Shown: positions 1-64,000 of the stretch, in pieces
Numbering within the stretch: the first letter of the stretch is position 1
Layout: each line of letters starts with the position of its first letter
NCBI RefSeq assembly: GCF_025377685.1
Contig: NZ_JACEHK010000015.1
Coordinates: 434,001-498,000, forward strand
Origin: Anaerobacillus sp. CMMVII
GTDB lineage: Bacteria; Bacillota; Bacilli; Bacillales; Anaerobacillaceae
Direction of reading: 5' to 3'
DNA: 64,000 nt
Notes under the pieces: model-generated
What the model saw: only the letters and a program-made list of their open reading frames with translations
What the model was told of the DNA's origin: nothing
Databases searched by the model: none
Position numbers and translations under genes: made by a program

Positions 1-1
1 C

Positions 2-532
2 ATCTTTACGATGCTTTTCAACGGGGGGATGATCCCAACTTTCTTAGTAGTTCAACAAACGGGTTTAATGAATTCACTTTGGGCGTTAATTATCCCTGTC
101 TCGATCAATGCTTTTAATATGATTATATTAAGAAGTTTCTTCCAAAACCTTCCTGCAGGTTTAGAAGAATCAGCAAAAATTGATGGATGTAGTGATTTTG
201 GAATTCTATTTAGAATTGTTATCCCATGTTCATTACCAGCGATTGCAACAATCTCACTTTTCTATGCAGTTACGTATTGGAACACTTATATGCATGCAGT
301 TCTATATATCAGTGACTCGTCGAAATGGCCAGTTCAAATTCTTTTACGACAAATTGTTGTACTAGCAACTGGAATGAACTATGATGGGGCCAACTTTACG
401 GACGTGCCACCACCTGAAATTACAATTAAAATGGCGGTAATCGTGGTAGCTACCTTACCAGTACTCATGGTTTATCCATTCATTCAAAAGTATTTTGCAA
501 AAGGTGCTCTTTTAGGATCGGTAAAAGGTTAA
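2..532 (+). CDS. Carbohydrate ABC transporter permease, LplC/YtcP type (5' truncated)
   Basis: This is the C-terminal part of an inner-membrane permease subunit of a sugar ABC importer. The reading frame is open at the window edge, so the true start lies upstream. About 175 residues are visible, with several hydrophobic segments. The cytoplasmic EAA loop that contacts the ATPase is recognisable (LEESAKIDGCSDFGILFRIV, then P). The protein ends in GALLGSVKG, a tail typical of the LplC/YtcP group. In Bacillus these permeases pair with YtcQ/LplA-type binding proteins and import pectin-derived oligosaccharides. The downstream cytoplasmic glycosidases support that role here. Substrate specificity is inferred from context only. 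Confidence 0.9.
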   Translation: MFTMLFNGGMIPTFLVVQQTGLMNSLWALIIPVSINAFNMIILRSFFQNLPAGLEESAKIDGCSDFGILFRIVIPCSLPAIATISLFYAVTYWNTYMHAVLYISDSSKWPVQILLRQIVVLATGMNYDGANFTDVPPPEITIKMAVIVVATLPVLMVYPFIQKYFAKGALLGSVKG

Positions 533-595
533 TTAGAATTTACATTTAGAGGAATATGCAACGTTTTTATTCAAATTAGGTACTTACTAAATAAG

Positions 596-703
596 TGAAT
601 TTCATAATTACCTTAAGCAAGCTATACCAATCTATATGTAGTTGCAATTGTTTACGTAACTGCATATAGAGCGGGGAGCGAGGATAATGAACGATGGAAT
701 TCA
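596..703. repeat. Cruciform dispersed repeat, copy 1
   Basis: This is an imperfect palindrome between the permease gene and the first GH43 gene. It starts with TGAATTTCATAATTACCTTA and ends with GGAATTCA. An inner inverted pair (ATATGTAGTTGC ... GTAACTGCATAT) can form a second stem. Related copies lie at 14722-14800, 34131-34200, 53492-53602 and 58371-58440. The copy at 53.5 kb shows the outer arms best. Confidence 0.65.
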
Positions 704-776
704 TTAAAAATGTAGTATTTTTACATGAATAATAAGCTGCATATTCCTCTTATTTTTATAGGAGGTTGATTGAAAA

Positions 777-2216
777 ATGGTTGGCGAAATAGTTGTAGAT
801 AATGCCGAAACATTTCTTAACCCTATTCTTAAAGGGAACTATGCGGATCCTTCAATTATTCGTGTCGAGGATCACTATTATATGGTCAACACATCTTACA
901 AATATCTACCGGGATTAATAATATGGCATTCTAAAAATCTTATCGATTGGAAGCCAATTGGTACCGCACTTGAGCATTTTAATGGAGATGTTTGGGCTCC
1001 TGACTTTGTTTATTATGAAGGAATGTATTATATCTATTTTCCAGCAGAGAAAACAAATTGGGTAGTTACGGCAACAGATCCCAAAGGCCCATGGAGTAAA
1101 CCAATTAATCTGAATACAAAACATATTGATCCTGGCCATGTAGTTGGTCCAGATAAGAAGCGATACCTGCATTTATCTGGAGGACATATGGTGCAACTAT
1201 CAGAAGATGGGCTATCAGTAGTTGGAGACGTACAGCATGTCTATGAACCTTGGAAATACCCAAAAGAATGGGAAGTTGAAGCTTTTAGTCCAGAAGGTCC
1301 AAAGTTAACTTTTCATAACGGGTACTACTACTTAACTCTAGCTGTCGGTGGTACAGCTGGTCCACCGACGAGTCACATGGTTGCTAGCTCTCGTTCGAAA
1401 ACTCCCTGGGGACCATGGGAACATTCGCCATACAATCCGATCACCAAAACGAAAACAAAAGAAGAGCGCTTTTGGTCACAAGGTCATGGCACATTGATCG
1501 ATACTCCTTCAGGAGAGTGGTGGATGGTTTATCACGCTTATGAAAATGGCTTTCATACACTAGGCCGGCAAACATTGCTTTTACCAATAGAATGGACAGA
1601 GAACGGTTGGTATAAAGTTCCAGAAGGGATAAAAGCTGATCAACCGCTCCGAAAGCCATTGGGAGAAACAGGAACTCACGGTTTTCCAACCAAAGATCGT
1701 TTTGAAGAAAAAAGAATAGGTTTACATTGGCAAACCAATGGTGAAGTAGATGAACAACGCTATTCGATTAAGAATGGGGCGCTAAATATTAAAGGGGACA
1801 GTACTGGGGGTGTTTCACCACTGCTGTATATGGCACAAGATAAGTCATATGAGGTTGAAGTTGATGTTTCAGTTGAAGAAGCTGTTGAAGGAAAGTTTAT
1901 GTTGTATTACAACGAAAATTCATATTTTGGACTTTCCGTCACTGTAGAAGGAATTCAGCATTTTCGGACATTTAAAAAGTATAAAGTAGTCCCTTATGAT
2001 GGTGACACGGTTAGATTAAGAATTAGAAATGATCATCATATTGTTTCATTTTATTATTTAAATGAAACAGGAAGATGGACCAAATATGATAAAGTTCTAG
2101 ACGCTTCAGGGTTTCATCATAATACTTTTGGCGGTTTCCTAAGCTTAAGGATTGGCTTAGATGCTACTGGAGATGGACTCGTAAAATTTCAAAACTTTGA
2201 ATATAGGGAATTATAG
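777..2216 (+). CDS. Glycoside hydrolase family 43 (arabinofuranosidase/xylosidase type)
   Basis: This is a predicted cytoplasmic exo-acting glycosidase of 479 aa that would remove arabinose or xylose side units from imported pectic oligosaccharides. The five-bladed GH43 fold is indicated by the conserved acidic residues: Asp24 in NYADPS (base), Asp118 in HIDPG (pKa modulator) and Glu173 in SPEGPK (acid). WAPD at 73-76 is also typical. The C-terminal ~170 residues look like the beta-sandwich module common in this family. There is no signal peptide. AGGAGG precedes the ATG. The next gene begins 18 bp downstream, so the two are probably co-transcribed. The exact substrate cannot be read from sequence. 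Confidence 0.9.
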   Translation: MVGEIVVDNAETFLNPILKGNYADPSIIRVEDHYYMVNTSYKYLPGLIIWHSKNLIDWKPIGTALEHFNGDVWAPDFVYYEGMYYIYFPAEKTNWVVTATDPKGPWSKPINLNTKHIDPGHVVGPDKKRYLHLSGGHMVQLSEDGLSVVGDVQHVYEPWKYPKEWEVEAFSPEGPKLTFHNGYYYLTLAVGGTAGPPTSHMVASSRSKTPWGPWEHSPYNPITKTKTKEERFWSQGHGTLIDTPSGEWWMVYHAYENGFHTLGRQTLLLPIEWTENGWYKVPEGIKADQPLRKPLGETGTHGFPTKDRFEEKRIGLHWQTNGEVDEQRYSIKNGALNIKGDSTGGVSPLLYMAQDKSYEVEVDVSVEEAVEGKFMLYYNENSYFGLSVTVEGIQHFRTFKKYKVVPYDGDTVRLRIRNDHHIVSFYYLNETGRWTKYDKVLDASGFHHNTFGGFLSLRIGLDATGDGLVKFQNFEYREL

Positions 2217-2234
2217 ATTAGGAGGATAACAAAG

Positions 2235-3761
2235 ATGATTTTTTTCGATATAACAAAGTACGGAGCAATAGGGGATAATGCAACAGACAATACAGAGGCA
2301 ATTGCAAATGCAATCAATGAGTGTGCAGCTAGTGGTGGTGGTACTGTTTATATTCCAGCAGGAACATACGTAACTGGTCCGATACATCTTAAAAGTAATA
2401 TCACTTTGTATCTAGAATCAGGTGCGTTGGTATTATTTGATACAAATTTTGATGTATATGCTCCAGTACAAACAAGATGGTCTGGGTACGAGTGTTACGG
2501 CTATTCACCATTAATATACGGAAATGGCTTAAAAAATGTAGCAATTAAGGGACATGGTACCTTTGACGGTCAAGGATCTGCATGGTGGAAAGTTTACCAC
2601 CAAATTAAAAATGGAGAAATTTATTCTTCTTCTAGAACAAAAGAAATTGCCGAATTAAATAAAAATGTGCTTTCTGATCCAAATACAAATTTAGTAGAAT
2701 GGGAGTCGCAATTTTTACGCCCAGCATTACTTCAATTGTTTAATTGTGAGAATGTTACTTTGGAAGGAATTACATTACAGAATTCGCCATTTTGGAATAC
2801 GCATCTCGTATATTGTAACCATGTAAACGTAAGTAAAGTGACAATCGAAAATCCATGGGACACTCCAAATGGTGACGGGTTAGACATTGATTCTTGCTCA
2901 AATGTAAGAGTTTCAGATTGCCATTTTGATGTAGGGGATGATTGCCTATGTTTAAAGTCCGGAATTAATGAGGATGGCAGAAGAGTTGGAAAACCGACTG
3001 AGAATGTAACGATTACGAATTGTACAATGATTCACGGACATGGTGGCGTTGTTATGGGGAGTGAAAACTCAGGTGGAATTAAAAACGTAACAATCTCTAA
3101 CTGCGTATTTATCGGCACTGATCGTGGAATTCGTTTAAAAACTAATCGAGCTCGTGGAGCATACATGAAAAATATCCTAATCAACAATATTTACATGGAA
3201 AATGTATTTTGCGCTTTTGCGATTAACTCGTTCTATCGTTACGGGGTAGATGTTAATGATCCACTAATGAATGCACCAGAAGCTATACCGGTCACTGAAA
3301 AAACACCAAAAATTGAACATATAAAAATTAGTAATGTCACAGCAAAAGAATGTCGTGCTGCAGCAGCCTTCATCTATGGTCTTCCAGAGATGCCAATTGA
3401 AGATGTTTCATTGAGCAATGTAACCTTTGAAATGACAACTGATCCAAATGAGGAAGGTGGAGAACCTGATATGGTGAAGGACGAAATCATCATGGCAGGA
3501 GAAGGGATATATTGTAAGCATGTGAATGGTATTGAATTCCACCGTGTTCGTGTTGAAACTCGCCAAGGTCCTGCATTAACGATGGAAGAAGTAGTAGATG
3601 TTGATATTGACAATGTTGTCATGAAAAAGACACACGAAGCAACACCGGTTGTTAAGCTTAATAAAGTCGATAATGTAACAATCAACGGCCGTCAATCACA
3701 AATCTATTCTGAAACATATTTGGAAGTAGAGAATAGTAGCAACGGTACGATCTACCGCTAA
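2235..3761 (+). CDS. Glycoside hydrolase family 28, exo-polygalacturonase type
   Basis: This is a parallel beta-helix pectin hydrolase of 508 aa with all four GH28 signature blocks: NGDGLD at 212-217, GDD at 234-236, GHG at 268-270 and RLK at 300-302. The likely catalytic aspartates are 214, 235 and 236. There is no signal peptide, so it probably trims galacturonic acid or rhamnogalacturonan oligomers in the cytoplasm. It is preceded by TAGGAGG and sits 18 bp after the GH43 gene, in the same operon. An insertion of about 60 residues near position 120-160 (rich in Lys/Glu) is shared with the second GH28 protein in this window. It could be an exo-galacturonidase or a rhamnogalacturonan galacturonohydrolase. 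Confidence 0.92.
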   Translation: MIFFDITKYGAIGDNATDNTEAIANAINECAASGGGTVYIPAGTYVTGPIHLKSNITLYLESGALVLFDTNFDVYAPVQTRWSGYECYGYSPLIYGNGLKNVAIKGHGTFDGQGSAWWKVYHQIKNGEIYSSSRTKEIAELNKNVLSDPNTNLVEWESQFLRPALLQLFNCENVTLEGITLQNSPFWNTHLVYCNHVNVSKVTIENPWDTPNGDGLDIDSCSNVRVSDCHFDVGDDCLCLKSGINEDGRRVGKPTENVTITNCTMIHGHGGVVMGSENSGGIKNVTISNCVFIGTDRGIRLKTNRARGAYMKNILINNIYMENVFCAFAINSFYRYGVDVNDPLMNAPEAIPVTEKTPKIEHIKISNVTAKECRAAAAFIYGLPEMPIEDVSLSNVTFEMTTDPNEEGGEPDMVKDEIIMAGEGIYCKHVNGIEFHRVRVETRQGPALTMEEVVDVDIDNVVMKKTHEATPVVKLNKVDNVTINGRQSQIYSETYLEVENSSNGTIYR

Positions 3762-3831
3762 GTAAAAATTAGGCAATTACTCTATCTATTCTTTCGTAAA
3801 ACTAGAATTCTAAGAGGGGAAGTAAAAAAAC

Positions 3832-5403
3832 GTGAAAACGAAATCTGAAATTTCTCAGGTAGATCATAAGGTTTGGTCAGCTGACCTTGGTAATGGATAC
3901 TATCAAAATCCAATATTACATGCTGATTATTCAGATCCCGATGTCATTCGTGTCGGTGAAGAATTCTTTATGGTTTCTTCCAGCTTTAATATGTCGCCTT
4001 GTTTACCAATCTTGCATTCAAAGGACTTAGTAAATTGGAAAATAGTTAACCATGTTTGTGATAAGTTGCCTTTTGAAAGTTACGATAAACCACGACATGG
4101 TGATGGTGTTTGGGCTCCTAGTATTCGCTATCATGACGGTTTTTATTGGGTATTCTTTGGGGCTCCTGATGAAGGCGTCTTTATGAGTAAAACGAAAGAT
4201 CCATTTGGTGAGTGGTCACCACTACATTTAGTAAAAGAAGTAAAAGGTTGGATTGATACCTGTCCGTTCTGGGATGAAGACGGTCAAGCGTATTTAGTTA
4301 ATGCATTTGCTAAAAGTAGAATTGGTTTTAAAAGTATCTTACATGTAAGTAAAATGAAGCCTGATGGAACAGCGCTACTAGACGAAGGTGTTCATGTATT
4401 TGATGGAAATTTGCATCATGAAACGATCGAAGGTCCAAAAATGTATAAGAGAAATGGGTATTATTACATTTTTGCCCCTGCTGGTGGAGTTCCAACAGGT
4501 TGGCAGACAATTTTGCGCTCCAAGTCCATTTATGGTCCTTATGAAGATAAAATTGTCCTCCATCAAGGAAGCACTGATATCAACGGTCCACATCAAGGTG
4601 GGTGGGTCGAGCTAGAAAATGGAGAAAATTGGTTTATTCATTTTCAAGATAAAGGTGCCTATGGGAGAATCACTCATTTACAACCGATGAGTTGGGAGAA
4701 TGACTGGCCAGTCATGGGGGACAATGTTGATGAAAACGGGATCGGTGAACCGGTTACACGTTGGAAGAAACCAACTACTATACAACAAGAAATCACAGTG
4801 CCGCAGGTGAATGATGAATTTGACGGAAATACGTTAGGACTTCAATGGCAGTGGCGCGCAAATCAAAAAGTTGAATGGTATAAGATCGGTGAAAACGAAA
4901 GCCAATTACGACTTTTTGCCACTCCGTTACCAGAAGGTGTCGAAACTCTATATGATGCAGGACAAATCTTAACACAAAAGCTGCCAGCACTTACCTTTAC
5001 GGCAACTACCAGTGTCACATTTACGCCTGAAAGTAGTGAGGACTGCAGTGGCTTGATGATGTTCGGTTTGAAATACGCAGGAGTGATGCTGAAAAAATCG
5101 GATGCGGGCTTGTCTTTAGTTCATTTTACCGGTGAGAATAACGGAAACACAACCTCTGAAATAGAAGAAATAGTAGACCAACTTGATGTAGAGACGGTTT
5201 TTTTACGAATTGAAGTAGCTGAAGGTGCTCAATGCCAATTTAGCTATAGTATTGATGGTGAGAATTTCAAATCGATTGAACAACGCTTTATTGCAACTGA
5301 AGGAAAATGGATTGGCGCTCAACTTGGAATTTTCTGTATAAATAGAGGGGAGAATGCAAGCTCAGGTTATGCTGACTTTGATTGGTTTAGAGTAAGTAAA
5401 TAA
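3832..5403 (+). CDS. Glycoside hydrolase family 43 with C-terminal beta-sandwich domain
   Basis: This is a 523-aa cytoplasmic GH43 enzyme. The family triad is visible: Asp35 in DYSDPD, Asp142 in GWIDTC and Glu200 in TIEGPK. WAPS follows near 94-97. From about residue 330 on, the chain resembles the concanavalin-like C-terminal domain of GH43 xylosidases (NDEFDGNTLGLQWQW, ending YADFDWF). The start is GTG, chosen because AAGAGGGGA lies 11-14 bases upstream and the N-terminal sequence is collinear with the family. It belongs to the same run of pectin genes but follows a 70-bp gap. Substrate may be arabinosyl, xylosyl or galactosyl side chains. Confidence 0.9.
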   Translation: MKTKSEISQVDHKVWSADLGNGYYQNPILHADYSDPDVIRVGEEFFMVSSSFNMSPCLPILHSKDLVNWKIVNHVCDKLPFESYDKPRHGDGVWAPSIRYHDGFYWVFFGAPDEGVFMSKTKDPFGEWSPLHLVKEVKGWIDTCPFWDEDGQAYLVNAFAKSRIGFKSILHVSKMKPDGTALLDEGVHVFDGNLHHETIEGPKMYKRNGYYYIFAPAGGVPTGWQTILRSKSIYGPYEDKIVLHQGSTDINGPHQGGWVELENGENWFIHFQDKGAYGRITHLQPMSWENDWPVMGDNVDENGIGEPVTRWKKPTTIQQEITVPQVNDEFDGNTLGLQWQWRANQKVEWYKIGENESQLRLFATPLPEGVETLYDAGQILTQKLPALTFTATTSVTFTPESSEDCSGLMMFGLKYAGVMLKKSDAGLSLVHFTGENNGNTTSEIEEIVDQLDVETVFLRIEVAEGAQCQFSYSIDGENFKSIEQRFIATEGKWIGAQLGIFCINRGENASSGYADFDWFRVSK

Positions 5404-5453
5404 CTTTAGGGAAGGGTGGCCATTTGCGTCACCCCTCTCAAAAGTGTAAGAAA

Positions 5454-5486
5454 GTAAAATTAGAACTGAAGACGTTCTAATTTTAC
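5454..5486 (+). terminator. Hairpin after the second GH43 gene
   Basis: A perfect 13-bp stem (GTAAAATTAGAAC with GTTCTAATTTTAC) and a 7-base loop lie 50 bp after the stop codon. A second, imperfect stem (GAAGGGTG with CACCCCTC) lies just before it. The tail is only moderately U-rich, so this may be a terminator or an mRNA-stabilising hairpin. Confidence 0.45.
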
Positions 5487-5510
5487 CATTTTACATTTTT
5501 AATAGGTTAA

Positions 5511-5560
5511 GAAAGCATAAGCGTTTTTAGTACTTTATGTTTAGCTTCATGCGCCATCGC
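5511..5560. repeat. Fragment of modular Bacillus-type repeat
   Basis: The stretch GCGTTTTTAGTACTT followed by TAGCTTCATGCGCCATC is a close match to the left part of the longer repeat at 33.8 kb. Only this module is present here. It lies upstream of the third GH43 gene, whose own ribosome site begins further downstream. Confidence 0.5.
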
Positions 5561-5594
5561 TTATCTAAATGTATTCGAGAGAGGACGATCTAAT

Positions 5595-7157
5595 ATGAAA
5601 ACTTTTAAAAATCCTATTATACCCGGTTTTTATCCAGACCCTTCGATCTGTAGGGTTGGTGAAGACTATTATCTAGTTACATCAACATTTGAATATTTCC
5701 CGGGAGTTCCTATTTTTCATAGCAAAGATCTAGTGAATTGGCAGCAAATTGGCCATGTATTAGATCGACCATCTCAATTGAACTTAGATGGTACACCAAA
5801 CTCAAGAGGAATTTATGCACCGACAATACGATATCATGAAGGTATTTTTTACACGATAACAACCTTTGTGGTTTCTGCTACTGGTGCACGTAAGAACTTT
5901 TATGTAACTGCTACTAATCCCAGTGGTCCTTGGTCGGAGCCAAATTGGCTTGAAGATGCTCCTGGAATCGATCCATCGTTATTTTTTGATGAAGATGGAA
6001 GAGTTTACTATACAGGAAACCGTGTCCCGCCTGAGGGGCCACAGTATCCTAAGCACGTTGAAATTTGGATGCAGGAGTTAGATTTAGAGAAAAAGCAGCT
6101 CATCGGTCCAAAATATAGCCTATGGGACGGAGCATTAAAGCAAATTCACGCTCAAGAGGCTCCACACCTATATAAAATCAATGGCTATTATTATTTAATT
6201 ATCGCTGAAGGTGGTACCGGTTTTACTCATTCAGTAACCATTGCTCGTAGTAAAGAGATTACAGGACCTTATGAGGTCTGCAAAACAAACCCGATTTTAA
6301 CGCATCGCCATTTGGGAAGAAACTATCCAATTACAAATGTTGGTCATGCAGATATTATTGAAACTCAAAATGGAGAATGGTGGATGGTTTGTTTAGCAAC
6401 GCGTCCTTATGGTGGCCATTATCGTAACTTAGGGCGTGAAACGTATTTAGTTCCGTTTATATGGGAAGAGGGGTGGCCAGTCGTTAACCCTGGAAAAGGT
6501 ATCATAGAATTGGAAATGCAATGTCCAGATCTTGTAGAAACAAGATGGGGGACTGAACCAGCATGTGATCACTTTGAAGGAAGTGAATTAGGCCTAAAAT
6601 GGAGCTTTATTCGTACACCCAAAGAGGATTTTTGGTCATTAAAAGATCGACCGGGGTACTTACGCCTAAAGACCAAGAAAGAAGTCATAACGGAAGAAGT
6701 AAATCCCAGCTTTGTTGGCCGAAGGCAACAACATATGAATTTTTCAGTTCGTACTAAGCTCGAGTTTTCTCCATTGAATGAGGGTGAGTCTGCTGGCATC
6801 GTATTGTTGCAGAATCATAATTATCAATTGAGAGTAGAGTACGGTTTACACGAGAACCAATCCTCGATACGGCTGATAAGAAGAAGCAATGGGCAAGATG
6901 AACTACTAGCTATTCAGCCAATAACGACTGATCTACTTTATTTGAAAATCGAAGCGATAGGGCAAGCATATAGTTTTTACTATGGAACAACACCGGAAAC
7001 ATGGAATTTATTAAGGGAAGATGTAGATGGTACGATTTTAAGCTCAGATGTAGCTGGTGGATTTGTTGGAGCTTTTATTGGAATGTATGCAACTAGTCAT
7101 GGTCAGGAAAGTTGTAATTATGCAGATTTTGACTGGTTTGAATATGTCGGTTATTAG
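5595..7157 (+). CDS. Glycoside hydrolase family 43 (XynB-like beta-xylosidase/arabinosidase)
   Basis: This 520-aa protein closely follows the pattern of cytoplasmic GH43 beta-xylosidases: NPIIPGFYPDPSICRVG at the N terminus with Asp15 as base, GIYAP at 72-76, Asp126 in GIDPS and Glu188 in AQEAPHLY. The C-terminal half from about residue 325 is the XynB-type beta-sandwich that closes the active site, ending NYADFDWFEY. No signal peptide is seen. GAGAGGACG precedes the ATG. It is the third GH43 enzyme in 7 kb, which suggests several different side-chain linkages are handled after uptake. Confidence 0.92.
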   Translation: MKTFKNPIIPGFYPDPSICRVGEDYYLVTSTFEYFPGVPIFHSKDLVNWQQIGHVLDRPSQLNLDGTPNSRGIYAPTIRYHEGIFYTITTFVVSATGARKNFYVTATNPSGPWSEPNWLEDAPGIDPSLFFDEDGRVYYTGNRVPPEGPQYPKHVEIWMQELDLEKKQLIGPKYSLWDGALKQIHAQEAPHLYKINGYYYLIIAEGGTGFTHSVTIARSKEITGPYEVCKTNPILTHRHLGRNYPITNVGHADIIETQNGEWWMVCLATRPYGGHYRNLGRETYLVPFIWEEGWPVVNPGKGIIELEMQCPDLVETRWGTEPACDHFEGSELGLKWSFIRTPKEDFWSLKDRPGYLRLKTKKEVITEEVNPSFVGRRQQHMNFSVRTKLEFSPLNEGESAGIVLLQNHNYQLRVEYGLHENQSSIRLIRRSNGQDELLAIQPITTDLLYLKIEAIGQAYSFYYGTTPETWNLLREDVDGTILSSDVAGGFVGAFIGMYATSHGQESCNYADFDWFEYVGY

Positions 7158-7168
7158 TAGCAAGCAAA

Positions 7169-7181
7169 GGAAACGGTTACC
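7169..7181 (+). promoter_or_regulatory. Palindromic operator-like site (CcpA/LacI type)
   Basis: GGAAACGGTTACC reads GGTAACCGTTTCC on the other strand. This is an imperfect palindrome around a central CG, similar to the sequence TGTAACCGTTTTCT at 12692. It could be a catabolite-response element or a site for another LacI-family repressor. Evidence is the motif and its position before the DUF624 gene. Confidence 0.35.
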
Positions 7182-7299
7182 AAGGCGTTTACATCCATAG
7201 AATTGTATACTAGTATTAAGAATATATATTACTAGAATTACATCTAACCTTAACTCTTGTTTGCTTAAGGCAACTAAACTACTAAGAAAGGGGTTAATT

Positions 7300-7947
7300 A
7301 TGATGGAAATGGGCGGATTTATGGGCGGTTTTTATCGAATTAGTGTTCACATTTCGAGACTTGCTTATATAAATGTACTTTGGATTATGTTCACTTTGTT
7401 AGGCGGTGTCGTCTTAGGAATAATGCCAGCAACGGTGGCATTATTTGCAATTACTAGGAAATGGGTTAATGGAGAGGATGTCTCTATTCTTAAATCATAT
7501 TGGAAATATTATAAGACAGAATTTATCAAATCAAATTTGCTAGGACTTTTCCTATATATCATGATCGTGTTACTCTATACCAACTTTATGTTGCTACAGA
7601 ATGATGTTTTCTGGATGGATTTAGTGAGATATGTTCTATTTTTCCTTACAGTATTATTTGTCATTACCGTGTTATACCTTTTCCCTATATACGTTCATTA
7701 TCAATTAAAGCTGTCTCACTATGTCAGAGACGCATTAATCATCGGGCTCGGTTATCCAGTTCATACAGTTCTTATGGCAGTAGGGATTTTTGCTTTACAA
7801 TTCGTTTTTATGAAAATACCAGGTTTAATTCCATTTTTCGCAGTTAGCACTACTAGTTATTTTGTGATGTGGCTAGTTAACGGTACTTTTGTTCATATAG
7901 AGAAAAAACGACAAGAAAAGTTAGATGCATCACTCCAAGTAAATTAA
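7300..7947 (+). CDS. DUF624 membrane protein, YesL-like
   Basis: This is a small integral membrane protein (215 aa from the chosen ATG) with about five hydrophobic segments. It matches the DUF624/YesL pattern: short N-terminal GGF motif, then RLAYINVLWIMFTLLGGVVL, then PATVALFAITRKW. Family members sit in rhamnogalacturonan and oligosaccharide ABC transporter operons. Their biochemical role is unknown, though a part in uptake is suspected. The ATG at 7300 (or 7303) has AAAGGGG seven bases upstream. An in-frame TTG at 7261 lacks a ribosome site. Confidence 0.85.
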   Translation: MMEMGGFMGGFYRISVHISRLAYINVLWIMFTLLGGVVLGIMPATVALFAITRKWVNGEDVSILKSYWKYYKTEFIKSNLLGLFLYIMIVLLYTNFMLLQNDVFWMDLVRYVLFFLTVLFVITVLYLFPIYVHYQLKLSHYVRDALIIGLGYPVHTVLMAVGIFALQFVFMKIPGLIPFFAVSTTSYFVMWLVNGTFVHIEKKRQEKLDASLQVN

Positions 7948-7960
7948 AGGAAAAATAATT

Positions 7961-7999
7961 CACCACGAGTAGGATAGAGACAATCTTATACTCGTGGTG
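7961..7999 (+). terminator. Hairpin after the DUF624 gene
   Basis: An 11-bp perfect stem (CACCACGAGTA with TACTCGTGGTG) lies 13 bp after the stop codon. The tail TTCCTATAT is a weak U-tract. It probably closes the first operon. Confidence 0.6.
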
Positions 8000-8034
8000 T
8001 TCCTATATCTACAACAGATAGGTTCATTTTGGAA

Positions 8035-8214
8035 CGTTCTTTTCTTAAAGATTGTTGCTATTAGCTTTTAGGTCGTAACCAAGCGAAAGCTTGGTTCTTC
8101 ACGCTTTGCGTGAAGCTTTTGAGAATAAATAAGCCATTGGTACAAATAAATTTGTCCCCAAAAGCATATTTATTCTCAAAAGACTTAAAAGCAACCAAGT
8201 TTATGAAAACAGCC
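8035..8214. mobile_element. MITE-like element A, copy 1 (8-bp target duplication TTTTGGAA)
   Basis: This is a 180-bp non-coding element flanked by perfect direct repeats TTTTGGAA (8027-8034 and 8215-8222). The left end reads CGTTCTTTTCTTAAAGATTG. The right end, reverse complemented, reads GGCTGTTTTCATAAACTTGG. Both match the terminal inverted repeats of the copies at 27.7, 31.6 and 59.9 kb. The interior holds stacked hairpins (AACCAAGC/GCTTGGTT and TTCACGC/GCGTGAA). No transposase is encoded. Confidence 0.8.
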
Positions 8215-8296
8215 TTTTGGAAAAAGACAAGAATTGTCATTCCAGGATTGGGTACCCTCATAGTATGAATGAAATAATTGCAAATTGGAGGTACTC

Positions 8297-9037
8297 ATGA
8301 AGAAGAAAGTTGTATTAGTTGGTGGGGCCGGAAGAATCGGGACCATTTTAAGTAAAGGCCTGCATGAAAGGTACGAAATAATAGTACTAGACAAAAATAT
8401 CCGTGAAGACGAAGGCCATATTGAAACGGATGCTACAAATTTTGATGAATTAGTAGACGATATTCCGGAAGATGCAGATGTTATTATCAATTTATTAGCT
8501 ACTCACACGAATGAAAGCATTAGTGATGTCTCAAAATTGAATGATATGACGGATGTCTTTTTTAAAGCCTCTTATTATATATTTTTAGCTGCTGTAACCT
8601 TAAAGGTGCCAAGAGTCATCTTCGCAAGTAGTAATCATGTGACAGATTATTATGAAGTTGACGGAAACTCAACGTTGACAAGAGAAATTAATATCAAGGA
8701 TTATCCATTGTCTAGAAGTTTGTATGGGGTTTTAAAGCTAGCTTCTGAAAATATAGGTCATATTTTTGCAGATGACCATGGGTTATCAATCATCAATCTG
8801 CGTATTGGATCAGTACCAGATGATGAAAAGAGGTCAGTAAGAGAAAAACCAAGATTAAGGAAGACTTTATTATCTAGCGTTGACGTGATCAACTTGTTCA
8901 GTGCAGCTATTGAAACAAATACTCATTATGGAATTTATTATGGTGTTTCAGATAATCCAGGCAAGCCATGGGATATGAAAAATGCGAAAGAGGAGTTAGG
9001 GTTTCAATCAATTGTAAATACAAGTGATTTGAATTAA
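8297..9037 (+). CDS. NAD-dependent epimerase/dehydratase family, uronate dehydrogenase-like
   Basis: This is a 246-aa short-chain extended dehydrogenase. It has the NAD-binding GGAGRIG (9-15), SSNH at 111-114, catalytic Tyr143 and Lys147 (YGVLK) and LRIGS at 168-172. The combination ASSNHVT, SLYG..K, LRIGS and YYGVSDNPGKPWD resembles bacterial uronate dehydrogenase, which oxidises galacturonate or glucuronate to the aldarolactone. The ATG at 8297 follows GGAGGT. In this pectin island it would offer an oxidative alternative to UxaC/UxaB. A role as another sugar dehydrogenase or epimerase is possible. Assignment is by motif recall, not alignment. Confidence 0.7.
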   Translation: MKKKVVLVGGAGRIGTILSKGLHERYEIIVLDKNIREDEGHIETDATNFDELVDDIPEDADVIINLLATHTNESISDVSKLNDMTDVFFKASYYIFLAAVTLKVPRVIFASSNHVTDYYEVDGNSTLTREINIKDYPLSRSLYGVLKLASENIGHIFADDHGLSIINLRIGSVPDDEKRSVREKPRLRKTLLSSVDVINLFSAAIETNTHYGIYYGVSDNPGKPWDMKNAKEELGFQSIVNTSDLN

Positions 9038-9047
9038 CTGCAAGACT

Positions 9048-9086
9048 TTTGGGTCTTAGCCAAGTATTCGCTTAGCTACGGCCCAA
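9048..9086. repeat. Intergenic palindrome related to MITE A interior
   Basis: TTTGGGTCTTAGCCAAGT pairs imperfectly with CTTAGCTACGGCCCAAA around ATTCG. The central words match the CCAAG..CTTGG hairpin found inside the MITE copies at 8.0, 26.9 and 31.6 kb. It lies between the dehydrogenase and pectinesterase genes. Confidence 0.55.
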
Positions 9087-9127
9087 ATAGCATAAAAAAT
9101 ACAGAGGTAATGAGAGGAGAAACAGAA

Positions 9128-10024
9128 ATGTTACAACTAACTGTAGCCTTAGACGGATCAGGGGATTTTCAAAAAGTGCAAGATGCGATAAATCAGGTTC
9201 GAGTCCACCCTTTAGAGCCTGTGTTAATTTATATAAAAAATGGAAGATATCACGAGCGATTGATAATTCCGGATAATAAACCAAACATTACTCTTCGAGG
9301 TGAGAGTAAGGATCATACAATTATTTCGGATGGCACCTATGCGGAAATGGTGGATGCAAACATCCAAAAGCTCGGTACATTTAAAACGGCAGTTGTTCAC
9401 ATTCAAGCAGATGAAATAAACGTAGAAAATCTAACAATTGAAAACACTGCTGGCTATGGCCCAGAGATAGGTCAAGCATTAGCGTTATACGTTTCAGGAG
9501 ATCGTTGTACATATAAGAATATAAGATTACTAGCAAATCAAGATACCCTTTATACAGCGAAAGGTCGACACTACTTTACTCATTGTTACATCGAAGGTCA
9601 TGTAGATTTCATCTTTGGTTCAGCTACCGCTATATTTGATCAATGTGAAATTCATAGTTTACGGAAAGGATATATCACAGCGGCATCAACCCCAAAAGAA
9701 GTCAATTTTGGATTTGTGTTCTTAGAGTGTAAATTGACCGGTTCAGCAGACGAAGATTCTGTTTATCTCGGTCGACCGTGGCGACCAGATGCATCTACGA
9801 TTTTTATTCGGACATGGATGGGACCACATATTAAGAAGGTGGGCTGGGATAACTGGCGGGATGAGGCAAATGAAAAAACAGCAAGGTATGCTGAATATCA
9901 AAGCTTTGGACCTGGAGCAAGCGAACATACTCGTGTCCATTGGTCAGCAATTCTTACCGAAGAAATATCTCTTGAACATGTATTCAAAGGAGAAAATAAC
10001 TGGTTGCCTAGAGAAACGATCTAA
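9128..10024 (+). CDS. Pectinesterase (carbohydrate esterase family 8), cytoplasmic
   Basis: This enzyme removes methyl esters from homogalacturonan oligomers. The 298-aa beta-helix shows Gln116 in GQALAL, Gln138-Asp139 in NQDT, the nucleophile Asp160 in GHVDFIFG, and Arg216/Trp218 in LGRPWR. These are the standard CE8 catalytic and binding positions. The protein begins directly with MLQLTVALDGSGDF, with no signal peptide, although most bacterial pectinesterases are exported. It therefore probably acts on imported methylated oligomers. The ATG at 9128 was preferred over that at 9110 because GAGAGGAGA lies between them at proper spacing. Confidence 0.93.
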   Translation: MLQLTVALDGSGDFQKVQDAINQVRVHPLEPVLIYIKNGRYHERLIIPDNKPNITLRGESKDHTIISDGTYAEMVDANIQKLGTFKTAVVHIQADEINVENLTIENTAGYGPEIGQALALYVSGDRCTYKNIRLLANQDTLYTAKGRHYFTHCYIEGHVDFIFGSATAIFDQCEIHSLRKGYITAASTPKEVNFGFVFLECKLTGSADEDSVYLGRPWRPDASTIFIRTWMGPHIKKVGWDNWRDEANEKTARYAEYQSFGPGASEHTRVHWSAILTEEISLEHVFKGENNWLPRETI

Positions 10025-10171
10025 TATAAGAAAGTTATACCTTTGGTGTAACGGTTCAGTTCAAAAGTGCAAAACGAGAAGTCGGAAAATAATTCACACT
10101 GATAATAGAAGACCCCACTTCAAATTATCGATATTAAGTGGCGGGTAGTTACGATAGAAATTATTAATATA

Positions 10172-10212
10172 ATATTGACCGCAGCCAAGCAATGCTTGGC
10201 TATGGTCAATAT
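10172..10212. repeat. Intergenic palindrome related to MITE A interior
   Basis: ATATTGACCGCAGCCAAGCA pairs with TGCTTGGCTATGGTCAATAT, with two mismatches. The core CCAAGCAATGCTTGG is like the hairpins inside the MITE A copies. It is located between the pectinesterase gene and its terminator. Confidence 0.55.
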
Positions 10213-10230
10213 ACAGAAACACATGTAATC

Positions 10231-10275
10231 TACAATGAGGATGACTCTCATTTGAGTCATCCTCATTGTATTTTT
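10231..10275 (+). terminator. Rho-independent terminator (pectinesterase)
   Basis: A perfect 17-bp stem (TACAATGAGGATGACTC with GAGTCATCCTCATTGTA) with a 6-base loop is followed by TTTTT on the plus strand. It also separates the convergent regulator gene, which ends only 10 bp away. Confidence 0.85.
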
Positions 10276-10284
10276 ACCAAGCAA

Positions 10285-12600
10285 TTAATCAAACTTTTTT
10301 GTAGAATGTAGTTCGCGGTATTTACCAGGTGTTAAGCCTTCTTTTTTCTTAAAGGATCTAATAAAGTTTTGCGAGTTATTATAATGAAACTTTTCTGCAA
10401 TATCTTTAATTGATAAATCAGATTCAACAAGCCACTTTTTAGCCATGTTTAAGCGATACATAGAGATATATTCACTAAATGAGATGTTTGTTTCTTTCCT
10501 AAAAATACTACTTAGGTAGTTTGGATTGTAGTGAAGTCTTTCTGCTATTGCTTCTAGTGATATATCTGAGTCATATTCTTGTTGAATAATATGAATGATT
10601 TGATCAGAGATATTTTTATATTGGGAATTAATACGTTCTTCCAACGATGTGACTAGTGGTATAACAATTGTTTCTTTAAACCAAATTTCAATTTCATTGA
10701 CAGTTTTCAATTCAAATAGTTGGTCGAATAAGGATTTCTTATCATCAAGATTTTCTAACTCGACACCTAGAGTTTGCATAAGCAAAATCAAATCATTTAG
10801 TAAACGCAGAAGAGAGATTTGATATTGATTTGTATTTAAATCTTTCGAGAAGATATTCTCAATTAAAAGATTTAAGGTTTCCTCAACTTTTTCACGTTCA
10901 CCTAATTTTATTACATCAAATAATTCATTTTTAATATTTTCAGGGAAGTAGGTTTTTAATGAGTTTCCATGATCAACATCTTTATAATGAATAATTGCTT
11001 CACTTCCAAATTTCAATCGATATTTAAGAACTTCTACCCCTTGTTGATATGCTTCTCTTGATTGTGATAGTTTAGTAAACGGTTGACTCACACCAATACT
11101 TACTGGTAACTCGAGTTCCTCTTTCACTTTATTTTGAAGGTTTTGAGCCATTTCATGTACAAAAGCCTCGAACTCTTTTGTTGTTTCATGATCACTGACA
11201 ATAATCGTAATTTGTACGTCTCTGCGAAGAACAGGTGTTAGTCGACGCTCTTTAGGAATGATATCCCCGGCTATTGTATTAATCGTAAATAATAGCAAGT
11301 CTGATTGTTCAGGAATGTATTTGGTTCTCTCTAAAGAATCAATTTGAAGTGTTAGGACACATAAGTGGTTCCATGTCTCAGGATATTTATAAGATAAATA
11401 TTTCATTTTTAACTCTTCGTCACTTAAATGGCCATCAAGCAGTCTTGTAATAAATAAATGCTTTAGTTGCTCGACTTGACGTTGAAGTTTGCTTTCTAGT
11501 TCATTGTTTTGATCTAACATATGATGAATTCGATCGTTGATAAATTCAAACTCATCATTACTTTGCTTCGCAGTAGTAGAATTCCCTTTAAAGGTAGTAA
11601 CAATGGAATTGTAAAGATCATTAATTGGACGGTAAATATGTCTAGAACCAATCCAAGATAGTAAAAGCGATAAGAATAAAACAATTAAACAGATAGTTAA
11701 AGTAAATAACCCAATTGGCGTTGTTTCTTTTTTTAGCGTATTATTTGAAATTACTGAGAGATACAACCAGCCGTTATAATCTGATTTGCGATAGGTTACG
11801 GTATAATTCGATTGATCAATAACTGTAGCATATTGTCCCACAGGTTTAATTTGTTTTTCCTTTATTTCAGAAATAAACCGTTCATTAGAAAAGCTTTCAC
11901 CAATTAATGAGAGGTTATTATGAGCAATAATGCGATAATCATTGTCTAGTATCATTAAGGTTTCTGTTTCAGAGTCTCCGGATAACACTTTAGCTAGATT
12001 ACAGGTAGGGATACTAACAATTGCAAGCCCGTTTTTTGTACTAAAATTTAAAGGCAGCTTTTTAACTAAGCTAACGTTATAGGTACAACTATCGCGATAA
12101 GGACTCTCTTGCATGACAAGGTTGTTATTATCTAAGATCCACATCGAACTAAGTGGTAAATCGAAGTACTGAGCAAATTCTTGGTTAATTTCAGTTGGAT
12201 TTGTTCGATAGAGGCCACGATTATTAATGACCCAATTACCTTCAAGACTTAAAATTAAGACATCCTCTACACCAGTGTCAAAAGTTTGAAGATGATTAAG
12301 CTCTTGTTTAATTTGACGATAAAGTTGGAATTGGATAGCATCCATTGGTTCCTTAATGGTTTCTTTAAAAAATGAAGAGTTAATAAAGTAAGTTAAAGAG
12401 TGATCAACAGTTTTTAGAACTTGTTCAACATTGGTGTTAATCTGATAAATACTTTGTGTTTTTTCTTCCATCACTTTTTCATATAAAGCGTTTGATGCCT
12501 TTATATAAGAAAAAGACCCTACTAAAATAATAGGTAATGCACTAATAATTGATATAAGAATTATGAGTCTCAGATAAAATTTAGTGGTTCCCTTTTTCAT
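10285..12600 (-). CDS. yesS: Membrane-bound AraC-family regulator, YesS-like
   Basis: This is a 771-aa one-component regulator. A transmembrane segment at about residues 9-30 and another near 292-315 enclose a roughly 260-residue extracytoplasmic sensor of Cache type. A cytoplasmic linker follows. The C-terminal ~100 residues form two AraC helix-turn-helix motifs (LEAIAERLHYNPNYLSSIFR, then IKDIAEKFHYNNSQNFIRSF). YesS in B. subtilis has the same layout and activates rhamnogalacturonan genes. The ATG at 12600 has GGAGGG five bases upstream. The gene is divergent from the GH105 gene and convergent with the pectinesterase gene. It probably senses a pectic oligosaccharide outside the membrane. 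The ligand is inferred from context. Confidence 0.85.
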   Translation of the reverse strand: MKKGTTKFYLRLIILISIISALPIILVGSFSYIKASNALYEKVMEEKTQSIYQINTNVEQVLKTVDHSLTYFINSSFFKETIKEPMDAIQFQLYRQIKQELNHLQTFDTGVEDVLILSLEGNWVINNRGLYRTNPTEINQEFAQYFDLPLSSMWILDNNNLVMQESPYRDSCTYNVSLVKKLPLNFSTKNGLAIVSIPTCNLAKVLSGDSETETLMILDNDYRIIAHNNLSLIGESFSNERFISEIKEKQIKPVGQYATVIDQSNYTVTYRKSDYNGWLYLSVISNNTLKKETTPIGLFTLTICLIVLFLSLLLSWIGSRHIYRPINDLYNSIVTTFKGNSTTAKQSNDEFEFINDRIHHMLDQNNELESKLQRQVEQLKHLFITRLLDGHLSDEELKMKYLSYKYPETWNHLCVLTLQIDSLERTKYIPEQSDLLLFTINTIAGDIIPKERRLTPVLRRDVQITIIVSDHETTKEFEAFVHEMAQNLQNKVKEELELPVSIGVSQPFTKLSQSREAYQQGVEVLKYRLKFGSEAIIHYKDVDHGNSLKTYFPENIKNELFDVIKLGEREKVEETLNLLIENIFSKDLNTNQYQISLLRLLNDLILLMQTLGVELENLDDKKSLFDQLFELKTVNEIEIWFKETIVIPLVTSLEERINSQYKNISDQIIHIIQQEYDSDISLEAIAERLHYNPNYLSSIFRKETNISFSEYISMYRLNMAKKWLVESDLSIKDIAEKFHYNNSQNFIRSFKKKEGLTPGKYRELHSTKKFD

Positions 12601-12691
12601 GAGTACCCTCCTTGTCCATGCCATAACAAACGTTTAGAACACAATTATACATGAAAGTATTGTTTGGCAACACCCTAAATTCGACAATTTT

Positions 12692-12705
12692 TGTAACCGT
12701 TTTCT
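12692..12705. promoter_or_regulatory. Candidate catabolite-response element
   Basis: TGTAACCGTTTTCT resembles the CcpA cre consensus (TGWAARCGYTWWCA) with two departures. It lies in the divergent yesS/GH105 intergenic region, together with a second site 100 bp away. Confidence 0.4.
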
Positions 12706-12797
12706 ACTATCCAAATTAAAAAAACTCCGTAAATCATAACAATCATTTGCTTACATTACGTTCATTTCATTAGTTTTTAGGGGAATTATTAGTGATC

Positions 12798-12811
12798 TGG
12801 TAGCGTTTTCA
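12798..12811. promoter_or_regulatory. Candidate catabolite-response element
   Basis: TGGTAGCGTTTTCA matches the CcpA cre consensus except at two positions. It lies about 165 bp before the GH105 start. Repression by preferred carbon sources would make sense for this operon, but a different LacI-type regulator could also use it. Confidence 0.45.
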
Positions 12812-12963
12812 CTTAACTGAATTGAGGATTGTAGACGTACCTTCTAACAGTAAGATAAATTTAACATGTACTTAGGGAACAGTAATTTTAATAATGATTT
12901 ACGTTGGAAGTTAATGGAGAAAAGAAACTAAAAATAAAGCACTGGTTATTGGAGGAGATTTTT

Positions 12964-14073
12964 TTGACTAATCAACAGAATACTACTACGCAACTTTCAC
13001 CATTAGAGTGGGCTGAGAAAGCATGTGTATCTTTAATGGAAAGGTATACACCTATGCAGTTACCGCCAGAAAATCGTTGGCATTATCACCAAGGTGTTTA
13101 CTTATATGGAATGTATAGAGTATGGCAACAAACACAAAAGGAAGAATATTTCGCTTATTTCAAAAAATATGTTGATGATCTAGTCGATGAAGAAGGAAAC
13201 TTCTATTTCCGTCGTGATGAGTTAGATGCTATTCAACCTGGACTATTACTATTTCCAATTTATGAAGCAACGAAAGGGGAAAAGTATAAAGTTGCAGCTA
13301 CAAAACTTCGTGACCTATTAAAAACGTTAAATAAAACAACAGAAGGTGGATATTGGCACAAGGATAAATATCCATACCAAATGTGGTTAGATGGGTTATA
13401 TATGGCTGGTCCTTTCTCGGTTATTTACGGAAAAGTATTTAACGAGCCTGAATTGATAGAATCTGTTTTATACCAAGAGAAATTAATGAGAAATCATACA
13501 AAAGACGAAACTACTGGTCTGCTATACCATGCTTGGGATGAAAAAAAGGAACAACCATGGGCGAATCCAGAAACAGGCCGTGCACCAGAGGTTTGGAGCA
13601 GATCACTTGGATGGTACGGTATGGCAATTGTAGATATTTTAGAGGAGTTACCAGAAGCACATCCTGCAAGAGAAGAGTTAATCGGCGAATTGAAGCAGTA
13701 TGTTGACACGCTTGTAAAGTACCAAGACGAAGAAAGCGGATTATGGTATCAAATTGTGGACAAAGGACACTTAGAAGATAACTGGTTAGAATCTTCTGGA
13801 TCAAGTTTGTTCGTTTACACAATCGCTAAAGCAGTTAATGGAAACTATCTTGACTCTTCTTATTTAGAAGTAGCTAATAAAAGTTATCAAGGATTACTAG
13901 ATAAAATGATCTCATTTGATGAAGAAAATAGACTTCAGCTAGAAGGAATTTGTATCGGTACTTCTTGTGGAGTATATGATTACTATGTTGCTAGAGAAAC
14001 ATGTGTTAATGATTTACACGGTTTAGGTGCGTTCATGTTAGCGTGTGTTGAAATGAGTAAGTTAAACAAGTAG
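12964..14073 (+). CDS. yteR: Unsaturated rhamnogalacturonyl hydrolase (GH105), YteR/YesR-like
   Basis: This enzyme releases the unsaturated galacturonic acid from the non-reducing end of lyase-generated rhamnogalacturonan oligomers. The product tautomerises to the substrate of KduI. The protein is 369 aa with an alpha6/alpha6-barrel pattern. Asp88 (RRDELDAI) and Asp143 (QMWLDGLY) fall at the same numbers as functional aspartates described for this family. The start is the TTG at 12964, six bases after GGAGGAG. An earlier in-frame TTG at 12904 lacks a ribosome site. The following lipoprotein and oxidoreductase genes repeat the yteR-yteS-yteT order of B. subtilis. Confidence 0.92.
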   Translation: MTNQQNTTTQLSPLEWAEKACVSLMERYTPMQLPPENRWHYHQGVYLYGMYRVWQQTQKEEYFAYFKKYVDDLVDEEGNFYFRRDELDAIQPGLLLFPIYEATKGEKYKVAATKLRDLLKTLNKTTEGGYWHKDKYPYQMWLDGLYMAGPFSVIYGKVFNEPELIESVLYQEKLMRNHTKDETTGLLYHAWDEKKEQPWANPETGRAPEVWSRSLGWYGMAIVDILEELPEAHPAREELIGELKQYVDTLVKYQDEESGLWYQIVDKGHLEDNWLESSGSSLFVYTIAKAVNGNYLDSSYLEVANKSYQGLLDKMISFDEENRLQLEGICIGTSCGVYDYYVARETCVNDLHGLGAFMLACVEMSKLNK

Positions 14074-14082
14074 AGAAAAAGT

Positions 14083-14125
14083 CACCATAGGGCTTGTAAA
14101 TTTTAAAAGGTCTAGCCCTATGGTG
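14083..14125 (+). terminator. Hairpin after the GH105 gene
   Basis: A 12-bp stem (CACCATAGGGCT with AGCCCTATGGTG) with a 19-base loop lies 10 bp after the stop codon. There is no U-tract, so it may be a processing or stability element within the operon rather than a full terminator. Confidence 0.45.
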
Positions 14126-14174
14126 GTCAACTATTGCTACACGTTAACACTCAATACGAAATGAGGGATAGGGA

Positions 14175-14720
14175 ATGAAAATACAACTCGTGAGAATATC
14201 AATGTTCTTAATTTTGTTGTTGATGTTAGTTGGCTGTGGTGGAAACAAACAGGAAGATCACTTTCAAATTTATATCTTTTCTGAATTAAATGACGCTTTT
14301 GATGGTCGAGTTAGTAAGGTTTTAGAAAATGTGATTGAGGAAGTTATCCCGAAAGAAGAGTTTGGACTTTACTTATTTCCGAAAGTGGTTGAAAAAATTG
14401 TAATTGAAATCGTTACTAAAGGCGGAGATATCTTTATTCTGGAAGAGGATATTGTTATGGCTGCTCTAGATCCGATAGGAGTACACCCTCTCGATTTGCT
14501 AATTGAAAGTAACGATAAGATCCAAAGGGTTGAAGAATACATGTTTCATAATGACGAAACCGGAGCAATGTCGGTGTATGCAGTTCCGATCCCAAGTAAC
14601 TCATTACTTTTTAAAGATATAGCTAATCCATTACCAAATCAATATGTGGCATTAATTCCTCATTATAGTGATGATAAAGAGCTTGCAGTCAAATTACTTG
14701 CGCATCTCTTAGCAAACTGA
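14175..14720 (+). CDS. yteS: Lipoprotein, YteS-like
   Basis: This 181-aa predicted lipoprotein has a basic start, a hydrophobic stretch at residues 6-20 and a lipobox LVGC with Cys21. The mature part has no catalytic motif I recognise. Its position between a GH105 gene and a Gfo/Idh/MocA gene matches the B. subtilis yteS locus, which encodes a lipoprotein of similar size. It may be tethered outside the membrane and assist substrate binding. Function is unknown. Confidence 0.75.
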   Translation: MKIQLVRISMFLILLLMLVGCGGNKQEDHFQIYIFSELNDAFDGRVSKVLENVIEEVIPKEEFGLYLFPKVVEKIVIEIVTKGGDIFILEEDIVMAALDPIGVHPLDLLIESNDKIQRVEEYMFHNDETGAMSVYAVPIPSNSLLFKDIANPLPNQYVALIPHYSDDKELAVKLLAHLLAN

Positions 14721-14721
14721 G

Positions 14722-14800
14722 TGAATTTCATATACCTTACTCGAGCTATATCCAACTGCATATAGACCTTGATAGCAAAAATAAGGAATTATGAAATTCA
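14722..14800. repeat. Cruciform dispersed repeat, copy 2
   Basis: TGAATTTCATATACCTTA at the left pairs with TAAGGAATTATGAAATTCA at the right. CGAGCTATAT follows the left arm as in other copies. It is shorter than the copy at 53.5 kb, apparently by loss of one inner arm. It fills the gap between the lipoprotein and oxidoreductase genes. Confidence 0.75.
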
Positions 14801-14836
14801 TCAAACTAAATATCAGATGAATAGAGGGTTATGAAT

Positions 14837-16135
14837 ATGAAACGATTTGTGATTTGTGGTCTAAGCAATCGAGCAATCAAGATGTTCATCGGACCAATGT
14901 TGGAGAAATTTTCAAGTCAAAATGAAATAGTGGGACTTTTGGACATCGATCCACAAAGATTTCTTGCTGTTAAAGAAGAGTTTCCACAGTTGCAGTCTGT
15001 TCCTACCTATGCGCCGGATCAAGTTGAAATGATGGTGCAAGAAACAAGACCAAACTCAATGATTGTTGCTGGTAGAGATGATACCCATATTGCCTATATC
15101 TTACAAGGATTAGAGCATGATTTAGAGGTCATTACCGAAAAACCTATGGTGACAAATGCAAGGGATGCTCAAAGGGTAATTGATGCAGAAACAAACAGTA
15201 AAGGGAAAGTAGTCGTAACGTTTAATTACCGCTACGGAGCTCAACATCGAAAGATTAAGGAAATGATATTAGAAGGCAAGATTGGTAGAGTTACTTCTGT
15301 TGATTTAAATTGGTATATTGACACATACCATGGTGCTAGTTATTTTAAACGCTGGAATCGAGTAAGGGAACTTTCAGGTGGTCTATCAGTACACAAATCA
15401 ACACATCATTTTGATCTAGTTAATTGGTGGATTGATCAATTACCAGAAGAAGTATTTGCTTATGGTGCCCTCAATTATTATGGACAGGGAGCTGAATTAA
15501 ATCCTTCTAAACAAGACAGTCGTTTTTGTGGAACATGCACTGAAAAGATCGACTGCCAATACTATATGCGTTGGACAAACCGTAGCGAAGAAACAGCAGT
15601 AAGCGATGATCATATTAAGGCACCTTTAGATTTAGGGGCAAAATATACAGATTATCGTCCAGATGCTTGTATCTTTGATAAAGAAATTGAGATAGAGGAT
15701 ACGTATGTCGCAACTGTCAAGTACGACAAAGGTGCTTTACTAAGCTATTCGATCAACTTTTCTGTTCCTTATGAAGGCTATCGCCTAGCGATTAATGGGA
15801 CGAAGGGCCGTATTGAAACGACAGAATTTCACGAACCGAGTCGTATTCCATTCCCGTTTCCAGAGCAACAAACGGTTGATTACTTTCCGCTCTTTGGCTC
15901 AAAAGAAGTAATCCATGTTGTTCAGAACAAAGGTGGCCATGGTGGGGGCGATCCATTACTTCTTGAGGATTTATTCCTTGGAGTTGATCCACGACGGAAT
16001 TATGAGATTTTAGCAGGTGCTAAAGCAGGAGCGTATTCGATTGCTGTTGGTGAGGCTTTGTGGAAATCATCACAAGAAAATCGACAAATTAAAATTAGCG
16101 AGTTATTAGAGAGTGAAAAAACATCGGTTCTTTAG
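14837..16135 (+). CDS. yteT: Gfo/Idh/MocA-family oxidoreductase, YteT-like
   Basis: This 432-aa NAD(P)-dependent oxidoreductase has an N-terminal Rossmann domain (FVICGLSNRAI), EKP at 101-103 and a catalytic-loop motif KSTHHFD at 187-193, followed by the family's beta-sheet domain. An unusual cysteine set lies in the second domain: Cys231, Cys234 and Cys240, with Cys278 further on. These could bind a metal. The ATG at 14837 is used because AGAGGG lies eight bases before it, while the ATG at 14831 is too close. The family acts on sugars and sugar acids, but the substrate is unknown. The 3' end overlaps the region just upstream of the GDSL gene. Confidence 0.85.
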   Translation: MKRFVICGLSNRAIKMFIGPMLEKFSSQNEIVGLLDIDPQRFLAVKEEFPQLQSVPTYAPDQVEMMVQETRPNSMIVAGRDDTHIAYILQGLEHDLEVITEKPMVTNARDAQRVIDAETNSKGKVVVTFNYRYGAQHRKIKEMILEGKIGRVTSVDLNWYIDTYHGASYFKRWNRVRELSGGLSVHKSTHHFDLVNWWIDQLPEEVFAYGALNYYGQGAELNPSKQDSRFCGTCTEKIDCQYYMRWTNRSEETAVSDDHIKAPLDLGAKYTDYRPDACIFDKEIEIEDTYVATVKYDKGALLSYSINFSVPYEGYRLAINGTKGRIETTEFHEPSRIPFPFPEQQTVDYFPLFGSKEVIHVVQNKGGHGGGDPLLLEDLFLGVDPRRNYEILAGAKAGAYSIAVGEALWKSSQENRQIKISELLESEKTSVL

Positions 16136-16157
16136 TGACGATGATTCGGAGGGGCAT

Positions 16158-16835
16158 ATGGAACAAATAAAACTGTTCTTGGCTGGAGATTCAACAATGT
16201 CTAATTACCAGAACGATGTAGCTCCTCGGGCTGGTTGGGGGCAAGTATTATCTAGTTATTTTAGGAATGAAATTACCATTATTAATGCAGCTTCATCAGG
16301 GCGAAGTTCTAAAAGTTTTATTGATGAAAAAAGGTTAGAAAAAATAGCTCAAGAAATTGGTAAAGGTGATTATCTGCTCATTCAATTTGGTCATAATGAC
16401 CAAAAGCCTGACGTAGAAAGGCATACTAAACCCTTTAGTACGTATAAAACATATTTGCGTCAATATATCGATGTAGCAAATGAAAACCAAGCGACCCCGG
16501 TTTTAATTACTCCAGTTCAGCGAAGAACTTTTGACGAAAACGGTGAACTTGTAGACTCACACGGTGAGTATCCAACTGCAATGAAAGAACTAGCAGAAGA
16601 GTGCAATGTTCCTGTTATTGATTTGGGTGCAAAGAGTAAGAGTTTACTTGAAGAACTAGGTGCTGAAAAGGCAAAACAATTATTTCTTTGGTATAAGCCT
16701 GGTGAAGAAGCAAATTATCCTGAAGGTGTTCAAGATGATACACATTTTTCGGAATACGGAGCAACTCTAATAGCAGGACTAGTAATTGCTGAACTAAAAG
16801 CTTTAAATCTTTCATTACGTAATTATCTAAGGTGA
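16158..16835 (+). CDS. GDSL/SGNH esterase, rhamnogalacturonan acetylesterase-like (CE12)
   Basis: This 225-aa SGNH hydrolase probably removes acetyl groups from rhamnogalacturonan oligomers. The four blocks are present: Ser12 in AGDST, Gly in SSGRS near 47-50, Asn80 in FGHND, and the Asp193/His196 pair in DDTHFSEYG. No signal peptide is seen, in line with the cytoplasmic set of enzymes in this locus. The ATG at 16158 sits behind CGGAGGGG. The gene follows the oxidoreductase by 22 bp and precedes a GH28 gene by 27 bp, so all three are likely one transcript. It resembles the YesT/RhgT group. Confidence 0.9.
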   Translation: MEQIKLFLAGDSTMSNYQNDVAPRAGWGQVLSSYFRNEITIINAASSGRSSKSFIDEKRLEKIAQEIGKGDYLLIQFGHNDQKPDVERHTKPFSTYKTYLRQYIDVANENQATPVLITPVQRRTFDENGELVDSHGEYPTAMKELAEECNVPVIDLGAKSKSLLEELGAEKAKQLFLWYKPGEEANYPEGVQDDTHFSEYGATLIAGLVIAELKALNLSLRNYLR

Positions 16836-16862
16836 TGGAAGTAATACTGGAGGTTTTAGAAA

Positions 16863-18284
16863 ATGACATCAACAAGTAAGCAGTCATCTAAAGTTACGGT
16901 GCTGCTACCAGACATACCAAAGCGTGAGTTTTTGCTTACTGATTTTGGTGCAGTTGGAGATGGCCAATTTGTATGTACGAGTGCATTTCAGGAGGCAATT
17001 GAAGCGTGTTCAAAGGCTGGTGGTGGAAAAGTAATCGTACCACCTGGCATTTGGTTAACCGGCCCTATTGCCTTAAAGAGTAAGCTTAATCTTCATTTGG
17101 AAAAAGGAGCATTACTGCTGTTTAGTCGAAATTTTGATGATTATCCTCTTATTCTTTCAAGCTTTGAGGGTGAAGAGATCGTTCGTTGCAAATCGCCACT
17201 TGATGGTGAAAACTTAGACCACGTTGCAATCACTGGTGAAGGAGTCATTGATGGATCTGGTGACGCTTGGCGACCTGTAAAGAAATTCAAAATGACAGAG
17301 ATCCAGTGGAATAAATTAATTGAAAGAGGCGGAATCGTAGATCACAGTGGAAAAGAAGTCATTTGGTGGCCTACAGAAGCAGCAATGCGAGGTCGACAGC
17401 GTTATGCAGAGTTACGTGCACAGAAAACGGATAAAGTTGAGGATTTCCTTGCAATCCGTGACTTTCTAAGACCAAATCTTTTAAGTTTAAGAAAATGCAA
17501 ACATATTTTATTGGATGGTCCAACATTTCAAAACTCACCTGCATGGAATCTCCATCCTTGGATTTGTGAGCATGTGACGGTTAGAAATGTAACTGTTAGA
17601 AATCCTTGGTTTGGGCAAAATGGTGATGGCTTAGATTTAGAGTCTTGTCGCTATGCACTAGTTGAAAACAGTATTTTTGATGTTGGCGATGATGCGATTT
17701 GTATTAAGTCAGGTAAAGATGAAGCAGGTCGTAAGTTAGGTATACCTTGTGAGGATATTGAAATTCGTGGGTGCCAAGTTTATAGTGGCCATGGTGGCTT
17801 TGTAATTGGCAGCGAAATGTCAGGTGGAGCCCGAAATATCAGCGTTTCTGACTGTAGCTTTTTTGGAACTGATGTTGGTTTACGATTTAAAAGCACACGC
17901 GGTCGCGGAGGTTTAATTGAAAACATTACGATAGATAATATTCGAATGAATAATATCGCTAAAGAGGCTATCGTTTTCCATATGTTCTATGAAATTTCAG
18001 ATGAGGATATTGCGGCAACACAAGTACCAGTTTCAGATGAGACACCAATTTTTAGGAATATAAGCATAAACAATGTAGCTTGTACAGGCTCAGGTACTGC
18101 TCTTTTATTAAAAGGACTTCCGGAAATGCCGCTTGAAAAATTAGTGTTTGAAAATATTACGGCAAAATCAACCAAAGGTATCATTGGTTCGCACTGTAAA
18201 AATGTACACTTTTCGAACATAATGCTTGAAACAGAAGAAGGACCTTTATTTACATTTGAAAATTTTGAGGAAATGACCTATTAA
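16863..18284 (+). CDS. Glycoside hydrolase family 28, second copy
   Basis: This 473-aa beta-helix pectin hydrolase has NGDGLD at 253-258, GDD at 275-277, GHG at 309-311 and RFK at 341-343. The catalytic aspartates are therefore about 255, 276 and 277. It shares domain layout with the GH28 at 2.2 kb, including the extra segment before the LRP(A/N)LL motif, but differs enough in sequence to suggest another substrate. There is no signal peptide. CTGGAGG precedes the ATG. It is the last hydrolase of the cluster before the uronate catabolic genes. Confidence 0.92.
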   Translation: MTSTSKQSSKVTVLLPDIPKREFLLTDFGAVGDGQFVCTSAFQEAIEACSKAGGGKVIVPPGIWLTGPIALKSKLNLHLEKGALLLFSRNFDDYPLILSSFEGEEIVRCKSPLDGENLDHVAITGEGVIDGSGDAWRPVKKFKMTEIQWNKLIERGGIVDHSGKEVIWWPTEAAMRGRQRYAELRAQKTDKVEDFLAIRDFLRPNLLSLRKCKHILLDGPTFQNSPAWNLHPWICEHVTVRNVTVRNPWFGQNGDGLDLESCRYALVENSIFDVGDDAICIKSGKDEAGRKLGIPCEDIEIRGCQVYSGHGGFVIGSEMSGGARNISVSDCSFFGTDVGLRFKSTRGRGGLIENITIDNIRMNNIAKEAIVFHMFYEISDEDIAATQVPVSDETPIFRNISINNVACTGSGTALLLKGLPEMPLEKLVFENITAKSTKGIIGSHCKNVHFSNIMLETEEGPLFTFENFEEMTY

Positions 18285-18412
18285 GGCTCTTTTCGTATTG
18301 ATTAGAAAAGATTTCCCTAGACCTTGATATATCTTGTTATTGCTAGCTGTTTAAAAAACGACAAACTATCATTTTAAAAAAACAACTTACTTTATCTTAG
18401 GAGGCAATTATC

Positions 18413-19240
18413 TTGGAAATTAGACATTGTACACATCCAAAACATGCAAAACATTATACAACAGAGGAACTTCGTGAAGAGTTTTTAATTGAGAAATTAT
18501 TTGTTACTGGCGAAATAAAGATGGTTTATAGCCATGAAGATCGTGTAGTTATCGGTGGAGTTGTTCCGACTACTGAATTAAAACTTGAAGCTCATCCAAC
18601 TTGGAATACAGAATATTTCTTAGAGCGTCGTGAGATTGGAATTATTAATATCGGTCCTCAAGGAATCGTTAAAATTGATGGTGAGGAGTTTACAGTAAAT
18701 ACAAAAGACTGCTTATACATCGGGCTTTGTAAGCAAGATGTAACATTCCATAGTGTAGACACAAACAATCCAGCTCGTTTTTACTTTGTTTCTGCATTAG
18801 CACACAAAGAGTATCCAACAAGAAAGCTTGCGATTGATGAAGCAACGCCTGTTAATTTAGGAGACGATAGCCAATCAAACAAGCGAACGATTTATAAGTA
18901 TTTACACGGAGAAGGTATTCAAACGTGTCAGTTAATGATGGGGATGACTATATTAGCTCCAAACAATATGTGGAATACTATGCCAGCGCATGTTCATGAC
19001 CGTCGTAATGAAGTGTATTTATATTTTGATTTGAATGAGGAAAATCGCGTGATGCATTTTATGGGTGAACCTAGTGAAACACGTCACCTTGTTGTTGCCA
19101 ATGAGCAAGCAGTGATTTCACCTAGCTGGTCAATTCATTCTGGTGTTGGAACAGGTAACTATACATTTATTTGGGCAATGGCAGGAGAAAATTACACGTT
19201 CACTGATATGGACTTTGTTGATATGAAGGATTTAAAATAA
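18413..19240 (+). CDS. kduI: 5-dehydro-4-deoxy-D-glucuronate isomerase
   Basis: KduI converts 5-keto-4-deoxyuronate, from unsaturated uronates, to 3-deoxy-D-glycero-2,5-hexodiulosonate. The 275-aa length matches the family exactly. Zinc ligands are visible as His193, His195 (PAHVHDRRNE), Glu200 and His242. The start is TTG, eight bases after TAGGAGG. kduD begins 32 bp downstream, giving the usual kduI-kduD pair. It links the GH105 product to KDG. Confidence 0.96.
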   Translation: MEIRHCTHPKHAKHYTTEELREEFLIEKLFVTGEIKMVYSHEDRVVIGGVVPTTELKLEAHPTWNTEYFLERREIGIINIGPQGIVKIDGEEFTVNTKDCLYIGLCKQDVTFHSVDTNNPARFYFVSALAHKEYPTRKLAIDEATPVNLGDDSQSNKRTIYKYLHGEGIQTCQLMMGMTILAPNNMWNTMPAHVHDRRNEVYLYFDLNEENRVMHFMGEPSETRHLVVANEQAVISPSWSIHSGVGTGNYTFIWAMAGENYTFTDMDFVDMKDLK

Positions 19241-19272
19241 TAAAATTTTGAATGATGAGTAGGAGGAAGATC

Positions 19273-20031
19273 ATGTCAGGCATGTTTTCATTAGAGGGCA
19301 AAACAGCATTGGTTACTGGTGCTAGAACGGGTATTGGTCAAGCGATTGCAGTAGGTTTAGCTGAGGCTGGAGCTAACATTGTTTTATTAGGACATCAGAA
19401 TAATATGCAAGAAACAGAACAAATGATTGAAAGTATTGGAAAAGACTATAAAACAGTTATTATAGACTTATCTAACACATCAGAATTACCTTCAAAATGC
19501 GATGAAGTTATTTCGGAAATTGGCCATGTTGATATATTAGTAAACAATGCAGGGATTATTCGCCGCGAGCCAGCGATTGATCATTCATTGGAGAACTGGC
19601 AAGCCGTTATTGATACAAATCTAAACGCGGCATTTATTGTTACGCAAAAGTTTGCGAAGTCAATGTTAGAGAATGGCGCTGGTAAAATCATCAATATTGC
19701 TTCACTTTTATCTTTCCAAGGTGGAATTACCGTTCCAGGCTATGCTGCAAGTAAACATGGTATTACTGGCCTTACAAAAGCATTAGCAAATGAGTGGGCT
19801 AGTAAAGGGATTCAAGTAAACGCAATCGCACCTGGTTATATTGAAACAAATAATACAGAAGCACTTAGAAATGATGAGGAACGTAATAAATCGATCCTAG
19901 GTAGAATTCCAGCAGGTAGCTGGGGGACTCCTAGTGACCTAGTAGGTGCGGCAGTATTTTTAGCATCTCCTGCCTCAAATTATGTCAATGGACATGTATT
20001 AGTTGTAGATGGCGGATGGATGGCAAGATAG
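19273..20031 (+). CDS. kduD: 2-dehydro-3-deoxy-D-gluconate 5-dehydrogenase
   Basis: This 252-aa short-chain dehydrogenase catalyses the step after KduI and forms 2-keto-3-deoxygluconate. Motifs are TGARTGIG at 15-22, NNAG at 91-94, Ser144, and Tyr157/Lys161 in GYAASK. The ATG at 19273 follows AGGAGGAAGATC. An upstream ATG at 19252 would place that ribosome site inside the gene. A BamHI-like palindromic hairpin follows the gene. Confidence 0.95.
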   Translation: MSGMFSLEGKTALVTGARTGIGQAIAVGLAEAGANIVLLGHQNNMQETEQMIESIGKDYKTVIIDLSNTSELPSKCDEVISEIGHVDILVNNAGIIRREPAIDHSLENWQAVIDTNLNAAFIVTQKFAKSMLENGAGKIINIASLLSFQGGITVPGYAASKHGITGLTKALANEWASKGIQVNAIAPGYIETNNTEALRNDEERNKSILGRIPAGSWGTPSDLVGAAVFLASPASNYVNGHVLVVDGGWMAR

Positions 20032-20059
20032 TTTCAACACAGGGCAAAGCATAAATAAT

Positions 20060-20080
20060 AGGATCCTCTTAGAGGATCCT
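20060..20080 (+). terminator. Hairpin between kduD and kdgK
   Basis: AGGATCCTCT pairs with AGAGGATCCT around a single T. A modest pyrimidine tail (TCATCTT) follows. It may be a partial terminator or a stability element, since kdgK starts 44 bp later with a strong ribosome site. Confidence 0.5.
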
Positions 20081-20123
20081 TCATCTTAAAGGGTTTTTCA
20101 TACCTGTAACAGGAGGAACAAAA

Positions 20124-21077
20124 ATGGATGTAGTTACAATTGGTGAAACAATGGTTTTGTTTACGCCAGAAGGGTCACCTTTAATGAGATATGCCCATAC
20201 TTATTCACGAAAATTCGGTGGTGCTGAAACAAACGTAGCGATTGGTATAACAAGATTAGGCCATAAAGCAGGATGGATTAGTAAAGTGGGAAATGATGAG
20301 TTCGGCAAGGCAATGGTTTCTTTTGTTCGTGGAGAAGGTGTTGAGGTTAGTCAAGTAAAAACTGATCTGCAAGCACCTACAGGGCTTTACTTTAAAGAGG
20401 TAAGAAGCGGGGACAATGTTCGTGTTGAGTACTATCGCAAAGGATCTGCTGCAAGCAAACTAGAACCAAGTGATTTAAACGAAGAGTATATTGCTCAGGC
20501 GAAATATCTTCATATCACCGGTATTACACCAGCACTTAGTGACAGTTGCTATGAAACAGTTATGAAAGCGATTGCTATCGCAAAAGATAATGGAGTAAAG
20601 ATCATCTTTGATCCAAACTTAAGAAGGAAGCTTTGGAGTGAAGATAAAGCACGCAAGGTTTTATTAGAAATTACTGCTCTAGCAGATATCATATTACCTG
20701 GTGTAGAAGAAGGTAACTTTATGTTTGGTGAAAGCGATCCAACTAAGTTAGGGCAACTATTTTTAGAACATGGTGCGGAGTTAGTCATTTTAAAAGTTGG
20801 AGCTAAAGGAGCTTATTACTTTACGGAAAGCTCTTCTCAATTAGTAGCAGGTTTTCCAGTTAAAACTGTAATCGATCCTGTAGGAGCTGGTGATGGCTTT
20901 GCCGCAGGTGTCATCTCAGGACTTTTAGATGGCCTATCAACAGAGCGAGCTGTTGAAAGAGGGAATGCCGTTGGTGCGATGGCTACTCAAGTTCATGGCG
21001 ATTTTGAAGGGTTACCGGATCGCGAGGAAATCGATCGCTTTATTAACAGTAGCGATTCTGAAGATATCAATAGATAA
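20124..21077 (+). CDS. kdgK: 2-dehydro-3-deoxygluconokinase
   Basis: This 317-aa PfkB-family kinase phosphorylates KDG to KDPG. The N-terminal GGAETNVAIGITRLG signature and the C-terminal DPVGAGDGFAAG (251-262, catalytic Asp257) are clear. ACAGGAGG precedes the ATG. It receives KDG from both the KduI/KduD and UxaC/UxaB/UxaA branches. The stop codon abuts a MITE remnant. Confidence 0.95.
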   Translation: MDVVTIGETMVLFTPEGSPLMRYAHTYSRKFGGAETNVAIGITRLGHKAGWISKVGNDEFGKAMVSFVRGEGVEVSQVKTDLQAPTGLYFKEVRSGDNVRVEYYRKGSAASKLEPSDLNEEYIAQAKYLHITGITPALSDSCYETVMKAIAIAKDNGVKIIFDPNLRRKLWSEDKARKVLLEITALADIILPGVEEGNFMFGESDPTKLGQLFLEHGAELVILKVGAKGAYYFTESSSQLVAGFPVKTVIDPVGAGDGFAAGVISGLLDGLSTERAVERGNAVGAMATQVHGDFEGLPDREEIDRFINSSDSEDINR

Positions 21078-21250
21078 GGTTGTTTTTAAACCTAAATTTA
21101 TTGAAAAATTCTTTAGATGGAGGCCCACCCAATAAATTTAGTAAGAAAAGAGCAATACTTACTAAATAAGTAGTGAAAATCTATTATGTATGTGTAAAAA
21201 TCCAGGTTTTGGAATTTCCGCGAAAGCAATAAACTTGCGAAAACAGTCTT
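21078..21250. mobile_element. MITE-like element B, left-truncated remnant
   Basis: The interior (CTTTAGATG, CCCAATAAATTTAGTAAG, then AGCAATACTTACTAAATAAG) and the right end (AAACTTGCGAAAACAGTCTT) match the intact copies at 27.75 and 59.85 kb. The left GGCT end is missing: the element begins at GTTGTTTTTAAACC, directly against the kdgK stop codon. No coding potential. Confidence 0.7.
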
Positions 21251-21460
21251 CAATTATACCGTATAGGGGTTTGCATCAAGTTTGGCAGCCCCTTATCTAA
21301 CTTATACTTGGCTAAGTAAGGCAAGTCGTGTATTAATGCAATACTTAAAGTCTGTAAATAGCAACAAAGTTTACGAAAGAAATATAGATAAAAAAGTAGG
21401 ACTTATCTTAGGGCATCAAATAGAACTAAAAAAAAAGATCGGAATGTTGACTTTTAGGAA

Positions 21461-21489
21461 TTGACAACGTTGTTAAAACTCAGTAAAAT
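21461..21489 (+). promoter_or_regulatory. SigA promoter for the uxaA operon
   Basis: TTGACA (21461-21466) and TAAAAT (21484-21489) are separated by 17 bases. This is close to the ideal SigA promoter. Operator-like palindromes overlap the -35/spacer and the start region, so it is probably tightly regulated. It lies 82 bp before the uxaA start codon. Confidence 0.8.
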
Positions 21490-21509
21490 GAAAATAACAA
21501 CGTTGTTAT
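21464..21509. promoter_or_regulatory. Tandem LacI-type operators AACAACGTTGTT upstream of uxaA
   Basis: Two palindromes with a central CG bracket the promoter. ACAACGTTGT lies at 21464-21473. The 16-bp perfect palindrome ATAACAACGTTGTTAT lies at 21494-21509. Their centres are about 33 bp apart, close to three helical turns. LacI-family repressors of uronate genes bind this kind of site. No such regulator gene is in the window. Confidence 0.8.
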
Positions 21510-21570
21510 TAATATACGAGTGCAGTGTAGACTGGTACTACTAGGTTTTAATATTTTGAGGAGGGTCAAC

Positions 21571-23067
21571 ATGAAAGCAGATAATATATTAGTTTATAAA
21601 AATGATAATGTCGTAGTTGCGTTAAAAGATTTATCAGAGGGCGAGGTAATCGTTGTTAGTGGTCAAGAGATCACTTTAAAAACGGATGCGCCATTTGGAC
21701 ATAAAATTGCAATTCAACCAATTGAAAAAGGTGAAAATATCATTAAGTATGGTTATCCAATTGGTCATGCAAAAGAAACGATTGCTGTTGGCGAATGGGT
21801 TCATACTCACAACACAAAAACGAATTTATCAGGAACATTAGAGTATTCATATGCTCCTGTTGAACCAGTACAATTGCCTGTACCAGCCGTAGAAAAAACC
21901 TTTAATGGTTATGTACGAGACAATGGCGAAGTAGGAATTCGTAATGAAGTTTGGATCATTAATACAGTAGGTTGTATAAATAAAACATGTGAAATCATTG
22001 CAAAAATGGCGAATGACCAATTCAAGGATCAAGGAATTGATGGAGTCTTCCATTATCCACATCTCTTCGGATGTTCTCAGTTAGGCGATGACCTTCTAAA
22101 TACTCAAAAAATCTTAAGTAACTTAGTTAACCACCCGAATGCTGCAGCTGTCCTTGTTCTTGGACTAGGTTGTGAGAATAACTATGTATCAGAATTTAAA
22201 AAAGTTATTGGTGAATATGACGAAGATCGTGTTAAATTCATGATTGTTCAAGAAGTTGGCGATGAAATCTCTGAGTCATTAGAGATAATGGAAGAATTAG
22301 TAGAGTACGCATCAAAATTTAAGAAACAACCAGTTCCAGTTTCTAAGTTAAAAGTTGGATTAAAATGTGGTGGTTCAGACGCTTTCTCTGGAATTACAGC
22401 TAACCCTCTAGTTGGAGCATTCTCTGATATCCTCATTTCTCACGGTGGAACATCAGTACTAACAGAAGTACCAGAAATGTTTGGTGCAGAAACGATCCTA
22501 ATGGAACGTGCAAAAGATGAAAATACATTTACGAAAACTGTGAATCTAGTAAATGATTTTAAAGAGTACTTTATCAAGCATGATCAAGTAGTATATGAGA
22601 ATCCGTCACCTGGAAATAAAGCTGGGGGAATTACTACATTAGAAGAAAAATCACTTGGTTGTGTACAAAAAGGTGGTTATTCAACAGTAGTTGACGTTTT
22701 GGCATATGGTGATCGCTTAAAAGAACCAGGACTAAATTTATTAGAAGGACCAGGAAATGACTTGGTGGCAGTAACTGCTCTTGCGGCAGCGGGTGCTCAT
22801 ATTGTTTTATTTACAACTGGCCGCGGTACACCATTTGGCGGTCCAGTTCCAACAGTTAAGCTTTCGACAAATACACCACTTTATGATAAAAAGAGAAATT
22901 GGATCGACTTTAACGCTGGTGAGCTTCTAAACGGCAAGCCAATGGATGAGCTTGCGAATGAATTATTCGAGTACGTTGTTGATTTAGCATCTGGTGACGT
23001 TTTGACACACAATGAAAAACACGGCTTTAAGGAAATCTCAATATTTAAAGATGGCGTTATTCTATAA
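21571..23067 (+). CDS. uxaA: Altronate dehydratase
   Basis: UxaA dehydrates D-altronate to KDG. The 498-aa protein has the N-terminal SAF-like domain (about residues 1-85) and the large C-terminal dehydratase domain with DNGEVGIRNEVWIINTVGC, GCSQLGDD, GLGCENN, CGGSDAFSGITANP and TTGRGTPFGGP. Conserved cysteines fit an iron-dependent enzyme. The ATG at 21571 follows GAGGAGGG. It is the first gene behind the operator-flanked promoter, with uxaB 35 bp downstream. Confidence 0.95.
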   Translation: MKADNILVYKNDNVVVALKDLSEGEVIVVSGQEITLKTDAPFGHKIAIQPIEKGENIIKYGYPIGHAKETIAVGEWVHTHNTKTNLSGTLEYSYAPVEPVQLPVPAVEKTFNGYVRDNGEVGIRNEVWIINTVGCINKTCEIIAKMANDQFKDQGIDGVFHYPHLFGCSQLGDDLLNTQKILSNLVNHPNAAAVLVLGLGCENNYVSEFKKVIGEYDEDRVKFMIVQEVGDEISESLEIMEELVEYASKFKKQPVPVSKLKVGLKCGGSDAFSGITANPLVGAFSDILISHGGTSVLTEVPEMFGAETILMERAKDENTFTKTVNLVNDFKEYFIKHDQVVYENPSPGNKAGGITTLEEKSLGCVQKGGYSTVVDVLAYGDRLKEPGLNLLEGPGNDLVAVTALAAAGAHIVLFTTGRGTPFGGPVPTVKLSTNTPLYDKKRNWIDFNAGELLNGKPMDELANELFEYVVDLASGDVLTHNEKHGFKEISIFKDGVIL

Positions 23068-23102
23068 CAGTAAGCTTTATGATAATAAAGGAGCGATTAC
23101 AC

Positions 23103-24629
23103 ATGGAAAAGTTAAATAAAAACATAAATAGAGAAGAACTTCCAGAACATGTTAGCTTTGTAACTCAAGAAAACTTACCTGAAAAGGTCATTCAATTTGG
23201 TGAAGGAAACTTCTTACGAGCTTTTGTAAATTGGATGATCCATGAAATGAACAAGCAAGGCTTGTTTAACGGTAAAGTAGCAGTAGTTCAACCAATTGAG
23301 CAAGGCTTAATCCCGATGATAAATGATCAAGATGGTTTATATACAGTTGTCTTAAGAGGTATTGAAAATGGGCAAGTAGTTGAAAAAAATGAAGTTGTTT
23401 CATGTATCTCTAGAGGAATTAATCCATATACAGATTGGTCAGAGCTATTAACATTAGCGGCATCAAAAGATATTAAATTCGTTATTTCAAACACAACTGA
23501 AGCTGGAATTGCTTATTTAGAAGAAGAATATGTACAAGGAAAAACTCCTACATCATTTCCAGCAAAATTAACAGCTTTACTTTATCATCGTTACATGGAG
23601 TTTAATGGAAGTCCAGAAGCTGGTCTTGTGATGATCCCTTGCGAATTAATTGAAGAAAACGGTAAAAAACTTAAAGAGATCGTTTTAAAGTTAGCGGCAG
23701 AGTGGAAGTTTCCAGCTGAATTTACAGAATGGGTAGAAAATCATAATCATTTCTGTAGCACATTAGTAGACCGTATTGTTACTGGTTATCCAAGAGATGC
23801 AGTCGAAGAGTTCCGTCAGTTACTAGGTTATGAAGATAATCTAATTACAGTTGGGGAACCATTCCACCTTTGGGCGATTGACGCACCAAAAGAAGTTGCA
23901 GAACTAATTCCATTTGATAAAGCAGGTTTAAATGTGAAATGGGGCGATATTACGCCGTTTAGAAACGTTAAGGTTCGCTTGTTAAATGGTCCACACACAA
24001 TGATGTCTTCCGTTTGTTATTTAGCAGGAGCAGATACAGTACAACAAGTAATGGAAGATGATACATTAAGCAAGTTTATTAAAGAAGCAATGTTAAATGA
24101 AATTTATCCAACAGTTGCGATTGAAGATGCGGAAAAGAGACATTTTGTTGAGTCAGTAACAGAACGCTTTTTAAATCCTTATAATAAACATTACTTAAAG
24201 GATATTGCCTTAAGCTCTGTTTATAAATTCAAGTCTCGTTTAATCCCTTCATTATTAGATTATGTAGCTCAAAAGAATGCATTGCCACAAACAATCACGT
24301 TTGCTTTAGCAGGTTTATTAGCATTTAACCGTCCAGTAAGAGCTGAAGGAAATGACTTAGTTGGTAAACGTGGCGATACTGAGTATGCAATCCGTGATAA
24401 CCAAGAGGCTATAAAAGCGTTAAATGAAGCTTGGTCTAAGTATGACGGTACAACTGAAGCTGTTACTGCTCTAGTAACAGAGGTATTAGGAAATACTGAG
24501 GTATGGGGTCAAGACTTAAATGAAGTTCAAGACTTAAAGCCAACAGTGGCTAAGTACCTACAAGACATTTTAGATCAAGGCATGAAGGCAACTGTAGAAA
24601 ATCTAGTAAATGAAGTAACAGCTGTTTAA
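23103..24629 (+). CDS. uxaB: Tagaturonate reductase (altronate oxidoreductase)
   Basis: This 508-aa NADH-dependent member of the mannitol dehydrogenase family reduces tagaturonate to altronate. The N-terminal nucleotide-binding segment IQFGEGNFLRAFVNWM and the central KVRLLNGPHTMMSS motif are characteristic. The ATG at 23103 follows AAAGGAG. An in-frame ATG at 23079 has no ribosome site. It is co-transcribed with uxaA and acts between UxaC and UxaA. Confidence 0.95.
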   Translation: MEKLNKNINREELPEHVSFVTQENLPEKVIQFGEGNFLRAFVNWMIHEMNKQGLFNGKVAVVQPIEQGLIPMINDQDGLYTVVLRGIENGQVVEKNEVVSCISRGINPYTDWSELLTLAASKDIKFVISNTTEAGIAYLEEEYVQGKTPTSFPAKLTALLYHRYMEFNGSPEAGLVMIPCELIEENGKKLKEIVLKLAAEWKFPAEFTEWVENHNHFCSTLVDRIVTGYPRDAVEEFRQLLGYEDNLITVGEPFHLWAIDAPKEVAELIPFDKAGLNVKWGDITPFRNVKVRLLNGPHTMMSSVCYLAGADTVQQVMEDDTLSKFIKEAMLNEIYPTVAIEDAEKRHFVESVTERFLNPYNKHYLKDIALSSVYKFKSRLIPSLLDYVAQKNALPQTITFALAGLLAFNRPVRAEGNDLVGKRGDTEYAIRDNQEAIKALNEAWSKYDGTTEAVTALVTEVLGNTEVWGQDLNEVQDLKPTVAKYLQDILDQGMKATVENLVNEVTAV

Positions 24630-24643
24630 TAAAAATGAACTGG

Positions 24644-24669
24644 TAGGTGGGGAAGTTTTTCTCCACCTA
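24644..24669 (+). terminator. Hairpin between uxaB and kdgA
   Basis: TAGGTGG pairs with CCACCTA, with one near-pair next to the stem and a T-rich loop. There is no strong U-tract after it. It may attenuate read-through into kdgA. Confidence 0.4.
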
Positions 24670-24803
24670 TAAGACTGATATTCATGATTTCGATCGATAT
24701 TACGCTACATCTTGTTGAGATCAATTTGGTGTAATACCTGTGTGGTAAAACTAAGATATATCCAATTTAAATAATTATATTAGAGCCCTTTATGGAGGTA
24801 AAC

Positions 24804-25445
24804 ATGAATTTACTTAATCAAATCCAAGATAGTGGTATTGTTGCCGTTATCCGCGGTGCAAATAAGGACAACATAATTCCTATTGCCAAAGCTTTAAGTG
24901 CTGGTGGAGTGAAGGCATTAGAATTAACGGTTGAAACACCTAAAATTTTATCTTTAGTAGAAATGGTGGCCGATGAACTTAAAGAAGATGCGATTGTCGG
25001 AGTTGGAACAGTACTTGATCCTGAGACGGCAAGAGCAGCCATCATGTCTGGTGCAAAATTTGTATTTTCACCGGTGGTTAATATTGAAACGATTAAAATG
25101 ACAAAAAGATACGGTGTTCTAAGTGTGCCGGGTGCACTCACTCCAACTGAAATTCTGACGGCATATGAAAATGGTGCTGATTTAATAAAAGTTTTTCCAG
25201 CTAACATTGTTGGACCAGGGTACTTCAAGGATATTCATGGCCCAATGCCGCATATCCCATTAATGCCAACCGGTGGTATTAATGTCTCAAATGTTGGATC
25301 TTATATTAAAGCCGGAGCAGTAGCGGCAGGCGTTGGAAGTACACTTGTAAATACAAAGGCAGTAATTGACGAAACTTACTTAACAAACTTAACAGAACTT
25401 GCACGTCAATTTGTTAGAGAAGTACAGGTAGCTAGAGAGCAATAA
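24804..25445 (+). CDS. kdgA: KDPG/KHG aldolase
   Basis: This 213-aa class I aldolase splits KDPG into pyruvate and glyceraldehyde 3-phosphate. Visible motifs are GIVAVIRG (11-18), ELTVETP (40-46), VGVGTV (66-71), the Schiff-base lysine Lys129 in DLIKVFPA, and PTGGIN. The ATG at 24804 follows GGAGG by five to six bases. It ends both uronate branches. Confidence 0.95.
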   Translation: MNLLNQIQDSGIVAVIRGANKDNIIPIAKALSAGGVKALELTVETPKILSLVEMVADELKEDAIVGVGTVLDPETARAAIMSGAKFVFSPVVNIETIKMTKRYGVLSVPGALTPTEILTAYENGADLIKVFPANIVGPGYFKDIHGPMPHIPLMPTGGINVSNVGSYIKAGAVAAGVGSTLVNTKAVIDETYLTNLTELARQFVREVQVAREQ

Positions 25446-25464
25446 AAATTAAGGAGGCAACTTC

Positions 25465-26868
25465 ATGAAGCCGTTTATAAATGAAGATTTTATTTTACCA
25501 ACAGAGGCATCGAGAATTTTATACCATGACTACGCAAAGCAAATGCCAATTTATGATTATCATTGTCACTTAAGCCCAAAGGAAATTGCAGAAAATAAAT
25601 CATTTAAAAATATTTCAGAAATATGGCTTTCGGGTGACCATTATAAATGGAGAGCAATGAGAAGCTTAGGGATAGAAGAGGAATTGATTTCTGGTAATGG
25701 TTCTGACTATGATAAGTTCCAACGTTGGGCGAAAGCTGTACCAAATACGATTGGAAACCCGCTTTATCATTGGACTCATTTAGAATTAAAGCGTTATTTC
25801 AATACAGATTTATTACTAAGTGAAGATACAAGTGAGGAACTTTGGAATCACTGTAATGAGTTACTACAATCACCAGACTTTACTGCTCGAAAAATTATTG
25901 AAAGATCTAATGTAAAAGTTATCTGTACAACAGATGACCCTATAGACAACCTAGAATACCACAAAGTGATTAAAGAAGATGCAAACTTTGAAACAAAGGT
26001 GCTACCAACATTCCGCCCAGATAAAGCAGTTGAAATTGCAAGACCAGACTTTAATTCTTATGTGGATCAGCTTTCTGAAGTTACTGAAATTGAAATCAAC
26101 ACATTTGAGAATTTGTTAGCTGCAATTGATAATCGTGCACATTATTTTCATGAGTTGGGTTGTAGAGTTTCTGACCATGGTATTCAAACATTACCGTTTG
26201 AACAGTGTACTTTAGAGGAAGCGGCAGCCATTTTCCAAAAGGCGAGAACAGGTCTTTCAATCTCTGAATTAGAGGAAATGAAATACAAAACCTATACATT
26301 GTTGTTTCTTGGTAGACTTTATCATTCATTAGATTGGGCTATGCAATTACACATTGGCGCAATTCGTAATAACAATGAGAGAATGTTTTCTAAATTAGGG
26401 CCTGATACGGGGTTTGACTCTATTCATGACTTTTCATTAGCGAAACAATTAAATGGTTTCTTAAATGAATTAGACAAGGCTGACGAACTGCCAAAAACAA
26501 TCATTTATACGTTAAACCCTGTTCACAACTACGTAATTGCAACTGCTTGCGGTAACTTCCAAAGTGGTGCAGGTAAGGGGAAAATTCAATTTGGATCTGG
26601 TTGGTGGTTTGTTGATCAAAAAGAAGGCATGCTAAACCAAATGACAGACCTGGCAAATCTAGGGTTACTTAGTACTTTTGTAGGGATGCTTACCGATTCA
26701 AGAAGTTTCCTCTCCTACACAAGACATGAATACTTCAGAAGAGTACTTTGCCAATTAATTGGTGGTTGGGTTGAAAACGGCGAAGCTCCAGCTGACTATA
26801 AGTTACTAGGTTCAATGGTTCAAGACATTTGTTATAACAATGCAAACCAGTATTTTCAAATTAAATAA
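25465..26868 (+). CDS. uxaC: Glucuronate/galacturonate isomerase
   Basis: UxaC converts D-galacturonate to tagaturonate and D-glucuronate to fructuronate. The 467-aa amidohydrolase-like protein has YDYHCHLSPKEIAENK near the N terminus, whose histidines bind metal, and the family's C-terminal LVGMLTDSRSF-like segment (here TFVGMLTDSRSFLSYTRHEY). AAGGAGGCAACTTC precedes the ATG. It lies 19 bp after kdgA and closes the uronate operon. No clear terminator follows. The next 170 bp hold a MITE copy. Confidence 0.96.
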   Translation: MKPFINEDFILPTEASRILYHDYAKQMPIYDYHCHLSPKEIAENKSFKNISEIWLSGDHYKWRAMRSLGIEEELISGNGSDYDKFQRWAKAVPNTIGNPLYHWTHLELKRYFNTDLLLSEDTSEELWNHCNELLQSPDFTARKIIERSNVKVICTTDDPIDNLEYHKVIKEDANFETKVLPTFRPDKAVEIARPDFNSYVDQLSEVTEIEINTFENLLAAIDNRAHYFHELGCRVSDHGIQTLPFEQCTLEEAAAIFQKARTGLSISELEEMKYKTYTLLFLGRLYHSLDWAMQLHIGAIRNNNERMFSKLGPDTGFDSIHDFSLAKQLNGFLNELDKADELPKTIIYTLNPVHNYVIATACGNFQSGAGKGKIQFGSGWWFVDQKEGMLNQMTDLANLGLLSTFVGMLTDSRSFLSYTRHEYFRRVLCQLIGGWVENGEAPADYKLLGSMVQDICYNNANQYFQIK

Positions 26869-26891
26869 TCAATAACAAAGAGTAAATAAGA

Positions 26892-27039
26892 TACTGTTCT
26901 CGTAATATTTGTTGCTTTTAGGTTGGGACAAATTTATTTGTCCCAATGGCTTATTTAAAAACTTCACGCAAGCGTGAAGAACCAAGTATTCGCTTGGTTA
27001 CGACCTAAAAGCTAATAGCTGCAATTTTAGAAAAGAGCG
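26892..27039. mobile_element. MITE-like element A, copy 2
   Basis: This 148-bp element has worn ends. The right end, reverse complemented, reads CGCTCTTTTCTAAAATTGC. The left reads GTTCTCGTAATATTTGTTGC. AATAAGA occurs on both sides (26885-26891 and 27041-27047), suggesting an old target duplication. Inside are three perfect hairpins: GGGACAAATTTATTTGTCCC, CTTCACGCAAGCGTGAAG and ACCAAGTATTCGCTTGGT. Confidence 0.7.
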
Positions 27040-27191
27040 TAATAAGAAGAATGTCTCTAGTTGAGTCATTCTTTTTGCTTATAAAAATGCCCTAGGTGAT
27101 GTCTAAGTAAGCTCCATGTAGATAGAGTATTGCTAATAGCTGGAGCTGACCAAAGCGATTGCTTGACTCTTCAGGTCTGTATCAATATAGG

Positions 27192-27241
27192 TTGACATAG
27201 AAAATATAAATCAAGTATAATTATCTTGGTATCAAGATAAT
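27192..27241 (+). promoter_or_regulatory. SigA promoter with overlapping MarR-type operator
   Basis: TTGACA (27192-27197) and TATAAT (27216-27221) are 18 bases apart. A palindrome with arms ATTATCTTG and CAAGATAAT around GTAT (27220-27241) covers the -10 end and the start point. The position before a MarR-family gene points to autorepression. Confidence 0.8.
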
Positions 27242-27262
27242 AAAAATAAAGGTATGATTATA

Positions 27263-27700
27263 ATGAATCTAGAAGAAAATAATGTTTCATTAAAACTGTT
27301 TATTGTACTTTCAAGGGCAACTAGAGCTATTCACGACCTAGTAGAAGAGGATATCAGAACTTACGGACTTAATCCGACTGAATTTGCGGTCTTAGAATTG
27401 TTATATCATAAAGGTGATCAACCAATTCAGCAAATCGGCAAGAAGGTTCTTTTATCTAGTGGCAGTATAACTTATGTGGTCGACAAATTAGAAAAAAAGA
27501 ATCTTTTGGTTAGGAAATCGTGTCCAAAAGATCGTCGTGTTACCTATGCGGTTATTACAGAAAATGGTACCGGACTAATGGATGATATTTTTCCTCGACA
27601 TAAAGAGGCAATTGAGCTAATTTTTAGTGGGCTATCAGCTGATGAGAAGTCTGTTCTGATCGAACTCTTAAAAAAATTAGGCTACCACGCTAGATCGTAG
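27263..27700 (+). CDS. MarR-family transcriptional regulator (MhqR-like)
   Basis: This 145-aa winged-helix repressor has a typical MarR recognition region (IGKKVLLSSGSITYVVDKLE) and wing (KSCPKDRRVTYAVIT). The sequence style is close to quinone/electrophile-responsive MhqR-type proteins. The operator overlapping its promoter is of the same class. Target genes such as mhq or azoR-type genes are not adjacent, so targets may be elsewhere. The ATG at 27263 gives a ribosome-site spacing of about 10 from AAAGG. The ATG at 27254 would be too close. Confidence 0.8.
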   Translation: MNLEENNVSLKLFIVLSRATRAIHDLVEEDIRTYGLNPTEFAVLELLYHKGDQPIQQIGKKVLLSSGSITYVVDKLEKKNLLVRKSCPKDRRVTYAVITENGTGLMDDIFPRHKEAIELIFSGLSADEKSVLIELLKKLGYHARS

Positions 27701-27714
27701 TAGGAGAGCAAAGG

Positions 27715-27743
27715 TTCTTGGATCATTTCCAAGAATTTTTTTT
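27715..27743 (+). terminator. Rho-independent terminator of the marR gene
   Basis: TTCTTGG pairs with CCAAGAA across a 7-base loop. Eight T residues follow. The site lies 15 bp after the stop codon. Confidence 0.92.
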
Positions 27744-27749
27744 GTAAAA

Positions 27750-27940
27750 GGCTGATTTCGTAAAGTTTGTTGCTTTCGTAAAAATCCCAGAAGCCGGATT
27801 TTTACACATTTATATTAAGATATCATTATTTATTTAGTAAGCATTGCTCATTTCTTACGAATTCTACTGGAGATTTCTTCATCTAAGGTGGTTTTTTCAA
27901 TTATTTTAGGTTAAAAAGCCACAATGTTTACGAAAAGAGC
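27750..27940. mobile_element. MITE-like element B, intact copy (duplication TTTGTAAAA)
   Basis: This 191-bp element begins GGCTGATTTCGTAAAGTTTG and ends CAATGTTTACGAAAAGAGC, so the ends are inverted repeats of each other. Direct repeats TTTGTAAAA flank it (27741-27749 and 27941-27949). The interior is the reverse complement of the copies at 21.1 and 59.9 kb. No transposase is present. The ends and the 8-9 bp AT-rich duplication resemble ISL3-family transposition. Confidence 0.85.
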
Positions 27941-28075
27941 TTTGTAAAAAAAGATATCTGATTAAGGGTATTAAGTTAGAAAGTGACCGGGAATCTGAAA
28001 AATTTTTTATAAATGTGATACATAACTAGAAAATGATGGTAAAATTAACATGATATTCAGAATTTTGAGTTTTAT

Positions 28076-28095
28076 AAAGGCTCTTTTCGTCTACA
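28076..28095. repeat. Solo MITE end
   Basis: AAAGGCTCTTTTCGTCTAC is like the outer 15 bases of the MITE ends. No matching right end was found. A similar solo end (AAGGCTCTTTTCGTATTG) lies just after the second GH28 gene at 18284. Confidence 0.4.
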
Positions 28096-28241
28096 TTTTT
28101 TTTATTAATATTGAGAAGGAAAACATCTTTCATCATTAATAATTTGCTTATTTAGAAAAGATGTTTCAGGTTTATACTACTATCAAAGCAAGAAGCTATG
28201 GAAAACAGCCAAGTAAAAATTTAGAAAGGTGGATCAAAACT

Positions 28242-28601
28242 GTGCCACAAGTAATTATCCATAAGGTATTAACGAATGACCGTCAAAGAAATGGGAGATT
28301 AGCTGAAGCTGTTCGTAAAGTTGTTCTTGATGTCTTAGAAATCGATGAAACTTATGGTCAAGTAATTATTTATGAAGCACCTATGTATGACAGGAGTAAC
28401 CATGAAAACGGGAAGTTAAACTTCGTTTTCGTAGAAATCACTATGTTAACAGGGAGATCAAAGGAGGCAAAACAGTTATTAGTCCAGAGAATCATAGAGC
28501 AAATTGAAAAGATTGAGGGAGTATCGAAAGCAGAAATTAATTGTGTCATCCATGAGATTGAGTCGGAAAATTATATAAAAGGTATGAGGGTAAGTACATA
28601 G
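28242..28601 (+). CDS. Tautomerase-superfamily protein (DUF1904-like)
   Basis: This 119-aa protein begins at GTG, so Met removal would leave an N-terminal proline (MPQVIIHKVL), the catalytic base of the 4-oxalocrotonate tautomerase/MIF superfamily. Length and alpha/beta pattern agree with a single-subunit two-repeat tautomerase of the DUF1904 type. The GTG at 28242 is preferred over the ATG at 28161 because GAAAGGTGG is positioned before it and because it exposes Pro. Substrate is unknown. It stands as a single gene with its own terminator, downstream of a MarR regulator and a MITE. Confidence 0.7.
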   Translation: MPQVIIHKVLTNDRQRNGRLAEAVRKVVLDVLEIDETYGQVIIYEAPMYDRSNHENGKLNFVFVEITMLTGRSKEAKQLLVQRIIEQIEKIEGVSKAEINCVIHEIESENYIKGMRVST

Positions 28602-28603
28602 AG

Positions 28604-28656
28604 AAGCTAACTCAAAGGTATTGTTCTTAAGAGGATATCTTTGAGTTAGCTTTTTT
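28604..28656 (+). terminator. Rho-independent terminator of the tautomerase gene
   Basis: A 14-bp perfect stem (AAGCTAACTCAAAG with CTTTGAGTTAGCTT) is followed by TTTT. It begins three bases after the stop codon. Confidence 0.9.
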
Positions 28657-28660
28657 CTTA

Positions 28661-28798
28661 TTGGTTCTTTTCATAAATATGTTGCTTAAATTGCTTGCAA
28701 TCCCACTATCCTGTCGTAAGGAGGAAAAGATGCCCTGAGACCTTAATGTTTCAGGTTAATAACGATCCAATTTAAATACAATGCCAAAACAGCCTTCC
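28661..28798. repeat. Degenerate MITE-like relic
   Basis: The left end GGTTCTTTTCATAAATATG and the right end AAAACAGCC resemble the MITE inverted ends. There is no clear target duplication and the interior is unrelated. A lone GTAAGGAGGAAAAGATG occurs inside, but that ATG opens only two codons. Confidence 0.35.
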
Positions 28799-28853
28799 TA
28801 AAAGTTACATGAAGGGTAAGCTTAGCTAGCCTAAACCTATCCTGGATTCAATA

Positions 28854-31462
28854 CTAGCTCTTCTTAGTTAAATACTTATCTTTAACAAATTGCAAAGCAT
28901 CTTCTTTTGTTAAGATCTCCTTGTTTAAATAAGAAGATTCAATTTCAAGTAAGATTTCCGTGTAAATAGGTCCAGCTTTGATATTCAAAGCCATTAAGTC
29001 GGTTCCATTAATAAGCCTTGGTAAAGAAACTCTCGTCATTAGATAAGCTTTAATTACTACTAACAATTCTTCTGGCAATTCTTTCAGGATGGAATAACAG
29101 ATGATAGCATCTGTTTGGTATTTCCTCAATAATAAATGAATATCACCTAAATTGAATTTAGTAGAAATGTTCAGATCTTCAGAAACTAATTGGGTAATTT
29201 CATTTAGGATTTGCAATTGTTCATTATTCAGAGCTAATTCTCTTACCTCTTCAAGGCCTTTAGGTTTGTAATAAAATAAAATAGCTAAATAACAAATCCA
29301 ATTCTGCTTTGTAGCGCAACTTTCGATTTGTGTTGAGAGTGTGACCTCATCAAAAAAGGATTTAAACTTCTTTAATAAGGTGACTGTTTGCTCATTACAA
29401 CTGTTAGGCCCAACTAAGTAGTTAAGCACCCCTAATTCCTTTAAGCGGACAAGAGATTCTACTGGATGCTCTTCCATTAGTAATCTGCTCAATTCATGCC
29501 CAATTCTTGGCTTTGAAGTGGACGCAATTTTATCAACGGATATATGAGCTATTTCAATTGTTTGCTTGTCCATTTTAAATCCAAAGCGTTGTTCAAAACG
29601 AACAGCACGGAGTATTCTAGTCGGATCTTCAACAAAACTAAGATTATACAAAATCTTAATTTTTTTATTTTTAATATCGTGGTAGCCATGAAAAAAATCA
29701 ATTAATTTACCAAAATAGTTGTTATTAATTTGTAGAGCCATTGCATTGATTGTAAAGTCTCTACGGAAAAGGTCTTCTCGTAAGCTTGACATTTCTACAG
29801 TTGGTAAAGCAGCTGGATAATCATAATATTCCGTACGTGCAGATGTAATGTCGATCTTTAACCCAGAGGGATGTTTCCAGGTAGCTGTACCAAATTTTTC
29901 ATGAACTCGAACACTGCCCCCTATGGAAGTCGCTAATAATTTAGCAAAAGAAATACCGTCCCCTTTTACGACTATATCTATATCTTCATTTTTTCGACCT
30001 ATGACTAAATCACGGACAATACCACCAATCATATATGCAGGATAATCTAATTGATCAGCCTTTTCCCCAATATCTCTTAAAAGATCTAGTAGCTGAGATG
30101 GCAATAACTTCTTCATCCTACCTAATAAGGAAATTTTAATCGGTGATTTTTTATTGATAACTTGACCAACCTTAATTTTTTCACCATGAAGCGCTTCGAT
30201 AACGTTTGTTCTAGAGATAATCCCAACAATCTGATTGTTATCAATGACGGGAAGTCTTCCAACATTTTTTTCAATCATTAGATTTTGTACTTCTTCTATT
30301 GAGAGTCCAGAAGGAATGGTTGTAGGGTCTGTACTCATATATCCTTTTACTGGAGCATGACCGAGACCGTGGTGTTTTGCTTTATCGATATCTCTTCTTG
30401 AGATAATACCTACAAGATTCCCATTTTCCAGTACTGGAAACCCAGTATGTCCATAACGAAGCATCATTTTAGCAGCTTCTTCAATTGATGTTGCAGGAGA
30501 TATAACTTTAACAGGACTTGACATAATATCTTTGCAGTTAAAGATGGCTTAACTAATTCAGGAATATGTTTTGTTACAGTGGCTAAAATTTCTTGAAAGT
30601 TTCCGTCTTTAATCATTGCTGAGGCAGCCTTCTGGTGTCCTCCCCCACCTAGTCGTTGGATAATTGGTAACACATCAATGCGATCAGATGTTGAACGTCC
30701 AACTATAAACGTTCGTTTCCCCATTTCTACAACAAAGATTAATGCATCTGTTCCTGTCATTTCTAAAGCCTTTCTAGCAAGAAGTGCTAAGCCACCTGTG
30801 TAATCTTTCTGCTGGTGATACGCGACAAGAATATCAACACCTTGAAAAAAATGCTCTTCACTCTGTTGAATCAATGAATAAAGCAGTTGTTGTTCCTCTT
30901 CCTGAAGTGGTGATACTGAAAATTTGGCAACAAGTTGCAGGTTAGCCCCACATTCTAATAGGTAGCTACCTACTTTTAAATCCCTTGGGGTCGTGTTTAA
31001 GTATGTAAAGGAACCAGTGTCAGTATAAAGACCGAGTGCAAAAATAGTAGCCTCAAATGAAGAAATTGGTATTTGCTTATTTTGAAGCTTTTCAACTAAC
31101 AAAGTAATTGTAGCGCCCACCTGTTCGACGAGGCTTACTTTTGAAGAAACGTTACTACTATTTGGTTGATGATGGTCGTAGACAATAAACTCGACTTCTT
31201 CCTTATTAATATAGTTACTGACTTCTCCAATTCTTTGTAAGGAAGCAATGTCAACCAAAATAACTTCTGTCACAGTGTTCCAGGCAATTTGATTAGGATA
31301 ATATAAATTAAAGGAATCTCTGTAGATTGCTAAAAAACGTTGGACCGATTTTCCTTGTTTTGTAGGTAATACTAGTTTTGCTTTTGGATAAAGTTTTTTT
31401 GCGGCGATCATAGAAGCAAATCCGTCAAAGTCTAAATTAATGTGCGATAAGATTACTTGCAA
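28854..31462 (-). pseudogene. DHH phosphoesterase - CBS - poly(A) polymerase/tRNA nucleotidyltransferase fusion, frameshifted
   Basis: Two overlapping minus-strand frames (30464-31462, 332 aa; 28854-30524, 556 aa) together make one known architecture: DHH domain (LDFDGFASM, VYDHHQP), DHHA1 end (GGGGHQKAASA), two CBS domains, then a class II nucleotidyltransferase (GGIVRDLV, DIDIVVKGDG) with an RNA-binding tail. At 30531-30533 (TTT on the plus strand) one base appears to be missing. Adding it gives LTAKDIMSSPV, joining the frames without a gap. The second frame's ATG has no ribosome site. Related enzymes add CCA, CC or A to tRNA or make poly(A). Start is a TTG at 31462. The break may be a sequencing error rather than a true mutation. 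Confidence 0.8.
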
Positions 31463-31574
31463 AAGCCCAAACCCCCAGTTTCCTGCTTAAAATACGATTT
31501 TATTAACGTAAGTTTACCAAATTGTAGAAAAAAATGGTAGCAATGCTGATTACTTTGAATGAGTTTTAATATTT

Positions 31575-31758
31575 GGCTGTTTTCGAAAATTTTGTTGCTT
31601 TTAGGTTGTATTTTGAGATTAAATAAGCTTTTTTAGGAAAAATTTACTTGCCCCAAAGGCTTATTAAATCTCAAAAGCTTTACGCCAAGCGTGAAGAACC
31701 AAGCATTCTCTTGATTACGACTTATAAGCTAATCGCAACAATCTTTTAGAAGAGATCG
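31575..31758. mobile_element. MITE-like element A, copy 3 (duplication TAATATTT)
   Basis: This 184-bp element is flanked by perfect TAATATTT repeats (31567-31574 and 31759-31766). The left end is GGCTGTTTTCGAAAATTTTG. The right end, reverse complemented, is CGATCTCTTCTAAAAGATTG. The interior shares the GCGTGAAGAACCAAGC block with the copies at 8.0 and 26.9 kb, in the orientation of the 26.9-kb copy. Confidence 0.85.
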
Positions 31759-31899
31759 TAATATTTAAAGTCATATGTTACGAAAATAGTTTATTTAAGA
31801 CTTTGTGACTGTTCTCACTGAAACAAATTAACAAACTGGTGTATTGTAAGGGTGTAAAATGATGAAACAATAAATCTACCTAAGAAAAGAGGCATACAC

Positions 31900-32208
31900 A
31901 TGAACGTTATTAATTACCCGAGCCTTTATGAAACACCTGTTTCAAAAAGAATGCTTCTCGAATTTGAACAGGGGATTGTCATGAACTTGCAATTGAAACA
32001 AGGAGAAAAAATTCCTCGTCACTTGGCTCCCTGCGAGGCAATTATTATCGTAAATGAGGGGGAAGTTTATTTCCGTAGCGGTGATAAAGAAGAAATACTA
32101 AAACCTGGTATTTTAGGGAAATTTGAAGTTGAAGATGATCACGAGTTTGAGGCCATTGAGAACTCAAGTATCGTCATCGTAAAAGTGAATGGAAAACCGA
32201 AGCAATAG
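31900..32208 (+). CDS. Small cupin-domain protein
   Basis: This 102-aa single-domain protein has a cupin pattern: QGEKIPRHLAPCEAIIIVNEG, then a Gly/Pro turn (LKPGILGKF) and a DDHEFEAIE strand. The usual metal-binding histidines are only partly present (His41 and His84 region), so metal binding is uncertain. It is monocistronic, with AGAGG before the ATG and a terminator just after the stop. Possible roles are small-molecule binding or redox protection. I do not recognise a specific orthologue. Confidence 0.7.
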   Translation: MNVINYPSLYETPVSKRMLLEFEQGIVMNLQLKQGEKIPRHLAPCEAIIIVNEGEVYFRSGDKEEILKPGILGKFEVEDDHEFEAIENSSIVIVKVNGKPKQ

Positions 32209-32210
32209 AA

Positions 32211-32236
32211 AAAACTCCCAAATTGGGAGTTTTTTT
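32211..32236 (+). terminator. Rho-independent terminator of the cupin gene
   Basis: AACTCCCAA pairs with TTGGGAGTT and is followed by seven T. It also lies 10 bp from the end of the convergent pssA frame and may serve both. Confidence 0.92.
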
Positions 32237-32245
32237 ATACTTTCC

Positions 32246-32771
32246 TTATTTGAATGTACTAATCATTAGTAACGATAAAATCAACGTTATGAACATAAAT
32301 GCTGGTGCTGGGAGAGCTCCGGTTAGCAAAAAGCTAATTGTTAATAAACAACCACCTGCTGTAATAGGCAATCCAACAAAATACCCATGGTATTCTGATA
32401 CATTGAATCTTGCTAATCGAATTGCTCCACAGGCAATAAAGATAATCGTAAAATAGCTCCAGGTGTACCAAAGTCATATAGTATGGCAGAATACAACAGT
32501 AAGGCAGGGGCAACACCGAATGAAATTAGATCACACAGTGAATCAAGTTGTTTCCCTAAATCAGAAGTAATATTGAGCTTCCTTGCGACTATACCATCAA
32601 AACGATCAAATACTGCAGCTAAACAATAAATAATAAACTAGTGTATAATTGCCCTTGTAGTACGAATATTATTGCAAAAGCTCCTAACCCTAAATTTAAG
32701 ATGGTTAAAAGGTTAGCTGCTTGACTTCTCATTTTTTTAATTGTTTGATCAAGATGTTGAAGGATAAACAA
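32246..32771 (-). pseudogene. pssA: CDP-diacylglycerol-serine O-phosphatidyltransferase, frameshifted
   Basis: PssA makes phosphatidylserine, the precursor decarboxylated by the neighbouring psd product. Three frames are needed to read it. The N-terminal piece (RSQAANLLTILNLGLGAFAI) runs to 32619. The middle piece carries the CDP-alcohol phosphotransferase signature (DGIVAR, then G, then DSLCD). The C-terminal piece starts with IACGAIRLARFN. One base seems missing at 32621-32623 (AAA) and another at 32450-32453 (AAAA). Restoring both gives about 175 aa, the normal length. The start is probably the TTG at 32771, eight bases after AAGGAG. psd is divergent. Confidence 0.85.
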
Positions 32772-32967
32772 AAACATCACTCCTTGTGATAAACTACCCA
32801 TATGAGATAGAATATAAGCATTTTTTACTTTAAAAAATAATGGTATCATATTTATTATAAAGGTAGTAAACAATTATTGACAGACTTTTTTTTGTTTTAA
32901 ACCATTAAAGTTATAAAATACCTATGAAAATAGCCGGTTAGTGCTTAAGGACATGGAGGAAAGCAAA

Positions 32968-33750
32968 TTGAAAAAAGCAATTTATCAATCTTTTGTAGAA
33001 TTATCAGGAAATCGTTTGAACTCATATTTATTAAAATCGTTTACAAAATCTAAAGCGAGTAAATTTATCAATAAATCTTTTGTAAAAGTTTATAACATTA
33101 ACGAGGCAGAAATGGAAAAGCCTTTGCATCAATACGGCAGTTTGCAGGAATTGTTCGTTAGAAATTTAAAGGAGGATGCAAGGATTATTAACAAGGAGCC
33201 AAAAAGTATTGTCAGCCCAGTAGACGGGATAATGGCTAACGTTGGCCAGATAACGGAAAATTGTTCCTTTCATGTTAAAAATCAAGACTATAGCTTAGTT
33301 GAGATGCTTGGAAATAAAAATCGGGCTGAAAAATATAAAGAAGGGACTTATATCATTTTATACTTAAGTCCGAGTCATTATCATCGAATTCATACTCCAG
33401 TTTCAGGAACTGTAGTTGGAAAGTGGGCATTAGGTAATAAATCATATCCAGTAAATGAGTTAGGTTTGCAGCTTGGAAAACGTCCTTTGTCCAAAAATTA
33501 TCGCATAATTACTGAGATTCGTATGGAAAACGGGAAACACTATTCGTTAGTTAAGGTTGGAGCGATGAATGTTAATAGTATTCACCCAACGTTCAAAGGA
33601 GATAACGTGAGAAAAGGTGAAGAAATTGGATATTTTTCCTTTGGTTCAACAGTAGTACTATTATTTGAGAAAGGTACCATTCACTTAGATGATTCTTTAA
33701 CGGTACCGATGGATGTACAAGTAGGTTTGAAAATCGGAACATTTAACTAA
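32968..33750 (+). CDS. psd: Phosphatidylserine decarboxylase proenzyme
   Basis: Psd converts phosphatidylserine to phosphatidylethanolamine at the membrane. The 260-aa proenzyme shows the catalytic Asp86 (SPVDGI), His142 (YHRIH) and the self-cleavage site FGST, with Ser227 becoming the pyruvoyl group. The TTG at 32968 is used because GGAGGA lies seven bases upstream. An in-frame GTG at 32941 lacks one. It is divergent from pssA with about 200 bp between starts, forming the usual PE synthesis pair. Confidence 0.93.
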   Translation: MKKAIYQSFVELSGNRLNSYLLKSFTKSKASKFINKSFVKVYNINEAEMEKPLHQYGSLQELFVRNLKEDARIINKEPKSIVSPVDGIMANVGQITENCSFHVKNQDYSLVEMLGNKNRAEKYKEGTYIILYLSPSHYHRIHTPVSGTVVGKWALGNKSYPVNELGLQLGKRPLSKNYRIITEIRMENGKHYSLVKVGAMNVNSIHPTFKGDNVRKGEEIGYFSFGSTVVLLFEKGTIHLDDSLTVPMDVQVGLKIGTFN

Positions 33751-33798
33751 ATAGTTAGAACGAAATAAGCTAGAATATGAATGTTTTTTGTTCAAAGA

Positions 33799-34019
33799 TA
33801 AGAAATTATATGCGTTTTTAGTACTTGGTGTCAAGCTTCAAGCGCCATCTGCTCCTGCGGTTACTCGTCGCAAAGGTGCGATGGAGTTGATTCGAGGATG
33901 GTCTTGGCTCGAGGTCAAATAACCTGCCAGATATAAAAGTGAAAATCGCACTTTTAATCTGACAGAACATTTGCTTGTCGCCGATAGGCGGGCGCCTTGC
34001 GCTTTTGTTCCAATGGCGT
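33799..34019. repeat. Modular Bacillus-type repeat, copy 1
   Basis: The modules, in order, are GCGTTTTTAGTACTT, TGCTCCTGCGGTTACTCGTC (33850), GGCTCGAGGTCAAATAACC (33906) and CAGAACATTTGCTTGTCGCC (33961), then GCGCCTTGCGCTTTTG. This is a repeat type common in Bacillaceae intergenic regions. It is flanked by imperfect 43-bp direct repeats (33756-33798 and 34024-34066, each starting near GAACGAAATAAGC). An 86-codon open frame on the minus strand inside it is an artefact of its GC-rich modules. Confidence 0.75.
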
Positions 34020-34066
34020 CTGTTGGAACGAAATAAGCGATTAAATAGAATGTTATTTGTTCCAAC

Positions 34067-34105
34067 AAAGGGTTTGAAAAATCGCCATGGTTTTTCAAAC
34101 CCTTT
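34067..34105 (+). terminator. Strong hairpin downstream of psd
   Basis: AAAGGGTTTGAAAAA pairs perfectly with TTTTTCAAACCCTTT over a 9-base loop. The A/T ends of the stem make it able to terminate in either direction. It is 315 bp from the psd stop, beyond the repeat. Confidence 0.6.
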
Positions 34106-34130
34106 AATGTAATACTTTTTATAAACTGCT

Positions 34131-34200
34131 AATGAATTTTATGAATATGTAGTTGCGTAAAAAAACATTGATATAGCTCTGCTATGTAATTTCAATATGG
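34131..34200. repeat. Cruciform dispersed repeat, partial copy
   Basis: It has AATGAATTTTATGAATATG at the left, TGTAGTTGCGTAAAA in the middle and GATATAGCTCTG further right. These words appear in the same order in the full copy at 53.5 kb. The right arm is degraded. Confidence 0.55.
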
Positions 34201-34264
34201 TATCCCTTGTAAAGATAGGGCTTAAGTAGACAGCGAACATATCAAAAGGAAAGGCGGGAATAGG

Positions 34265-35398
34265 GTGAAGTTACTTTCAGGATTGGCACAAAGAATTGTT
34301 AATGAAGTAACACATATTTTAGCTGAAGAGGTCATTGTAGTGGATCATACCGGTATCATCATTGCTGGTAGTGATCATAATCGAGTAGGAAGTTTTCATG
34401 AAGGTGCCTTAATAGCTGTTAAAAATAAAGGTAAGATTGTTATTTCAAAAGAGGATGTTAATCATCTTAGAGGTGTAAAAGCAGGCATAAATTTACCGAT
34501 AATTTTTCATAACAAAGCAATTGGTGTAATTGGGATTACTGGAGAGCCTAGTAAGGTTAATCAGTTTGGTGAACTTATCCAAAGAATGACGGAACTTATC
34601 ATCCAAGAAGCGCATTCTCATGAGAAGCTAGAATCGAAATACAGAGGTCTTGAAACCTACGTTTATGAATGGCTACACTTGCAGCATATAGACGAAGATT
34701 TTAGAGAACGAGGAGAAATTTTAGGGATTTCTATGGATATTCCCCGGTGCTGTGCTCTACTTGAGATTGCTCAACTTGAAAATAAAATGCAAGAAAATCA
34801 AATGATCGAAAGGGAAGCCATTGAAATCTTAAGAGAGTTTTTTCCAGGGGATTCTCAAGATGTGCTTGTTCAATGGGGAAGCGGGCGTTTTGTCTTACTG
34901 AAAGCGATCACTAGTACAAATCTCGAAGATAGTGTGATTGCACCATTGAAAATCGCTCAACGTACGATAAAAGAAGTTTATGGGATATCTCTCAATATCG
35001 GGATCGGAACTAGGGTTGAAGTACCAGAAAAGCTTCATTGTACCTATAATCATGCAAAAAAGGCGTTACGAGTGGCCAAAAAAAGTGGCTCTTTTATTAA
35101 TTATGACGATTTAACTCTGGATGTTGCTTTAGCAGAAATTACTGATGAAACTAGAAAAGAAGTGGTTGATAAGGTATTGGGTATTCTCTTAAAGGAAGTT
35201 GAACTATTAGAAACCTTGGAGGCTTATCTAGAGAGTAATCTTTCAATTAAAGAGACCTCAAAACAACTTCATATTCATATCAATACTCTCCATTATCGCT
35301 TAAAACGGATTTACGAATTGACAGGATATTCCTTAAAAGAAACAGAAAATTTGGTTATGTATTACATTGCTCTCTCTTTTTGGAAAGAGGTTAGATAA
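34265..35398 (+). CDS. cdaR: Sugar diacid-type transcriptional regulator (CdaR/YsfB-like)
   Basis: This 377-aa regulator has an N-terminal diacid-recognition domain (about 1-130, with VIVVDHTGIIIAGSD and HEGALIAV), a middle region, and a C-terminal PucR/CdaR-type helix-turn-helix (IKETSKQLHIHINTLHYRLK, near 325-345). The start is GTG behind GGAAAGGCGGG. Its neighbours glcD and glcF reproduce the B. subtilis ysfB-ysfC-ysfD order, so it probably activates glycolate oxidation genes in response to a small hydroxy- or diacid. Whether the inducer is glycolate, glycerate or an aldarate is open. An aldarate would connect with the uronate dehydrogenase-like gene. Confidence 0.88.
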   Translation: MKLLSGLAQRIVNEVTHILAEEVIVVDHTGIIIAGSDHNRVGSFHEGALIAVKNKGKIVISKEDVNHLRGVKAGINLPIIFHNKAIGVIGITGEPSKVNQFGELIQRMTELIIQEAHSHEKLESKYRGLETYVYEWLHLQHIDEDFRERGEILGISMDIPRCCALLEIAQLENKMQENQMIEREAIEILREFFPGDSQDVLVQWGSGRFVLLKAITSTNLEDSVIAPLKIAQRTIKEVYGISLNIGIGTRVEVPEKLHCTYNHAKKALRVAKKSGSFINYDDLTLDVALAEITDETRKEVVDKVLGILLKEVELLETLEAYLESNLSIKETSKQLHIHINTLHYRLKRIYELTGYSLKETENLVMYYIALSFWKEVR

Positions 35399-35451
35399 TA
35401 ATACAAAAAAAACTAGATATTCGTCTTTATCTTTGTGTTAAAAACTATAGA

Positions 35452-35465
35452 AGAAAGCGCTTTAT
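35452..35465. promoter_or_regulatory. Candidate cre upstream of glcD
   Basis: AGAAAGCGCTTTAT has the palindromic AAAGCGCTTT core of CcpA sites but departs from consensus at the ends. It lies about 110 bp before the glcD start codon. Another LacI-family or CdaR site is equally possible. Confidence 0.35.
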
Positions 35466-35566
35466 AAAATTATAATAAAGTTACGAATTACTCATATCGT
35501 TATCTATATGTAACTTTTTCGGGGATGTATAGTGATTTGCTATAGTTTCTAACCATAGGGGGATGA

Positions 35567-36985
35567 ATGAAAATGATTAGTCAAGACGCAAAGAAAAAAT
35601 TACAAGCGATCGTAGGGGAAGAAAATTACCTTGACTCAAAACAAAGTTTGGTTGCCTATTCTTATGATGCAACGCCTAATTACCAAGCACTTCCAGATGC
35701 TGTAATTAAACCTAGAAATACGCAGGATGTATCTGAAATCGTAAAAGTTTGTAATGAGTATAAAATTCCAATCGTACCACGTGGAAACGCAACGAACCTT
35801 TGTGCTGGGACATGCCCTCTAGAAGGTGGAATCGTAATGATTTTTACACTTATGAACCAACTTCTAGAACTTGATGAAGAAAACTTAACAGTTACAGTCC
35901 AACCGGGACTAATAACGTTAGATATGATTAATGCAGTTGAAGCAAAAGGTTTATTTTATCCACCAGATCCAAGCTCGATGAAAATTTCAACAATTGCTGG
36001 AAACATCAATGAGGGTTCAGGTGGCTTACGTGGCTTAAAATATGGTGTTACTCGTGATTACGTGATTGCCTTAGAGGTTGTATTACCGAATGGAAATATT
36101 ATTCGTACCGGTGGAAAGCTTGCAAAAGATGTAGCAGGTTACGATTTTACTAGATTAATGGTTGGTTCTGAGGGGACGTTAGGTGTAATTACAGAAGCGA
36201 CATTAAAACTAATTCCAAAGCCAGAAACAAAAAAAACAATGCTAGCGCTTTATGATAGTCTTGAGGCTGCTGGCCGTACCGTTTCGAAAATAATTGCAAA
36301 TAAAATTATTCCTACAACACTAGAATTTTTAGATCAACCAACCATCCGCGTAGTAGAAGACTTTGCAAAAATCGGCTTACCAACCGACGTAGGTGCAGTT
36401 TTACTTATTGAACAAGATGGACCGCTAGAAGTAGTAGAAAGAGATATTAAGAGAATGGCGGAAATCTGTCAAGAAGAAAACGCCTTATCAGTACAAATTG
36501 CTCAAACTGACGAAGAAGGAACAGCTTTAACTACTGCTAGACGTTCGGCGCTATCAGCTTTAGCTAGACTGAAGCCAACTACAATATTAGAAGATGCAAC
36601 AGTGCCTCGTTCTAAAATTGCTGAAATGGTTCGTGAAATTGAAATAATTGCAAAGCGAAATAATGTACAAATCTGTACTTTTGGACACGCTGGGGATGGA
36701 AACCTACACCCAACTTGTATGACTGACGCACGAGATAAAGACGAAATGCACCGTGTTGAAATTGCTTTTGAAGAAATCTTTGAAAAAGCTATTCAATTAG
36801 GTGGAACGATCACAGGCGAACATGGTGTTGGCGTTATGAAATCACCTTACCTAGCTTGGAAGCTAGGAGAAGAAGGTGTAGAAGCTATGAAAACTTTAAA
36901 AATGGCTTTCGACCCAAACAATATTATGAACCCTGGAAAAATGTTTGCAAAAGAATCGCGTAAACGGGTGGTGGTTAATCGATGA
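35567..36985 (+). CDS. glcD: Glycolate oxidase FAD-linked subunit
   Basis: This 472-aa FAD-binding oxidase (PCMH type) is predicted to oxidise glycolate or D-lactate to the keto acid. It has the FAD-binding RGNATNLCAGTCPLEGG segment near 80-96, GSGGLRGLKYGVTRDY near 147-162, and the C-terminal GHAGDGNLHP at 373-382. GGGGG lies upstream, with three closely spaced ATGs. The second was kept. The stop overlaps the glcF start (ATGA), so the subunits are translationally coupled. Confidence 0.93.
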   Translation: MKMISQDAKKKLQAIVGEENYLDSKQSLVAYSYDATPNYQALPDAVIKPRNTQDVSEIVKVCNEYKIPIVPRGNATNLCAGTCPLEGGIVMIFTLMNQLLELDEENLTVTVQPGLITLDMINAVEAKGLFYPPDPSSMKISTIAGNINEGSGGLRGLKYGVTRDYVIALEVVLPNGNIIRTGGKLAKDVAGYDFTRLMVGSEGTLGVITEATLKLIPKPETKKTMLALYDSLEAAGRTVSKIIANKIIPTTLEFLDQPTIRVVEDFAKIGLPTDVGAVLLIEQDGPLEVVERDIKRMAEICQEENALSVQIAQTDEEGTALTTARRSALSALARLKPTTILEDATVPRSKIAEMVREIEIIAKRNNVQICTFGHAGDGNLHPTCMTDARDKDEMHRVEIAFEEIFEKAIQLGGTITGEHGVGVMKSPYLAWKLGEEGVEAMKTLKMAFDPNNIMNPGKMFAKESRKRVVVNR

Positions 36986-38319
36986 GCAATGCAACTGAAA
37001 AAAGACAACAAGAATTAGCCATCGATATGAAGGAAGGTATGGATTACGATGAGCTAATCAATTGTATGAGATGTGGCTTCTGTTTACCAGCCTGTCCAAC
37101 GTACCGAGAGTCAGGCGGTAATGAAGCTGCTTCTCCGCGTGGAAGAATCGCTTTAATGAAAGCCGTTGTTGATGGAATTATGGAACCCGATGAGGATTTT
37201 GAAAAACAACTTAGTCAATGTTTAGGCTGCCGCGCATGTGAACCAGCTTGTCCTTCTGGAATGAAATACGGCTTTTTATTAGAAGATGCTCGTGATATTA
37301 TCCAAAGAAAGAAAAAGCATAGTATGCCTGTTAAAATGCTTCGCAATGTTGTTTTCAACGAACTCTTCCCGAAACCAAATCGGATGAGGATGATTAGTAG
37401 CTTACTTTGGTTTTACCAAACAACTGGTATTCAAAAAATCGCTCAAGCTACACATTTAACGAAAATTGCACCAGGCAACTTATCACAAATAGAGCGCGTG
37501 TTACCAAAAGTTCCATCACCTAGTAAGATGAATAACCGCCCAACGCATGTTAAAGCAGAAGGCGTAGTTAAAAAGAAGGTTGCTTTTTTCTCAGGCTGTT
37601 TAATGGATACAATGTTTATGGACACAAATGACTCAACATTGTTTATCTTAAGCAAATCCAATTGTGAAATTGTTATTCCTAAAAAGCAAAACTGTTGTGG
37701 AGCTTTACATGCCCATAGTGGTGAAAAAGACGGCGCTAAACAATTAGCGAAAGAAAATATCCTTGCCTTTGAAAAAGTTGAAGCAGACTATATTATTTCT
37801 AATGCTGGTGGTTGTGGAGCACTTTTGGTTGATTATGGACACCTTTTAAAGGATGATCCAGAGTGGTCTGAACGTGCAAAGGCATTCTCTGCTAAAATTA
37901 AAGATATCTCGGAGGTATTGCTTGAAGTTGGTATGCCGAGAATGGTCTTAGAACCACAAGTAGTTACGTACCAAGATTCTTGTCATTTACGTAATGTAAT
38001 GGGTACATTCAGTGCTCCACGTAAGTTACTTCAATCGATAGAGGGGGTAACATTTACTGAAATGAAGGATGCTGATCGTTGCTGTGGATCTGCAGGTGTC
38101 TATAACATTATTGAGCAAGAAATGTCGATGCAGATATTAGATGTAAAAATGGAAGATGCAAAGGCAACAAAAGCAAGGACCCTTGTCACAGCCAATCCAG
38201 GTTGCTTACTGCAAATGAAACTTGGAATTGAGCGTGCTGGCTTGCAAAAGGATGTACGAGGCGTTCACATCGTCGACCTTTTAGCAGAAGCAGTAAGGAA
38301 AGCAGAAGGACAGTCTTAA
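36982..38319 (+). CDS. glcF: Glycolate oxidase iron-sulfur subunit
   Basis: This 445-aa protein has two 4Fe-4S clusters at Cys28/31/34/38 and Cys80/83/86/90, followed by two CCG domains (NCCGALHAHSG and DRCCGSAGV). It passes electrons from GlcD to the respiratory chain. It starts at ATG overlapping the glcD stop by four bases. A terminator follows 45 bp after its stop. Confidence 0.94.
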   Translation: MSNATEKRQQELAIDMKEGMDYDELINCMRCGFCLPACPTYRESGGNEAASPRGRIALMKAVVDGIMEPDEDFEKQLSQCLGCRACEPACPSGMKYGFLLEDARDIIQRKKKHSMPVKMLRNVVFNELFPKPNRMRMISSLLWFYQTTGIQKIAQATHLTKIAPGNLSQIERVLPKVPSPSKMNNRPTHVKAEGVVKKKVAFFSGCLMDTMFMDTNDSTLFILSKSNCEIVIPKKQNCCGALHAHSGEKDGAKQLAKENILAFEKVEADYIISNAGGCGALLVDYGHLLKDDPEWSERAKAFSAKIKDISEVLLEVGMPRMVLEPQVVTYQDSCHLRNVMGTFSAPRKLLQSIEGVTFTEMKDADRCCGSAGVYNIIEQEMSMQILDVKMEDAKATKARTLVTANPGCLLQMKLGIERAGLQKDVRGVHIVDLLAEAVRKAEGQS

Positions 38320-38364
38320 TAGGTAATGGTAAAGCATTTACCCTAAATAAATAACATGTTGATT

Positions 38365-38399
38365 AGAAGATTAATTCTTAGGAGTTAATCTTCTTTTTT
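38365..38399 (+). terminator. Rho-independent terminator of glcDF
   Basis: AGAAGATTAA pairs with TTAATCTTCT across a 10-base loop, followed by five T. Confidence 0.92.
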
Positions 38400-38403
38400 G
38401 TTT

Positions 38404-38634
38404 AAATCCGGTCACTAATAGTGCTGATTAGTGCTTTGATCTGTAAAAAAATTGTAAAATCCAGACACTAATAGCGCTGATTAGAGTCTTGATCTGTAAG
38501 AAACTGTAAAACTCGGTCACTTATAGTGCTGATTAGTGCTTTGATCTGTAAGAAACTGTAAAATTAGGTCGCTAATAGCGGTGATTAGAGTCTTGATCTG
38601 TAAGAAACTGTAAAACTTAGGCGCTAATAGCGTC
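38404..38634. repeat. 52-bp tandem repeat array, 4.5 units
   Basis: Four full units and a partial fifth lie head to tail, with the palindromic core starting at 38413, 38466, 38518, 38570 and 38622 (spacing 53, 52, 52, 52). Each unit reads palindrome, then GATTAG, then TTGATCTGTAAGAAACTGTAAAA. Cores are CACTAATAGTG, CACTAATAGCG, CACTTATAGTG, CGCTAATAGCG and CGCTAATAGCG. Units 1 and 3 share GATTAGTGCTTT, while 2 and 4 share GATTAGAGTCTT, giving a 104-bp higher-order period. It sits between the convergent glcF and mrpG terminators. Confidence 0.93.
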
Positions 38635-38683
38635 AATGATTGGACCTACAAAAGCATGGCAATAGATCAAACTACATTAAACC

Positions 38684-38718
38684 AAAAAAGATGAGGTGCA
38701 ATATGCGCACCTCATCTT
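38684..38718 (-). terminator. Rho-independent terminator of the mrp operon
   Basis: On the minus strand, AAGATGAGGTGC pairs with GCACCTCATCTT and is followed by TTTT. It lies 35 bp after the mrpG stop codon. Confidence 0.92.
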
Positions 38719-38753
38719 AAATCTTTTATCAACATTCTACTTCTGCTCTAGCA

Positions 38754-39119
38754 TTATGACCTAGCCTTTTTTCCTTTGACCTTTTTATTTTCAAAAGCCT
38801 TCTGTAAATCGTCTTGGACACTCTTCTCCCAAAGCTTGACTCCGGTATTGTAAGCAGATCTTGAAACCATGAAGCCAGCCACAGGGGCAGTTATGAACAC
38901 GAAGACAATCGTTAACAGAACCTTTCCACTGAATAGGCCTTCGACAAAATGAAAATAAATGAAGACGGCAAGCATGATACTAATGACACCTAATGTGGCA
39001 CTTTTAGTTGCCGCATGAAGGCGTCCATACACGTCTGGGAACCTTAGAATCCCAATCGAGCCTAAAAGGCTTAAAAAGGCTCCTAGAAGCACGAAGGCAC
39101 TAATTACGATCTCGGTCAA
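38754..39119 (-). CDS. mrpG: Mrp antiporter subunit G
   Basis: This 121-aa subunit has three hydrophobic segments and the MnhG/PhaG pattern (LGSIGILRFPDVYGRLHAATKS style). It is the last gene of the operon. The start is TTG behind GGAGGTGTGATC, overlapping mrpF by 20 bp. It forms part of the Na+/H+ antiporter complex. Confidence 0.94.
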   Translation of the reverse strand: MTEIVISAFVLLGAFLSLLGSIGILRFPDVYGRLHAATKSATLGVISIMLAVFIYFHFVEGLFSGKVLLTIVFVFITAPVAGFMVSRSAYNTGVKLWEKSVQDDLQKAFENKKVKGKKARS

Positions 39120-39381
39120 AGATCACACCTCCTTCAATGAATTTTGCTAAAGCAATTGTCCCAATGAACGCAAGGATTGCAATAACAAGGATAACCTCAG
39201 CGTATGCTATTGTATTTTGGATAACCATGATAATCCCAATAATTCCAATCAGGGTAATTCCAATTGTATCGAGTGCCACTACTCGGTCAGACATAGTTGG
39301 CCCTTTTATAATACGAATAAAGCAAACGACTATTGCCATTGACATTACGATTAGAGCTATGTTTAGAGATATATTTAGCAT
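39100..39381 (-). CDS. mrpF: Mrp antiporter subunit F
   Basis: This 93-aa, three-helix membrane subunit has the family motif GPTMSDRVVALDTI. Its ATG overlaps the mrpE stop (TAATG), and its end overlaps mrpG. The length is normal for the family. Confidence 0.94.
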   Translation of the reverse strand: MLNISLNIALIVMSMAIVVCFIRIIKGPTMSDRVVALDTIGITLIGIIGIIMVIQNTIAYAEVILVIAILAFIGTIALAKFIEGGVIFDRDRN

Positions 39382-39856
39382 TATTCAGTCACCTCCATGA
39401 TCGCTCGTTCAAACGTGTTGTGAATTTGTTTGATCATTGCATCTTTATCAGGGACATGAATGGAATGCACGTAAATTGTCTTTCCATCTTCTGAAAAATA
39501 CATAGATACGGTTCCAGGAGTTAGTGATATTAAGCTAGCAAGTAACGTTACTTCCCAATCCGTTTTCAATGTGGTTGGAACTGCTATTATTCCAGGTTGA
39601 ATATCTAGCTTTGGGCTAAGTACAATCTTAGCAACATCAATATTTGCTAGAACTAACTCCCATAAGAACAATAAGATAAGCTTGATAATCGCGATAACTC
39701 GACGGAAGTAAAAGTCGAAATGTAAAAATCGTCTTAATACATAGAGGAGTGCTATTCCGACCACATACCCAATGAAAACTCGATAGGGGAGAAATCGTTT
39801 CTAAGTAGCATCCAAATTATCGCTAAACCAATATTTAATAAGATTTGAAACGCCAT
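39381..39856 (-). pseudogene. mrpE: Mrp antiporter subunit E, frameshifted near the N terminus
   Basis: Read from the ATG at 39856 (with AAGGAGTAGTTGCC before it), the protein begins MAFQILLNIGLAIIWMLLRN and goes on to SPIEF. It then runs into a stop. At 39775-39778 (AAAA on the plus strand) one more A restores FFIGYVVGIALLYVLRRFL and the normal 158-aa MrpE through SLTPGTVSMYFSEDG. As read, only the 127-aa C-terminal part (39381-39764) is open. The operon is otherwise compact, so a sequencing error is more likely than real loss. Confidence 0.88.
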
Positions 39857-39861
39857 GGCAA

Positions 39862-41349
39862 CTACTCCTTATTAAGTACAGAATTAATATAAAATGATGG
39901 GTCTAGGATTTGGTCAGCTACTACCAAAGAAAATTGGAAAATAGGCTCCGCAGCTAATCCTAAAATAATTGATAAGAAGACTAAAGGTACGATTGGTAGT
40001 AATAATTTGCCAACCTTTCTTTGTTTCGCTTCCTCATTTGTAAGCTTTTGCTCTCCCCAAAAGGCATATATAAAGATTTTCATCATTGAGAATAGTGTAA
40101 GTAACCCAACGACTAATGAAACTGCGACGATAATGTAACGGCCTTCTTGAATACCTGACAATATTAACGCGAACTTACTGAAAAAGCCACTTAATGGTGG
40201 AATTCCCGCTAGTGAAATTGCAGCAATGAAGAAGAACCAACCTAAATATGGATGAGTTTTTAACAATCCACCCATTTTCTTTAAATCTGTTGTTCCGGTT
40301 ATCTTTTGGGTAGCCCCCGCAAATAAGAATAACGCAGACTTTACGATAATATGGTGGGCAATGTAGAAAATAGTTCCAGCAATAGCCAAACGTGTGAAGA
40401 TACCTAAGCCCATAACCATATATCCGACCTGACTGATAATATGGAAGGAAAGAATCCGTTTAAAGTCAAATTGCGAAACGGCCCCGAGTACCCCAAAGAA
40501 CATTGTTGCTCCTGCTAAAATTAGAATGATATTATGCGTAAACCCAGGGTCGTGATAGAAAATTAATGTAAAGGTTCGAATGATCGCGTAGATCCCGACT
40601 TTTGTTAACAATCCACCAAAGAGAGCTGCAATAGCTGCAGGTGGACCAAAGTAAGATTTAGGGAGCCAAAATAAAGTGGAAATAAAGCTCCTTTCATACC
40701 AAAAACGATTAAAAATAAAATCGCAATAACATTTAAAACACCTTGTTGCTCAAGCTCAGCTACTTTAACTGAAATATCAGCCATATTTAGTGTGCCAGTA
40801 ATACCGTATATATAAGCTACACCAACAATAAATAATCCTGAAGCGAAGATGTTTATGATTACATATTTTATTGATTCACGTAGTTGGTATTTCGTACCAC
40901 CATGAACAATTAAAATATACGAAGAGAGAAGCATTACTTCAAAAAATACAAATAAGTTAAATAAATCTCCTGTTAAAAACGCTCCGTTAACGCCAGTTAA
41001 TAAGAAGAAGTAAAAAGGAAAAAAGTAACCCTTTTGTCTTTCTTCACTTAATGTTTGAAAACCAAAAAATAAACATGCGACCCCAACAACACTAGCAAGA
41101 ATAACCATCAATGTAGCAAACAAGTCAGCGACTAAAAACAATTCCAAACGGCGCTGGCCAATTTCCTAGTTCAAGTGTATAAATCCCCTCATAATAGACG
41201 AGATGGGCTAGGTACAACGCAATCCCTAAAAGGGCAAAGACAGTTATTCCACTGATTACACGTTGTACCTTTAAATTTTTAGCGAACAATATTAAGACTA
41301 CGCCTACGATTAACGGTAAAAGTATCGGTAGAATGACTAAGTTATTCAT
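39862..41349 (-). pseudogene. mrpD: Mrp antiporter subunit D, two frameshifts
   Basis: The coding region is spread over three frames: MNNLVILPILLPLIVGVVLI down to 41135, the middle part 40669-41135, and the C-terminal part 39862-40670. Removing one A from AAAAA at 41134-41138 gives APFGIVLVADLFATL. Adding one A to AAAA at 40668-40671 gives LYFWLPKSYFGPPAAIAALF. The corrected product is about 495 aa, the usual MrpD length, a NuoM/N-like membrane protein with the conserved LPKSYFGPP loop. The ATG at 41349 follows AGGGGAAG and overlaps the mrpC end. Confidence 0.88.
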
Positions 41350-41680
41350 CAGCACTTCCCCTTAATTGATCTAAATCATCTGTATTGTGAACTTTGTATG
41401 TGCGATAAGCAATTACAAGTAAAAATGCAGTCACACCAAAGCTGATTACAATGGCTGTTAAAATTAACGCCTGTGGTAATGGGTCAGCATAAGTTACCGC
41501 TTCTTGCCCTAGTAATGGAGGTGCACCATCATTAAATCCTGCTAATGTTAACAGAAGAAGGTGAGCCCCATGACTAAGTAGAACAATACCGATAACGACT
41601 CGTAAAAGACTTTTCGTTAAAATTAAATACGTACTAACAGTGAAGATAACCCCAATTGTTAAAATCATTAAAATTTCCAT
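41342..41680 (-). CDS. mrpC: Mrp antiporter subunit C
   Basis: This 112-aa NuoK-like subunit has three hydrophobic segments (VVIGIVLLSHGAHLLLL and ADPLPQALILTAIVISFG are typical). The start overlaps the end of mrpB by one base. An unrelated open frame on the plus strand is a shadow. Confidence 0.95.
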   Translation of the reverse strand: MEILMILTIGVIFTVSTYLILTKSLLRVVIGIVLLSHGAHLLLLTLAGFNDGAPPLLGQEAVTYADPLPQALILTAIVISFGVTAFLLVIAYRTYKVHNTDDLDQLRGSADE

Positions 41681-42105
41681 TATGCATCATCCTCCGCTAT
41701 TGATAAGATGGAGAGTAACGCTACCCCAACAACAACAAGGTATACCCCTAAATCAAACGGTAACGCAGTTGTTAAATGAAGCTTGCCTAACACAGGAACA
41801 GTCACATACCGATCAAATTGAGTTAAAAATGGAAACCCTCCAAGCATTGAAGCGACACCTGTACCAATTGCAATTAACAAACCAACACCAATCATTGTTG
41901 TATAGTTAAATGGAATTACTTGTTTTATTGTTTTTACATCAAAGGCAACATATAAAAGCAGTAAAGCAGCTGCCGTCATTAGCCCACCAATAAAGCCACC
42001 ACCAGGATTGTTATGTCCTGCAAAAAACAGGAATACAGAGAAGGCAAGAATGATAAAGACGACAATTCTTGTAACTGTATGGAGCATCAGTAGGTTCTTT
42101 CTCAT
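41680..42105 (-). CDS. mrpB: Mrp antiporter subunit B
   Basis: This 141-aa membrane subunit contains the GHNNPGGGFIGGLM signature of MnhB proteins. Its ATG overlaps the mrpA stop by four bases. The length is normal. Confidence 0.95.
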   Translation of the reverse strand: MRKNLLMLHTVTRIVVFIILAFSVFLFFAGHNNPGGGFIGGLMTAAALLLLYVAFDVKTIKQVIPFNYTTMIGVGLLIAIGTGVASMLGGFPFLTQFDRYVTVPVLGKLHLTTALPFDLGVYLVVVGVALLSILSIAEDDA

Positions 42106-44522
42106 ACGTCCTCACTCCCTGTCATGCGTAATCTAATTAGGACAACAATAGCTAGAGCTGCGATAGCTAATACTACTATTTCTAACATCGTATCAACTCC
42201 ACGGAAATCAACCAAGATGACATTTACGATATTTTTCCCTGCAGCTAGTTCATAAGCATTTTGAACATAGTAATCAGATATTGATTGAATTGGATGAGAA
42301 TAGCTCATCGCATGAACACTTAACGCTGTTAGTGTCACGACAAGACCAACACCAATAGATACGACTAAGTTGGTTAATCTAAAGCGTGGTGTAAACTTTT
42401 CTTTTCTGAGTTCTGGTAAATGGTAGAACGCAAGTAAGAAAAGAACAACCATAACTGTTTCAACTAATAATTGAGTTAATGCTAAGTCTGGGGCACGGAA
42501 CACAACAAACAATAATGCAACGATAAAGCCCAGAACTCCTGTTGCAACAATAGCGGTTACCCGATGTGATATAAACGGTAACGCAACAGTAGTCGCAAGT
42601 AAAACAAAGATAATAACGAAAATATAAGGTGGTATTTCTGCCACGTTATTCAAATCAATCGCAAATGTATTATATTTCACCATTGTGTAGCCCATAAGAC
42701 CAACGATGAATACTGACATAAATACAAAATAATCTCTTAGTAAGCCAGTCATTTGCATGTTTGTTATTTTTAAAGAACCAGATACTAGACCAACAAGGCC
42801 TTTGTCGTACACCTGATTTAGCGGATCTCTTTCTCTTAAGAAGAAAGTTGTTTCGGCAAATTTCTTCAGGTTTAAGAAAACTAGAGCACCGAAGATAACG
42901 ACACCAATTGTCATAAATAGCTCGGTATTAAATCCATGCCAATGATAAATGTTTACATAAAAACGTTCTCCCTCAGCTAAGACTCCCGGTAAAATTGCCG
43001 CCATTGTTGGCTCAATAATTGAGTAAGCAAGGAGGTTTGGAAATAAACCAAAAATAACGACTAATGAAGCAAGGATAATTGGTGGAATTAACAACCCAAT
43101 TGGTGCTTCATGAACTTCTTTTTCTAGTTTCTCTGGTTTAAAGTTTCCTAAGAAGGTACGCACGAACATGAGCATACAATATGCAAAGGTAAAGATACTC
43201 GCAATCCATGCAACAATAGGAAAGATGAGACCTAAGGTTTGCATATTAAAAATGTCTAATGTTGTAGCATTAACGGCTGCAGTAAAGAACATTTCTTTAC
43301 TTAAGAAGCCATTAAACGGTGGAACACCAGCCATGGAAAGTGTACCAATTAAGGCAACAGTGAAAGTAATCGGCATGATGGTCATCAACCCACCGAGTTT
43401 ACGAATATCTCTAGTCCCAGTTTCATGGTCGACGATCCCGACAATCATAAACAAGCTACCTTTAAACGTTGCATGATTAATAAGATGGAAGACAGCTGCT
43501 AATGTTGCAGTGTAATATAAAGTACCTACTACAGCTACGTCATAATGAAAGGCAGCAGAACCTAAGCCAAGCAATGCCATAATTAACCCTAGTTGGCTTA
43601 TCGTTGAAAAGGCTAAAATAGCTTTTAAATCCTTTTGTCTTATTGCAGAAACTGAACCCCATAATAACGTAACAATCCCAAATCCTGAGACGATCCAAAA
43701 CCACTCGGGTGCTGCACCGAAAACAGGTGTTAAACGAGCTACTAAATATATCCCAGCTTTAACCATTGTCGCAGAGTGAAGATACGCACTTACTGGTGTT
43801 GGTGCTTCCATTGCATCTGGTAACCAGATGTGGAACGGAAATTGTGCCGATTTTGTAAATGCGCCTACTAGTACACAAAGCATTGCAGGAATGAAAAGTG
43901 GATTCGTAATAATCACATCGGCTTGGGCGATTATTTCCCGGATACTAAATGTATTTGTCATTACAAAAATTAGTGAAAATCCAGCTAGCATAGTAAGTCC
44001 ACCAGCTACGGTAATTAACATCGACTTTTGTGCCCCATATCTTGAACGTTCTTTATGGAACCAGTAGGCGATTAATAACGCTGATGATAAACTAGTGATT
44101 TCCCAAAAAATGTACAGTGTCATGAGGTTATCAGACATGACAACTCCAAGCATGGCCCCCATGAACATTAGTAAATAGACGTAAAAGTTATTTAGCGCCT
44201 CTTTTTGCTTGTTGTATAAATAGTAGATGGAATACAGTACAACCAAAGTACCAATCCCAGTAATCAAGAGCCCAAACAATAGGCTCAAGCCGTCTAAGTA
44301 AACGTCAAAATTAATTCCTAATGACGGAACCCAAGACAGTGGATAATAGATCGTTTCACCTCGTGAAATAGTAGGAAGAAACTGAATTAAATAGATAAAC
44401 AATGTTAAAGGAAGGATCATAACAAACCAACCAGTATGTACTTGACGAATGTACTTGTATAAAAAAGGAACAAGTAAGGCCAAGATAAATGGTGCTAAAA
44501 TAACGAGATGTAACAACGACAA
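42102..44522 (-). CDS. mrpA: Mrp antiporter subunit A
   Basis: This is the largest subunit of the Na+(K+)/H+ antiporter: 806 aa, about 20 hydrophobic segments. The N-terminal two thirds are NuoL-like, with KSAQFPFHIWLPDAMEAPTP and SAYLHSATMVKAG. The C-terminal third is the MbhD/MbhE-like part (FRAPDLALTQLLVETVMVVL). The start is TTG behind AGGGGGTAAATCAT. It is intact, unlike mrpD and mrpE. In alkaliphiles Mrp keeps the cytoplasm less alkaline than the medium and excludes sodium. Confidence 0.95.
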   Translation of the reverse strand: MSLLHLVILAPFILALLVPFLYKYIRQVHTGWFVMILPLTLFIYLIQFLPTISRGETIYYPLSWVPSLGINFDVYLDGLSLLFGLLITGIGTLVVLYSIYYLYNKQKEALNNFYVYLLMFMGAMLGVVMSDNLMTLYIFWEITSLSSALLIAYWFHKERSRYGAQKSMLITVAGGLTMLAGFSLIFVMTNTFSIREIIAQADVIITNPLFIPAMLCVLVGAFTKSAQFPFHIWLPDAMEAPTPVSAYLHSATMVKAGIYLVARLTPVFGAAPEWFWIVSGFGIVTLLWGSVSAIRQKDLKAILAFSTISQLGLIMALLGLGSAAFHYDVAVVGTLYYTATLAAVFHLINHATFKGSLFMIVGIVDHETGTRDIRKLGGLMTIMPITFTVALIGTLSMAGVPPFNGFLSKEMFFTAAVNATTLDIFNMQTLGLIFPIVAWIASIFTFAYCMLMFVRTFLGNFKPEKLEKEVHEAPIGLLIPPIILASLVVIFGLFPNLLAYSIIEPTMAAILPGVLAEGERFYVNIYHWHGFNTELFMTIGVVIFGALVFLNLKKFAETTFFLRERDPLNQVYDKGLVGLVSGSLKITNMQMTGLLRDYFVFMSVFIVGLMGYTMVKYNTFAIDLNNVAEIPPYIFVIIFVLLATTVALPFISHRVTAIVATGVLGFIVALLFVVFRAPDLALTQLLVETVMVVLFLLAFYHLPELRKEKFTPRFRLTNLVVSIGVGLVVTLTALSVHAMSYSHPIQSISDYYVQNAYELAAGKNIVNVILVDFRGVDTMLEIVVLAIAALAIVVLIRLRMTGSEDV

Positions 44523-44908
44523 ATGATTTACCCCCTATTCTTAATAATTAAAAAAACAATTAATTGCTGCTTAAACTGTTGCACTACAACTCCGCACTAA
44601 GACCATTAAAATTATATACTAAAATTTATTCTCGTGCATCCTCCTTCAAGTTAGCGTTTCACGTTAGTAAAAAAATTATTAAATAAGAAGAAACTAAGGG
44701 GATTATTTGAAAAAATATTTTTTATGAACAATAAAAAACTATAAATTTAGAATTTTTTTAATAATAAGGAAAAGCGCCACGAAGTAACTATATGTAATTG
44801 ACATGGCTTGATTTAAGTAACTTTGGAATTTACAAATGAAAATCGTATGTATATATTTCCTGAAATATCATCATCCTTATAACAAATGGAAATAAAGGGT
44901 GAGTAGCG
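44523..44908. other. Divergent intergenic region, AT-rich
   Basis: This 386-bp gap between mrpA and the small plus-strand gene must hold the mrp promoter. I see no convincing SigA pair, riboswitch or named repeat in it. A TTGACA at 44798 has no good -10 partner. Confidence 0.4.
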
Positions 44909-45100
44909 ATGATGAAAAAAGCAATAGTCGCTTTAGGAATATTTAGTATCCTATTTGTAGTTGCTTGGTGGGCAAACGAATTGAATGAGCAAAGATATTA
45001 TATAGATGAACAAAGTGAACAATTCCAAGGCCTTATGGTAGATGAAGAACAAAGAACCGAAAGATTTCGTCCAAGAGAATATATAAAAATAAAAAGGTGA
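44909..45100 (+). CDS. Small single-pass membrane protein, unknown
   Basis: This 63-aa protein has one N-terminal transmembrane segment ([17 protein letters not shown]) and a charged C-terminal tail rich in Glu, Gln and Arg. AAAGGGTGAG precedes the tandem ATGs. It is convergent with sda and shares a bidirectional terminator with it. No family is recognised. The topology suggests a membrane anchor with a short outside or cytoplasmic tail. Confidence 0.6.
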
Positions 45101-45118
45101 GCTTTATGCTCACCTTTT
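45092..45118. terminator. Bidirectional terminator
   Basis: AAAAGGTGAGC pairs with GCTCACCTTTT over TTTAT. A-rich and T-rich flanks allow use from both sides. It follows the small membrane gene by overlap of its last codons and lies 33 bp past the corrected sda end. Confidence 0.88.
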
Positions 45119-45150
45119 CTCTGTCTTTATCTATGTTTGAACTGAACGAA

Positions 45151-45290
45151 TTAGGAAGTTTTTTGATTTTGTCTAGCAAGGATCTTCGTTCGATTTCTTC
45201 CTTGATTAACATAATAAAATCTGTACTTAGCTTTAATTCAAGTGCTTTATAATATGTTTCAACTAAAAGATCATCAGATAAGCTTTTCAT
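45151..45290 (-). CDS. sda: Sporulation histidine kinase inhibitor Sda, probable one-base error at the end
   Basis: The first 38 residues, [20 protein letters not shown] and onward to EEIERRSL, are clearly Sda, the checkpoint protein that blocks KinA/KinB when replication is disturbed. As read, the frame runs on to 85 aa (to 45033) straight through the terminator. If the run of six T at 45159-45164 were seven, the protein would end DKIKKTS at 46 aa, exactly the normal Sda size. DnaA boxes lie upstream, as in B. subtilis. The ribosome site GGAGGTGAA is 18 bases away, so the start codon is not fully settled. Confidence 0.82.
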
Positions 45291-45301
45291 TGTAGCCTGC
45301 G

Positions 45302-45524
45302 TTATCCGCAGTTCACCTCCAGTATTGAAATTCTTTTGTCATGTATATAATCTTGGTTTCATATAGTAGTAAGTTGTGATTAAGTAAATTCTAACATGTC
45401 CTAGAAAATGGAACAACCGTTCGAATTATCCACACAAACCTGTGGGTAAGGTGTTAATAACCTGTTTGTAAATGAAGGAAAACCCTGGAAATTAAGTGTG
45501 GATTTGTGTATAAACATATCCACA
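45302..45524. promoter_or_regulatory. DnaA-box cluster upstream of sda
   Basis: There is one perfect DnaA box, TTATCCACA, at 45426-45434. Near matches are TTATCCGCA at 45302-45310, TGTGGGTAA (inverted) at 45441-45449, TGTGGATTT (inverted) at 45497-45505 and ATATCCACA at 45516-45524. Two are inverted relative to the rest. In B. subtilis sda is controlled by DnaA through such boxes. Confidence 0.85.
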
Positions 45525-45798
45525 TCTGTAGTTTGGTGGAAAAATTTGTCGAAAAGTTTTTGTACTATTTTAAAAACTGTTACGAAATACGCCATAATTT
45601 TTTTAAGAGAATAAGATTGAAACATTGGACAGTATTGGATTATAATAGTTATTTACCATAATGGGTGAATAGTAGGAAATTCTGAAATACTTGGAATTAT
45701 TGAGAGACTGGGGTTAAATGACTTTTTTATATTGACTTCAATTATTGAGAATACTATAAATATCATTAAAATGAAGAAAAAAATAGGAGGCAATACTG

Positions 45799-46905
45799 TT
45801 GAATGAACATGAATTAATTTGTTCCGGATGTGGTGTCAAGGTACAAACGGAAGATAGTACAGGGTTAGGCTTTGTACCGAAGTCAGCATTAGAGAAAGAC
45901 ATCCTAATCTGCCAAAGATGCTTTAGATTAAAACATTACAACGAAGTTCAGGATATTTCTTTAACTGATGATGACTTTTTAAAAATCCTAAATGGTCTAG
46001 GCAAACGTGATGCCCTAATTGTAAAAATTGTTGATATTTTTGACTTTAACGGAAGTTGGTTACCTGGATTACACCGGTTTGTCGGGAAAAATAACGTTTT
46101 ACTAGTTGGGAATAAAGTAGACCTATTACCAAAGGCTTTAAATCATAACCGTGTAATCAACTGGATGAAGTCAGCTTCGAAGCAGTTGGGATTAAAACCT
46201 TTAGATGTCTTCTTAATTAGTGCTGATAAGGGCATAGGTATTTTAGAGTTAGCTGATGCTATTGAGCAATACAGAAATAAAAAAGATGTTTTTGTTGTAG
46301 GAGCAACAAATGTAGGGAAGTCCACATTTATTAATAAATTAATAAATGAGTTTGGCGGTGATGAGGAGCAGTTGATCACAACTTCACATTTTCCAGGAAC
46401 AACTCTAGACATGATCGATATCCCTTTAGATGATGGGAGTTCCTTATATGACACCCCAGGAATTATAAATCATCATCAGATGGCTCATTATGTAACAAAA
46501 AATGAATTGAAAACGATAACGCCGAAAAAAGAGATTAAACCAAAAGTTTTTCAATTAAATGAAGCACAAACATTATTTTTTGGTGGTCTAGCTCGCCTCG
46601 ATTATATAACAGGAGGACGTAATTCGTTTATTTGTTACGTTTCAAATGAGATTCAAATTCATCGAACCAAACTAGAAAAAGCAGATGATTTATATAAAAA
46701 CCATCTTGGTGAACTTCTGCAACCACCTGGAGTAGAAGATCTAGAAAATTTTCCACCATTAGTAAGACATGAATTTACAATTGGTGATGAGAAGACTGAC
46801 ATCGTCTTTTCTGGGCTCGGCTGGGTGACAGTTGAAGAAAAAGCTAGAGTAGCTGCCTATGTACCAAAAGGAGTAGTCGTTTCAATTAGAAAAGCATTAA
46901 TTTAG
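45799..46905 (+). CDS. yqeH: Ribosome biogenesis GTPase YqeH
   Basis: This 368-aa circularly permuted GTPase is needed for 30S subunit assembly. The N-terminal treble-clef zinc finger uses Cys8, Cys11, Cys38 and Cys41. GTPase motifs come in permuted order: NKVD (G4) first, then GATNVGKST (G1) and DTPG (G3). The start is TTG with AGGAGG before it. In B. subtilis yqeG lies between sda and yqeH. It is absent here, replaced by the DnaA-box region. Confidence 0.95.
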   Translation: MNEHELICSGCGVKVQTEDSTGLGFVPKSALEKDILICQRCFRLKHYNEVQDISLTDDDFLKILNGLGKRDALIVKIVDIFDFNGSWLPGLHRFVGKNNVLLVGNKVDLLPKALNHNRVINWMKSASKQLGLKPLDVFLISADKGIGILELADAIEQYRNKKDVFVVGATNVGKSTFINKLINEFGGDEEQLITTSHFPGTTLDMIDIPLDDGSSLYDTPGIINHHQMAHYVTKNELKTITPKKEIKPKVFQLNEAQTLFFGGLARLDYITGGRNSFICYVSNEIQIHRTKLEKADDLYKNHLGELLQPPGVEDLENFPPLVRHEFTIGDEKTDIVFSGLGWVTVEEKARVAAYVPKGVVVSIRKALI

Positions 46906-46996
46906 TTTTCAGTTAAGAGTGTTGAGTTAATTGGGCAGAGGCTTCGAAGCAATACTTTAAATACAACTCAAAATTCAAAACTCATAACTCAAAACT
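46904..46996. repeat. AACTC-type long palindrome, copy 1
   Basis: The left side contains AGTTTTCAGTTAAGAGTGTT. The right side contains CAACTCAAAATTCAAAACTC and AACTCAAAACT. The centre is GGCTTCGAAGC. It occupies almost the whole gap between yqeH and aroE. Related palindromes lie at 54.9 and 61.7 kb. Confidence 0.75.
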
Positions 46997-47019
46997 GCTA
47001 TAAAAGGGGGAATATTGCT

Positions 47020-47868
47020 ATGAATAAACTGTATGGTTTACTAGGACATCCTGTTGGGCATTCAATGTCCCCTCTTATGCACAATGATGCGTTTAAACAG
47101 CTTGGCATGAACGGATTTTATCACGCTTTTGATGTACCAGAGGGAAAATTAAATGAAGCAGTTGAAGCTTTTAAGCTTTTTAATATTTCTGGTTTTAACG
47201 TAACGATTCCTCATAAAGTTTCAATTATGAATTTACTTGACGAAATTGACGAAGAAGCGATGATGGTTGGGGCTGTAAATACTGTAGTTAATATTGAAGG
47301 TCGTCTAATTGGTTATAATACTGATGGAAGAGGTTATCTAACCTCATTAATTCCAATGCTAAAAAAACCACTAGCAGATTCGAATGTACTAGTAATAGGT
47401 GCAGGTGGTGCTTCTAGGGGAATTGTAACAGCCTTAGCAAATCAAGGTGTTTCCCTATTAACAATTACCAATCGCACATTAGAAAAGGCAATAGAAATTA
47501 AGGATAATTACCTTACCTATAAAAAGGCGAATCTTAATATCCTTTCCTTACAAGATGCAGAAAAGAATTTAGCCATGTATGATATTGTGATTAATACCAC
47601 ATCCATAGGAATGAGTCCTCAAATAGATGCGGTTCCAATATCAATTGACAATATCAAGTCAACAGCAATACTTAGCGATTTAATTTATAACCCACTACAA
47701 ACAAAGTTATTAAAAATTGGTGAAGAAAGAGCAATTACTACTCATAATGGTGTGGGGATGTTTGTTGAACAAGGTGCTTTAGCATTTTTAAAGTGGACAG
47801 GTCAACAACCGGACACCGCTAGGATGAGGAAAATAGTATTGCAACAATTAGGAGGATTTTCATGTTAA
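47020..47868 (+). CDS. aroE: Shikimate dehydrogenase
   Basis: This 282-aa NADPH-dependent enzyme of the shikimate pathway has GHPVGHSMSPLMHN at the N terminus (substrate-binding serines), NVTIPHK with the catalytic lysine near residue 66, GAGGASRG for the nucleotide, and NTTSIGM. AAAGGGGG precedes the ATG. The end overlaps yhbY by seven bases. Confidence 0.96.
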   Translation: MNKLYGLLGHPVGHSMSPLMHNDAFKQLGMNGFYHAFDVPEGKLNEAVEAFKLFNISGFNVTIPHKVSIMNLLDEIDEEAMMVGAVNTVVNIEGRLIGYNTDGRGYLTSLIPMLKKPLADSNVLVIGAGGASRGIVTALANQGVSLLTITNRTLEKAIEIKDNYLTYKKANLNILSLQDAEKNLAMYDIVINTTSIGMSPQIDAVPISIDNIKSTAILSDLIYNPLQTKLLKIGEERAITTHNGVGMFVEQGALAFLKWTGQQPDTARMRKIVLQQLGGFSC

Positions 47869-48152
47869 CAGGAAAGCAAAAACGTTTTTTACGATCACAA
47901 GCACACCATTTAAACCCAATATTTCAGGTTGGAAAAGGTTGTGTTAATGAGAATATGATTAAGCAAATTTCAGAAGCTTTAGAGGCGCGCGAACTAATCA
48001 AGGTAAGTGTACTACAAAATTGTGAAATGGATAAAGATGAAGTTGCTTCAGAATTATCAAAAGGGGCAAGAGCTGAGTTAGTACAGGTGATTGGGAATAC
48101 GATAGTCCTATATAAAGAATCCAGGGAAAACAAAACTCTCCAATTACCATAG
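47862..48152 (+). CDS. yhbY: Ribosome-associated RNA-binding protein YhbY/YqeI
   Basis: This 96-aa CRM-domain protein (LTGKQKRFLRSQAHHLNP, then VGKGCVNENM) associates with the pre-50S ribosome in its relatives. The start overlaps aroE and uses the ribosome site TTAGGAGG inside that gene. nadD follows 41 bp downstream. Confidence 0.94.
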   Translation: MLTGKQKRFLRSQAHHLNPIFQVGKGCVNENMIKQISEALEARELIKVSVLQNCEMDKDEVASELSKGARAELVQVIGNTIVLYKESRENKTLQLP

Positions 48153-48193
48153 AAAAGGTAATTGGTGAAAATATTAAAGGTAGGAGGAGGATT

Positions 48194-48790
48194 ATGAAGA
48201 AAATTGGATTATTAGGCGGTACATTTGATCCTCCTCATCTTGGGCATCTGTTAATTGCCGAACAGGCTAGGGAGGCTTGCTCACTAGACGAAGTTTGGTT
48301 TTTGCCTACAAGATTACCCCCACATAAAACAAGTAGCAACTTGTGTAGCGATGAAGATAGAATTGAAATGGTACGTAGAGCTATTGGTAGTAATCCATTT
48401 TTTGCCCTTTCATTAATCGAATTTGAGAGAACGGGTCCATCTTATACGATTGATACAATAAAAAAACTGAGAGTTAGGTATCCAGGTTATCACTTTAGTT
48501 TTATAATTGGTGGGGATATGGTAAATTATTTACCGAAATGGAAGAGTATTGATGAATTGCTAGCTTTGGTTACTTTTATCGGTATGCAACGACCAGGATA
48601 CTCAGTTAAATCAGATTATAACGAAAAGGTAGTGTTGGTAGATGCGCCCCAATTAGAAATCTCGTCAAGCGAAATTAGGGAACGCTTACTGAATAACAGA
48701 TCTGTTCGGTACCTTCTTCCTGAGGCAGTATTTGACTATATTAAGGAGAGGGATCTTTATGGAGAGAGAAAAGGCTTTAGAAATTATTAA
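48194..48790 (+). CDS. nadD: Nicotinate-nucleotide adenylyltransferase
   Basis: This 198-aa enzyme of NAD synthesis has the nucleotidyltransferase motif GGTFDPPHLGH at 8-18 and the C-terminal ISSSEIR motif. GGAGGAGG precedes the ATG. It overlaps yqeK by 32 bp. The gene order yhbY-nadD-yqeK-rsfS is that of Bacillus. Confidence 0.96.
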   Translation: MKKIGLLGGTFDPPHLGHLLIAEQAREACSLDEVWFLPTRLPPHKTSSNLCSDEDRIEMVRRAIGSNPFFALSLIEFERTGPSYTIDTIKKLRVRYPGYHFSFIIGGDMVNYLPKWKSIDELLALVTFIGMQRPGYSVKSDYNEKVVLVDAPQLEISSSEIRERLLNNRSVRYLLPEAVFDYIKERDLYGERKGFRNY

Positions 48791-49325
48791 AGGTCAACTT
48801 CCAGAAAAGCGATATATTCACACACTTGGTGTTTTAGAGACAGCTGAAATGTTAGCTGAAAAATACGGCGCCGATATGAAAAAGGTGGAGTTAGCAGCTA
48901 TTTTTCACGACTATGCAAAATACAGACCAATTGAAGAAATGAAGTCAATTGTTAGGGAGCAAAACATGGGTGACAAACTATTAAAGTACGGTAAAGAGCT
49001 CCTGCACGCTCCGGTTGGTGCATACTTAGTGAAAAAAGAAGTTGGGATAAATGATGAAGATATTTTAGATGGAATTCGGTTTCATACGACCGGAAGACCT
49101 AATATGACTTTACTTGAGAAAATTATCTATATTGCAGATTATATTGAACCAAATCGTTCGTTTTCTGGCGTTGATGAAGTTCGTTTACTAGCTGCAAATA
49201 ATTTAAATGAAGCGTTAACGACCTCGATCTCCAACACGATACAGTTTTTGATAAAAAAGAAACAACCAGTTTTTCCAGATACATTAGCAGCATACAATCA
49301 CTTAATTTTAAAGGAGGAGTTTTAG
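48759..49325 (+). CDS. yqeK: HD-domain Ap4A hydrolase YqeK
   Basis: This 188-aa HD-domain hydrolase family member splits diadenosine tetraphosphate to ADP. Metal ligands His21 and His50-Asp51 (IFHDYAKY) are visible, as is IADYIEPNR. The ATG at 48759 has AAGGAGAGGG before it. An upstream in-frame start has no ribosome site. It is followed by rsfS after 3 bp. Confidence 0.94.
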   Translation: MEREKALEIIKGQLPEKRYIHTLGVLETAEMLAEKYGADMKKVELAAIFHDYAKYRPIEEMKSIVREQNMGDKLLKYGKELLHAPVGAYLVKKEVGINDEDILDGIRFHTTGRPNMTLLEKIIYIADYIEPNRSFSGVDEVRLLAANNLNEALTTSISNTIQFLIKKKQPVFPDTLAAYNHLILKEEF

Positions 49326-49328
49326 TAC

Positions 49329-49682
49329 ATGCATGAAAATAAAATTTTAGAATTAGCAGTTAAAGCAGCAGACGATAAAAGAGCAGAAAATATTATGGTT
49401 TTAGATATGAAGGGGATTTCTCTGATCTCTGATTATTTCCTGATTTGCCACGGTAACTCAGAAAAGCAAGTCCAAGCAATTGCAACTGAAATAAAGAAAA
49501 CTGCACAAGAGAATGAGATAGAGTTGAAAAGATTAGAGGGTTTTGATCAAGCTCGCTGGGTCCTAATCGATCTTGATGATGTTGTCGTTCATGTGTTCCA
49601 TAAGGACGAGAGGGTTTATTATAATTTAGAAAAGCTTTGGGGAGATGCGCCTACACTTGATGTAGAAGGGGTTCTTGGGTAA
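49329..49682 (+). CDS. rsfS: Ribosomal silencing factor RsfS
   Basis: This 117-aa protein binds uL14 and prevents subunit joining during starvation. Typical segments are SLISDYFLICHGNS, EGFDQARWVLIDL and VVVHVFHKDERVYY. AAGGAGG lies upstream. The stop overlaps the start of the next gene by one base. Confidence 0.95.
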   Translation: MHENKILELAVKAADDKRAENIMVLDMKGISLISDYFLICHGNSEKQVQAIATEIKKTAQENEIELKRLEGFDQARWVLIDLDDVVVHVFHKDERVYYNLEKLWGDAPTLDVEGVLG

Positions 49683-50545
49683 TGGAATTTAAGCCTGGAA
49701 TAATTGTTAAGTTAAAGGTGGCACGCAAAGCTGATTTTGGTTATTTTTTAACATCTGAAAAAGTAGACAGTGAAGATGTTTTATTGCATAAACGACAAGT
49801 CACGGATCCAATCGAAGTTGGTGACACTGTTGAAGTCTTCTTATTTCACGACCATCAAGGACGTCTTGCCGCTACAATGGAAAAGCCTATTATTTCACTT
49901 GGGAAATTTGATTGGCTTAAAGTTGTATCTGTAAATGAAAGAGATGGTGTTTTCTTATATAATGGTATTGATCGTGATCTATTCTTGTCTATGGATGATC
50001 TAGGTCCTGACCGTGCGTTATGGCCAAAAGTTGGCGACAAAATTCCTGTATCATTAATTTATGATAAAAAAGGAAGATTAATGGGGAGATTACTTCGTGG
50101 AACGCCAATAGAGGAAGCGGCAGAACTTGCCCCAAAGACAATCTTAAACGAGGAAATAACAGGAACGATTTATTCATTTGCGGAAAAAGGCGTTTTCGTA
50201 ATGACGGATCAGGGGTATGTTGCCTTTCTTCATTTTAATGAAACAACCGATGATTTGCACCTTGGAAAAGTGATAACTGCAAGAGTAACCTTTGTTAGAG
50301 ATGACGGGAAAATTAATATATCAATGCAACCTAAAGCGCATGAACGAAGACATGATGATGCTGATAAAATCTATGATTTTTTATTGAAACGTGAGGGTGG
50401 TATGCCTTACACGGATAATTCAGATCCGATGATTATCAAGCAAAAGTTCGACATGAGCAAAGGGGCATTTAAACGAGCCATCGGAAAACTTCTAAAGGAA
50501 GGTAAGATTTATCAAAAAGATGGTTGGACGTATAAAAAGGAGTAA
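49682..50545 (+). CDS. cvfB: S1 RNA-binding protein CvfB/YitL-like
   Basis: This 287-aa protein has tandem S1-type domains and a C-terminal winged-helix region (DKIYDFLLKREGGMPYTDNS, then SKGAFKRAIGKLLKEGKIYQ), the CvfB layout. CvfB in staphylococci affects virulence gene expression. In Bacillus the orthologue yitL is elsewhere on the chromosome, whereas here it is inserted between rsfS and yqeM. The start overlaps rsfS by one base, indicating translational coupling. Confidence 0.92.
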   Translation: MEFKPGIIVKLKVARKADFGYFLTSEKVDSEDVLLHKRQVTDPIEVGDTVEVFLFHDHQGRLAATMEKPIISLGKFDWLKVVSVNERDGVFLYNGIDRDLFLSMDDLGPDRALWPKVGDKIPVSLIYDKKGRLMGRLLRGTPIEEAAELAPKTILNEEITGTIYSFAEKGVFVMTDQGYVAFLHFNETTDDLHLGKVITARVTFVRDDGKINISMQPKAHERRHDDADKIYDFLLKREGGMPYTDNSDPMIIKQKFDMSKGAFKRAIGKLLKEGKIYQKDGWTYKKE

Positions 50546-50550
50546 ATTGG

Positions 50551-51294
50551 ATGAATTACGGAAAGTTTGCTTATTTGTATGATGAGTTAATGAAAGACGC
50601 CCCTTATGACCAGTGGGTGTCTTTCGTTTTAAAAATATTGGAAATGAATCACTTAAATCAAGGAGAAATTCTCGACCTTGGCTGTGGAACTGGAAATATT
50701 GCAATACCATTAAGTAAGCATGGATTTAAACTAACGGCAGTGGACTTATCAGAAGAAATGCTATTTATAGCTAACGAAAAAAGCAAAGTTGAAGGAACAA
50801 CGGTGCAATTTTATCAACAGGATATGCGAGAATTAGAAGGCTTAGGTACATTTAATACGGTAGTCTCTCTATGTGATTCGTTAAACTACCTGAAAAATGA
50901 ACAAGAAATTTTGACAACCTTTCAAAGAATTGCGGACCATCTAGAGGACAATGGATTATTTATATTTGATGTTCATTCCATTTATAAAGTTGAAGAAGTG
51001 TTTACTGGCCATACGTTTGCACATAATGGTGAAGAGATCGCCTATATTTGGGAATGTTTTGCTGGTGAACCTGCCTATAGTGTTGAGCATGATTTATCCT
51101 TTTTTGTCTTAAATGAGCAGGGATTTTATGAGCGTTTTGATGAATTTCATCAGCAACGGACATACCCGATTAATATGTATGAGCAAGCATTGCATAACGC
51201 TGGATTTAATTTAGTGTCAATTACTGGTGATTTTTCTTTAAACGAGCTCAATGAGAAAGCAGAACGTTGGTTTTTTGTTGCTAAAAAAGCTTAG
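50551..51294 (+). CDS. yqeM: Class I SAM-dependent methyltransferase YqeM
   Basis: This 247-aa protein has the SAM-binding motif ILDLGCGTGNIAIPL and an acidic post-I end (LTAVDLSEEML). AAGGAG precedes the ATG, five bases after the cvfB stop. Substrate is not known. The YqeM position before comER is conserved in Bacillus. Confidence 0.92.
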   Translation: MNYGKFAYLYDELMKDAPYDQWVSFVLKILEMNHLNQGEILDLGCGTGNIAIPLSKHGFKLTAVDLSEEMLFIANEKSKVEGTTVQFYQQDMRELEGLGTFNTVVSLCDSLNYLKNEQEILTTFQRIADHLEDNGLFIFDVHSIYKVEEVFTGHTFAHNGEEIAYIWECFAGEPAYSVEHDLSFFVLNEQGFYERFDEFHQQRTYPINMYEQALHNAGFNLVSITGDFSLNELNEKAERWFFVAKKA

Positions 51295-51313
51295 TATTTT
51301 CATGATCTAGTAA

Positions 51314-51354
51314 AAAAGAGTCAATTTCCTAATTTTGTGGAAATTGACTCTTTT
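51314..51354. terminator. Bidirectional terminator yqeM/comER
   Basis: AAAAGAGTCAATTTCC pairs perfectly with GGAAATTGACTCTTTT. The stem's A/T ends allow use in both directions between convergent genes. Confidence 0.9.
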
Positions 51355-51383
51355 CACATATTGTTATTTTTTTTATAATATGT

Positions 51384-52202
51384 TTATTGGAATTGTTTTT
51401 TTATTTTTTCTATGTCTTCATAGTATTTTGCATGTGTTTTTTCAAATACGAGGTCAAACATATCCCCAATTTCTTCTTTTAGAACTTTTAAGCCCTCACC
51501 CGTGACACCACCTGGAACTGAAACCCGCTCTTGTAAGGTCGGTAATGTGTAAATTTCTTTTTCAAGTAATTTTCCAAATCCTATCACCATTTCACTTGCT
51601 AACTTTGTTGCATCATCTTGTGTAATTTCAGTCTTGCGTACCGCGGACTCGATAAAACACTGTACCAAATAACTAAAGAAGGCTGGTCCGCAACTAGCGA
51701 TATCAGAAGCTACACGTGTAATCTTTTCATCAATAATTACGGGTGTGGAAATATGTGTCAGTAGACTGTGTAGAGTTTCAGCATCGCCAGCAGTACATGT
51801 AGTTCCTAGAGTTACTAGTGAAGTCCCTGCTAAAGCACTATTCGTAATGCTTGGGATAATGCGGGCTGTTTTACAACAAACAATTGACTCTAATTGATCA
51901 ATAGTTATCGGACTAGTTATTGAAATAATCATTTGATGCTCTTTCAATACAGGATTTATCTCCTTAAGTAATGAATGAAATTGTAAAGGTTTTACACATA
52001 TAAACATTATGTCAGCCTCGCAAGCAACATCTTTAGCGGACTCAACTACTTTTAAATCTGGAAATCTTTCAGTAAAAGCATATGCTTTTTCAATTGTTTT
52101 GTTTGTGATGATAAGTTGAGATGGGGTTACTGCAGTTGATTCAACGAACGCTTCAAGTAAAATGCTCCCCATACTACCTGTTCCGATAATCCCGATTTTC
52201 AT
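51384..52202 (-). CDS. comER: ComER, pyrroline-5-carboxylate reductase-like
   Basis: This 272-aa NAD(P)-binding protein is of the ProC family (GIIGTGSMG, and the C-terminal VPGGVTGEGLKVL). It is encoded antisense next to comEA as in B. subtilis, where it influences sporulation/biofilm entry more than competence. AGGAGGGGGTTGAACAC precedes the ATG. Enzymatic activity is uncertain. Confidence 0.93.
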   Translation of the reverse strand: MKIGIIGTGSMGSILLEAFVESTAVTPSQLIITNKTIEKAYAFTERFPDLKVVESAKDVACEADIMFICVKPLQFHSLLKEINPVLKEHQMIISITSPITIDQLESIVCCKTARIIPSITNSALAGTSLVTLGTTCTAGDAETLHSLLTHISTPVIIDEKITRVASDIASCGPAFFSYLVQCFIESAVRKTEITQDDATKLASEMVIGFGKLLEKEIYTLPTLQERVSVPGGVTGEGLKVLKEEIGDMFDLVFEKTHAKYYEDIEKIKKQFQ

Positions 52203-52294
52203 GTGTTCAACCCCCTCCTTGTCGAACTTTCTTCCCTTAAGTCTATGTGCCTCAAAGAGTGATTATGCCACAAATCAGCGACTTTGCGAAAATA

Positions 52295-52327
52295 CAAAAA
52301 AGCCCAGCAAATAAATCATTGCTGAGC
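52295..52327 (-). terminator. Rho-independent terminator for the DUF2533-like gene
   Basis: On the minus strand, GCTCAGCAAT pairs with ATTTGCTGGGC (with one G-U) and is followed by TTTTTTG. Confidence 0.85.
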
Positions 52328-52335
52328 AGAAAAGT

Positions 52336-52593
52336 TTAGTTTTTTCGATTAATAAATTCTACTACCATTTCTTTTTTGACAAGTTTCCTCATTGGAAAAC
52401 GGAATTTTCTACTTAGGTTGTTCATCTCTTCAGTAATAGCATTTATTTCTGTTAAAGAAAATTCCTGATTTTTCTTCGCCGCTTGTATTACAGCCTCAAT
52501 TTTTTCTTCCCGTAACAAATCCAGTTCTCGGTATCTTTTTTCTCCAGCAATAAATTTATTTACGTGGGCCTTCATTTGTAAATGTACACTCAT
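52336..52593 (-). CDS. Small cytoplasmic protein, DUF2533-like
   Basis: This 85-aa highly charged helical protein (MSVHLQMKAHVNKFIAGEKR) ends KKEMVVEFINRKN. The layout is like the Bacillus DUF2533 family, of unknown function. The ATG at 52593 has AAGGAG eight to nine bases upstream, whereas an ATG at 52620 does not. It is divergent from comEA with about 40 bp between starts, so the promoters overlap. Confidence 0.65.
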   Translation of the reverse strand: MSVHLQMKAHVNKFIAGEKRYRELDLLREEKIEAVIQAAKKNQEFSLTEINAITEEMNNLSRKFRFPMRKLVKKEMVVEFINRKN

Positions 52594-52635
52594 GTAAAGA
52601 TTCTCCTTTTTACCATTCATTTAGGGGGTATTAAA

Positions 52636-53238
52636 ATGATCAAAATTAAACGCAACCGTATTTTTTTAATTGCGGTCTGTACAATTGCCTTGCTACTTAG
52701 TGTAAGCTTTATTAGAAATTTTGACAACAGCATAGATACTCAAGAGCAATTTCAATTAGCTATGTACCAAGAAACTGTAGACATCGAAACAGAAACTGTC
52801 CCAATAGCTCAGCCCATCATCGTTGACGTGAAAGGAGCCGTAGAAAAACCTGGAGTCTATGAGATGAAACTTGGAGATCGGGTGGTCCATGCCATTGAAA
52901 AAGCAAATGGATTTCTCCAAGAGGCAAATAAAAATGTCATAAATTTGGCTTTATTGCTAGAGGACGAAATGGTAATTTTTGTTCCAATAACTGGTGAGGA
53001 AGAAATACAAGACTTAGTACCATTAATCTCCAATAAATCTAGTGAAAAAATCAATGTAAACGTTGCCTCAAATGATGAGCTACAAAAGATCCCAGGGATC
53101 GGTCCTGCAAAGGCAGCCGCAATTATTAAATATCGAGAAGAAAATGGGAAATTTAACAGCATTGGAGAATTAACGAATGTATCAGGAATAGGTCAAAAAA
53201 CTGTTGAAAAGATGACAGAATTCATCGAGGTAAAGTAA
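52636..53238 (+). CDS. comEA: DNA uptake protein ComEA
   Basis: This 200-aa membrane-anchored DNA receptor for transformation has a transmembrane segment at about residues 8-26, a SLBB domain (KGAVEKPGVYEMKLGDRV) and a C-terminal helix-hairpin-helix pair (INVNVASNDELQKIPGIGPA, then ISGIGQKT-like VSGIGQKTVEKM) that binds DNA. The ATG at 52636 follows AGGGGG. Normally it is followed directly by comEB/comEC. Here metY intervenes. Confidence 0.94.
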   Translation: MIKIKRNRIFLIAVCTIALLLSVSFIRNFDNSIDTQEQFQLAMYQETVDIETETVPIAQPIIVDVKGAVEKPGVYEMKLGDRVVHAIEKANGFLQEANKNVINLALLLEDEMVIFVPITGEEEIQDLVPLISNKSSEKINVNVASNDELQKIPGIGPAKAAAIIKYREENGKFNSIGELTNVSGIGQKTVEKMTEFIEVK

Positions 53239-53261
53239 TAAAACATTTACCTTTAAATTTA

Positions 53262-53291
53262 TTGACAATTCTTACTATTAGCCGGTATAAT
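53262..53291 (+). promoter_or_regulatory. SigA promoter of the SAM riboswitch-metY unit
   Basis: TTGACA (53262-53267) and TATAAT (53286-53291) are separated by 18 bases. Transcription would begin around 53298, about 20 bases before the aptamer. Confidence 0.85.
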
Positions 53292-53319
53292 CACCACAAT
53301 GGCAAAATTAAATGAAAAC

Positions 53320-53476
53320 TCTTATTGAGAGAGGTGGAGGGACTGGCCCTATGAAACCCGGCAACCAGTGTGAAAACACAAGGTGCTAAATCCAACAGAG
53401 CTTTGTAGTTCTGAAAAATGAGAGAAAGAAGCAGATATTAACTCTTCTCTCAACCTGAGGAAGAGTTTTTTATTTT
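53320..53476 (+). ncRNA. SAM-I (S-box) riboswitch with terminator
   Basis: The conserved S-box core is clear: GAGAGGTGGAGGGACTGGCC, CTATGAAACCCGGCAACC, then AAGGTGCTAAATCC. P1 is formed by CTCTTATT with AATGAGAG (53426-53433 region). The expression platform at 53440-53476 is a terminator (AACTCTTC with GGAAGAGTT, then T-rich). High SAM should stop transcription before metY. Confidence 0.96.
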
Positions 53477-53491
53477 GGGAATTTATTTTAA

Positions 53492-54914
<1,423 letters not shown>

Positions 54915-54935
54915 TAATTACGAATTACGAATTAC

Positions 54936-54999
54936 GAGTGTTGAAACATTGTGAAAATTTCACAATGTTTCAACACTCAACACTCAACACTCAACATTC
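54936..54999. repeat. Perfect 43-bp palindrome with CAACACTC tandem words
   Basis: GAGTGTTGAAACATTGTGAAA (54936-54956) pairs perfectly with 54958-54978 around one base. The right arm continues into tandem CAACACTC words up to 54999. GAATTACGAATTACG repeats lie before it. It is related in word content to the palindromes at 46.9 and 61.7 kb. It could act as a terminator after metY. Confidence 0.85.
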
Positions 55000-55073
55000 T
55001 ACATTCAAACATTGACGGACGTGTCATATTTTGTCTAAACTATAGAGAGAAACGCAAGAAGGAGGGACAAACC

Positions 55074-55640
55074 TTGTCACGGATATCATGGGATCAATAT
55101 TTTATGGCTCAAAGTCATTTGCTTGCACTAAGAAGTACTTGTACACGATTAATGGTAGGAGCAACGATTGTAAGAGATAAGCGAATTATTGCTGGCGGTT
55201 ATAATGGCTCAATTTCTGGGGGAGACCATTGTACAGATGATAATTGCTATGTAGAGAATAATCATTGTATTAGAACGATTCACGCGGAGATAAATGCATT
55301 GTTACAATGTGCTAAATTCGGAGTCCCAACTGCAGGTGCTGAAATTTATGTCACTCATTTTCCCTGTTTAAATTGTGCTAAAGCAATTATACAAAGCGGC
55401 ATAAAAGCTGTTTTCTATGCGAAAGATTACAAAAATCACCCATATGCTATTGAGTTGTTTAAAAGTGCAGGTGTGCATGTGGAAAATGTAGAGTTAGAGG
55501 AAATGATTTTAGATATGAAAACCACTGAAAAATTAGCTTTTACAGCGGAATTACTGACGAAACTTGAAGAGGCAGGTATCAGTGAGGAAGAGCTAAAGAG
55601 TTTAAAAGATCAGGCTAATAAGTTATTTTTACCTGGTTGA
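55074..55640 (+). CDS. comEB: dCMP deaminase-family protein ComEB
   Basis: This 188-aa cytidine/deoxycytidylate deaminase family protein has the zinc motif His70-Ala-Glu72 and Pro97-Cys98-x2-Cys101. In B. subtilis it is the second comE gene and helps place competence proteins at the pole. The start is TTG, seven bases after AAGGAGGG. A longer upstream in-frame extension runs through the palindrome and is not coding-like. Confidence 0.93.
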   Translation: MSRISWDQYFMAQSHLLALRSTCTRLMVGATIVRDKRIIAGGYNGSISGGDHCTDDNCYVENNHCIRTIHAEINALLQCAKFGVPTAGAEIYVTHFPCLNCAKAIIQSGIKAVFYAKDYKNHPYAIELFKSAGVHVENVELEEMILDMKTTEKLAFTAELLTKLEEAGISEEELKSLKDQANKLFLPG

Positions 55641-55676
55641 GAAAATATAATCTCTTGATTTGGAGGTTTGACAAAG

Positions 55677-57986
55677 TTGTCTGGTAAGATTTACATTTTA
55701 ACTCTGGCCACGATTTCTAGTATTATTTTTCGGATTCAGGGCTTACATAGCGTCTCCATTTGCTTATTGTTAGCCCTAATCTACCTTTTGTATAAAAACA
55801 AATACAAGTATCCACTTATTTTTGTTTCGATCACACTTTTTGTTTATTTTTATGTGAACCCCTATTATTTTACCCCACCACCACCAGTGCCTTCTCAAAA
55901 TGTGATCATAGGACAAATAATCTCAATACCTAAATATAATGGAACTAAGATTTCATTTGAACTAAAAACAATAGACAAACAAAGGGTAGAAGTTAATTAT
56001 TTTGCAAAAACTATTGATGAATTAAATAACTTAAAAACACTTAAGTACGGACTGAATTGTTCATTACAAGGGAATTTTAAAGATCCGCCAATGCCAAAGA
56101 ACTTTTATAGTTTTGATTACAAGAGCTATTTAGCGTCTAGGAATATTTTTTACCAATTTAGCCCAGTCAGTTTATCACTAAAAAATTGTACAGATAATGG
56201 GATATCTCCATTTAGTATCATTCAAAGATCTAGACAAACTGGGGTACAAATGATAAAAGACCACTTTCCTGATGAAAGTAAAGGGATTGTCACTGCATTA
56301 ATTTTTGGTGATAGAGGGTTAATGGATAGTGATACTTTAAAATCATATCAGACATTAGGAATTATCCATTTACTAGCTGTTTCTGGACTTCATGTCGGAC
56401 TTGTGACTTCTAGTTTATATTTCATTTTAATCCGCCTTGGTATGACAAAAGAAAGAACAGTAGACTTTCTACTAGTTATTCTTCCGATTTATGTTATTTT
56501 AGCTGGTGGAGCCCCTTCAGTTATAAGAGCTTCTGCAATGTTAGTAGTAATCCTTCTCTCAAATAAAGCCCGCCTAAAAATAAATCCTTTAGATGGAATT
56601 AGTGTCGTTTGTATTGTTTTGCTGTTAATAAATCCTAATTACATAGTTCATATAGGCTTTCAGTTGTCATTCCTCGTTTCTTACCAACTCATTATCTCGG
56701 CAAGTCTAATCCTAACGCGCTATTCAAACTGGCTAATACAACTATCCGTTGTTACAATTCAAGCTCAATTAATTTCTTTCCCATTAATCATTTACCACTT
56801 TTATGAAGTATCGTTATGGAGTATCCCACTGAACCTCATTTATATCCCGTTTATTACTTTTTTTGCCTTACCTTTTTCGTTTATCGTATTTATTAGCTAC
56901 ATAATTATTCCACCAGTTGGTGAATTCTTCTTTGTATTGTATGACTTTGTGATAGAAATTGCCCATAATGGTTTACAAGTAGGAATGAAGTTACCGCTTT
57001 CCACGTTACTTTTTGGGAAACCACCAATCTGGTTAGTAGTTTGCTATTATGTAGCCATTGGTTATCTTTTTTACATTTGGGAAAAATCAAATTCTATACT
57101 TACAATTTTAAAAGCTAGTATTGTATTTTTTATTGTCGCTTTGGTCCATTGGAATCTTCCCTATTTAACTAGTGAAGGTGAAGTTACCATGATTGACGTT
57201 GGACAAGGGGATAGTATCTACATTGAACTTCCAAAAAGAAAGGCCGTGTACTTAATTGATACGGGAGGTATCGTAGATTTTAATCAAGAGTTAGTACCGA
57301 AAGAACGTGTATTTAACATTGGGAATGATGTACTGCTTCCGTTTTTACAGGCCAAGGGTGTAAGAAAGATAAATAAATTAATTTTAACCCATGGACATTA
57401 TGATCATATCGGAGGGGCAGAAGCTATAGTAGGTAAGGTTGCTGTTGAAACACTTTTATATGGTGCAGTTCCATTAGAAGGGGAAATTGTAAAGGATTTG
57501 TTGAACAGCTTTGTTACCCTTGGTACTGAGGTCGTATATGTAAAACAAGGGGATTATTGGAGTAATGGAAATAGTGAATTTCTAATTATGGCGCCATATG
57601 GCTATGAACAAAAACTAAATGATCAATCGATTGTCATATATGCAACGCTAGGAGGCTTAAAGTGGCTATTTACAGGGGATTTGGAAAGGGACGGAGAGAA
57701 GCAATTAATAAAAATATATCCTAATTTCAGTGTTGATGTTTTAAAAGTAGGGCATCACGGGAGTAATACCTCAACGACGAGTGAATTGTTAGACAGGACT
57801 AAGCCAAGTGTTGCATTGATATCAGTGGGGAAAAATAATCTGTATGGTCACCCCCATCCAGAAACACTTGCCAGACTCGAAAATCAGAGAATGATGATTT
57901 TTAGAACCGATCAACATGGGGCAATCCGCTATGTATTTAAAGGAAACGGCGGAGGGAGTTTTGAAACTGTCATTGAAGTACCTTAA
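55677..57986 (+). CDS. comEC: DNA internalisation protein ComEC/Rec2
   Basis: This is the membrane channel for single-stranded DNA uptake: 769 aa, with an N-terminal DUF4131-like part, a central multi-helix Competence domain (GIIHLLAVSGLHVGLV), and a C-terminal metallo-beta-lactamase-like domain (DVGQGDSIYIELP, LTHGHYDHIGG, LFTGDLE, KVGHHGSNTST). The TTG at 55677 gives normal spacing to GGAGG. The TTG at 55668 is too close. Confidence 0.95.
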   Translation: MSGKIYILTLATISSIIFRIQGLHSVSICLLLALIYLLYKNKYKYPLIFVSITLFVYFYVNPYYFTPPPPVPSQNVIIGQIISIPKYNGTKISFELKTIDKQRVEVNYFAKTIDELNNLKTLKYGLNCSLQGNFKDPPMPKNFYSFDYKSYLASRNIFYQFSPVSLSLKNCTDNGISPFSIIQRSRQTGVQMIKDHFPDESKGIVTALIFGDRGLMDSDTLKSYQTLGIIHLLAVSGLHVGLVTSSLYFILIRLGMTKERTVDFLLVILPIYVILAGGAPSVIRASAMLVVILLSNKARLKINPLDGISVVCIVLLLINPNYIVHIGFQLSFLVSYQLIISASLILTRYSNWLIQLSVVTIQAQLISFPLIIYHFYEVSLWSIPLNLIYIPFITFFALPFSFIVFISYIIIPPVGEFFFVLYDFVIEIAHNGLQVGMKLPLSTLLFGKPPIWLVVCYYVAIGYLFYIWEKSNSILTILKASIVFFIVALVHWNLPYLTSEGEVTMIDVGQGDSIYIELPKRKAVYLIDTGGIVDFNQELVPKERVFNIGNDVLLPFLQAKGVRKINKLILTHGHYDHIGGAEAIVGKVAVETLLYGAVPLEGEIVKDLLNSFVTLGTEVVYVKQGDYWSNGNSEFLIMAPYGYEQKLNDQSIVIYATLGGLKWLFTGDLERDGEKQLIKIYPNFSVDVLKVGHHGSNTSTTSELLDRTKPSVALISVGKNNLYGHPHPETLARLENQRMMIFRTDQHGAIRYVFKGNGGGSFETVIEVP

Positions 57987-57992
57987 TAAAGA

Positions 57993-58045
57993 GAAGAGGC
58001 TGACTTTGAAGGTCGTAAGGTTACGATCCTTTAGTCAGCCTCTTC
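57993..58045. terminator. Bidirectional hairpin comEC/yqzM
   Basis: GAAGAGGCTGACT pairs with AGTCAGCCTCTTC over a long inner imperfect stem. It stands between convergent genes. There are no long U-tracts, but the stem is strong. Confidence 0.75.
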
Positions 58046-58057
58046 ACCCTGTAAAAA

Positions 58058-58189
58058 TTAGACAAATAAGTCAATAACTACTGCAACAGCAAATACTGTG
58101 GCAAAAAATCCGAATGATACAACGAAACCTACTGCAGAATCTACTGCATCATTACGGTTGCTTTGGACTTCCTTTTCAAATTGGTTCAT
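58058..58189 (-). CDS. yqzM: YqzM family small membrane protein
   Basis: A 43-aa protein, MNQFEKEVQSNRNDAVDSAV and on to VIDLFV, matches the small YqzM protein found between comEC and holA in Bacillus. One transmembrane segment fills residues 19-42. AGGAGGGATGTCC precedes the ATG. Function is unknown. It is encoded antisense to its neighbours. Confidence 0.92.
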   Translation of the reverse strand: MNQFEKEVQSNRNDAVDSAVGFVVSFGFFATVFAVAVVIDLFV

Positions 58190-58312
58190 TGGACATCCCT
58201 CCTAATACAGTTTTTAGTATAAGCGAAAAATGATAAAAAATCTACATTTGTAACATTTTCTATATGTTTATGTGGGTAACTACCTAAAAAGTTTTGGACA
58301 GTCTTTTTAAAA

Positions 58313-58351
58313 GGCTGTTTTCGTAAATTTTGTTACTTTTAGAAAGAAGCG
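58313..58351. mobile_element. 39-bp minimal MITE (two inverted ends back to back)
   Basis: GGCTGTTTTCGTAAATTTTG is followed after a few bases by TTTTAGAAAGAAGCG. The right part is the inverse of a MITE end. TTTTAAAA flanks both sides (58305-58312 and 58352-58359). The element would be a MITE that lost its whole interior. Confidence 0.7.
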
Positions 58352-58370
58352 TTTTAAAATAATATGTTGT

Positions 58371-58440
58371 GAGTAATTTCAATCAGGCTATAACAATCTA
58401 TAGGTAGTTGCGATCGGTTTAACGCAACCTCATATCGAAC
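58371..58440. repeat. Cruciform dispersed repeat, partial copy
   Basis: GAGTAATTTCAATCAGGCTATAACAATCTA leads to a small hairpin GGTAGTTGCG/CGCAACC. It shares GCTATA..AATCTATA with the copy at 0.6 kb. The right arm is lost. Confidence 0.5.
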
Positions 58441-58550
58441 ATTTTATTGTAATTATTGCATTTTAGGAATTAGCAATACTGTGAAATGTTGTCACCTATA
58501 GAATGAAACCGCATAGGATATGATATCTAATAAACGAGAAAAAACATCAT

Positions 58551-58645
58551 TGATTATCGTCATCAGGAGGTATCCTAGGCACCTCTAGCTGACGTTTATC
58601 ATAAATGGAGGGATTAACAATTCGGTTAATTCCTCTTTTGTTTTG
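58551..58645 (+). ncRNA. Structured RNA candidate with intrinsic terminator upstream of holA
   Basis: Hairpin 1 pairs TGATTATCGTCA with TGACGTTTATCA and contains an inner GAGGT/ACCTC stem (58551-58601). Hairpin 2 pairs GAGGGATTAAC with GTTAATTCCTC (58608-58635) and ends in TTTTGTTTTG, a good terminator. There is no plus-strand gene for 550 bp upstream, so a leader or small RNA is suggested. I do not recognise a known riboswitch or T-box. Confidence 0.45.
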
Positions 58646-58671
58646 TTAAGAGAAAATTTTAACTAGCTAAA

Positions 58672-58721
58672 AGTCCGTACGAGTAAGTTCAGGGACTAAG
58701 ATGTTCACATTTTACTTGTAC
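58672..58721 (+). promoter_or_regulatory. Competing hairpins just before holA
   Basis: GTACGAGTAA (58677) can pair with TTACTTGTAC (58712). AGTCC (58672) can pair with GGACT (58693) in a mutually exclusive fold. The region ends 67 bp before the holA start codon. Confidence 0.35.
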
Positions 58722-58788
58722 TAACTTAATTTCTATGTATAAAATTGTAATAACTAACATTTACATTAAAAGAAAGGGTATCAGAAAA

Positions 58789-59811
58789 ATGAGCTTTTTA
58801 CAAGTGCAAAAAAACATCAAAAAAGGCCAGTTGTCCCCTGTGTATTTGCTTTATGGTACAGAGACCTTTTTAATTGAGGAAACGATTCAGAAGCTCCTTA
58901 CTAAAGTTCTAACAGAAGATCAATATGATTTCAACCTGTCTACATATGAGTTAAAGGAAACGCCAATTTCTGTTGCTATTGAGGAAGCCTTAACAATACC
59001 TTTTATGGGAACACATCGAGTCGTAATCGTTAAGGATCCACATTTTTTAACTGGAAAGGATCAATCAAAGGTTGAGCATGATTTAAAGGCTTTTGAGAAT
59101 TATTTGGTAAATCCGATTCCCGAAACAATTTTTATTATTGTTGCTCCATATGAAAAACTTGATGAACGAAAAAAAATCGTTAAACTGTTAAAAAAAGAAG
59201 CAGAAGTCCTTGAAGCTGTTCCATTTTCTGAACAGGAGATGGAGAAGTGGCTTGATAGTCGTGTGAAAAAATATCATGTTGAAATAACCAAACCCGGTAA
59301 AGAGAAACTCATTCAACTACTTGGGAATAGCTTAATTATGATTGCCGGGGAAATTGAAAAACTTGCTCTATATGCTGGAGAAGGTGGAGTTATTGATGAA
59401 TTAACTGTTCAACAATTAGTTTCGAAAACAACGGAGCAGGATGTTTTTTCCTTAGTAGATCATGTCGTCCATCGGAGAAAGCAAGCAGCTCTTCAAGTTT
59501 TTTATGATTTAATAAAACAGAAGGAAGAACCAATAAAGATACTATCTTTACTGGCACGTCAGTTTCGAATTTTATATCAAGTCAAGGAACTCTCAAGTCG
59601 AGGTTATTCTCAGCAAAACATTGCAGGTACTTTAAAGCTGCATCCTTATGTCGTTAAATTAGCAAACCAACAAGCGAATTTGTTTGATGAAAAAAATTTA
59701 TTGCGATTTATTGATGAACTAGCTGAAACTGACTACAAAATCAAAACAGGTAAAATGGATAAACAACTTGCGTTAGAACTGTTTATCATAAGGGTATTAG
59801 GTGGGGAATAA
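58789..59811 (+). CDS. holA: DNA polymerase III delta subunit
   Basis: This 340-aa clamp-loader delta subunit opens the sliding clamp. The N-terminal pattern VYLLYGTETFLIEE and the central AE..A..IPF region are typical. The ATG at 58789 follows AAAGGG. An in-frame ATG at 58735 lacks a ribosome site. Neighbours yqzM and rpsT are the same as in B. subtilis. Confidence 0.93.
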   Translation: MSFLQVQKNIKKGQLSPVYLLYGTETFLIEETIQKLLTKVLTEDQYDFNLSTYELKETPISVAIEEALTIPFMGTHRVVIVKDPHFLTGKDQSKVEHDLKAFENYLVNPIPETIFIIVAPYEKLDERKKIVKLLKKEAEVLEAVPFSEQEMEKWLDSRVKKYHVEITKPGKEKLIQLLGNSLIMIAGEIEKLALYAGEGGVIDELTVQQLVSKTTEQDVFSLVDHVVHRRKQAALQVFYDLIKQKEEPIKILSLLARQFRILYQVKELSSRGYSQQNIAGTLKLHPYVVKLANQQANLFDEKNLLRFIDELAETDYKIKTGKMDKQLALELFIIRVLGGE

Positions 59812-59852
59812 TTCCGTATTTCTAAAAACTACAAAAGAATATTTTTACTAAA

Positions 59853-60047
59853 GGCTCTTTTCTAAAACATTGCTCCTGCGGTTACTCGTCGCACAAAAAA
59901 ACATGTTGCTTTTTAACCTAAAAAAATTGGAAAGATTCCTTAGATGAAGATATCACCCAATAAATTGAGTAAGAAAAGAGCACTACTTACTAAATAAGTA
60001 GTGAAATCTTAGTATTTACTTAAGCAACAAACTTTGCGAAAATAGCC
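59853..60047. mobile_element. MITE-like element B, copy with internal module insertion (duplication TTACTAAA)
   Basis: It starts GGCTCTTTTCTAAAACAT and ends AAACTTTGCGAAAATAGCC. TTACTAAA flanks it on both sides (59845-59852 and 60048-60055). The interior matches the copies at 21.1 and 27.75 kb. A foreign 23-base module sits at 59871-59893, between two AAAACAT words. Confidence 0.88.
59871..59893. repeat. Mobile 23-bp module inside a MITE
   Basis: TGCTCCTGCGGTTACTCGTC plus GCA is identical to 33850-33872 and differs by one base from 63894-63916. AAAACAT lies directly before it (59864-59870) and again at 59898-59904, like a small target duplication. Confidence 0.75.
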
Positions 60048-60052
60048 TTACT

Positions 60053-60115
60053 AAAAAAGGGCTGACTGTTGTCAGGTTCCTCTAATGAGGAGCTTGACAA
60101 CAGTAGCCCTTTTTT
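60053..60115. terminator. Bidirectional terminator holA/rpsT
   Basis: AAAAAAGGGCTGACTGTTGT and its partner ACAACAGTAGCCCTTTTTT form a long stem with one bulge. It serves convergent holA and rpsT. Confidence 0.92.
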
Positions 60116-60131
60116 CATTTTCATATAATTA

Positions 60132-60398
60132 TTATGCTGAAAGCTCGTTTAATTTCTTCGCTAGGCGAGATTTTTGACGAGATGCCGCATTTTTATGAAT
60201 TAAACCTTTTGTTGCAGCTTTATCAAGCTTTTTGGTTGCAACCAAGAACGCTTTTTTAGCTTCTTCAACTTCGTTGCCTTCTACCTTAGCTTCGAAAGTT
60301 TTGATAGCTGTACGAAGTGCAGATTTAACTGAAGCATTTTGAGCACGACGTTTTTCACTTGTTTTTACGCGTTTGATAGCTGATTTAATATTTGGCAT
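60132..60398 (-). CDS. rpsT: 30S ribosomal protein S20
   Basis: This 88-aa lysine-rich helical protein ([20 protein letters not shown]) ends [10 protein letters not shown], diagnostic of bS20. AAGGAGGTGAAAGGA precedes the ATG. It is transcribed opposite to holA and gpr, as in Bacillus. Confidence 0.97.
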
Positions 60399-60564
60399 TC
60401 CTTTCACCTCCTTGATGCAACCGGATAAATTGCGAATATATAAGTACAACACATTGCATTGTAACAAAACTCTGGACTAATTGCAATAGGGGATTGAAAA
60501 GGAGAATAGCATAAAACTATACAGGGAACAATTTGTATAGAAAAAGTTATGAGGGGTGCTTATT

Positions 60565-61683
60565 ATGTCTAAGGAAATTAATCTTGAGCAATATAACGTT
60601 CGAACTGATTTAGCTCTTGAGGCTCACGAGTTAGTCCAAGAAAGAGAAGCTAGAGGTCAATCAGAGCAAAAGCAAACAATCAATGGAGTTATTGTTAAAG
60701 AACGTGAAGAAGAGGGAGTACATATAACAACAGTTGATATTACTGAAGAAGGTGCCCAAAGGTTAGGGAAAAAACCAGGAAGTTATTTAACATTTGAGAT
60801 TCAGGGCATCCGTAATAAAGATACTGAATTACAAGAAAAAGTTGAACGTGTTTTTGCAAAGGAATTTAATCAATTTTTAAAACAATTAGGGATTAGCAAG
60901 GATGCAAGTTGTTTAGTCGTTGGGTTAGGGAATTGGAATGTTACACCGGATGCCCTAGGTCCGATCGCGGTAGAAAATTTATTAATAACAAAACATATTT
61001 TCGAACTGCAACCAGAACAAATATCAGACGGCTTCCGTCCTGTAAGTGCTCTTACTCCAGGTGTCATGGGGATCACTGGTATTGAAACGAGCGATATCAT
61101 CCATGGAGTAATTGAAAAAACGAAGCCCGATTTCGTCATTGCAATTGATGCCCTAGCGGCAAGATCTATTGAAAGAGTAAATACAACGATTCAAGTATCT
61201 GATTCCGGAATACATCCTGGATCTGGGGTTGGAAATAAGCGTAAGGAACTTAGTAAAGAAACTCTAGGTATTCCTGTTATAGCAGTGGGAATTCCAACGG
61301 TAGTTGATGCCGTTTCGATTACTAGCGATACAATTGACTTTGTTCTTAAACATTTTGGCAGAGAGATGCGAGAAGGAAAGAAACCATCTCGTTCCTTAAC
61401 CCCTGCTGGGATGACGTTTGGTGAAAAGCGAGTTCTTACAGACGAGGATCTTCCTGAACTTGAAACTAGACAAAATATCATGGGAATGATTGGTGGTTTA
61501 GAAGAAGAAGAGAAACGCCAATTAATTCGTGAGGTACTCGCACCACTAGGACACAATCTAATGGTGACACCAAAAGAAGTAGATGTGTTCATCGAAGATA
61601 TGGCCAATGTTATTGCAGCGGGACTAAACGCAGCCCTTCACGGAGATGTAGATCAAGATAATGTTGGGATGTACACTCACTAA
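60565..61683 (+). CDS. gpr: Germination protease Gpr
   Basis: This 372-aa spore endopeptidase cleaves small acid-soluble proteins at germination. The N-terminal VRTDLALEA (12-20) holds the propeptide region. [14 protein letters not shown] and [16 protein letters not shown] are signature segments. The ATG at 60565 follows GAGGGGT. Expression in the forespore is known for the family. No clear SigG promoter could be read. Confidence 0.95.
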
Positions 61684-61685
61684 AG

Positions 61686-61774
61686 CTTTGAGTGTTGAGT
61701 TTTGAGTTAAGAGTTATGTGGGTTTTGCTTCGAAGCATTCCAATCATAAAAACTCAACACTCAAAACTCAAAAC
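61686..61774. repeat. AACTC-type long palindrome, copy 2
   Basis: GAGTGTTGAGTTTTGAGTT at the left pairs with AAAACTCAACACTC at the right. The centre contains GCTTCGAAGC, as in the copy at 46.9 kb. It lies between gpr and spoIIP and could terminate gpr. Confidence 0.8.
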
Positions 61775-61845
61775 TTTTAAAAAAAGTTCTACCCCTTCAT
61801 TCTTTGTCATACACATAATGTAGACAAGCTTGAAAGGGTGAGATC

Positions 61846-63021
61846 ATGTCTTCTAGAAAGTTTAAAAGTATTACGTTTTCGTTAAATAGGACAAGTATTA
61901 AGCGGCTTGCGGTCCTCGTAATTGTTGGGGTGATTGCCTTATTTATTATTACTGGGATGCTTACCGCTTTTGAACCTGGATATGGAATATCTTCTTCAAC
62001 TGTACATGCATGGAGTTCCTATGTATCAAGTGATGCATTAATGTACATGATGGGTACTGAAAACCCATATTTTACGCAAGTTTTGCCAGAAGAAAGTGAA
62101 CCGCCTAAAATCTCAGCACTAGCATTTGAATTGGCTACTAGTTTAAATCCGGATGACCCCAGAAGTTTACTTGGAAGAGAACTACCTGGGTTTGCCTTAT
62201 TTGATGGAAAAATTATCGTCGCTGGTGAAGGAACCGATTATACGAATATGCCAATTGAATCGGCACCGCCGATGGAAGTGATGATGGCTGAAAGGGAAGC
62301 ATCTCAAGAAAGTTTGGATAAATTAGATAAAGCAGCAGAGGAGTTTCCACCACCACAAGTAACAACTGATGGAAGAAAAGTAGTTCACATTATTCATTCT
62401 CATAGTCGTGAATCATTTTTACCAGAGTTAAAAGATACAAATGTCCCGAATCAGGCTTTTCATTCAGAAGTGAACATTACACTTGTCGGCGAACGCTTAG
62501 GTCGTGAATTAGAAAAAAGGGGAATAGGTGTTGAAGTTGATAAAAGTGATATCGGTTCAATGCTGAGTCAACGTGGTTGGGTATATGGTCAGTCATACGA
62601 TGCGTCACGCGAGATTGTTAAAGAAGCAATAAGTACGAATGGCGATTTGGAGTTTTTCTTTGACTTACATCGAGATGGTGTAGGAAGGGAAATTACTACA
62701 GTAACGATAAATGGTGTTGAGTACGCTCGAACTTTTTTTGTTATCGGTGAAAACAATAAAAATTTCGAGAAAAATGCTAAACTCGCTGCAGAACTTCATG
62801 AAATGCTGGATAAGAAATATCCAGGGCTGAGTAGAGGGGTTATCGCAAAGGGTGGATCTGGTTCAAATGGACGATACAATCAGGATTTATCGCCAAACTC
62901 AATCTTAGTTGAATTTGGTGGAGTTGAAAATACTCTAGAAGAAACCTATCGCTCTGCAGAAGCCTTTGCAGAAGTATTTAGTGAATTCTATTGGAATGCA
63001 CAAAAAGTAAATAAACAGTAA
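61846..63021 (+). CDS. spoIIP: Stage II sporulation protein P
   Basis: This 391-aa membrane-anchored amidase and endopeptidase is part of the DMP engulfment machine. It has a transmembrane segment at about residues 20-42, then a linker and the SpoIIP domain with HIIHSHSRESFLPEL, FFFDLHRDGVGR and VEFGGVENTLEETYRSAEAF, containing the metal-binding His and Glu. GAAAGGGTGAGATC precedes the ATG. CATACACAT at 61808 resembles a SigE -10, but no matching -35 is clear. Confidence 0.95.
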   Translation: MSSRKFKSITFSLNRTSIKRLAVLVIVGVIALFIITGMLTAFEPGYGISSSTVHAWSSYVSSDALMYMMGTENPYFTQVLPEESEPPKISALAFELATSLNPDDPRSLLGRELPGFALFDGKIIVAGEGTDYTNMPIESAPPMEVMMAEREASQESLDKLDKAAEEFPPPQVTTDGRKVVHIIHSHSRESFLPELKDTNVPNQAFHSEVNITLVGERLGRELEKRGIGVEVDKSDIGSMLSQRGWVYGQSYDASREIVKEAISTNGDLEFFFDLHRDGVGREITTVTINGVEYARTFFVIGENNKNFEKNAKLAAELHEMLDKKYPGLSRGVIAKGGSGSNGRYNQDLSPNSILVEFGGVENTLEETYRSAEAFAEVFSEFYWNAQKVNKQ

Positions 63022-63039
63022 TGTTGGAGGTGTAAACGG

Positions 63040-63393
63040 ATGAGTAAATTTTTATTAAAATGTTTTTTTACGACAACAATCTTATTTTTAGGAGTATTAA
63101 TCGGTATACAGGTCGCAAGCAATAGTATGGTTAAGATGACTGGTGATAGCCAGTTTGCCCTAACAAAGCCTGTAGAAAAAATAGAGGTTCAGTCCGTTCA
63201 CACCGAAACCGTTACTAGTAATCCAAGAGAATTAACTAGTCATGATTTAAAAGGGAAACAAGCGAAGCTAGAACAAATTGAAACGTTTAATTTATTTTCA
63301 CAAATGGGAGCTAAGCTCTCGGATGGGCTTAATGTTGTATTTTCGAATTTACTTTCAAAGTTGACATCGACAATTGGGAATATTTTGACGTAA
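63040..63393 (+). CDS. yqxA: YqxA family protein (DUF3679)
   Basis: This 117-aa protein has one N-terminal transmembrane segment (LLKCFFTTTILFLGVLIGIQ) and a short outer domain ending in hydrophobic helices (LSKLTSTIGNIL). It follows spoIIP by 18 bp with TTGGAGGTG, as yqxA does in B. subtilis, where lepA comes next. Function is unknown, probably sporulation-linked. Confidence 0.88.
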   Translation: MSKFLLKCFFTTTILFLGVLIGIQVASNSMVKMTGDSQFALTKPVEKIEVQSVHTETVTSNPRELTSHDLKGKQAKLEQIETFNLFSQMGAKLSDGLNVVFSNLLSKLTSTIGNILT

Positions 63394-63417
63394 AAGACTG
63401 CTTCTAGCAGTCTTTTT
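63392..63417 (+). terminator. Rho-independent terminator after yqxA
   Basis: AAAAGACTGC pairs with GCAGTCTTTT around TTCTA and ends in T residues. It overlaps the yqxA stop codon. Confidence 0.9.
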
Positions 63418-63639
63418 AGTGCGTAACCACTGTTAACGATTAAAATCTGTCAGCTGTTTTTGGCATATTTTAAGAAAAAATGATCCCTATGAATACATAA
63501 AATCCTATTTTTGAGTAATCTAAAAGGTCACTAAACTAAAATAGATTGAAACAACACCTTGCTATTGTTATAATTTATTCTATGTGTATTGGCAATTCTA
63601 AAAGATGGGCCAAGAATATAAATACTTAATTAGAAGCTG

Positions 63640-64000
63640 GAAAGATGTATATCTGCAGCGCCATGTCCCTCATACTGTTCAAATTCGCAGGTAAATCGTG
63701 ATAGTGCGCACTTTTTATCCGTTAGAACTTTTACTTTTGGGGCTTAAATGGGCGCTTGCGCTTTTTAAAAGATATAAAGTTAAAAAATTTAAAAGTTGTC
63801 TAGCTACGAGAGCCAGCGGCTCGAGGTCAAATAACCTGCCGAGGAAAAAGGATTTCACTTTTTCTTAGATAAAAAAGTGAAAAAGCACACTTTTGCTCCT
63901 GCGATTACTCGTCGCAAAGCTGCAAGAGGTGTTTTCAAGAAGTAGCTTTCCTGTCAGAACATTTGCTTGTCGCCGCTAAACAGGCCCTCTGCGCTTTTAT
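63640..64000. repeat. Modular Bacillus-type repeat, copy 2 (runs off the window)
   Basis: The modules, in order, are GGGCGCTTGCGCTTTT, GCCAGCGGCTCGAGGTCAAA (with AACCTGCC), TGCTCCTGCGATTACTCGTC (63894) and CAGAACATTTGCTTGTCGCC (63956), then GCTAAACAGG. The module order differs from the copy at 33.8 kb. The stretch 63418-63640 before it shows nothing I recognise. Confidence 0.75.

Follow-up and report, generated by a model that had tools for sequence, protein, structure and literature searches.

The dispersed repeats described here are, with a probability of about 0.88, MITEs moved in trans by the transposase of a single clade of the IS1595 family. They were analysed in a window, by which we mean the whole stretch of 64,000 nucleotides from Anaerobacillus sp. 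CMMVII, and across the genome to which it belongs. Each element would be a short non-coding DNA transposon with inverted ends of about 26 bp and no gene of its own. A transposase of the IS1595 clade would recognise ends of the GGCTSTTTTCGTAAA type and act in trans, and insertion into an AT-rich target by way of an 8-bp staggered cut would generate the 8-bp duplications that flank the elements. The transposase responsible, which is found neither in this genome nor in six sampled congeners, would have been lost at a later stage or would never have been resident for long. Direct observation covers the inverted ends and their duplications, the presence of many copies, one nested insertion together with its empty site, and agreement with IS1595 elements in both ends and duplications.

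The window contains four elements with common inverted ends, each flanked by an exact 8-bp target duplication; the initial annotation had described all four, and every duplication was found again when the sequence was re-checked. A type A element of 180 bp occupies 8035..8214 on the minus strand (nhmmer A profile, 1e-55) between exact copies of TTTTGGAA at 8027..8034 (left) and 8215..8222 (right), and its left end at 8035 deviates from the motif (CGTTCTTTTCTTAAA). The other type A element, of 184 bp, lies on the plus strand at 31575..31758 (nhmmer A profile, 6.3e-46) and is flanked by exact copies of TAATATTT at 31567..31574 and 31759..31766, with a deviating right end at 31758 (CGATCTCTTCTAAAA). 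The type B elements, identified by their ends, duplications and nhmmer profile matches, are 192 bp long on the minus strand (27750..27941; exact TTGTAAAA duplication at 27742..27749 and 27942..27949) and 195 bp long on the plus strand (59853..60047; exact TTACTAAA duplication at 59845..59852 and 60048..60055). One flanking repeat had been given as the 9-bp TTTGTAAAA, of which 8 bp are real and the ninth base is not part of the duplication; it appears longer because the right terminal base of that element is altered (AGCT for GGCT). Further copies, all on the plus strand, include a degraded type A element of 148 bp (26892..27039; nhmmer A profile, 1.1e-32), whose imperfect duplication matches at seven of eight bases (AAATAAGA at 26884..26891 and TAATAAGA at 27040..27047). 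A degraded type B copy at 21078..21248, recognised by sequence and by the nhmmer B profile (2.4e-26), has a damaged left end and no duplication visible in its flanks. An ends-only derivative of type A, 39 bp long and recognised by sequence (58313..58351), is bordered on both sides by TTTTAAAA (58305..58312 and 58352..58359). As the initial annotation stated, no mobilising transposase is encoded in the window.

With up to two mismatches, the motif GGCTSTTTTCGTAAA has 10 sites in the window against 0.38 expected, a number reached in none of 100 shuffles. With at most one mismatch, it occurs at 207 sites in the 4.87-Mb genome against two for the reversed control. An exact 8-bp repeat flanks 27 of the 75 end pairs genome-wide, compared with 0.4% in a mispaired control, and seven or eight of the eight flanking bases match in 43 of 75 (control about 4%); the 32 pairs with fewer than seven matching bases include some wrong pairings to inner sites. 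The repeat extends to 9 bp in only one of the 75 pairs. This clear excess, obtained by the genome-wide search of ends and comparison of flanking 8-mers that had been suggested at the outset, upholds the description of these repeats as a MITE family that has inverted ends and AT-rich duplications of 8 bp. The elements also have the general attributes of MITEs, being short, non-coding and multi-copy, with inverted ends and a duplication of fixed length. The AT content of the duplications is 0.91 in 27 MITEs and 0.94 in 43 IS1595 elements, and both groups alike favour T at position 1 and A at position 8.

Insertion into pre-existing sequence is seen at locus L049, where one element is nested within another and supplies its own empty site: when the inner element and one copy of TAGGTTAA are removed, the outer element aligns end to end with L043 (89.8%). 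At the 31.6-kb site of the window, the element is absent in two relatives with about the right spacing, in an alignment too diverged for a base-exact empty site, while a third relative, G004, has a longer spacer of unrelated sequence.

Elements of 1.2–3.3 kb that encode an IS1595-family transposase, often adjoined by a second gene, carry MITE-type ends and AT-rich 8-bp duplications, and are found in genomes that are nearly all Bacilli. The check proposed at the outset, a search for an intact element sharing the 25-bp ends, therefore succeeds in other genera, where the elements concerned belong to the IS1595 family instead of ISL3. A plasmid example (L135:3001-4765) encodes an annotated IS1595 transposase, has both ends, which differ from the motif at two and four of 26 bases, and is flanked by an exact TTTAAAAA duplication; a chromosomal one (L147:987-2995) combines both ends and an exact TAATATAA duplication with an IS1595 transposase. 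Among 77 IS1595 loci in named genomes, 58 have both MITE-type ends and 43 an exact duplication, these loci having been retrieved by a profile derived from elements bearing such ends and paired by a rule that favoured pairs with a duplication. The partner transposases match the IS1595 model NF033547 at 203–209 bits (cut-off 75), and three of them match PF12762 (DDE_Tnp_IS1595) at 54.9–60.8 bits. Their N-terminal zinc ribbon is recognised by the IS1/IS1595 zinc domain NF050000 at 48.7–51.1 bits (cut-off 28), whereas PF12760 gives only matches below its cut-off, in two of the three partners. In a tree of 60 transposases, a branch with 100/100 support separates 50 with these ends (42 with both, eight with one) from 10 others (nine with neither, one with one). 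The passenger genes encode DinB/MST-like, HAD, GNAT, phosphoesterase and alpha/beta hydrolase proteins, and small unknown ORFs.

Sampling across the order showed the ends in 162 of 397 genomes and 68 of 135 genera, and two genomes of the genus hold 207 and 252 end sites. An IS1595 transposase was found neither in this genome, by PF12762 or profile A1, nor in any of seven genomes of the genus by profile A1. The initial annotation had held that the lack of a matching element in the genus would speak against its proposal; for autonomous elements this is literally the case. Given the duplications and the nested insertion, we take it to mean that the transposase was lost, and do not count it against mobility. 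The absent partner lowers the case for current mobility, and not the case that these repeats share the structure and mode of movement of IS1595-related MITEs. MITE load does not track the presence of a close transposase: a full-length protein scoring at least 400 bits occurs in three of 37 MITE-rich genomes and 16 of 360 others (p 0.40). No plasmid matched the complete type A element when it was used as a query. Phage matches to a 30-base end query (seven records, best E 0.05) fell within small annotated genes or at their borders, and were set aside.

The same absence, alongside more than 200 end sites in each of two genomes, could suggest that a different, unrecognised transposase of the genus moved the elements, and that their likeness to IS1595 ends reflects an older shared origin or convergence. 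We consider this very unlikely, as the likeness reaches 29 of 29 bases at best (the left end of type A compared with L178) and the duplications agree with those of IS1595 in length and make-up. The mover first proposed was an ISL3-family transposase, and ISL3 elements of relatives do begin with GGCTCT or GGTTCT and make 8-bp AT-rich duplications; the remainder of their ends is unlike those of the MITEs. Since such duplications are common to ISL3 and IS1595, they do not discriminate between the two. Of 61 relatives searched, 27 carry ISL3, among them three of six congeners, but no ISL3 transposase was detected with Pfam model PF01610 in this genome, nor was any ISL3 found in G002, the most MITE-rich congener. 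Ends and 8-bp duplications could be defined for five ISL3 elements of relatives out of 30 loci examined. These ends resemble GGCTCTACGTCAAATGTTGGGG and share mainly their first six bases with the MITE ends, and none of the five matches the full 26-bp GGCTSTTTTCGTAAACWTTGTTGCTT type over its length. At the 30 loci, the 26-mer is matched at best with six to 11 mismatches, except for one 3-mismatch end in L071 that points away from the ISL3 gene, in a genome holding 284 MITE ends; two ISL3 copies of G004 share only a 17-base block and have undefined ends. Nor is ISL3 commoner in MITE-rich genomes (two of nine against 25 of 52 others, p 0.28). Movement by ISL3 is thus strongly disfavoured and, in our estimate, exceedingly improbable.

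Both proposed interior types are real, with 57 copies best assigned to type A and 56 to type B in the genome DNA examined. Type A copies are near 182 bp long and type B copies about 150–225 bp, with median pairwise identities among near-full copies of 0.914 and 0.827, respectively. When folded, the type A consensus forms a stem that bears three hairpin arms (−94 kcal/mol), and 90 of the 97 copies with enough flank leave ORFs of at least 100 amino acids uninterrupted. Both observations would suit repeats kept for a function, such as structured RNAs or transcription terminators, with spread being secondary. However, no Rfam family matches the elements, type B has the same ends without the type A fold, and the six double-sided pair changes in type A are more than in shuffles (mean 2.1), though no more than in slid controls (7 to 11). 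Intergenic placement is equally expected from purifying selection against insertions. A retained function is highly improbable as the primary explanation; under IS1595-mediated movement, the hairpins would be by-products of a palindromic build and not a selected RNA.

In the 39-bp copy of the window, two type A ends are fused at the short repeat CTTTTAG, and copies of this size retain no more than about 16 bases of the right end. Five near-identical copies elsewhere in the genome bring the number of 38–39-bp copies to six, all at different places. The 8-bp duplication is exact in four of them (window 58313, L300, L337 and L338, the last two judged by eye) and partial in L320 (seven of eight) and L282 (six of eight). 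That these copies transposed as such, with their ends abutting and nothing between, seems unlikely; were they mobile, few transposing DNA elements would, to our knowledge, be smaller. The likelier course is that each is a scar, left when the palindrome of a resident type A copy was deleted as its two CTTTTAG repeats slipped against each other; such a deletion yields the same product and retains the old duplication.

The assignment of the transposase is therefore corrected from ISL3 to an IS1595 clade, which would tie repeat families of many Bacilli genera to one group of enzymes. As hundreds of copies persist where no enzyme is found, bursts of MITEs may come from short-lived, horizontally acquired IS1595 elements that carry cargo. 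The ends and the clade offer a direct route to pairing each MITE with the transposase that moves it, and to estimating the lifetime of orphan MITEs. A literature search with six exact end strings gave no match, and among the literature searched, no paper was found joining MITEs, ISL3, 8-bp duplications and Bacillus, or MITEs, IS1595 and Bacillaceae.

Several known systems can be compared. ISL3-family insertion sequences likewise start with GG(C/T)TCT and make AT-rich duplications of 8 bp; they differ in the rest of the end and in transposase family. The bcr repeats of the Bacillus cereus group are intergenic MITE-type repeats of Bacillus with different ends. IS1595-related MITEs have already been reported, and the present family is a large addition to them. 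The MITE of Haloquadratum walsbyi is 165 bp long and non-coding, with 25-bp ends, 8-bp duplications and the partner ISHwa6 (PMC3852290). It resembles the elements described here in being non-coding, in its duplications and in its IS1595 assignment, whereas it is an archaeal element of seven copies whose partner is named, and the present family has more than 200 end sites in one genome, extends across an order and has no partner found in the genome. MTnSag1/tISSag10 and tISCpe8 have 25-bp ends, 8-bp duplications and AT-rich targets, and encode an IS1595-family DDE transposase with one passenger gene in 1.7–2.0 kb (PMC5704250). This build is that of the autonomous partners found here, which carry other genes in place of lincosamide resistance and belong to another transposase group, an ISSag10 homologue sharing about 40% identity with the L135 transposase.

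The window carries MITEs of two interior types, A and B, which share inverted ends of about 26 bp. Inverted ends bound all four elements of the initial annotation (at 8.0, 27.75, 31.6 and 59.85 kb), and each is flanked by a perfect 8-bp duplication; the repeat read as 9 bp at 27.75 kb is a duplication of 8 bp, its ninth base being a terminal base of the element that has mutated. Searches with profiles derived from copies in the genome add a degraded type A copy (26892–27039) and a degraded type B copy (21078–21248), and a 39-bp copy lies at 58313–58351 between TTTTAAAA duplications. No convincing partner end was found in the window for the end-like sites at 18285, 28079 and 28663. The six full or degraded window copies lie between open reading frames (ORFs) of at least 90 aa, with the exception of the copy at 8035, which overlaps one 101-aa minus-strand ORF; an ORF of at least 100 aa is interrupted by 7 of the 97 copies with enough flank. 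An ordinary SAM riboswitch is present at 53319–53424 (93 bits).

Across the genome, the motif GGCTSTTTTCGTAAA occurs at 207 sites with at most one mismatch, against 2 for the reversed pattern; within the genus, two genomes hold 207 and 252 sites of the 15-bp motif and five hold 2 to 22. In the genome DNA examined, an exact 8-bp flank repeat accompanies 27 of 75 distinct end pairs and 7 or 8 of 8 flank bases match in 43, compared with 0.4% and about 4% when flanks of different elements are combined; the rate among the 75 is lowered because the set includes some ends wrongly joined to end-like sites within elements. The repeat ends sharply at 8 bp (exact 9 bp in 1/75, at least 10 bp in 0/75). 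The A+T content of the 27 exact duplications is 91%; 24 of them begin with T and 26 end with A. At locus L049, a type B element flanked by TTAAAGAC twice holds a second element, itself flanked by TAGGTTAA twice. When the inner element and one TAGGTTAA are removed, the outer element aligns end to end with locus L043 (89.8%, 196 columns), an empty site inside the same genome. Spacing suggests that two congeners lack the element at 31.6 kb: their spacers measure 217 and 234 bp, close to the 228 bp of the window's spacer with the element left out, in sequence too diverged for base-exact comparison; in the congener G004, the spacer is 448 bp of dissimilar sequence.

By best fit, the genome DNA examined contains 57 type A and 56 type B copies, and the median pairwise identity of near-full copies is 0.914 and 0.827, respectively. 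The type A fold is a stem that bears three hairpin arms, and the sizes of type A (about 183, 134, 97 and 39 bp) differ by whole arms, with exact duplications in examples of each. Forms without whole arms measure 133–134 bp (L056, L280, L288, L318) or 92–97 bp (L284, L288, L294, L298, L031), some in each class with exact duplications. Covariation does not demonstrate selection on this fold, with 6 double-sided changes versus 2.1 in shuffles and 7 to 11 in slid controls. Ends-only copies of 38–39 bp occupy six different genomic sites (the window copy, L282, L300, L320, L337 and L338) and were not found in the six congeners; the sampled genome G035 has one similar 39-bp palindrome (L341), without duplication.

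An ISL3 transposase had been suggested as the mover. Exact 8-bp duplications with defined ends do occur in 5 of 30 ISL3 loci of relatives; past GGCTCT these five ends (e.g. GGCTCTACGTCAAATGTTGGGG) have little in common with the MITE ends, and the ISL3 model PF01610 has no match in the window's genome; the attribution to ISL3 is not supported. A plasmid search with a 30-base end query matched a Niallia plasmid, where a DinB-like gene and an annotated IS1595 family transposase gene lie between a pair of MITE-type ends flanked by an exact duplication of TTTAAAAA. The IS1595 model PF12762 matches in 8 of 36 MITE-rich or congener genomes: locus L147 holds a complete element whose ends match and are flanked by TAATATAA duplications, L139 shows both ends but no duplication, and others show one end only or quite different ends. 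A profile from four such transposases retrieved 77 loci from named genomes, nearly all Bacillota by title. Both MITE-type ends are present in 58, of which 43 have an exact 8-bp duplication, one end in 14 (in three of these, the other end falls at the edge of a contig) and none in 5; the pairing procedure favoured candidates flanked by a duplication, and the pair at L207, at least, is open to doubt. A 100/100 branch in a tree of 60 distinct transposases divides 50 (42 with both ends, 8 with one) from 10 (9 with neither, 1 with one), with a bootstrap not fully settled and some long branches. The transposases match the NCBIfam IS1595 model at 203–209 bits (cut-off 75), as well as PF12762. Starting from the matching ends, we infer that an IS1595 enzyme moved the MITEs. 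Two of the 77 loci, titled Pseudomonas sp. ISL-84 (L188) and Chryseobacterium sp. ISL-80 (L235), carry a Bacilli-type transposase, and these assemblies are possibly mislabelled or contaminated.

Of 397 genomes sampled from the order, 162 contain the 26-bp end with at most 2 mismatches, and so do 68 of the 135 genera (for the reversed control, 0 among the matches listed). None of the 7 genomes sampled from the genus matches the transposase profile. Matches of at least 400 bits occur in 3 of 37 genomes with at least 20 ends (G068, G199 and G339, all full-length) versus 16 of 360 others (p = 0.40), where all candidates of the window's genome were scored and five per genome where there were more than five, making single misses possible. 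Outside the main set, 39 end loci (36 of them, L115 apart, from congeners or further genomes and not from the window's own) gave 17 pairs with 7 or 8 of 8 matching flank bases, 12 of them exact, which were selected for duplication and do not represent a rate. These pairs span 103 to 652 bp with mostly other interiors. Longer elements (465–652 bp) that share these ends and have exact duplications lie at L123:1501–2152, L127:1062–1526 and L128:1501–2081; no sizeable ORF was seen in those of L123 and L127.

The transposase gene of the IS1595 elements begins some 80 bp in from the left end; the remainder often contains a further ORF, in most cases on the opposite strand. Of 40 such passenger ORFs (37 elements), 30 do not pass a Pfam cut-off, and the 10 that do are DinB/MST-like (3), GNAT acetyltransferase (2), HAD hydrolase, calcineurin-like phosphoesterase, SAP/DUF6434, DUF3221 and a helix-turn-helix protein. 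G068 has two IS1595 elements that differ in both transposase and ends; their alpha/beta-hydrolase passengers (L147:2143–2856 and L140:621–1337) are 81% identical, a passenger common to two transposase groups.

IS1595 elements with passenger genes, described in PMC5704250 and referred to in PMC3129680, have the same build as the transposase-plus-ORF elements here. The defining features of IS1595, according to PMC8101967, are 8-bp duplications, one transposase gene and a DDE_Tnp_IS1595 domain, with a zinc finger also present outside the IS1016 group. An IS1595-related MITE is already known as a kind, since PMC3852290 lists one from Haloquadratum that is 165 bp long, has ends of 25 bp and is flanked by 8-bp duplications; as far as our literature searches show, the novelty lies in the ends, in the scale and in the orphan state in Bacilli.
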